Below, piece after piece: positions 1 through 32,925 of a stretch of DNA of 32,925 nt; the stretch's first letter is position 1, and each line of letters starts with the position of its first letter. The notes under the pieces were generated by a model. That model was not told the DNA's origin. It saw only the letters and a program-made list of their open reading frames with translations, and did not search any database. The DNA comes from Kiritimatiellia bacterium. Its GTDB lineage: Bacteria > Verrucomicrobiota > Kiritimatiellia > UBA8416 > SLMC01. The position numbers and the translations under genes were made by a program. The stretch is taken from positions 1 to 32,925 of the forward strand of contig SLKS01000162.1 of NCBI GenBank assembly GCA_007134465.1, given 5' to 3'.

Positions 1-970
1 CAACAAGAACATTGTCGTAGTTCCTGATACTGGTTTTTGATCGAACAGTCGACCAACGGGTCCTTTCGCAACTGTTATCCAGAAGACCCACATCACAATC
101 ACCAGACGAATCCGTGCCGTCTAACGTAATATTGCCCCCAACATAAGCGACGCCGCCCCCGGTGTTCCACGTGCGTGCATCAATGTCTCCAGCAAAAAAG
201 TCGCCTTTGTGTACGATCTTCACATGTCCCACGTTTGTCGTGTTGTTCCCGCCCCCGCCCCAGGTTTGGATATCGCCGCGGTTGCCATCGCTGTCTGCTA
301 TAGAAACCTTGCCTTCGGCGTATATGGCGACAGGCTGACCTCTTTCAATGTTTCCTCCTTCACCCCACCAGCCATGGGTGGAAATGAATCCGATCCGGAC
401 ATCGCCCTCCACCGGATTCTGGCTACTTCCGATACTGACGGCGCCAGCCTGGGGCCGGCGTAGTGATCCGGAGGGCGTCACGTGAGCTGAGTCGGTCTCG
501 ATCCCGCCCATCGAGATGGGCCCGGCATTTATGATGACAAGGTTGTCTACAGTATCGTGATTTTGGTAGCCAATCCTTTCATCCGGCATCCTGTGCTTGA
601 TCGAGAGGCCGTCCTGGAGAACGCCACCGACCGTGTTTGTGATCGCGGCGCCACCCAGATCATAGGTGATCGTTCCGCGCACCCACTGCTCCTCATTGCC
701 CGCCTCATGGTCTGCCCTGGTGTAAAGCAGTTCATATCCGGAAAAGTTGACGACATCGACGCCAGTCCAGGTGAACGTGAAATTCGGATGATCCCCTGTG
801 GCCTCAATGGTATCTGGAACCCCGTCCAGATCCCCCTCGATTTCAAGGATCTCCTGTCCGATCTGCTGGGATCCCTCCACGCGCCATACGTCATCCTGTG
901 CGCGCGCTATGCCGCTCCACAAACCGATCCCTATCACCGCCGCAATCAATCCGCACAGATGATTTTTCAT
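1..970 (-). CDS. Secreted solenoid/repeat-module protein, partial (runs off the left edge); paralogue of the proteins at 10849-13749 and 16740-18140
   Basis: Not in the ORF track because it is open at the window edge. Manual minus-strand translation from ATG 970-968: MKNHLCGLIAAVIGIGLWSGIARAQDDVWRVEGSQQIGQ...DNLVIINAGPISMGGIETDSAH...ITLDGTDSSGDCDVG...IRNYDNVLV, no stop seen. Signal peptide present. Motifs align with DDLDIIHVGNVEMGGIDARSAG, IRLDGGDASGDM and IKNYRHVHI of the paralogues. Confidence 0.8.
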   Translation of the reverse strand, partial: MKNHLCGLIAAVIGIGLWSGIARAQDDVWRVEGSQQIGQEILEIEGDLDGVPDTIEATGDHPNFTFTWTGVDVVNFSGYELLYTRADHEAGNEEQWVRGTITYDLGGAAITNTVGGVLQDGLSIKHRMPDERIGYQNHDTVDNLVIINAGPISMGGIETDSAHVTPSGSLRRPQAGAVSIGSSQNPVEGDVRIGFISTHGWWGEGGNIERGQPVAIYAEGKVSIADSDGNRGDIQTWGGGGNNTTNVGHVKIVHKGDFFAGDIDARTWNTGGGVAYVGGNITLDGTDSSGDCDVGLLDNSCERTRWSTVRSKTSIRNYDNVLV

Positions 971-981
971 GTTGCCCCCAT

Positions 982-2334
982 TTACATGCCTTCACCCTCG
1001 TTCCATTCCCCACGCTTGTATCTGTACGCCCACATAATGCCGTTGTCACGGCTGTCGCCGGCGAGGAAAACGAAGTGGACATTGAGTTCGGGATCGTAGA
1101 AGGCGTGCCCGTGATCCCAGCGTCTCTGGATGCCATCGGGCATCGGGAGGGGGTCGAGCCACGTGCTGGTCTCCGGGTCGTAAACACGCACTTTCTCCTT
1201 CGAATAGGCGTAGTCGAAAAACACGACCACGTCGTTCACGGAATCGTAGTGAATCGAGCACCGGTTGGTCGACCAGCGAGTCGGGCATTCGCCCTTGGCG
1301 TCCGGCTGCGACCAGGTATCCGTCTCGATGTCGTAGACCAGAAGAACATGCCGATTCCCTGCCTTCTCCAACTCATCCCTGGATCCGGGCCCGAACTTCC
1401 CGCTGTATATGACATTGCGCTTTGTATCGTAGCATGCATTGATGTCGTACCCGTACAACCTCTTGCCTTTGACCTTCACCGGCGTCCAGACGTTTTGCTC
1501 AGGATCGAAATAAGCGCCTTTATCCTGACCAAAGAGAAAAAACTGTTTTCTGGGCGGGATGTAGAAGAACTGAGGGAACCCCATCCTAGGCTGATTCCCC
1601 GATGCGGGATACCACTCGAATTCGCCCATGGCGGTGTCGTAGTACAAGGGCGACTTGAGTTTCGGTTCCCTGGCCTTGATCTCCTTCTGAAGATTTCTCA
1701 GCCCCTCCAGAACATCCTTGCGGTTGGGGGCGTTATAGAGCGTTCCGGGGAAGAAGTATGCATTGTAGGCGTGACCGACCGCGGTGGCGAACCGGTTCCG
1801 ATCCGTGTCATACGCAAAGAACCCCCAGGCGTGTACCAAATGACCGGGCATTACTCGGCCTTCGCGGTTGACAACCTGGCCTTTCTCGTTGACCCTGAGA
1901 TCGCCGTCCTTGACCTGCTGGCTGAAGTTCCTGGTGTAGACGCCCGGATGAATGCAGATCCAGCGGTGGGCGTTGATGTCGTAGACCCAATAGTCGTTCA
2001 TGCCATAGCCGTCCGGCTTGACATAGGCATGATTCCCCTCTCCCCCGAAGAAGGCGCCGCGGATGTCCGGAGCCAGAACGAACGCCTTCCCCCCCCAGCT
2101 TCGTCCCCTCGCCACGCCCCATTCGGGATCCGGTGCGGGCGCTCCAAGCCTTACCCATTCGTTATCGCCCAGCGCCTTGATCTTCTCCAGATGCTCGCCT
2201 TGCGGCTCGCTGGGCATATCCTTAAGCGGTCCCTTGCGCTGTTCGGCGGCTCCCGCGAAATCCACGCAGAAAACACCCGTTCCAACGGCCAGTAGCGTTG
2301 CGATCGTGACGTGTGCGCATGTCTTCATTTTCAT
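982..2334 (-). CDS. Secreted kelch-like beta-propeller protein
   Basis: 450-aa ORF with signal peptide (MKMKTCAHVTIATLLAVGTGVFCVDFAGAAEQ) and repeated blades such as DYWVYDINAHRW, LVYDIETDTWSQP, VRVYDPETSTWLDP. 11 bp upstream of the partial gene at 1-970. Confidence 0.75.
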   Translation of the reverse strand: MKMKTCAHVTIATLLAVGTGVFCVDFAGAAEQRKGPLKDMPSEPQGEHLEKIKALGDNEWVRLGAPAPDPEWGVARGRSWGGKAFVLAPDIRGAFFGGEGNHAYVKPDGYGMNDYWVYDINAHRWICIHPGVYTRNFSQQVKDGDLRVNEKGQVVNREGRVMPGHLVHAWGFFAYDTDRNRFATAVGHAYNAYFFPGTLYNAPNRKDVLEGLRNLQKEIKAREPKLKSPLYYDTAMGEFEWYPASGNQPRMGFPQFFYIPPRKQFFLFGQDKGAYFDPEQNVWTPVKVKGKRLYGYDINACYDTKRNVIYSGKFGPGSRDELEKAGNRHVLLVYDIETDTWSQPDAKGECPTRWSTNRCSIHYDSVNDVVVFFDYAYSKEKVRVYDPETSTWLDPLPMPDGIQRRWDHGHAFYDPELNVHFVFLAGDSRDNGIMWAYRYKRGEWNEGEGM

Positions 2335-2370
2335 TCCTCTTTATAGAACTTTCAACACAGCCATCTGTAC

Positions 2371-2543
2371 ACGGCGTGTTGCCCCAATCGAGATTCCTCG
2401 ACTTCGCGCGGAATGACAGACCGGGATTCACCGTTTCCCCTTTGTTTTGTCATCCCGCGTGTCCGCCGTAGTTTTTTCCCGAAGGCGGAAGCTTGTCGAG
2501 GGATCTCGCCGAAGGCGTTTTTTCGATTTGGGCAACACGCCGT
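2371..2543. repeat. MITE-like element with ~20-bp terminal inverted repeats and internal inverted segments
   Basis: Left end ACGGCGTGTTGCCCCAATCG (2371-2390); right end 2524-2543 reads ACGGCGTGTTGCCCAAATCG on the minus strand (19/20). Inside the ends, CGAGATTCCTCGAC... is matched by inverted CGAGATCCCTCGAC. Confidence 0.7.
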
Positions 2544-2547
2544 TCAG

Positions 2548-5010
2548 TTATGGCCCGGTTTTCCACCAGGCGTACTGCAGCAAATGTCCCGACCGCAGCA
2601 GATTCCCGGCATCCGCATGCCAAGTCGAGTTGTTCGGCATAAACACGGGCGGACTGCGCGATTCGGGAAAGCTCTGCGCGAACAGCGACGATGCGCGGGT
2701 CAAGTACTCTCTGTTGCCGGTTTTCAAGCCCACATAGGCAAACAGACCGGACAGATAGATGGGCGCTTCGAAAAAGCTCTGCGCATGGAACTCGCGCTCG
2801 CAGCCCTCCTTCAACAATTGCAGGAGCTGCTCGTCGCCGGTCAGCGCGTGCAACTCGCACAGGCGCTGGATGGCCAGGCAATAGGCCTGGTCTTCGCGCG
2901 CATAGCTCTGGCTTCGCACCTGATGCCCTTCCCGATGCAAGTGCGGACCCTGGCTTTCCCACAGCGGTACGATATGATTGCGAAACAGGGCCAGCGCATG
3001 CTCAAGCCATTTTCTTTGGCCCGTCAATTCGAACATGGCTCCATAGACGGCCATCGTATGCACGGTTTCCGTAAGAGCGGGGTCGTCCAGTTCCTGCCAT
3101 ACTTCGATCAGGGCGTTAGCGTAGCGGTGACAAGCCTCCCGCACTTGGTGGTTGCCCGTGAGCATGTAATGCAGGACCAGTCCCGATATCAGGTTGGCGA
3201 GACGGGGCTGGTATGCGTCCCTGTTCAATTGCGTCGTGTGAAATTCCGGGAAAATGGCGAATCTCGCGCCGCCGCCCCGCTTTTGCAATCCGCGGTTTCT
3301 GGGCGAATCGCGATCCGACCAAAGCTGATCGACATCCACCGTATGCCGAACCATTTGCGAACCCAGTTGCAGGGCATGCACATCGCCAAAACGCAACGCG
3401 TTCAGATACATGTGATGCGACCATTCGTCTACGCCTACCTGGCCTCGGCCCGGAATGCTCAAATCGCCGAAATCCATCCACCCGAACCATTGGCCGGCAG
3501 ATACCCACGATCCGACTTGTCCCAACCACGGCTGCTTGCGAGCGGCGAACACGCTTGTGGGACTGTCCGGGTCCGAGGCGCTGCGCTGCATGCGGCCCCA
3601 GGATGCCAGCTTGAAATTCGCTTCGCGATGCTTTTCCACACGCGCATCCGGCGGCGCGAACAGACCCGGAGCCGCTCCGGTAACCGCATAATGCTCCGCC
3701 GAGGCCAGGGCAAAAAGAGGCATGTTCAGCTCCGCCCCTATCTCGTCAACGGTTCTGTCGGAAAAATCCAGCACAAACTCGTGTCCTTTTCGCAAGCCGC
3801 CAGGATAGCGATAAATTTTGTTGTTTTCGCCCATCGCGACCAGTTGCGTATCCATGCCCCCTCCCGGCCATCGCCAATGCCGTTGCCGCGGCCACTGACC
3901 CTCGGAAGGCCAAAGCCACAGGAGAAGCTTGTCCCGATCGAGCTCGATCGCCTTGTCGAAGTTCTGCCAGAACTCGCGGATGGCCGCGACCATGCGTCCA
4001 TGGTTGCCCTGAAGCTCCACCACGCCGCCCGTTCGGTCGCCTTGCTTCAGTTCCCGGTTGTCCCCCGTAACGGTATAGACGAAATCGTTCCAGGTATAGA
4101 AAGGCGCCCCGCCCCGCCGCTCGCGGTTATGAAACGGCAAGCAGCGTTGCAGCAATCGAAAACGGTTTTGAGCCTGTACGCCCTCGGCGGAGGCGGTGAT
4201 GGCGTCGCCTAGTCCCAGCCCCAGCTCAATCGCCATGCTGTCGAACGAAAACCATTCCGGCTTGGTCTCGCTTCCATATCCCATGGCGCCATGGTTCTCG
4301 AGCCAGAAATGGACATGCACGCGCGCCTGCCCGGCCCAGGCCGTCACACGCGCGGTGTAGCGCATGAGTTCGTCATGCGCGTCCGGGAATGTTCCACGTA
4401 TGCGCACGACCGCCCGCATCGGGCTGGACTCCTCCACGACCACCTCGTCCGGGCGGGCCGCGGCCACTTCACGACCGTCCTCGAGGATCAGGAAAGCGCC
4501 GCGTCCTTTCGCATTGACCAGCGTACGGCCTTCCTGCTTGACGTATTCGATCAGGCCGCCCGTCTCTTTCGGAATAGCGAATGCAATCGGACCGGTCGAA
4601 ATGCTCACCCGCTCCTGTCCGTCCTCCAGGACGACTGGAGACGTCGGCGCCGGATTGCCGCCCTGGGCCGAAACCATCAAAGCGCCGGCTTCGCCCTGCC
4701 CGACCGGAAGCTGCGTATCCATCAGCGCCCAGCGTACCGAGCCGTCGTCCCATGGCATCAGCATCCGAAACTGGGCCGGAATCGCCTTGCCGTCCGCGCG
4801 AACGGCAAGCGTTCCGGTATCGCGCAACGCGCCCCGGGCGAAGGGGATGCCCGTGGTCACCAGCGCCGGCATTCGCCCGGACTTGCCCGGCTCGCGCACG
4901 GTAAGGGCCATATCCATGCTTTCCGCTTTCGCATGCGGCCATATTCCGCTAGACGCCAGAAGAATCGAAGCCGCCACGATGAATTGTTGTCTTGTTGATT
5001 TCTGTTTCAT
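2548..5010 (-). CDS. PcRGLX/YetA-like exported protein (exo-rhamnogalacturonan lyase family-like, N-terminal RIFT-barrel type)
   Basis: ORF 2548-5052; likely start MKQKSTRQQFIVAASILLASSGIWPHAKAES (ATG at 5010, AAGGA upstream). N-terminal GIPFARGALRDTGTLAVRADGKAIPAQFRMLMPWDDGSVRWALMDTQLPV resembles the PcRGLX/YetA N-terminal domain. Alpha-rich C-terminal half. Confidence 0.6.
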   Translation of the reverse strand: MKQKSTRQQFIVAASILLASSGIWPHAKAESMDMALTVREPGKSGRMPALVTTGIPFARGALRDTGTLAVRADGKAIPAQFRMLMPWDDGSVRWALMDTQLPVGQGEAGALMVSAQGGNPAPTSPVVLEDGQERVSISTGPIAFAIPKETGGLIEYVKQEGRTLVNAKGRGAFLILEDGREVAAARPDEVVVEESSPMRAVVRIRGTFPDAHDELMRYTARVTAWAGQARVHVHFWLENHGAMGYGSETKPEWFSFDSMAIELGLGLGDAITASAEGVQAQNRFRLLQRCLPFHNRERRGGAPFYTWNDFVYTVTGDNRELKQGDRTGGVVELQGNHGRMVAAIREFWQNFDKAIELDRDKLLLWLWPSEGQWPRQRHWRWPGGGMDTQLVAMGENNKIYRYPGGLRKGHEFVLDFSDRTVDEIGAELNMPLFALASAEHYAVTGAAPGLFAPPDARVEKHREANFKLASWGRMQRSASDPDSPTSVFAARKQPWLGQVGSWVSAGQWFGWMDFGDLSIPGRGQVGVDEWSHHMYLNALRFGDVHALQLGSQMVRHTVDVDQLWSDRDSPRNRGLQKRGGGARFAIFPEFHTTQLNRDAYQPRLANLISGLVLHYMLTGNHQVREACHRYANALIEVWQELDDPALTETVHTMAVYGAMFELTGQRKWLEHALALFRNHIVPLWESQGPHLHREGHQVRSQSYAREDQAYCLAIQRLCELHALTGDEQLLQLLKEGCEREFHAQSFFEAPIYLSGLFAYVGLKTGNREYLTRASSLFAQSFPESRSPPVFMPNNSTWHADAGNLLRSGHLLQYAWWKTGP

Positions 5011-5082
5011 TTTGGACATTCCTTTTGACTTTGGATAGGCCTCGTTGGGCATACGGGTTGTGCGGCGGAGCCCGCCCTACGT

Positions 5083-5988
5083 TCACGGCGGATCCGAAAA
5101 ATGTTTTTCGCGCAGATAGGGGGTCGGATGGATTCGGATCAAATAGGATGCCCATGGCACGCGTCCGCGGTGAACAGGAAGTTGAGGATTGTTTTCGAAA
5201 TCCCGGGTATGATCCAAAATCGAAGCGTGGTTCAGATCGAATCGAAGCAGGGCGGCCATCGCCTCCTGGTTCTCGATGAACCGGCGCGCGCTGCCGTCCA
5301 GATGCCGACCGTGGAACGACAGCAAATCCACGGTTCGGGCGCCGGCCGGTCGTCCGCGCGCGCGTGGCTGATCGGGAATCGTCACGGTTGTACGCACTTG
5401 GAAATCCTTCATGAGATCGGCATAAATCGGCTGCAGATCGCGATACACTTGCATATCGCGCGGATCGAGATCCGGCGAGGAATTCCAGGCTTCCGGGTTC
5501 TCGGGTTGCGGCACATCCTCGGCGGGTTGCAACGTAATCCGAATTTGTCCTGCATATGGTCCGGAGCGATACGGAGTGAAAACAATCCGGGCCATCGGAA
5601 CGGGAGCATGCATCTGAAGAATCGGATTGAGCATGCGCATGTTCTCGACATCGGGGATGCGATAGACCGCCACGCTTTCGCGGCTGCCATCTTCCAGTTC
5701 CACGATCTCGTGGCGTTGCAGCGTCATGCCTTCGCCCATGTGCGCCATGCGGGACAGCGCCGCTTCACGATTCAGGTGGCGCACGGCCTGATCGACCCCG
5801 CCAGGCCGACCCTGCGCAAGATCCAAGAGGGTTCGCGAAATCCGCAGCCGCTCGGTCACGGTTGCTCCCGCGTCTTTCTTGTGCAACTCGATATCCATGT
5901 CGAGCTGCAAGCATCCCGTCGCTCCGCAGAGCGCCGCCAGAACCATGGCGGCCGCAGCGGAACGCTTTGCCTTTTTCCTTTGTTTCAT
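5083..5988 (-). CDS. Putative lipoprotein of unknown function
   Basis: MKQRKKAKRSAAAAMVLAALCGATGCLQLDMDIELHKKD...: basic-hydrophobic-small residues-Cys lipobox-like N-terminus. In frame within ORF 5083-6465; the longer form would overlap the upstream gene. Confidence 0.65.
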   Translation of the reverse strand: MKQRKKAKRSAAAAMVLAALCGATGCLQLDMDIELHKKDAGATVTERLRISRTLLDLAQGRPGGVDQAVRHLNREAALSRMAHMGEGMTLQRHEIVELEDGSRESVAVYRIPDVENMRMLNPILQMHAPVPMARIVFTPYRSGPYAGQIRITLQPAEDVPQPENPEAWNSSPDLDPRDMQVYRDLQPIYADLMKDFQVRTTVTIPDQPRARGRPAGARTVDLLSFHGRHLDGSARRFIENQEAMAALLRFDLNHASILDHTRDFENNPQLPVHRGRVPWASYLIRIHPTPYLREKHFSDPP

Positions 5989-6047
5989 GTGGCTCCTTGT
6001 TGGCAGAACGAGGACCCTGCCGCTTCGCTCCGGCCTTCCCGACCCTG

Positions 6048-9000
6048 TCACGGCTCGTGGACGGCCAAGGTTAGCTCGTGGCCGCCGAGCAGGGCCAGGG
6101 TCCCGTTCTGCGCCGTGGCCGAGGCACGACCGTGCTCGCCAAAGACCCCGGTTCCCTTGACGCGCATCGTATGCAGCCGCTTGCCGTCGGCAATGCGGAA
6201 AGCTTTCAGCTCGAAGTCCTGACGGTCCTGTGTTTTGGCAACGAGCACGTCCCCGTGAAACTCCGGGCGCAACCGCACCGCCGGACGGCTCTGGTAACCG
6301 CTTTGCTCGTTGGGCCGGAACAGGTCCTTGCCCGTAGCGCAATCCAAGCCGACAAAATAGAAGCCCTGGCCGGCATGGGGTCGGATTCCGTACAGTTTTC
6401 CGTTCCGGATGGTCATGGAATAGAGCGGCTGAGGCGATTGCCGGTCTTTCGGATCCGTGCGCCACAGCATGGCGCCGTTCTCCGCGGAAAGCATGTAGAT
6501 CGCGTTCACATCCCAGTCCTTCTTCAGGACAGCCAAAAAGCCGTCGCCCATGGCGAAGCGGAAAGGGGGCTCGCTAGACATGTCGTTATGGTCCACGAGC
6601 CGTTGCCAGGCGATGCGCATCTTTTCCACATCCAGCATAATATAGCGCCAGCCGTCCGTGACCAGCAGCCGGCCCCCGTCCCGCGCCAGCGGCAGTGCTT
6701 CCGGTCCGTCCTCCACCAGCGGATGTTCCGTATGCAAGGTCAGGTCGGGCAGGACCAGTCGCCCGATCAGACGGCCGGTGACCCGCGACCGGGTTGTGAG
6801 ATTGAACGGCTGACGCCGCACGCTGACCCAGCGGTCGTCGTGGAAATAGGGCGCGCCGTAGAGGGCCCCTTCCTCGCGTGTCTGCCAAGCCACTTCCCCG
6901 CGCGGATCGTCCGTGCCCAGATAGAGCGCCACGGTTTCGGACGCCCCCGCCAGAACCAGCAGTGCGCCGCTCTGGCTCGCATGCCGAATTTCGAAGGCGA
7001 ACGGCGCCCGGTAGCGCCATTTCAGAGTTCCGTCCTTGAGCCGGAAGGCCAGCACATCGTACCGCCCGTGCGTGACGACGACGTCGCCGTGAACATAGGC
7101 ATCGAAGAAGCCCGGCTCGTCCCCCAGTCCTTCCAACCGCAGCTCGTCGAAACGCGCCTCGCCCCGCACTTCCGTCGCGCGCCAACGGGTCTTGCCCGTG
7201 CGCGCGTCCACGGCATAGAGCAGGAACTTGTTGTCGAAACGCGTGCGTATGCGTCCGCCCAGGAACAGCAAGTCGGGTTCGACATCGTGCCGGCCGTGTC
7301 GTTCCAGCGTCAACCAAACCGGACTGCGTTCCTCTTCGAAGCTCGCGTTCCGGCTCGTTGCCGGGAATGCCATCGGCAAGCGTGGCGGCGCCGACGGCGC
7401 CAACAACCTGGCGGCAAACCCTTCCGGGACGGTCAGCGCGCACGTCTGCGCCACGTCCGCCAGACGCCATAGTCGTCGGCGCAAGGAGGCGGCCGTTTCC
7501 GCCTCGATCCCCTCGACGGCAAGCGCCGCGGCCGCGCTGTCCAATAAATGCTCCAAGGCCGTTTGCGCCGCCTTCGTCCCCGGATATTCCGGCAGCCGAA
7601 CGAGCCGTTCCTCGTCCGCAGCCTTGTCGAGCGCAGCCCTCGCCGCCTGTTCGAAGACCGTTGCGAACGATTCCGAAGACTGGCGCAAGCGATTCAAGCG
7701 GGTGGCGGCCCACACCTCGGCGCGCAGGGTCAAATCCTTTTCCAGCGGCGAGAGCGCTCCCCAATACATCGGCATCGCCTCGGCCAGCAAATCCGCATGT
7801 GTGCCTAAAAACGACGCATGCGCGGAAGGCGACACATGAGCGGCCGCCTGTTCAAGAATCTGCCGCGCCGTAGGGAGAATCTGTTCGACCTGCGCCTTTT
7901 GCAACGAGGTCATCGGATAGCCGTAGCGCCCATAGGTCGATACCACCGACTGCCACTGCCTCATGGCCCGCTCCTTGTCCCCGCTACGCTCGTAGGCCTC
8001 GGCGATGACGAAACGCGACTCCAATTCGTCGCCCAGCGTTGTCGCCGCACGACTCATTCCCAGGCCGTGCGCGATCTCCGACTCCGTATCCCGCGCATGA
8101 ACGCTGCCGCGCGCCAACGCCGCATGCGCCTGATACAATTGCTGATGGATCAGCGTCCTGAAATCGGTTGCCTCCGAAGGCAGTACGGCCAGGCACCGCT
8201 CCATCAAATCGGCCGCCTCCGAAAGGCGACCGTCCCGCAGAGCGACTTCCGCGCGCCCGAACAAACCCTCCGGATCTTCCCGTCCTTGCAAGGTCTTGTC
8301 CACCTCTGCCCGATCATATACCATCGCCACCTGGTCGGGCGCGAGGCGCAGCTCGAAGCGGGTGTTGTAGCGCTCGAACGTAACGCGGGCAAAAGGCAGA
8401 AACTGCGGATGCTCGTTTTCAACGGGTTTGTCGGCCGCGATGGCGCGCAAGGTTTCGATTTCCTTGCGGGGCGGATTGGGGAGATCTTCAAGATAGTCGG
8501 CCATTTTCGAAGACAACTCGACGGCGCGCTCGGCAGTGGAAACAAGGCTGCTGCTAAAATATCTGCGTCGTTCCGTCACGGGCCGGTTCCCATGGTTTAG
8601 ATCGTACACGGCCAGGTTCGAGCCAAACCCGAAAATCGGAAATCCCCAGTAGGAAAAGCCGCCCGCAATCAGCCGCCCGTCGCTTCCCAGAAACGGGCGG
8701 GCCGTCACCTGATAATTGGCCCGGTCGTGGCTTAACGTCATAAAGTTGTACGGGTCGCGGCCGGATCTTCTTTCGTATCGTTTGCGGATGCTCGGTTGCG
8801 GCTCGATTGCCACCGGATCCTCCAGACGCGCGTCGACCCTGCCCGTCTCGGGATCCAGCAAAACGATCGGCCCCTCTTCGCCGGTGCGGCCGTCGTGGCC
8901 GCTAGGCGCCATGACCAGCCGCCCGTCCGGTAGCGGCCCCAGGAAATAGGCGGCTCCGCCCGTTTTTTCCGCCGTCCAGCGCACCGTGCCGGTACGTCGG

Positions 9001-10808
9001 CACAGTTTGTACAGGAACTTCGAGTTCACCGGCAGCACGTACAGGTCGTCGCCGATCAGCAAGGGCCGCTGCGCATACCAGAACATGGGACGATGCGGAT
9101 AGACGCTCATTCGGGTATGCCTCTCCGCTTCGCCGCCGCTGCCGAAACGGCGGGTGGCGTCATGCACGGCATGCGGATGGTACCAATAGGGGTAACGCAT
9201 GATCCATTTGATCTGGCCCGACAGCGCGTCCAGCGCCGCGATCGTGCCTGCGTTGGTCGTGTGATACACCGTGCCCTGATGGTACAGCGGCGGCGAGGCA
9301 AAGCTGCGAATCCGGTTGCGCCGTACCGCGCCTTCCGCCACGAACCGGCCCGGCCGCAGACGGCCCAGTTCCCGTCGCCAGCGAATCCGGCCGGTCGCGC
9401 TGTCGAACGCCATCACGCCATATTCCGTGTCCGTGTGCGTCTGGCCCTCGATGTTGTCGAGAATGTAGCCGGCATACACCGTCATCGGCCCGCCCGCCGG
9501 CGCCGCCTCGAAGCGCAGATTGGCCTCTTCCGCCGTCGTCGCGGCCATCGGTCCGTACGCCCAGCGCAACTGCCCGGTAATCTTGTCGAGCGCCGCCAGG
9601 GAAGGCCCGCCGTGGTGGAGCGGCGTGAATACCAGCCCGTCCTGCACCAGCACGTCTTCGTGCGTGTACTGTCGCTCGCCCCAGTTCTGCCACGTCACGC
9701 GACCGCCGGTGTTGTTCAGCCAGCGCAACTCCCCGGTAAGCAGCGAACGGCAGTACACGATGTTCTTGTGCCGGTAGATCACGCTGTTTTCCGTGACCAC
9801 CGGGTTGCAATACACATACGCGTCCCAGTCGCGCGCGCCGCGTATCGAGCCGGACAACGCATGCGCCCACGTCGGTTCCTTCAACCCCAGCGGATCCTTC
9901 GTGGGCGGCATCAACGCGTAATCGTCCGCCGCAACATAAGGAGGGCTGCTTCGTTGTTCGAACGTTGCCTTGGTTTTCGGACGGGTCGAATCGACAACGA
10001 TGCGAAATTGCTCCAGAGTCTCTTCCGCAAGCCGACTCGCGCTCTCGTGCGTCTCGCGCTTCGCGGCTTTCCCGATAGGGTCGCCCAGCATTTTTCGACA
10101 CAGCTCGATCTTCAGCCGCAGCTCCGGCGTGCGCGCCATCGGGTCGGGAAAATAGTCGCGCACGGTCGTGTAGCGCTCCAGCGCCTCCAGGTAATGGCCG
10201 CGGTCCAGCGCCGCGTCCCCCAGCAGAACCAGCGCCGCCGCACCGTAGGACGTGGCCAGCATCGTGTCGCGCACATGAGCCACCCCTTCCAGCGAATGGC
10301 GCTGCCGCGCCAGCTCGAACGCCTCGCGCGCCCGCGCGTCGTGCTGGGTCCGGTACAACGCCAGATGCCGCGGCGGAAACGTCAGCATGCGCAATTGCGC
10401 GTACTGCGCGATCGGTACGAACACCCCGTAGGGGCTGACCCGGTACAGCTCGTCCGGGTACTCCTCGACGACCCGATGCAAAATGTCCAGCGCTTCGCCA
10501 TGCTGTCCTTCCGCGGCACGCTCCCGCGCCGCCTCGATCAGCGCATAGGCCCGCTCCGATTCCAACAGCAAATTCAGCGTAAAAAAAGACGGCTCCGAAG
10601 ACAAGTCCATCAACTCCGGACTCGGCTCCCGCCGCCCGCCCTCATGCAGCGACTTGTCGATGAAATCGGGCCTGTAGTTTTCGTATGTTTGGCGAAACGG
10701 ATCGGGAGAAAGACCCGCCGATTCATTGCCCGCGCGAGCTTGCCAGGCCGCGCATGTTCCCAACGCCATCCAGCCGCTCAAAATCCATGCTGTTCCTCTT
10801 GTCCCCAT
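6048..10808 (-). CDS. Large exported TPR/PQQ-like beta-propeller protein (1586 aa)
   Basis: Signal-like N-terminus; helical repeat region (ALIEAARERAAEGQHGEALDILHRVVEEYPDE, ALERYTTVRDYFPD); many PQQ-type blades (FTPLHHGGPSLAALDKITGQLRWAYGP, VMAFDSATGRIRWRRELG, IAALDALSGQIKWIMRYP, LYAVDARTGKTRWRATE). GGAG upstream of the ATG. Confidence 0.75.
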   Translation of the reverse strand: MGTRGTAWILSGWMALGTCAAWQARAGNESAGLSPDPFRQTYENYRPDFIDKSLHEGGRREPSPELMDLSSEPSFFTLNLLLESERAYALIEAARERAAEGQHGEALDILHRVVEEYPDELYRVSPYGVFVPIAQYAQLRMLTFPPRHLALYRTQHDARAREAFELARQRHSLEGVAHVRDTMLATSYGAAALVLLGDAALDRGHYLEALERYTTVRDYFPDPMARTPELRLKIELCRKMLGDPIGKAAKRETHESASRLAEETLEQFRIVVDSTRPKTKATFEQRSSPPYVAADDYALMPPTKDPLGLKEPTWAHALSGSIRGARDWDAYVYCNPVVTENSVIYRHKNIVYCRSLLTGELRWLNNTGGRVTWQNWGERQYTHEDVLVQDGLVFTPLHHGGPSLAALDKITGQLRWAYGPMAATTAEEANLRFEAAPAGGPMTVYAGYILDNIEGQTHTDTEYGVMAFDSATGRIRWRRELGRLRPGRFVAEGAVRRNRIRSFASPPLYHQGTVYHTTNAGTIAALDALSGQIKWIMRYPYWYHPHAVHDATRRFGSGGEAERHTRMSVYPHRPMFWYAQRPLLIGDDLYVLPVNSKFLYKLCRRTGTVRWTAEKTGGAAYFLGPLPDGRLVMAPSGHDGRTGEEGPIVLLDPETGRVDARLEDPVAIEPQPSIRKRYERRSGRDPYNFMTLSHDRANYQVTARPFLGSDGRLIAGGFSYWGFPIFGFGSNLAVYDLNHGNRPVTERRRYFSSSLVSTAERAVELSSKMADYLEDLPNPPRKEIETLRAIAADKPVENEHPQFLPFARVTFERYNTRFELRLAPDQVAMVYDRAEVDKTLQGREDPEGLFGRAEVALRDGRLSEAADLMERCLAVLPSEATDFRTLIHQQLYQAHAALARGSVHARDTESEIAHGLGMSRAATTLGDELESRFVIAEAYERSGDKERAMRQWQSVVSTYGRYGYPMTSLQKAQVEQILPTARQILEQAAAHVSPSAHASFLGTHADLLAEAMPMYWGALSPLEKDLTLRAEVWAATRLNRLRQSSESFATVFEQAARAALDKAADEERLVRLPEYPGTKAAQTALEHLLDSAAAALAVEGIEAETAASLRRRLWRLADVAQTCALTVPEGFAARLLAPSAPPRLPMAFPATSRNASFEEERSPVWLTLERHGRHDVEPDLLFLGGRIRTRFDNKFLLYAVDARTGKTRWRATEVRGEARFDELRLEGLGDEPGFFDAYVHGDVVVTHGRYDVLAFRLKDGTLKWRYRAPFAFEIRHASQSGALLVLAGASETVALYLGTDDPRGEVAWQTREEGALYGAPYFHDDRWVSVRRQPFNLTTRSRVTGRLIGRLVLPDLTLHTEHPLVEDGPEALPLARDGGRLLVTDGWRYIMLDVEKMRIAWQRLVDHNDMSSEPPFRFAMGDGFLAVLKKDWDVNAIYMLSAENGAMLWRTDPKDRQSPQPLYSMTIRNGKLYGIRPHAGQGFYFVGLDCATGKDLFRPNEQSGYQSRPAVRLRPEFHGDVLVAKTQDRQDFELKAFRIADGKRLHTMRVKGTGVFGEHGRASATAQNGTLALLGGHELTLAVHEP

Positions 10809-10848
10809 ATATCTCCATGCCCAATCTCCGGACCGGTTTTTTCATGAT

Positions 10849-13749
10849 CTACCGGAACCGGATCACGGTGCCGGCGGCAGGCTCGGGCATAAGAACTCCG
10901 CCCGTTTTCTCGCCGTCCAGATCCCTGAGCTGCCAGACTTTACCCTCCAGGTCGTCGTTCAAACCACCCGGCGCGTACGTATAGAAGACACGCTGGCCGA
11001 ACGGCGCCCGCAACCGTGTCTCGTCCGTCGCATAGGGATCGTTGAGCGTGCCACTGCCGGTGCGATTGTCCATGTTGAATCCGGCAATGGGGCCGGTAAT
11101 CGTTGTCCGACCGCCCCCGCTGCTCAGCTCGGCCAATCCGACTTTGGCGAGGTTCAACTCGGCCAGTGTCACCGTGCCGGCGGTATGCAGGCGCAGAAAG
11201 CCGTGGTCCGCCGGATGATTTCTGTTTTCCAGGTCGATTTCCCCGTCAATTTGGATGTCTCCGGCAATGTTGTTGATGGCAATCACGTCCGCGGCGCGCC
11301 CCGCATTGTCCTCGACCCAGCTCTCGATATCCCCGCCGATGTGGACATGGCGGTAGTTCTTGATTTCGATTTCAATCTGATTGGCCCTGCGCGTACCGTG
11401 GCTCGCGCGCAGGCGGCCTTCCACCGTCATGTCGCCGGACGCGTCGCCGCCGTCCAAACGAATACTGGCAGCGTCCCCGTTCAGATGGGCGGACGTCGTC
11501 ACGATGTCGCGCACCCGGAAGCGCCCCCGGTGCACAATGGTCACATCGCCGCTGGTTCTGTTGCGGTTTCCTGAAGTGACTATATCGCCCGCCTGGCCGT
11601 GGATATCGGCAATCCGCACATCGTTCGTGGCATAGACGACGACAGCGCCGCCATTGCCAAGATCGCTGCTTGTATCGGTACGAAGATAATCCAGCCGCAC
11701 CCGGTTGACAGGCGCCGTCTCCGTGCCCAGCCGCAGCGTCCCTCCGTCCCGGTAGTTGCTGCCGGCGCTACGGGCATCGATGCCGCCCATTTCGACATTA
11801 CCGACATGGATGATGTCGAGATCGTCCACATGATGGTTCCGATACAGCTCCACCGCCAGGCTGTTGGTTCCGACCAGGTCCGCGCCTGCAAAATCCAGCA
11901 CGATCTTCTGCTTGTCCGTATCCGTCGTGCGCGCGCAGTACAGCTTGCGGGAACTCAGGTCGACAACAGTGGGAACGGGAGCCAGCACGGAAAAGTCGAA
12001 TGTCCAGGGCGAGGCTTCGCCGCTGCGCCGAACCGGCGCGTCGGTTTCCTCGAATGTCAGAAAAGGGTTGTCCCCGTCCAGTTGCCGATTCTCTTTCAGG
12101 GTAAGCACACCGCCGGCCCAAGGCGTTATGAAAAATTGCGCGTCCCCCCACGCTGTCCCCGCATCGTTAGCGGCTGCATAGCGATACGTGTATTCCTTCC
12201 CTGTTTCGACCGGTATCGTATGCGCATACTCGTCCAGAAGATCGCCTTCATGCGCAGGCCATTCGTGCCAGTCGTCCCAGCCCGTCGCGGTCGCGCCCTT
12301 GTCCCCTTCGGTCCCCCAATGCACCGAGACTACCGTCGCCGACAAACCCGTGGCCGTCAATACGCCCACCAGCGTGGCGCTGGGCAGAACCACGTCCCGG
12401 GGAGGGGCGGTGGCAATTCCGGGCAGATCGCTCTTGGGCGCAAGGATGCCGCCTTCCCCCGCTTCGCCGTCCAGATCGGCCAATCGGTAGCTGTAGCCGC
12501 CGAGGTAGGCGTTCCGACCCTCCAGGGTCGAATACTGTACCATCGCGCCTGCCGGTGCGCGCAACGTCGTCTGCGTAGTGGCCCAAGGTTCCTCTACGCT
12601 ACCGGTTCCATGGGTGGATGCGGTGTCGAAACCAAGCAGTGCCCCCTGAATGACCGACATGCCGGTTCCGCCGCCGCTGCTCAGCTCGGCCAATCCCGTT
12701 TGGGCGAGGTTCAACTCGGCCAGTGTCACCGTGCCGACGGCATGCAGACGCAGAAAACCGTGGGACGCCGGATGATTTCTGTTTTCCAGGTCGATCTCCC
12801 CGTCAATTTGGATGTCTCCGGCAATGTTGTTGGTGGCGATCACGTCCGTGGCGCGTCCCGTCGTGTTATTAATATAGCCCTCGATATCTCCGCCGATGTG
12901 GACATGGCGATAGTTCTTGATTTCGATTTCAACCTGATTGGCCCTGCGCGTACCGTGGCTCGCGCGCAGGCGGCCTTCCACCGTCATGTCGCCGGACGCG
13001 TCGCCGCCGTCCAAACGAATACTGGCAGCGTTCCCGTCCGCATGGGCGGCCGTCGTTACGATGTCGCGCACCCGGAAGCGCCCCCGATGCGCGACGGTCA
13101 CATCCCCGCTGGTCCGAACACGGTTTCCCGAAGTGACCATATCGCCCGCCTGGCCGTGGATATCGACAATCTGCACATCGTTCGTGGCGTAGACGACGAC
13201 CGCGCCGCCATTGCCAAGATCGCGGCCGGCGCTGGTATATAGATAGTCCAGCCGCACCAGACCGGCACGGGCCGAGACCTCCCCTATCCGCACCGTCCCG
13301 CCGTCTCTGTAATTGGCGCCTGCTGAACGCGCGTCGATGCCGCCCATTTCGACGTTGCCGACATGGATAATGTCGAGATCGTCCGCATGATGGTTCCGAT
13401 ACAGCTCCACCGCCAGACTGTTGGTTCCGACCAGGTCCGCGCCGGCGAGATCCAGCACGATCTTCTGCTTGTCCGTATCCGTTGTGCGCGCGCAATACAG
13501 CTTACGGGAACCCAGGTCGACGATGGAGACATTGGGCAGGGACGAAAAGTCGAACGTCCAGGGCGATGCTGCGCCACTGCGTTCCACTTCCGCCTCCCCG
13601 ACAAACACGATCGCGGGCGTTGGATCTCCGCTGTCCGCGTCGAGACGCTGATCTCCGTCCACCGTATAGGTCTCGGCGCGGGCCGACAGCGACAACGCGC
13701 ACAAGACCATCCCGAAAACAATGATCAAACCCGATCGAATCGCTTTCAT
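10849..13749 (-). CDS. Secreted protein with two tandem solenoid modules joined by a fibronectin-III-like linker
   Basis: Start trimmed from the 13872 ORF to MKAIRSGLIIVFGMVLCALSLSARAETYTVDGDQ (signal peptide). Two near-identical blocks each contain WTFDFS..KLYCARTTDTDKQKIVLD.AGADLVGTNSLAVELYRNHH..DLDIIHVGNVEMGGIDARSAG. Confidence 0.8.
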   Translation of the reverse strand: MKAIRSGLIIVFGMVLCALSLSARAETYTVDGDQRLDADSGDPTPAIVFVGEAEVERSGAASPWTFDFSSLPNVSIVDLGSRKLYCARTTDTDKQKIVLDLAGADLVGTNSLAVELYRNHHADDLDIIHVGNVEMGGIDARSAGANYRDGGTVRIGEVSARAGLVRLDYLYTSAGRDLGNGGAVVVYATNDVQIVDIHGQAGDMVTSGNRVRTSGDVTVAHRGRFRVRDIVTTAAHADGNAASIRLDGGDASGDMTVEGRLRASHGTRRANQVEIEIKNYRHVHIGGDIEGYINNTTGRATDVIATNNIAGDIQIDGEIDLENRNHPASHGFLRLHAVGTVTLAELNLAQTGLAELSSGGGTGMSVIQGALLGFDTASTHGTGSVEEPWATTQTTLRAPAGAMVQYSTLEGRNAYLGGYSYRLADLDGEAGEGGILAPKSDLPGIATAPPRDVVLPSATLVGVLTATGLSATVVSVHWGTEGDKGATATGWDDWHEWPAHEGDLLDEYAHTIPVETGKEYTYRYAAANDAGTAWGDAQFFITPWAGGVLTLKENRQLDGDNPFLTFEETDAPVRRSGEASPWTFDFSVLAPVPTVVDLSSRKLYCARTTDTDKQKIVLDFAGADLVGTNSLAVELYRNHHVDDLDIIHVGNVEMGGIDARSAGSNYRDGGTLRLGTETAPVNRVRLDYLRTDTSSDLGNGGAVVVYATNDVRIADIHGQAGDIVTSGNRNRTSGDVTIVHRGRFRVRDIVTTSAHLNGDAASIRLDGGDASGDMTVEGRLRASHGTRRANQIEIEIKNYRHVHIGGDIESWVEDNAGRAADVIAINNIAGDIQIDGEIDLENRNHPADHGFLRLHTAGTVTLAELNLAKVGLAELSSGGGRTTITGPIAGFNMDNRTGSGTLNDPYATDETRLRAPFGQRVFYTYAPGGLNDDLEGKVWQLRDLDGEKTGGVLMPEPAAGTVIRFR
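11110..13590. repeat. Direct tandem duplication inside the CDS, 1557-bp offset (519 codons)
   Basis: 'gcctggccgtggatatcg' at 11591 and 13148; 'tgctcagctcggccaatcc' at 11121 and 12678; ORFs 11381-11635 and 12938-13192 are nearly identical. Constant 1557-bp offset at these anchors. Confidence 0.9.
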
Positions 13750-13889
13750 ATTGAAGAACCCTATCAGCCCATGATTTGACACCCGAATTCGGCATCGCAG
13801 CCGGTCGTGCATGCGCAAGGCTTGCGGGGCGAAGTGATGTTGGCATGCCGCAAGCCCCGCATATCGGAGCAACGTTTCCCCCCCTTTCC

Positions 13890-16601
13890 TTATTCGCGCA
13901 GCTTCACGTCGAAGGTTTTCAAGCTAGTCCGTTCCAGTTTGAGCACGCCGATGCGGTTCCACTCGAAAAGGAAAATGGCCACGCCCAGTTTCGGGTCGTA
14001 ATGCAGGGAACGGCTGCCGGTCGTGTTCCAGTAACGCACGTTGGACAGAATCTGATCCTTGCCTTCGAACGGCAGAACCAGTCCCGTCCATTGCTCCTTT
14101 TCGATGTCGTAGGCCAGATTTCCAACCTTATCGCCGACCTGCACGCGTGTCATGGCGAGCAGCATGTCGATTTCGGGCGCATACACGGTTTCTCGCATGA
14201 ACAAGCCTTCCGCGCCGCGCACGTCGAATTCGGTCAAAACCCCGTCGCGCATGTCGTAGCGCAACATCGGGCCGCCGCGATGCGCGAGCCAGAGACAGTC
14301 CCGTTTCGCGTCGTAGCACAGGCCGGACGTGTCGCCGTAGGCGCGGGGCAAGCGGGCGCCCGACAGCGGCAGTTCGCTCCATTCGCGGGCGGCGGCATCG
14401 AACAAATGCAAACGCCCGTCATGCCAGCAGACAACCCCGTGCGGTGTGGACGCCAGCGATATGTTCAGGGTGGTGGCCTTGGGATGGGGTTTGGGCGCAG
14501 GCGGGTACTCCCATTCCCGCACGGCCGGATCGTAAATCCATGTGCCGCCCCGGACATGCCAGACGCTTTTCCCGGATACGGGATCGTAGGCGGACGCATC
14601 CCACACGTGAATGGGGATGTGCGGGCGATTGTTGAACGTCTGATTCGCCATGGCGCGGAATCCGCTGCTGGTGGGTGGATTCTCGGATGCGTAGCCCAGG
14701 CTCCAGGACGCCGAAAGCAGGCTGTAGTGCGCCATGTCGGTTCCTTTGTACGAGCTGTGTCCGCCACCCCAGTGCAGGATCTGATGGCGGTCTGTATCGT
14801 AGGGCAAGGTGCCCCAGTCGCGACGGGGCGTGCCCTGCGGGGGCTCGGGCATCCACTGCCAGCGATTGGCGGGCAGCGCCTTCAGAAAGGCTTGGACGCC
14901 ATCGGGGTCCGGCGGGCGAGCGCCGTCGTAGTGATAGGGATGCAGTCCCGTCGCGTCGGCGGCCGGATCGTCCGCCCCCGGTGCCGGAGTTCGGCCGGGA
15001 GCCGAAGGATCCACGCGCATGCCCCAGACCCTGCGGGCGCGAAAGCGCGAACCCGGGCGATCGTCCACGACCACGAGCCGGTCCTGATCGTCGGCCGCGC
15101 CGTAGCCGCGCGCCGGTCCGTCCTCGAATTCGGCAAGCAAAGTCCACGTGTTGGCGGTCGCATCGTAAATCCAGAGATCCCGCATAGGTTTGAGAACGCG
15201 TCCCGGTCGTTCGCGATAGTCTATTTGCTGGGCGGGAGTGAAGCGTCGCCAATTGTTTTCCTCGGCGGGATCGGGGGTCTTGGCGCGCGTTGTTCCGCCG
15301 TACAGCGCGATCTTGCCGCTTTGCGGCAGCCAAACCAGCGTATGCCACGCGCGCGGCGCGGGCGCGTGTTCCGGAAAGCGTTGCTCCCAGGTGCGGGTGG
15401 CGCAATCGTACACCCAGGTATCGGCCAGAAAACGATCCTTGCGCGTACCGCCGAACAAGACGATTTTCCCGGTCTTCGGGTCCGTAGCCATCGGCGAGTA
15501 TCCGCGCCCGCACGGCTCGCTGTCCAGTGCGCGAGCCAGGTTCCAGGCCTGCGCTTGCGCCTGCTGGACCCGGGCCAGCGTTGCTTGCGCCGGATTCGTT
15601 TCCAGTGTCCTGGCCAGATCCGCCAGCGCCATGGCGCGCCGCGCCGCCTGTTGCGCGGCCATCATACGGACGTCGTTTTCGGCCGCCTGTTGCGCAAGCC
15701 GTTTCGAGAACCGCTCCGCCCGGTCCGCGAGTCCTTGGGCTTCGGCCGCCAAATCCGCTCGTTTTTCCGCTTCGGTTTCGGTAAGATAGAAACGATTGCG
15801 CAAACGATTGGCCAGGGCATCCGTGGCTCGCAACAGCGTCGCCGCTTCGGCTTGACGCTCGCGGTCCCGGTCGTTGCCGGACCCGATCTTGCGCCAGGCA
15901 GTCCGGTCCGCGCCGAGCGCCCACACGCCGGGTGTTCCCCCGTCCTGGTCGCTTGTGCCGCCAACCGACAGGATTTCCCGATTCACGGGATCGTAGGCCA
16001 GCGCGCCGTACATCATGGAATACGAACCGGATTGATTGAATGTGGGTGTATCCAGCACGGTCCACTGACGGGACGTCGGATCGAAGCTGGCCGTGACATC
16101 GCGAAAGTAGACAAAAATTCGGTTCGCTTCCGTATCGTAGGCATACTGATCGTGCAGACGGGTATCCGACCCGTAGGCGGCCACATTGCGATCCATGCGA
16201 ATGCGAGTGATGCCGGCTTTGTCGACAGGGAACGGGGGCATGGGCGCGCCTCTATGTGGCGCGTCCGTCGCGCCAGTTGTCTGACGATAGGGCGCGCCCT
16301 CGGGATAGGCGTTGTGCCATTCCCGTTTCGCCAGGTCGAAAAATTCGATGTCGTAGCGCTGCGGCAACGGCGAGATGCCCCCGCCCATGACAAATTGCCC
16401 GATGCTTGGCGCATAGATCCAGAACGGCGAATTCCGCATGCCATCCTCTTCTTCGCTGAGCAGCGTCCAGGCGTTGGACGACAAGGATTCCCGTTCCGAG
16501 GCGACCGCCTGGCCCGATGCCGCACGGCCAGCCATCAGTCCGGTCCACGCCAGAATCACCGCCGCGATCCTCTTTGCCTTAATCCATCCGTATGCGTTCA
16601 T
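13890..16601 (-). CDS. Secreted kelch-like beta-propeller protein with an internal helical insertion
   Basis: Start at MNAYGWIKAKRIAAVILAWTGLMAGRAASGQA (ATG 16601). Kelch-like blades (IVLFGGTRKDRFLADTWVYDCATRTWEQRFPEHAPAPRAWHTLVWLPQSGKIALYGG) flank an Ala/Arg/Glu-rich helical segment (DRERQAEAATLLRATDALANRLRNR...QAQAWNLARALD). Confidence 0.75.
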   Translation of the reverse strand: MNAYGWIKAKRIAAVILAWTGLMAGRAASGQAVASERESLSSNAWTLLSEEEDGMRNSPFWIYAPSIGQFVMGGGISPLPQRYDIEFFDLAKREWHNAYPEGAPYRQTTGATDAPHRGAPMPPFPVDKAGITRIRMDRNVAAYGSDTRLHDQYAYDTEANRIFVYFRDVTASFDPTSRQWTVLDTPTFNQSGSYSMMYGALAYDPVNREILSVGGTSDQDGGTPGVWALGADRTAWRKIGSGNDRDRERQAEAATLLRATDALANRLRNRFYLTETEAEKRADLAAEAQGLADRAERFSKRLAQQAAENDVRMMAAQQAARRAMALADLARTLETNPAQATLARVQQAQAQAWNLARALDSEPCGRGYSPMATDPKTGKIVLFGGTRKDRFLADTWVYDCATRTWEQRFPEHAPAPRAWHTLVWLPQSGKIALYGGTTRAKTPDPAEENNWRRFTPAQQIDYRERPGRVLKPMRDLWIYDATANTWTLLAEFEDGPARGYGAADDQDRLVVVDDRPGSRFRARRVWGMRVDPSAPGRTPAPGADDPAADATGLHPYHYDGARPPDPDGVQAFLKALPANRWQWMPEPPQGTPRRDWGTLPYDTDRHQILHWGGGHSSYKGTDMAHYSLLSASWSLGYASENPPTSSGFRAMANQTFNNRPHIPIHVWDASAYDPVSGKSVWHVRGGTWIYDPAVREWEYPPAPKPHPKATTLNISLASTPHGVVCWHDGRLHLFDAAAREWSELPLSGARLPRAYGDTSGLCYDAKRDCLWLAHRGGPMLRYDMRDGVLTEFDVRGAEGLFMRETVYAPEIDMLLAMTRVQVGDKVGNLAYDIEKEQWTGLVLPFEGKDQILSNVRYWNTTGSRSLHYDPKLGVAIFLFEWNRIGVLKLERTSLKTFDVKLRE

Positions 16602-16647
16602 TCTGCCTTCTCCCTTGTTTCTCCGTCTCCCTGTTCCACAGAATTGT

Positions 16648-16720
16648 TGCCCGGCTTTCCACAAGGCATACCGCAGCCAATGACCCGACGGCGGTAGATT
16701 CCCCGCATCCGATGCCTGGA
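16648..16720 (-). pseudogene. C-terminal remnant of a PcRGLX/YetA-like gene
   Basis: Minus-strand translation ASDAGNLPPSGHWLRYALWKAGQ closely matches the C-terminus of the 2548-5010 protein, HADAGNLLRSGHLLQYAWWKTGP. DNA similarity between 16648-16720 and ~2550-2625 is visible by eye. Confidence 0.7.
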
Positions 16721-16739
16721 TTTTCCGAACGAATTCTTT

Positions 16740-18140
16740 TCACTGAAACAGAACCACCGTGCCGGCGGGCGGCCGTACCATCAGCAGCCCTCCCGGCGCT
16801 TCCCCGTCCAGGTCCCTGAGTCGCCAGACTCTCCCTTGCAGTCCATCGTTCAATACGCCCGGCCGATACGAGTAATAGACACGTTGGCCGAACGGCGCGC
16901 GCAGGCGTGTTTCGTTTGTCACGTATGGGTCGGTCGCGGAGCCGCTCCCCGACAGCGTGTTCACATCGAAATGGTCAATGGCGCCGGTGATCTCCGCCCC
17001 TCTCTTTTCGCCGCTCAAAAAGGCATGGTGCACTTTGCGCAAGTCCAGCGCAGTCAATTCTATCCGACCTGCGGCCTTCAACTGAATCCAGCCGCTGTAT
17101 TCCGCGCGCTTGTCGTCATGCCGATTCTCCAGATCCACGGCGCCGAAAATTCTGATGTCGCCGGCAATGTTGTTCGTAACGACCACGCACGTTGTCTGTT
17201 CCGCGCGGTTGGCGGTGTTGACATAATAGCCATGAATGTTTCCTCGGATTTCGACATGGCGGTAGTTTTCGACAACAACCCTTACCTGATCCCGATGCTG
17301 CCGGAGGTTATGGGACGCGCGCAAGTCTCCCTCCGCAATCATGTCGCCCGAGGCATCTCCACCGTCGAGCCGGATGGCGCCCGCCCACGCTCCGCTTCCT
17401 CCCGTTGTCGCAACCGAGCTTGTATCGATAGAGCCGACCCGAAAATGTCCCCGATGCGACACGATCACATCGCCTCCCGAGCGGTACCGGCCTTCGGCAC
17501 GGGTTACGATATCGCCCGGCACGCCGGCCCGGCTGGCAATCGCTACGTCGTTCGAGCCGTACACCGTCACATTGCCTCCATCGGAAATGTCATCCGGACC
17601 CGCATGATAATGGTTGGCATATAAATACTCTGTCCTCACAAACCCCGCAGGAACCTGGGCCGTTCCAATCTGCACCGTGGCGCGCACGTTGTCTTGTCCG
17701 GAATTGCGGGCGTCTATACCGCCGATATCAACTGCGCCGACATTGACGATCGCCAGATCGTCGGACGGGCCGTTTCGCAGATCGGCATCGCGCCACATCT
17801 TGATGGACAAGCCGTTGGTTCCGATCAGGTCCGCGCCGACGAGATCCAGCACGATCTTTTGCTTGTCCGTATCTGTTGCGCGCGCGCAATACAGCTTGCG
17901 GGAGCCCAGGTTGACGACGGAGACATTGGGCAAGGACGAAAAGTCGAATGTCCAGGGCGAGTCCTCGCCGGTACGCGTTACCTTTTCCGCCGTGTTCTTG
18001 AACGCCAAAACAACGGGAGCGTCCCCGTCCATCTGCCGATCTCCGTCCAGCGTGTAGGTCTCGCCCGCCCGCCCGGCGCCCGCCGTTCCGAAAAGAACGA
18101 TGGCCGCTGCCGACATCGTTTTTCTGCATGCGCTGTTCAT
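16740..18140 (-). CDS. Secreted single-module solenoid/repeat protein; third member of the local family
   Basis: MNSACRKTMSAAAIVLFGTAGAGRAGETYTLDGDRQMDGD...WTFDFSSLPNVSVVNLGSRKLYCARATDTDKQKIVLDLVGADLIGTNGL...IRLDGGDASGDM...NNIAGDIRIFGAVDLENR...RLRAPFGQRVYYSYRPGVLNDGLQGRVWRLRDLDGEAPGGLLMVRPPAGTVVLFQ. Confidence 0.8.
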   Translation of the reverse strand: MNSACRKTMSAAAIVLFGTAGAGRAGETYTLDGDRQMDGDAPVVLAFKNTAEKVTRTGEDSPWTFDFSSLPNVSVVNLGSRKLYCARATDTDKQKIVLDLVGADLIGTNGLSIKMWRDADLRNGPSDDLAIVNVGAVDIGGIDARNSGQDNVRATVQIGTAQVPAGFVRTEYLYANHYHAGPDDISDGGNVTVYGSNDVAIASRAGVPGDIVTRAEGRYRSGGDVIVSHRGHFRVGSIDTSSVATTGGSGAWAGAIRLDGGDASGDMIAEGDLRASHNLRQHRDQVRVVVENYRHVEIRGNIHGYYVNTANRAEQTTCVVVTNNIAGDIRIFGAVDLENRHDDKRAEYSGWIQLKAAGRIELTALDLRKVHHAFLSGEKRGAEITGAIDHFDVNTLSGSGSATDPYVTNETRLRAPFGQRVYYSYRPGVLNDGLQGRVWRLRDLDGEAPGGLLMVRPPAGTVVLFQ

Positions 18141-18164
18141 GGTCGTCTCCTTGTGTTCGCTCGT

Positions 18165-21100
18165 TCAGCGAGTCGCTTTGGCGGCGGGGACATCCCCGAG
18201 AGCGACGGTCGTTTCCGCATGATAACCGAGCTTCACGCTGACGATGCGGGCGTTGCCGGGATCGGCCGCGAACAGGCGGCGGTCCGTATGCACGCTCACG
18301 TACGGCGCATGTTTCAGCGCTGTTTCGTCGCCGCCGATCGAACGCGGATTCGGCGGCGTCATCTGCCCGTAGTCTCGCGAAGCGCCCGCCTGGACCAGCG
18401 GCACGCCGTCGTCCACGTTGCCGTACCGGCCCACGCGCAGGATCAGGTTGCCCGCGCTGTCGAGCACGGCCACGCTGTAGCGATCGGGCTCCGGCGCGAA
18501 GCTGCGGGCGAAATCGTCCATCGAAAAGCGCGTGTTCCAGCAGGCGCAGGCGGTTGTGTAGTTGTTGGCCCAGCCAATGCCGGGCTGCATCCAGTGGGCG
18601 CCTTGCACCCAAGCGTTGCGGGCGTACAAGTCCGGCGAACGCGCGGGTTTTTCGATCAGCGGCACGGGCGCGCGGCTGTCGGAGAGCAACCGGCCCTGAC
18701 CGGGAGTGAACTTCATGAGCGTACCGCTACTGTCGTTGAAATGCCGTTCGCCATTGATAACAGCGGGCGAGGCGTGCAGAACGTAGAGATCGCCGCGCGC
18801 GTCCAGCGCGGCGCCGTGAAGCCCGTCATGACCGTCCAGTCCGGGCAGCGCGTCGTCGTGCAGCAGACGCCCGTTGCGGCCGATCACATGCACGAGCGTG
18901 CCGCCGAAACGCCCGCCGGGATCGTAGAGCCGTCCCGGATACATGGTCGGCCGATAGCCGCTCGAGGCGTCGTGAACCTGGGCTCCGTCCGTGCGCGATT
19001 TCAAATCCGTGGAATACAAGGCGGCGACAACGATGTTCCCGCGCGGACACACATGCATGCCCCCGTGATGCCAGCCCCTGTTGCCCGGAAACACGGCGCC
19101 GCTAATGACGCGCGTTTTGCGCACGCTGCGGCCAAAGCCCTCGTTCATGCGTTCCTCGCCGTAGTCGAACGGCACCTCCCGCCAGGAATTGGCCTCGTAG
19201 CGCACGACCATGTCGCTCGTTCGCAAATAGGCATGCCCATCGCGTCCGAAAGCCATGTCCTCCGCAGTCAACGGCAATTCGACCCGGCGGATGCGTCCGG
19301 TTTCCGGCTCGATGCGCAACAGGCTCTGAAACCCTTTGCCGTGCGCGACATCGGCTTCGCCCAGATAGAGCAAGCCATCCGCCGGATTGACATATAGACG
19401 CTGACGGTTGAACGTGGCGGAACGAATGCTGTCGATCGCATCGCGGGCTTCTTCGAGAAAGTCGCGTTTCACGACCCATCCGTCGTCTTCGAGCGTCAGC
19501 AGCATGACCCCCATCCCCCGGGAACGCCGCCAGGTCGAGCCGGCCGGCGAGCGCGCCACCATCCAGACCCGAGCCGGATCCGACCAGGTATCCACGGCGA
19601 TCGAAATTTCCATGTTGCTCAATCCGTGTCCGCACAAGCCGGTCGGCCGATGCAAATCCCACGAATCCAGCTCGCGAGCCCCGTCGTCGAGGGAGGAAAA
19701 GCGGCGCAACTGGTACAGCCGCGTCGCCCGGTTGTAGTTTCCGTGCGGCACGGTCATCGGAAGCGCTCCGGCAGAGCCCGGCAAACGTCCGGGCCGGGGC
19801 AGCCCCATGCTGAACACGAATAGCTCGCCGGTTTCCTGCCGAATGGCGATCCGGGCGGGACGTTCTACCGGCAGGTTGCGCAGGTGTTCGCCGCTTTCGC
19901 TGAAAATCTGGATGCGGTCGTTTCTGTGATCGGCCACATAGACGCGGCCCTGAGCGTCGCAGGCGACATCCGCAGGCATGTCGAACTCGCCCGGCCCGGC
20001 GCCGGCCTCCGCGCCGCCCGCGAAAACGACGGGCGGTTCGTCATGGTCGAAACGCATGCGCTTGACCATGTTCCGCCAGAGAACCGTGCCGTGAACGCCG
20101 GGAAACGTTTCGTTGTACATCGTCAGGTACAGCCATGTCCCGTCCGGACTGAGCGCGGTCCTCTTTGGGCGGATCAGAAACAGCTCGCCCTCGTCCCGGT
20201 GTCCTCGTACGGGGGTCCACAAGCTCTCGCCGCTGTGCAGGGAAACATCCGGCCCGTGCAGGTTCAGGCCTCCGCTCGCGCCGTCGGTCGAGAGCCGGGC
20301 CAGACGCGCCCCGGTCAACGCCATGCGCCCGCCTGAGACCGCCAGCGCATCGCCGGCCGCGCCCCTCATCCCGGCATTGGCAATCATCTTGCTCTGATGC
20401 CGATGGTAGCGTCCGTCATTGTAGGTCGCCGGCTCGCAGTTGCTGCCGCTCATGAGCAATGTCGTTTGCAGCCAGTTCGGCTTGATCGGAATCTCGGCGC
20501 CGTCCGGAAAACGATGCCGAATCAAATCCGGGATGGTCGCGATTTTGTCGGCGGGAAACGGATAGACGGTGCGGACATAGGCGCCGTCGCGGTCGAACAG
20601 GCGGATATGGTCAATGCCCTGGCCGCTGTCGAAAACATAGATCCCTTCCGGCGCCGCCGCCAGCAGCAGCCGTTGCCCGCCGTACGCGCTATAGCGTGCC
20701 TGCGAGGCGGGCTTGCCCGGATGCCAGAACAAGGTGCGTTCGAAACGCGCCTTGAGACCCAGCGAAACGCGCACCTGAACCCGACCCACATCGTCCACAT
20801 ACCTGCCCGCATCGTCCTTGCCGTCCCAGACAAGCGTTTGCGCCCTGGAATTCCAGAGAAAAGGTTCTGGCGCGTTCAGTCCGAGCAGCCCGCTGGCCAG
20901 ATGCCGAAGAATGCGGCCATCCTCGCGCTCGATTGCCACCGTGACATCGCACAACCCCTCTGTTTCAAACGAAATCGTCACCCGGTCGCCGTCGCGCGCG
21001 AGGCTCGGCTCGCGCGCAAACGCGAACCGGTCTTCCCGGTCGCTCCCGAAAAGATCGGCCGCTTCCCGCCGAACCACCCGCACGCGCGCGCCGGCCGCCT

Positions 21101-21377
21101 TTTCCAGGGTCAGCCCGCGCGGACGCAGAATGCGCATGGCGACCCGACCGGCCGCGACGTCGTTTTCCTTCAGCGTCACCGAGTCCAGATGCTCGACCAG
21201 CGCGCTGTCGAACGCGAACTCTACATTCGCCTTCGCTCCCAAATCCCGCAGGGCCCGAGCCAGCCCGACATTGCGGAAATCGACGGATACCTTCCCGTGC
21301 AATGGCGTGGCTGCGGAAACCACCGTTGTCCATGCCGCCACACCCAAGCCCAGTCCGATCGCATGCCATGTCTTCAT
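18165..21377 (-). CDS. Exported STN-domain + FlgD-like + NHL-type beta-propeller protein
   Basis: Signal-like N-terminus; STN-like VSVDFRNVGLARALRDLGAKANVEFAFDSALVEHLDSVTLKENDVAAGRVAMRILRPRGLTLEKAAGARVRVVRR; FlgD-like LVWDGKDDAGRYVDDVGRVQVRV; NHL-like FDMPADVACDAQGRVYVADHRNDRIQIFSESGEHLRNLP. Confidence 0.7.
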   Translation of the reverse strand: MKTWHAIGLGLGVAAWTTVVSAATPLHGKVSVDFRNVGLARALRDLGAKANVEFAFDSALVEHLDSVTLKENDVAAGRVAMRILRPRGLTLEKAAGARVRVVRREAADLFGSDREDRFAFAREPSLARDGDRVTISFETEGLCDVTVAIEREDGRILRHLASGLLGLNAPEPFLWNSRAQTLVWDGKDDAGRYVDDVGRVQVRVSLGLKARFERTLFWHPGKPASQARYSAYGGQRLLLAAAPEGIYVFDSGQGIDHIRLFDRDGAYVRTVYPFPADKIATIPDLIRHRFPDGAEIPIKPNWLQTTLLMSGSNCEPATYNDGRYHRHQSKMIANAGMRGAAGDALAVSGGRMALTGARLARLSTDGASGGLNLHGPDVSLHSGESLWTPVRGHRDEGELFLIRPKRTALSPDGTWLYLTMYNETFPGVHGTVLWRNMVKRMRFDHDEPPVVFAGGAEAGAGPGEFDMPADVACDAQGRVYVADHRNDRIQIFSESGEHLRNLPVERPARIAIRQETGELFVFSMGLPRPGRLPGSAGALPMTVPHGNYNRATRLYQLRRFSSLDDGARELDSWDLHRPTGLCGHGLSNMEISIAVDTWSDPARVWMVARSPAGSTWRRSRGMGVMLLTLEDDGWVVKRDFLEEARDAIDSIRSATFNRQRLYVNPADGLLYLGEADVAHGKGFQSLLRIEPETGRIRRVELPLTAEDMAFGRDGHAYLRTSDMVVRYEANSWREVPFDYGEERMNEGFGRSVRKTRVISGAVFPGNRGWHHGGMHVCPRGNIVVAALYSTDLKSRTDGAQVHDASSGYRPTMYPGRLYDPGGRFGGTLVHVIGRNGRLLHDDALPGLDGHDGLHGAALDARGDLYVLHASPAVINGERHFNDSSGTLMKFTPGQGRLLSDSRAPVPLIEKPARSPDLYARNAWVQGAHWMQPGIGWANNYTTACACWNTRFSMDDFARSFAPEPDRYSVAVLDSAGNLILRVGRYGNVDDGVPLVQAGASRDYGQMTPPNPRSIGGDETALKHAPYVSVHTDRRLFAADPGNARIVSVKLGYHAETTVALGDVPAAKATR

Positions 21378-22495
21378 TGCATACCCCCTTCTTCCATGCC
21401 AATCAATCCTGCCGGTCGGATCTCCGAGCCGGACCGCACCTTGCCCGTGGAGCTTCGCACACGGATATCAACGTCGACCGTAACAAGCGTTCCATCCTCG
21501 ACATCAAGCTTGTCGGAAAAATACTGCACGGCGAGCTCGCCCAACGCGCGCCGATCGTAGTGCGCCGACGTCAAATCGTGCTCTGCAGCCGTCAGGTCTC
21601 CGTATCCGGCCACGCTGACGTCCGTCCCGACCTCAAGCCCAAGCCGACGAATAACCGCCATCGTCTTGACCGCCCGATCGTCATCGCAACATATCATGGC
21701 TGTGGGAGGGTCGGGCAAACGCAGCAATTCCCTCACAGCCGTGTTGACGCTGTCCATGGCAGAAGACGTTTTCACGATCAAATCGCGATCGACAACCAAC
21801 CCGCGTTCCCGATGAGAGGCACAATAGCCGCGGCGTTTCCATGGATTCAAATCCGCTCTGGACATGTCCAGATAGGCGATCCTTGCATGTCCCAGTTCGA
21901 AAAGATGCCCCGCCAAGGCTTTCATGCCTTCAAACCCGTTGTCCATGATCCCCGTCGCGCCCGAACCTTCCACATAATGATCGATCATAACGGCACGCCT
22001 CTTGTACCAGCGCATGATGCGACCAACATCGGCGGCGCCTTTGCTTGTCGAAAGAAAAACCAGACACCGAATCGCATCGGGAGGATTTCTGAACAGACTG
22101 TCAGCGCCGCGTGTCGTATGGAGATTAGCGAACAGCGTATCCATGCCCGCCTCGCACGAATACCGCATCAGCGGCCCCAACAAATCTTGGAAATAAGGAG
22201 AAATTCTCGGATCCGACGCCTTGTGAGACACTATCGCCATCAAACCTCTGCTTCCCGAAGCGCGGCGAACAGACCTTTGGTCCGCCACGCACGTGCCATG
22301 CCCCGGAATTCCCACCAACAGACCATCTTGCTTCAGAATTCCCACCGCCTTGTTCACGGTTACAAGACTGACGCCAAGTTGTTCGCTCAGCATCCTTTGC
22401 GATGGCAACCGCTTGCCCCAAAGCCGCTCTTTGATTATATGGGCCGACAGTTTTTCGCTGATTTCCTGCCGCAACAGCTTATGGTCAGTTATCAT
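21374..22495 (-). CDS. GntR-type HTH transcriptional regulator with LacI/periplasmic-binding-protein-like sensor domain
   Basis: MITDHKLLRQEISEKLSAHIIKERLWGKRLPSQRMLSEQLGVSLVTVNKAVGILKQDGLLVGIPGHGTCVAD (GntR wHTH), then a LacI-type domain (PPTAMICCDDDRAVKTMAVIRRLGLEVGTDVSVAGYGD). Stop overlaps the next start as ATGA. Confidence 0.85.
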   Translation of the reverse strand: MITDHKLLRQEISEKLSAHIIKERLWGKRLPSQRMLSEQLGVSLVTVNKAVGILKQDGLLVGIPGHGTCVADQRSVRRASGSRGLMAIVSHKASDPRISPYFQDLLGPLMRYSCEAGMDTLFANLHTTRGADSLFRNPPDAIRCLVFLSTSKGAADVGRIMRWYKRRAVMIDHYVEGSGATGIMDNGFEGMKALAGHLFELGHARIAYLDMSRADLNPWKRRGYCASHRERGLVVDRDLIVKTSSAMDSVNTAVRELLRLPDPPTAMICCDDDRAVKTMAVIRRLGLEVGTDVSVAGYGDLTAAEHDLTSAHYDRRALGELAVQYFSDKLDVEDGTLVTVDVDIRVRSSTGKVRSGSEIRPAGLIGMEEGGMQ

Positions 22496-22774
22496 GCTCG
22501 TTTCCGCTCCATCATCCCGTCGTCCCGCTAAAAACAGCCTCCGCACCGTCCACCCTGCCGAATCGAAACTTGCCTCTAGCCAGTGCCTGCCGTGTATAAC
22601 ACTTCTATAACATTGCACTTTGAGGAACGGGTGTCAAGGGGGAAAGGCTTTTTTTTGAAAGGCGCAATAATATGCGTGCTTTTGCGGCATCCGCTTGACA
22701 AATGGCGTGGATTTGTGTTTTTTCCTCGCGTGATTCCGAAAGAGACACTTTTCAAAAGCGGGCAGGCGCCGGGA
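22496..22774. promoter_or_regulatory. Divergent intergenic region between the regulator operon and the cupin-avtA operon
   Basis: Diverging genes. Minus-strand TTGACA at 22637-22632 followed by AT-rich AATGTTATAGAAGTGTTATA (22614-22595) with two TGTTATA copies 11 bp apart. Plus-strand TTGACA at 22695-22700. -10 boxes not convincing. Confidence 0.4.
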
Positions 22775-23476
22775 ATGCGGCCTGTGCTGCCCGACGAAAT
22801 CCCCGGTGTACGGACGGCGGCCTTCGTCGTGGCGCCGGGCGTAACGGAAACGTTCGCACCCGTGCCGGGCAGCGGCCGGGCGCTGCTGTTTACGCAAGGC
22901 GACGGTTTCGTTCGGGCGGACGGGAAAGTCTGGACGATCCGCGAAACGGCCCTGTTTGTACCGCGTCCGGAACAGACGGTAACCGCCGAGGCGCCGGGCG
23001 AAAAGCCGCTGTCGGGTCTGGCGCTGGCCATGGAACTGACGGAGCCGGAGCGCGCGCGGCTTGCCGCGGAGCCGGAGACGCGCTTTCCGTATTTCATGAT
23101 CTATTCGGAATGCAAGACGTACAAGGAAAAGATCAAAAGCCCGAAGACGGTCAGTCGCACGCTGCTGCCCGCGCACGTCTACCCGCGCCTGTGCATCGGG
23201 TCGGTCGAAACCGACGGGCCCGACCATGTGGCCGCGCATCGGCATCCGATGCTCGAGCAGTATTTTCTGGGTTTGCCCGACAATCGCTGCATTGTGCGGG
23301 CCGACGAGAACGCCGTGGACTTCGGGCCGAACGATCTTGTGCATATTCCGCTTGGCTCCAATCACAGTGTGGATGTGGAGCCGGGCCGGCATTTGCATTA
23401 CGTCTGGATAGACGTGTTCCGGGACGAAAGCGGCCTGCGCTGGATTGACGAGGAACACGAGGACGACCCGCAATGA
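22775..23476 (+). CDS. Bicupin-like domain protein
   Basis: MRPVLPDEIPGVRTAAFVVAPGVTETF...; C-terminal cupin pattern VAAHRHPMLEQYFLGLPDNRCIVRADENAVDFGPNDLVHIPLGSNHSV. Start trimmed from 22583. Stop overlaps the avtA start (ATGA). Confidence 0.65.
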   Translation: MRPVLPDEIPGVRTAAFVVAPGVTETFAPVPGSGRALLFTQGDGFVRADGKVWTIRETALFVPRPEQTVTAEAPGEKPLSGLALAMELTEPERARLAAEPETRFPYFMIYSECKTYKEKIKSPKTVSRTLLPAHVYPRLCIGSVETDGPDHVAAHRHPMLEQYFLGLPDNRCIVRADENAVDFGPNDLVHIPLGSNHSVDVEPGRHLHYVWIDVFRDESGLRWIDEEHEDDPQ

Positions 23477-24738
23477 ATGTCTCTGTCTTTGGCGAAAAAT
23501 TCACCGGCTCGTCCGGCATCCTGCAATTGATGGACGATTTGGGCAAGGCCATGACGGGGCGGCAGGGCATGCGCATGCTGGGCGGGGGCAATCCGGCCCA
23601 TATCCCCGAAGTCCAGCGCCTGTTTCTGGATCGCATGCGCGCGTTGACCGACGATCCGGCGGCGTTCGCGCGTCTGATCGGCAACTACGACACTCCGCAA
23701 GGCGAGGAACGGTTCGTCGGACGGCTGGCCGATTTGCTGCGCAAGGAATATGGCTGGCCGGTGGGGCCGGAAAACATTGCGTTGACGCTGGGCAGTCAAA
23801 GCTCGTTTTTCGTCCTGTTCAATGCGCTGGCCGGTCGGTTTGCCGACGGATCGCGCCGCCAAATTCTGCTGCCGCTCACGCCCGAATACATCGGCTATGC
23901 CGATCAGGGGCTCGACGAGGACATGTTCGTGTCCGTACGGCCCGAGATCGAGCTGTGCGGCGATCGGCGCTTCAAATACCACGTGGATTTCGGGCGCCTG
24001 CCCGATGCGGCCGGATTGGGCGCCGTGTGCGTATCGCGGCCGACCAACCCGACGGGCAACGTGCTGACGGACGACGAACTTCTTCATTTGGACGACTACG
24101 CGCGGGCTGCGAACATACCTCTTATTATTGATTCCGCCTACGGAATGCCGTTTCCGGGCATTGTCTTTGCGAACGCCAGCCCGTTCTGGAACGAGAATGT
24201 TATCGCCTGCATGAGCCTGTCCAAGCTGGGTTTGCCCGGTACGCGCACGGGGATTGTGGTCGCGCGCCAGGAGATTATCGCCATGATTTCCGCCGCCAAT
24301 GCGATCATATCGCTGGCGCCCGGCAGTTTCGGCGCGGGCTTGGCCTTGCATCTTCTGAACGGCGGCGACATTCTGAAACTCAGCCGCGACGTGATTCGTC
24401 CCTTCTATCGGCTCAAATCGGAGATGGCGCAGGAGCAGTTGCTGACCGAGTTGCGCGGGCTGCCGTGCCGGCTGCACAAGGCCGAAGGCGCGATTTTCCT
24501 GTGGCTCTGGTGCGAGGGCCTGCCGATCTCCTGCGGCGAGCTGTACGAACGGCTCAAGCAGCGCGGCGTTCTGGTGGTGCCCGGCCATCACTTCTTCCCC
24601 GGCTTGGCCGACGAATGGCCGCATCGCCACGAATGCATCCGCATCACCTATTCCCAGCCCGAAGACATGGTGCGGGATGGCGTGCGCATCATTGCCGAGG
24701 AAGTGCGCAAAGCCTACGGCTTTGCCGACGATAATTGA
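23473..24738 (+). CDS. avtA: Valine--pyruvate aminotransferase
   Basis: Extensive resemblance to AvtA: VFGEKFTGSSGI..LMDDL, MLGGGNPAHIPE, NYDTPQGEERF, PLTPEYIGYADQGLDEDMFVS, CVSRPTNPTGNVLTDDELL, CMSLSKLGLPGTRTGI, EGAIFLWLWCEGLP, RGVLVVPGHHFFPGL. Confidence 0.92.
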   Translation: MNVSVFGEKFTGSSGILQLMDDLGKAMTGRQGMRMLGGGNPAHIPEVQRLFLDRMRALTDDPAAFARLIGNYDTPQGEERFVGRLADLLRKEYGWPVGPENIALTLGSQSSFFVLFNALAGRFADGSRRQILLPLTPEYIGYADQGLDEDMFVSVRPEIELCGDRRFKYHVDFGRLPDAAGLGAVCVSRPTNPTGNVLTDDELLHLDDYARAANIPLIIDSAYGMPFPGIVFANASPFWNENVIACMSLSKLGLPGTRTGIVVARQEIIAMISAANAIISLAPGSFGAGLALHLLNGGDILKLSRDVIRPFYRLKSEMAQEQLLTELRGLPCRLHKAEGAIFLWLWCEGLPISCGELYERLKQRGVLVVPGHHFFPGLADEWPHRHECIRITYSQPEDMVRDGVRIIAEEVRKAYGFADDN

Positions 24739-24816
24739 AGAGATTCTACCGTTTCGAGCGATAGGGGCGTATGCTTTGGCGGGGAATGTCGCGGGTCCGC
24801 CGTTCCGGCGTGTGTC

Positions 24817-24970
24817 GTGTTCGCGGCTTGCAAACGGGCGGCGATATCGCCCCGCTGGCGGCGTTGTCAAGGGAGTCGCATACCAAGAGTATAGCGACAA
24901 CCCTTGACGCCTTGCCATCGGAGCAATCTTGCCGCCCGTTTTCTGCGGGGCTTCGCCCAACCGCGAACAC
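24817..24970. repeat. Nested multi-tier inverted structure (possible structured repeat or RNA)
   Basis: Perfect arms: gtgttcgcgg 24817-24826 / ccgcgaacac 24961-24970; aaacgggcgg 24832-24841 / ccgcccgttt 24932-24941; GTCAAGGG 24866-24873 / CCCTTGAC 24901-24908, enclosing GTCGCATAC-CAAGA-GTATAGCGAC. Confidence 0.65.
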
Positions 24971-25041
24971 GCCACGGGCGCCTTGCCGCATCGCCCTGCG
25001 GGACGAATGCGGCAATACATGTAGGAAAGCAGAATCCACTG

Positions 25042-26541
25042 ATGAAGCACCAAGCGGGCAAATTCATTCTGGCGCTGGACCAGGGCACGACGAGTTCGCG
25101 GGCCGTGCTGTTCGACGGTGCGGGTCGGGCGGTGGGCATGGCGCAACGCGAGTTTCCCTGTTGCTACCCGCAGCCGGGCTGGGTCGAGCAGGACCCGCTG
25201 GCCATCTGGGAAAGCCAACTGTCGGCGGCGCGGCAAGTTCTGCGCGAGCAGGGAACGCGGCCGACGGACATCGCGGCGATCGGCATTGCCAACCAGCGCG
25301 AAACCACGGTTGTGTGGGAGCGCAGCGCCGGGAAACCGATCCATCCGGCCATTGTCTGGCAATGCCGGCGAACGGCCGATCTCTGCGACCGGCTGAAATC
25401 CGACGGCTGGGCCGACCGCGCGCGCGCGAAGACGGGGCTGGTTTTGGACGCCTATTTTTCCGGGCCCAAGCTGCAATGGATTCTCGATCATGTCGACGGC
25501 GCCCGCGCGCGCGCCGAACGGGGCGAGCTTCTGTTCGGCACCGTGGACGCCTGGCTGATCTGGAACCTGACCGGCGGACGCGCGCACGCGACCGACTGCT
25601 CGAACGCTTCGCGCACGCTGCTGTTCAACATCCATGATCGCGTTTGGGACGACGAGCTGCTGGCGGCCATGAACATTCCGCGCGCCATGCTGCCGGAGGT
25701 GAACCCGTCCAGCGGCGTGTACGGGCGCACGGACCCGGCGCTGTTCGACGGGGCCGAAATTCCGGTTGCCGGCGTTGCGGGCGATCAGCAGTCCGCGTTG
25801 TTCGGGCAGGGCTGTTTCGAGCCGGGCCAGGCCAAGAACACTTACGGAACCGGCTGTTTTCTGCTGATGAACACGGGCGCGCAGCCGATGGAATCCCGAC
25901 ATGGTCTGCTGACGACGCTGGCCTGGGGGGTGGACGGTCGCGTGGAGTACGCGCTGGAAGGCAGCGTGTTCATGGCGGGCGCCGTCGTGCAATGGCTGCG
26001 CGACGAGCTGGGTCTGATCGAGACGGCGGCGGAAAGCGAAGCGGTTGCCGGCAGCGTGCCGGATACGCAAGGCGTGTACATGGTGCCCGCCTTCGCCGGC
26101 CTTGGCGCGCCGCATTGGGACATGCGCGCGCGCGGCCTGCTGGCCGGGCTGACCCGCGGCGCGCGCCGCGCGCATGTGGTGCGCGCTGCGCTCGAGTCCA
26201 TCGCCTACAGCACGCGGGACGTGCTGGAAGCCATGCGCGAGGATGCCGGCATGGCCTTGCCCTGCCTGCATGCCGACGGCGGGGCGGCGGCCAACGGCTT
26301 TCTCATGCAGTTTCAGGCCGACATTCTGAACCTGCCAGTACGCCGCGCGCGCCAGCAGGAAACGACGGCGCTCGGCGCCGCCATGCTGGCCGGGCTGGCC
26401 GTCGGATTCTGGCCCGACCGCCACGCGCTGCTCGCGCTGGACCGAACCGGAAAGGAATTCCTGCCCGCCATGCCAGAATCCCGCCGCGCCGACCTCTACG
26501 CCGGCTGGAAGCAGGCCGTTCGCCGCGCTTTGGACCGATAA
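25042..26541 (+). CDS. glpK: Glycerol kinase
   Basis: [129 protein letters not shown]. Start trimmed to MKHQAGKF. Confidence 0.93.
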
Positions 26542-26584
26542 TCCTAGAAAGAGCGGCTGAATGTCCAAGGAAGGCGAGATCGGA

Positions 26585-26646
26585 GTGTACGAGCATGTGT
26601 GCGAATTATGAGCGTTTGCGCCTGATTTATTGCCGTACTCGTACAC
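26585..26646. repeat. Inverted repeat GTGTACGAG...CTCGTACAC
   Basis: Perfect 9-bp arms at 26585-26593 and 26638-26646, ~44-bp spacer, just after glpK. Confidence 0.5.
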
Positions 26647-26683
26647 ACGAATCTCTTCGTGCTTCACAAAATGCAGATTTCCT

Positions 26684-26705
26684 GTTATGTTGATCTCAAC
26701 ATAAC
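26684..26705. repeat. 22-bp dyad GTTATGTTGA-TC-TCAACATAAC
   Basis: Perfect 10-bp inverted arms with a 2-nt spacer. Confidence 0.65.
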
Positions 26706-26897
26706 GGTACACCTCACGTTTCGGCGCGAATGCGGATGACGGCAGAAAGAACCGAACCGATCGTGCCGTTTCCGCCAAGCGTAAACAAAGAGACAAATGA
26801 CGGGTGCGCCAACAACAGCGTCGAGGATATCGGCGCGTTGCCGCGCCGAATCCTCACGCTGGGCGTTCCATACATGGCGGTACGGGATAACAGTTTG

Positions 26898-27003
26898 TCA
26901 TTCCGAGCTTGCGAGGAATCTCGCCATGCCTGCCATGCTCCGTCTTCGGTGCAGGCAGGGCCGCAGGCCGCTTCGCGGAGATGTCTCGCTGCGCTCGAAA
27001 TGA
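26898..27003. repeat. REP-like intergenic element (GTCATTCCGAGC..GAGGAATCTC / GAGATGTCTCGCTGCGCTCGAAATGAC)
   Basis: 'gtcattccgagcttgcgaggaatctcgcc' at the left and 'gagatgtctcgctgcgctcgaaatgac' at the right form imperfect inverted ends. Resembles a common bacterial intergenic repeat motif. Confidence 0.65.
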
Positions 27004-27127
27004 CACCTTCGTTCTGATGTGTTACCCTGATTTGAATCGTGCCTGGATGCTCAAAGGTTTCCGGACGCAAGCGTTTTGCAACAAATGCTTTGTGAACAAC
27101 CTTCGATTTCTTGACTTAACACCCATG

Positions 27128-27185
27128 CCCCCGCACCCCCCGCCCGCCGCCGCCGCGCGGCGGCGGCGGGCGGGGGTGCGGGGGA
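27128..27185. repeat. Near-perfect GC-only palindrome/hairpin, ~28-bp arms
   Basis: CCCCCGCACCCCCCGCCCGCCGCCGCCGC / GCGGCGGCGGCGGGCGGGGGTGCGGGGG pair with one bulged C and essentially no loop. Lies between convergent glpK and the 27315-28796 gene. Confidence 0.75.
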
Positions 27186-27314
27186 GCGAGAAGACAGCCC
27201 GCCATCCGGGGGCGTTGCCCCCGGCTCTGTTGCATAACCCTTTCAGGGTTGGCGTCCAATCCATCTTTTCCGTTTTTTCGAACAGGAATCTGAAGTTGAG
27301 AGAGAGGCTTTCGG

Positions 27315-28796
27315 TCAAAAATTTCCGTCGAACATTCCTATCGCCATCCCCGGGCCAGGGTTGGACGCCGACGACGAATCGGGTGTCGAGTCGGTCGAAC
27401 GGTTGCGTCCGAGATGCCAGCGCATCGAGCGAACGCCGGGCAGGGGAATGCGAAGGGAGCCGGCATAGCCGGTTTGTCCTTGAAATGTTCCGTCGGCCAG
27501 GCGCAGTCCGGTCAAGGTCAGCGTCGAGCGGTCGGCCAGAACCAATTGCACGGCGCCGTCTTCTGTCGCGGATTCGGCCGCGGGCACGGGAAACGCGATG
27601 TGCGCCATGCGATCCAACGGGATGGTCAGCGCGCCGAACGACGTTGTTACGCTGGCGGAGCCTTCGCTTATCGAGGCCAGCTCGCCGGTAAGCGCGTCGC
27701 CGTTTCTCAAACGGACGGCCACGCTTTCCTTTTCCGGGTCCGGATGCAGAGCCTCGGACGGCAAATGTCCGTCCCATTCGCTGACGCGAATCGAGCGCAG
27801 CTCGAGCGGATGGGATTGCGTAGCGGCAAAGACAATGGCCTCGCCGGTCGGTTCGTACGATTCGCTATCGGTCCAGTCGCCGGTCGGCTGCCCGTTCACA
27901 TGCACCTGGAACCGGCGAGCCTCGAAGTCGGCAAAAACAGTGATTTGCGCGACATGCTGTTGCCGCTGATCGGCCTGCACCCCCGACATTGTCGCCTGCC
28001 CGATGCGGCGCGATCCGCGTTGCGGCGTTTGCCGATGCAAATCAATACGGTTGTTGCCCTGCAGCGTCAGCGAGTAACCGTACTGCATATGATGCCGCTG
28101 CTCGGGAACGTCTGCGGGAAAAAGAATACGCAAATGTCCGTGCCACATCCAAACGGCCGTGAAATCGAAGCGCATTTTGTCCGGTCGCCGCGGAAGAACG
28201 CGGCTGACCATGGCCTGGTGGCTCATCACGATGCGGTCGCGCGCGAATAGCGGCTGACCGCTGGTCACGACCCATCCCGATTCGCCTTCAAGCGGTCCTT
28301 CGTACAAGACGGCATCGGCTGCGCAGTGTTCCAGAAGCCGCACGGCGGAACGCGCAATGACAACCGGACCGTCGTACCAGGTTTCGATCCGCAGTTCCGT
28401 ATCGGTCAGACTCGATACCGACCCGCGCAGCACATCGCCGTTCGCCAAGTGTACCGCCCACGGAAACTGGCCTTCGGCGGTTACAAACGCGCCGGCCGCC
28501 TCGAAGCGGTCGAGATCGGTTGTCGCAATGGACAGCGTCTCGCGGATTCCTTCGCGTTGTCCTGTCAACAGGCCTGTTTCCGGCTCCAGCGTCGCCATGC
28601 GAAGAGTTAGCCGGTCGCCGTCCTGCCACGTCAGACGGCCTTGGCCGGTTGGCGCTCTGGTTTCGGCTGCCGCTCCCGCGGTCGGTTCCGGCTCCGCTCC
28701 CGGCGCCGCGGTCGGCTCGATTTCCAGCGCCGCCCACGCCGCGAACGCCATGGTCAATAGTAGAACCGCTCCTGCCGCCGTCGTCTGCTTTCTCAT
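27315..28796 (-). CDS. Secreted protein with repeated NGDxLxG motifs flanking a LamG/jelly-roll-like region
   Basis: Signal peptide MRKQTTAAGAVLLLTMAFAAWA; repeats VHLANGDVLRGSVSSLTDTELRIET and VRLRNGDALTGELASISEGSASVTT; middle FADFEARRFQVHVNGQPTGDW..LELRSIRVSEWDG is LamG/DUF1080-like. Confidence 0.65.
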   Translation of the reverse strand: MRKQTTAAGAVLLLTMAFAAWAALEIEPTAAPGAEPEPTAGAAAETRAPTGQGRLTWQDGDRLTLRMATLEPETGLLTGQREGIRETLSIATTDLDRFEAAGAFVTAEGQFPWAVHLANGDVLRGSVSSLTDTELRIETWYDGPVVIARSAVRLLEHCAADAVLYEGPLEGESGWVVTSGQPLFARDRIVMSHQAMVSRVLPRRPDKMRFDFTAVWMWHGHLRILFPADVPEQRHHMQYGYSLTLQGNNRIDLHRQTPQRGSRRIGQATMSGVQADQRQQHVAQITVFADFEARRFQVHVNGQPTGDWTDSESYEPTGEAIVFAATQSHPLELRSIRVSEWDGHLPSEALHPDPEKESVAVRLRNGDALTGELASISEGSASVTTSFGALTIPLDRMAHIAFPVPAAESATEDGAVQLVLADRSTLTLTGLRLADGTFQGQTGYAGSLRIPLPGVRSMRWHLGRNRSTDSTPDSSSASNPGPGMAIGMFDGNF

Positions 28797-28809
28797 GAGT
28801 TTCTCCCGT

Positions 28810-29814
28810 TTACCGTTCGTATATGGGCAAAATCCGATAGTTCAAGGCCATGGTCAGCAGCGCGGCGGCCGTGCAAAACGTGGAGCCGTGCGGTCCGTCC
28901 CACCCGCCGCTGGCGTTTTGCGTGGCGGCCAGAGCATTGGCCGTGTTCCGGTTCCACTGACGCCAAACGGTCATATCGGCCCGAAAATAGGCCTGCGCCG
29001 CATAATACAGGTAGTAGAAATGGCTGTGACTCGCGGCTCGGTCGCCGGAAGAGCGCAGGGCGTTCCAGGCGCCGGTAAACAGGCGGCTGTCCCGTTCCCC
29101 GGCCAGGTCGGCTACCAGCGTCGCGATCGCATTGCGCGGCGGCGACCCGCCACCGACCGACATGTAGCCGATGCCGCCGGACGGATCCTGGCAGGCGCGA
29201 TAGTATTCGATCGCCTGGCGAATGGCCTCGTCGGGAACTTCTATGCCGGCGTTACGAGCGGCAAACAGCGCAACAAGGTTGCCGCCGCTGACGGTGGTGT
29301 CCGCCGATGTGTCGTTCGGACGGTAGCGCCAGGCGTTTTGCGGATTGCGGTTCTGGGCGTCGAGAATCAGGTTGACCGCCCGAGTCAGGGCCGGACCGAT
29401 GCGGGGTTCGTCCAGCATGCCGTACAGTTCGGCCAGGGCCAGCGTGGCGAATCCGTGATGATACATGGTCGGTCCGAAATAGCCGTTGGCGTCCTGCTGT
29501 CCGAGCATGGCGTCGAGTCCGCGTCGGATCGAATCGGCGAAAGGGCCGTAGCGCGGGTCTTCGCCGTCGGCGACCAGCGCCATCAGGGCCAGGCCCTGAA
29601 TGCCGGAACCGGTCTGTCCTCCGGGATTTGGCCAATGCCCGTCGGCGCCTTGCTCGCGTTGCAAATAGACTCGGCCCCGCTCGAACATGCGTTCGATGTC
29701 TTGCGGCACGGCCTCGCCCACAAAGGGAATCGGCGGCGCCGTGCGCCCGCCAACGGCCAGCGCCAGGCCCAGCGCGAGCGCGCCGGCAATCATCGTTTTT
29801 CCGCTCGTTTTCAT
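28810..29814 (-). CDS. Prenyltransferase/squalene-cyclase-like alpha/alpha repeat protein, exported
   Basis: YLQREQGADGHWPNPGGQTGSGIQGLALMAL, LDAMLGQQDANGYFGPTMYHHGFATLALAELYG, YYRACQDPSGGIGYMS, ALAATQNASGGWDGPHGSTFCTAAALLTMALNY repeats. Confidence 0.8.
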   Translation of the reverse strand: MKTSGKTMIAGALALGLALAVGGRTAPPIPFVGEAVPQDIERMFERGRVYLQREQGADGHWPNPGGQTGSGIQGLALMALVADGEDPRYGPFADSIRRGLDAMLGQQDANGYFGPTMYHHGFATLALAELYGMLDEPRIGPALTRAVNLILDAQNRNPQNAWRYRPNDTSADTTVSGGNLVALFAARNAGIEVPDEAIRQAIEYYRACQDPSGGIGYMSVGGGSPPRNAIATLVADLAGERDSRLFTGAWNALRSSGDRAASHSHFYYLYYAAQAYFRADMTVWRQWNRNTANALAATQNASGGWDGPHGSTFCTAAALLTMALNYRILPIYER

Positions 29815-32800
29815 ATCTGTTCCATGGCTTCGCCATAGCGCTGGATGGCGTCGAGGTATTCGGCCGGCCAGGCGGCCGGATCGCCGCCGGCCCGTTCCGG
29901 CGCGCGCGATTCGTGGCTGCCCGAGCCCGGCCCGTCATGCTGACCGACGGCAACGGACGGCCCGCCCTGTCCGCTGCCGTCGCCGGGCTGTTCGCCGGCC
30001 ATCAGCGCCGCCATCTGCTGTTCGCCGGCGGCGTCTTCCCCGGCGGCGTCGGAAGCGGACGACCCTTGCAACGCGGCCGCAATGGCTTCAATGATTTCCG
30101 TTTGCGCGGCGATGGCCGCCGCCGAGTCTTCCGGTTGCGCCATCAAACCGACGGCCTCGTCGGATATGCCTGTCAATTGCCGCAGGAATTGCGCGGCGGG
30201 CGGCTGCTTTGTCTGGTCGGCCAGTTCGGCGAGCGCGGCCGATATTTCGTGCTGCCGCTCGCGCGCGCGCTGCCGAGTCGCGACATGGGCGGGCGCCGCC
30301 GAATCTTCGGCTGTCGAGCGGGTCTGTTCGCGCACCATTTCTTCCCATACCCGCGCGCGCATGAGGCCCAGCAGCACGTCGCGTTCCAGGCCTTCGCCCT
30401 CGCCGCCGCCGTCGCCCGCGCCCGAGTCCGCCGCGTCGTCTTGCGTATCGAGCCGATCGGCCCAGGCCTCGAACTGTTCGGCCATGCGCTCCGCGCCGTC
30501 GGCCGACAAGGCCAACTGGTTCCGTTGCAGGTGCGCGCCGACACCGTCCATGGCAAGCAGCACATCCGGTTCGCGCATGGCCTCGCGCACCTCGCGATAT
30601 TCCGGCTGGCGGGTGCGCAGGAAGAAGGCGCCCAAATCGTCCCGGATATGAGCGGCTTCGCGGCGCGCCAGGCCGTGTTCCCGCAGCGGCTCGGCCAAGG
30701 CGGACTGTTGCGCGGGATCGAGCTCCTGCGGGGGCAGGCCGGCCATGCCTTGCAGATAGCGGCGGGCCGTGTCGGCCACCGCGCGCTCCATGCGGGCGGT
30801 TTCGCGCAGGCGGTTGACAAAGCTGCGCGCCAGCGTGTGATCGAGAGCGGTATTCGTTTCCTGCAGCGCCTGACGTAAAGCCTCGGCGGCGCGCCGTTCG
30901 CGGGCCAGCGCCTCTTGCAGCTCGGCGCGCCGGGCGTCCGTATCCGCTTCCGCCTGCGCGCGGGCCAGCGCTTCGGCGGCCGGCCCCATCTCGTCGGTCG
31001 CCGTTTGACGCAACTGCTCGGCGGCGGCGAGCCACGGCTGGATGTCGCGCGGGGTCAGTGTCGGATTGCGCAAGGCTTCCATCGCCAGCGTTTCGGCATT
31101 CTGCGCGATCTGTTCCACATTCGCGCGATTGGCGCGTTCGGCCTCTTCGCCGCGGCGCAGCATGGCTTCGGCTCGCTCAAGGGCCAGCGCGCTGTCGTCG
31201 AGCGCTTCCAGCGCTTCGTGCGCGGCCAGCAGCCGTTCCTCCTCGCGCAACGCGTCTTCCAAACGCGTACCGAGCTCGGCGAACGCCCGCCGTACCTGCT
31301 GGGCATGGGCCTCGTCCGACAGCACATGGATGCGGATCGGCGCCGACCGCGCGCGCGCCCGGTCCGGGAAGCGGTCCAGCGCCCAGGCCCGCACGGTCAG
31401 GGTCTCGCCCGGCCGCACATCCAGCAATCGCAACCCTACGCGCGCTTCGGCCTCCATGCCTGTCGCTTGTCCGGTCGCATCCTCGCGCAACCGCCATTCG
31501 CCGTCCGCGCGCTTCACGGCGACCGCGTCGGGCTCGGCCGGCGTCGTTTCGATTTCCCATTCCATGCCCAGAACCGCCAGGCCGTAGTCGTCAGACCCGC
31601 GCGTCGCGAATACAAGCGTCTCGTCTCGCAACGCCGCCAGTGTGCGAGGCGCGCCTTCAAGTTCGGCCACGGGCGGAGCGTCCGGTTGCCAACGCAAACG
31701 CGCTTCGTAGGGTTGCGCCGCGCTCAGCCCGTCCGAATCGGACCAGGAAAACACGAGCGCAACCGCATTCGTCGCCCGCCCGTCCGTGCTGTTTGTCCAT
31801 TCTTCAACCGTTCGCTCCGGTGTACGAAACGTACGGGACTCGATATGGAGAGGGTTGTCGGGAAGCCTATGCGCATGCGACAACCGACTGCCGGTCTCGC
31901 CTTGAAAAGACAGGCGGGCGCCGGCTGGCAGCACAAGCGGCGCCGATTCGACACGCCGCTGTTCCGGCTCGCGTTCCATATAGGCGGGCCATTCGATATG
32001 CGCCGTCAGCGCGATCAGCTCGGGGCGCGGCTGCGGCCGTATGCGCATGCGATGGCTGGCGTCGCCCGCGCGAGCGGTCAGCGTCGCCGCCTGCATCAGG
32101 CCCGGGAACCGGAACAAAGCGCGCCCGTCCAGGAACCGTGCGCGCATGGGCGGCCGTTCGCCTAGCCGCGCGCGCATGCGTGTCGGCCGCCAGCGCGCGT
32201 CCCGGGCCAGGCCGAATTCGATTTCGAACGGCTCGCCAAGCGGCACAACGTGTTCCCGCGGCAGTTCGCTCCATTGCGCAAACGTATAGCGTTCCACCGG
32301 CGTGGCCGGTCGCAACCAGCGCAGCAGACTGCGCGTCAGGGCTTCCGGCGCCAGCGCGTAGCCGAACGCCAGCCCCGCCGCCACCAGTAGCGTGACGATG
32401 CCGAGCCGATGCGCGGTGCGGCCGGAGACCGCCCGCCGGAAATCGCAGCGCGCCGCATCCTGCGCCACCTGCGCCAGCGCCGCCCGCAGCAGGGCCGACG
32501 ACATGCCCGCCACGTCCGCGTCGGCCCGCGTCAGCTCTACCGCGCTCAGCAACCGGTCGCCCAGTTGCGGATAGCGACGCTGCACCATGCGAGCCAGCGC
32601 GCGCGCATCCCGGCGCCGCCACAGCCAGCGATACAGCCACCAGCCAGCCGCGCCCAGCGCGGCCAGCCCAGCCCCGCTCGTCAAAACCTGGCGCGCGCCC
32701 GACCCCACATCCGTCAACCGATCCAGCATGGCCAGAACAGCCAAGGTCGCCAGCGACACGGCCAGCGCGGTCAAGACGGCCGTCGCCGTTTCCATTCCGC

Positions 32801-32867
32801 GCAACCGCCTCTCGAACACCGAGAGCCGCGCCGCCAATTCCGGAGGGATAGTCATGGGTCTATTCAT
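29811..32867 (-). CDS. Large membrane-anchored coiled-coil protein (DUF4175-like)
   Basis: Two N-terminal TM segments (AVLTALAVSLATLAVLAML; VLTSGAGLAALGAAGWWLYRWLW) and another (LGIVTLLVAAGLAFGYALA), then long Ala/Arg/Glu-rich helices. ATGA overlap with the 28810-29814 gene. Confidence 0.7.
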   Translation of the reverse strand: MNRPMTIPPELAARLSVFERRLRGMETATAVLTALAVSLATLAVLAMLDRLTDVGSGARQVLTSGAGLAALGAAGWWLYRWLWRRRDARALARMVQRRYPQLGDRLLSAVELTRADADVAGMSSALLRAALAQVAQDAARCDFRRAVSGRTAHRLGIVTLLVAAGLAFGYALAPEALTRSLLRWLRPATPVERYTFAQWSELPREHVVPLGEPFEIEFGLARDARWRPTRMRARLGERPPMRARFLDGRALFRFPGLMQAATLTARAGDASHRMRIRPQPRPELIALTAHIEWPAYMEREPEQRRVESAPLVLPAGARLSFQGETGSRLSHAHRLPDNPLHIESRTFRTPERTVEEWTNSTDGRATNAVALVFSWSDSDGLSAAQPYEARLRWQPDAPPVAELEGAPRTLAALRDETLVFATRGSDDYGLAVLGMEWEIETTPAEPDAVAVKRADGEWRLREDATGQATGMEAEARVGLRLLDVRPGETLTVRAWALDRFPDRARARSAPIRIHVLSDEAHAQQVRRAFAELGTRLEDALREEERLLAAHEALEALDDSALALERAEAMLRRGEEAERANRANVEQIAQNAETLAMEALRNPTLTPRDIQPWLAAAEQLRQTATDEMGPAAEALARAQAEADTDARRAELQEALARERRAAEALRQALQETNTALDHTLARSFVNRLRETARMERAVADTARRYLQGMAGLPPQELDPAQQSALAEPLREHGLARREAAHIRDDLGAFFLRTRQPEYREVREAMREPDVLLAMDGVGAHLQRNQLALSADGAERMAEQFEAWADRLDTQDDAADSGAGDGGGEGEGLERDVLLGLMRARVWEEMVREQTRSTAEDSAAPAHVATRQRARERQHEISAALAELADQTKQPPAAQFLRQLTGISDEAVGLMAQPEDSAAAIAAQTEIIEAIAAALQGSSASDAAGEDAAGEQQMAALMAGEQPGDGSGQGGPSVAVGQHDGPGSGSHESRAPERAGGDPAAWPAEYLDAIQRYGEAMEQI

Positions 32868-32925
32868 TGAATACGGAATATACTTGCGTAGCGGAAAAAC
32901 AGCAATGAATTTCTCCGTGAAATGC

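Follow-up and report, generated by a model that had tools for sequence, protein, structure and literature searches.

Four copies of a secreted module at one locus

What is the protein module that recurs at this locus among propellers and a PcRGLX-type enzyme, and what does it do for the cell? The window, meaning the whole stretch of 32,925 nucleotides that we analysed, is a complete contig of its genome (G000:C156:1-32925, where G000 is the window's genome). It encodes four copies of one secreted module of about 430 residues. All named genes and motifs at the module locus lie on the minus strand, and the features are listed below.

2..970, minus strand: module copy 1, with signal peptide, N-terminal cap and about the first six coils (profile positions 1-293); divergent subfamily
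982..2334, minus strand: Kelch propeller of 450 aa, with module copy 1 directly downstream after 11 bp
2548..5052, minus strand: PcRGLX-like protein, with the first and second PcRGLX domains and a GH127-like helical domain
6048..10808, minus strand: TPR and PQQ (BamB-like) propeller protein of 1586 aa (PQQ_2, E 4e-31)
10849..13749, minus strand: two-module secreted protein of 966 aa with signal peptide, MKAIRSGLIIVFGMVLCALSLSARA
10852..12123, minus strand: module copy 3, second of the double protein, with the C-terminal tail GTVIRFR
12124..12402, minus strand: 93-aa linker between the modules of the double protein, Fn3-like by eye
12403..13749, minus strand: module copy 2, the first one in the double protein, signal peptide included (AlphaFold pLDDT 82.9, pTM 0.84)
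13890..16664, minus strand: Kelch/galactose-oxidase-type propeller of 924 aa, between two module genes
16740..18140, minus strand: stand-alone protein of 466 aa, signal peptide included, which is module copy 4 (AlphaFold pLDDT 78.2, pTM 0.81)
18165..21377, minus strand: propeller partner of 1070 aa, with an STN-like N-terminus and an NHL propeller
21374..22546, minus strand: GntR-LacI-type regulator (Peripla_BP_3, E 1e-17; GntR, E 1e-10)

We found that the copy at 16740-18140 shares 53-54% identity with both copies in 10849-13749 (E 6e-120 and 1e-107), which are themselves about 71% identical. Its identity to the copy at 2-970 is 33% (E 5e-12). The 2-970 copy matches the family profile with an E-value of 2e-99, being itself a row of that profile. 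The likeness among the window copies is far beyond chance, and this agrees with the shared motif order, in three genes and four module copies, that the initial annotation had read from the letters. All the motifs it named are present, but the 2-970 copy reads FTFTWT in place of WTFDFS and LLYTRAD...RGTITYDLGG in place of KLYCAR.TDTDKQKIVLD. The gene at 2-970 is cut by the contig end, so that its last coils and C-terminal cap are missing. The window copies end in a conserved GTV(I/V)xF-type tail.

The four copies had been described as standing at one locus. Four are indeed present there, but the family extends to other contigs of the same genome, where we identified about six further copies (C233, C255 (partial), C114, C287, C135 and C75). 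The one on C75 is the nearest relative of the 2-970 copy. The 93-aa linker resembles, by eye, the Fn3-like linkers that follow modules elsewhere; its best Pfam hit was Cu-oxidase_3 at E 0.12, and nothing was significant.

The regulator is the first gene of the co-oriented cluster and overlaps the gene of the STN-like/NHL propeller. This compact, co-oriented gene order suggests that the cluster genes may be co-expressed. As for the label STN of this propeller protein, the Pfam match behind it is weak and falls below threshold (E 0.003).

Database searches

In the window copies and the 25 scanned members, no Pfam family that covers the module reached its curated cut-off. The NCBIfam search, run on the window copies and one relative, returned no family match, and a PDB sequence search returned nothing matching the module. 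We also found no module relatives in viral contigs, phages or plasmids. Judged by these comparisons, the module family is previously undescribed, as had been proposed.

The description of the module as secreted is likewise consistent with our results, as signal-peptide-like N-termini precede the module and PEP-CTERM-like tails occur on relatives. We infer secretion in the living cell and a surface location.

Predicted fold of the module

AlphaFold models of two different module copies were all-beta (pTM 0.81 and 0.84). In the second model, the first strands of the coils start at residues 124, 153, 184, 217, 244, 274, 302 and 332, a spacing of about 30 residues. Profile self-comparison with hhalign independently detected internal repeats, pairing 127-148 with 223-245 (probability 84%, E 7e-6) and with 285-305 (probability 68%). 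Since the strand period and the internal repeats agree, the module is very probably a beta-solenoid. In its predicted layout, an N-terminal beta cap at about residues 27-115 is followed by some eight coils, each about 30 residues long, and these by a conserved cap at the C-terminus, about 80 residues in length. Counting coil motifs by regular expression did not clearly set the module apart from shuffled sequence, and we used the profile self-comparison instead.

Foldseek searches of the two models against the PDB gave no significant match (all E > 0.1, TM-scores to the query <=0.35), nor did a search of one model against viral models, so the fold class rests on the shallow-alignment prediction and the repeats. 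The initial annotation had named a right-handed beta-helix as support for its reading; a solenoid was predicted, which may or may not be right-handed, as Foldseek offered no significant match. The structure prediction that it called for gave, on two copies, a solenoid whose coils of about 30 residues appear in both lines of evidence. It had named two findings as contrary to its reading, a Pfam family spanning the entire module and a prediction lacking a solenoid, and neither was obtained.

Conserved positions

Few polar positions are nearly invariant. These are H229 (22/22) and Y293 (24/24), both invariant where aligned, and D266, conserved in 23/25. The invariant H229 and Y293 may leave room for an active or metal site. 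The module could then be an unrecognised catalytic beta-helix, acting as a polysaccharide lyase, hydrolase or epimerase, in which H229, the D262-D266 loop and Y293 on three consecutive coils would make up the site. Polysaccharide lyases and hydrolases are common among beta-helix proteins, and module genes stand beside carbohydrate enzymes. However, H229 occupies the same place on its coil as N133 and N292 do on theirs, a pattern known from asparagine-type ladders, and this equivalence, together with the inward parity, suggests a structural ladder and supports a non-catalytic reading. The most divergent members have an altered Asp loop, fusions already contain another enzyme, and there is no CAZyme-type Pfam or PDB sequence match. 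The initial annotation had recognised no catalytic signature; we found no lyase or hydrolase family match and no recognised catalytic set. We regard a catalytic module as improbable.

Fusions and gene neighbourhoods

In two related genomes outside the window's class, the module is fused to several kinds of domain. We identified fusions with a CE4 deacetylase (L035, L036, L075), with a methyltransferase-like domain and a PQQ propeller (L039, L072), with a PQQ propeller and malectin (L037), with a PATR passenger and PEP-CTERM (L041, L074), and with PEP-CTERM alone (L074, L076). In G071, the module is joined to PKD and TSP3 domains. These fusions with CE4, PQQ, PATR, PEP-CTERM and PKD/TSP3 domains suggest an accessory role. 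This role is drawn mainly from the relatives, since the window's genome has more stand-alone copies than fusions.

The gene neighbourhood is repeated as well. A PcRGLX-like paralog, 58% identical, adjoins another module at G000:C287, and the combination of PcRGLX, module and STN-like/NHL propeller recurs at a second locus of G000. The predicted recurrence of the module beside propellers and a PcRGLX-type enzyme thus holds at two loci of the window's genome. The module remnant of G071 is surrounded by GH123 and GH42-like genes, and in G347 a kelch gene adjoins a module-PQQ gene. No carbohydrate enzyme was recognised next to the modules on C233 and C75.

Three further candidates were rejected. 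A fusion of a kelch domain like the window's with the module had been supposed in G057 and G347, but the N-terminal domain there is not significantly similar to either of the window's two kelch proteins. A union of PcRGLX and kelch in a 2313-aa G071 protein, plausible by eye, gave pairwise E-values of 0.5 and 0.009 and no Pfam support. The GTVIxFR tail was considered as a mobile sorting signal; a C-terminal cap profile searched in seven genomes matched nothing but the ends of modules and, once, a sequence at chance level.

Taken together, these data suggest that the module is probably a non-catalytic secreted solenoid that anchors or positions polysaccharide-active proteins. It would be an accessory to the machinery that handles polysaccharides outside the cell, acting as a separate protein or through Fn3-like linkers. 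It would keep the CE4 deacetylase and beta-propellers on the cell surface or within exopolysaccharide, with the PcRGLX-type lyase as a neighbour. The glycan would most probably be gripped along the solenoid face; glycan binding is suggested by architecture and neighbourhood, and the genes may be co-regulated. The initial annotation had proposed a surface or matrix scaffold, and the module may be such a scaffold or a glycan-binding part.

The same relatives raise the question whether the module is a beta-solenoid of the adhesin or passenger type, serving mainly for attachment or matrix building in the manner of two-partner-secretion (TPS) exoproteins or autotransporter passengers, with the enzymes as incidental neighbours. 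Two relatives carry PATR passenger repeats with a PEP-CTERM end, and others carry PEP-CTERM alone. The weak, non-significant Foldseek matches include the secretion domains of FHA, EtpA, HMW1 and HxuA as well as autotransporter passengers, but all have E > 0.1 and mostly > 1. PATR occurs in those two relatives only, where no barrel follows, and is absent from the window copies. The module bears no haemagglutination, TPS or autotransporter Pfam domain, and several fusions have a CE4 deacetylase instead of a passenger. An adhesin is thus an unlikely reading, though less so than a catalytic one.

Comparison with known systems

TPS exoprotein domains and autotransporter passengers (FHA 1rwr, EtpA 8cpk, HMW1 2odl, HxuA 4i84) are likewise secreted, repeat-built beta-solenoids. 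In contrast to them, the module has no significant fold match, TPS/haemagglutination domain, recognised barrel or TpsB partner, and it is fused to enzymes and propellers. No TPS or haemagglutination Pfam domain was found in any scanned member, and no TpsB among the window's recognised genes.

Right-handed beta-helix lyases and hydrolases (pectate lyases, PL6, GH28) share with the module coils of about 30 residues, ladder-like polar positions and a carbohydrate gene context. Unlike them, the module has no sequence-family match, significant structural match or recognised catalytic set, and is fused to separate catalytic domains. Like the non-catalytic accessory modules of carbohydrate-active enzymes, such as carbohydrate-binding modules (CBMs) and Fn3/PKD-linked surface modules, it is a separate block, which linkers of Fn3, Ig or PKD type connect to CE4 and further domains, but it is much larger than usual CBMs and a predicted solenoid instead of a beta-sandwich.

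PEP-CTERM/exosortase-sorted extracellular proteins are a known system (PMC1569441). Several G057 and G347 relatives end in PEP-CTERM-like signals, with motif scores of 17.0-19.8 bits, just below the 20.7 cut-off. The motif is absent from the window copies, which have the GTV(I/V)xF-type tail instead.

Little is understood of how the uncultured bacteria in these lineages take hold of complex polysaccharides and process them, because many of their surface proteins belong to no family. The family, its solenoid architecture, the domain fusions, the repeated neighbourhood and the propeller co-distribution were computed here. What is new is a defined domain family that can be searched for, whose fold is predicted, whose fusion partners are known and whose distribution a propeller family shares.

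Distribution and evolution

The module was found in 4 of 346 genomes of the window's class and, beyond it, in two related genomes of another class, one of which is a Planctomycetota MAG from soda-lake sediment. The family is therefore taxon-restricted, as expected. The STN-like/NHL propeller forms a large paralog family in module-bearing genomes, and within the window's class its close relatives occur only there.

This patchy distribution, the interleaved trees described below and the decayed module fragments on G000:C302 and G071:C16 would fit a selfish or fast-spreading paralogous repeat family, expanding and decaying in a few genomes and having no dedicated function. But the caps and coils are conserved across about 26-50% identity, the signal peptides are intact, the same partners recur, and there are several different fusions. 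We consider such a family very unlikely, and prefer the accessory solenoid module.

The module tree and the propeller tree both interleave the two classes, which suggests joint exchange or ancient shared paralogs. We speculate, with considerable doubt, that the solenoid module and the STN-like/NHL propeller could be two halves of one cell-surface polysaccharide system. It would be analogous to Sus in role and not in parts, occur in many paralogous sets, and be passed on as one package among distant uncultured lineages that share a habitat. The interleaving in both families suggests transfer of surface carbohydrate systems across distant lineages.

Organization of the module gene cluster

The G000 genome comprises 4.0 Mb in 409 contigs, and the window is one entire contig. 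We found a compact cluster on its minus strand, with all genes in the same orientation and intergenic gaps mostly of tens of bases (maximum about 210).

Genes of the minus-strand cluster
21374-22546, minus: GntR-LacI regulator
18165-21377, minus: STN-like/NHL propeller
16740-18140, minus: module, stand-alone
13890-16664, minus: kelch propeller
10849-13749, minus: double module protein
6048-10808, minus: TPR-PQQ propeller
about 5083-5990, minus: unclassified lipoprotein-like gene, start MKQRKKAKRSAAAAMVLAALCGATGC, no Pfam match
2548-5052, minus: PcRGLX-like protein, a lyase-type candidate enzyme
982-2334, minus: kelch propeller
2-970, minus: fourth module, truncated

The cluster may be expressed as an operon. 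Elsewhere in the window (27315-32867), three same-orientation genes have weak Pfam matches throughout; one resembles a squalene-cyclase-type repeat protein and another a large membrane protein.

A new family of predicted extracellular beta-solenoid domains

Sequence and profile comparison showed homology among the four modules far above chance. A Pfam scan of the window copies and 25 members, including the most divergent, left the module without any match at cut-off; NCBIfam had no hit to the window copies or to the one relative scanned, and a profile search of PDB sequences returned chance matches only. The initial annotation of an uncharacterised family at one locus was thus borne out: its observation was real and its interpretation largely right, with the corrections given below. 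The module is a new domain family, predicted to fall within a known general kind, the extracellular beta-solenoids.

Six other contigs of G000 also carry module copies, and C302 carries decayed fragments (L078 / L011, L012); a rival reading is a drifting paralog family. One C302 fragment is followed by a repeated stretch, (K)KGxVPGFWxFGPRMSR-type in translation, which may be a minisatellite or a remnant insertion.

AlphaFold runs on a shallow alignment of five rows gave essentially all-beta models for the 16740-18140 copy (pLDDT 78.2, pTM 0.81) and the N-terminal module of the 10849-13749 protein (pLDDT 82.9, pTM 0.84). In the latter, coils start at 124, 153, 184, 217, 244, 274, 302 and 332, so that successive starts lie 27-33 residues apart. 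Sub-profile self-comparison of the family, which uses no structure prediction, also revealed internal repeats: 127-148 aligned to 223-245 (probability 84%, E 7e-6) and to 285-305 (probability 68%, E 5e-5), offsets of about three and five coils. Weak Foldseek matches were mostly beta-solenoids and leucine-rich repeats, and neither model matched the PDB at E <= 0.001. We therefore limit the claim to a predicted beta-solenoid, of which the right-handed beta-helix named initially is a candidate form.

Among 25 members, polar conservation within the solenoid part was highest at H229 (22/22), Y293 (24/24), D266 (23/25), N292 (20/24) and D210 (20/22), and Y423, N431 and R414 are conspicuous in the C-terminal cap. 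Such residues could form a catalytic or other site, as in a new catalytic beta-helix. We favour a structural role, since the repeat alignments place N133, H229 and N292 at matching positions, where they look like an inward polar ladder.

Distribution and the linked propeller family

The taxon restriction looked for initially was supported. Modules were found in 4/346 genomes of the window's class: G000, G001 (same genus), G010 and G071. An even sample of the phylum added no further module-bearing genome. A profile search of genome contigs gave a single locus, in Planctomycetota bacterium B1Sed10_114 (G057), whose sample code comes from a hypersaline soda-lake sediment study (PMC6146748). We place G057 outside the window's class because it is missing from the matches when class members are searched. 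It holds nine module matches and its relative G347 seven; these two are the only positives among 9 genomes of their class and 392 of their phylum.

The placement of modules beside STN-like and PcRGLX-type genes also recurs. G000:C287 repeats the set of PcRGLX (58% identical to the window's over nearly full length), an AraC-type regulator (by eye), module and STN-like/NHL propeller. On G057:C14, two module genes sit together with several STN-like/NHL copies; over its whole length, one of these copies is 49% identical to the window's propeller. A FlgD-Ig/NHL protein and a GH123 gene come immediately after a module remnant on G071:C16.

The STN-like/NHL family (~1070 aa) is greatly expanded in G000, G001, G057 and G347, with tens of matches in each of G057 and G347 and about 30 matching pieces in G000. 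Paralogs are often in tandem, with several on G057:C14 and C362. The family had no match in G002 or G010, and at E <= 1e-60 only G000 and G001, both module-bearing, were positive among the 346 class members. This co-distribution links module and propeller suggestively, not as a large-sample statistic, because G000 and G001 are one genus and, with G057/G347, make only two independent clades.

Fusions and proposed role

In G057/G347, the module occurs fused to CE4 polysaccharide deacetylase (L035, L036:6432-9299, L075), methyltransferase-like and PQQ propeller domains (L039, L072), PQQ and malectin domains (L037), PATR repeats with PEP-CTERM (L041, L074), PEP-CTERM alone (L074, L076), or an unclassified N-terminal domain (L038, L042, L073). 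In G071 it shares a 2313-aa reading frame (L070:6648-13586) with three PKD domains and with TSP3 repeats, and on G000:C75 it is C-terminal to a glycine-rich domain and Fn3-like domains. These fusions, and a linked propeller family common to distant lineages, raise the family's interest.

The computed parts of our proposal are the family, coil repeats, fusions, neighbourhood and co-distribution. In our preferred reading, the secreted solenoid is non-catalytic and would serve at the cell surface to anchor or orient propellers and polysaccharide-active proteins, probably via glycan contact, as a putative glycan-binding domain. Signal peptides and sorting tails suggest secretion in vivo; an adhesin or passenger role is a rival reading of such a surface protein.

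The PEP-CTERM-like tail PEPAGLSLLGxALLGLKRxxRS ends L074 and L076 (G347) and L041 (G057), scoring slightly below the Pfam cut-off. The N-terminal ~420 aa of L038, L042 and L073 are conserved (82% identical to the first of the three), followed in each of these by the module; they gave no convincing Pfam match and are possibly propeller-like. Residues about 1100-2150 of the G071 frame are unclassified, with PcRGLX and kelch likeness by eye only. On G057:C166, two module genes (L038, near 397-399 and 3392-3394) contain stop codons that fall within the profile match or at its end, possibly a recent truncation or assembly error.

Possible exchange between lineages

In the module tree, window-class and G057/G347-class groups interleave, and well-supported branches force at least six changes of group. 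G000_C114 pairs with G057_C14a (100/100), and G001_C2b groups with the G057/G347 propeller-type fusions (100/100). The STN-like/NHL tree, from a fast search with SH-aLRT as its sole support measure, forces at least five. One explanation is that the lineages exchanged several subfamilies; the other is an ancient expansion followed by loss from nearly all other lineages. Exchange is simpler, given the absence from hundreds of relatives.
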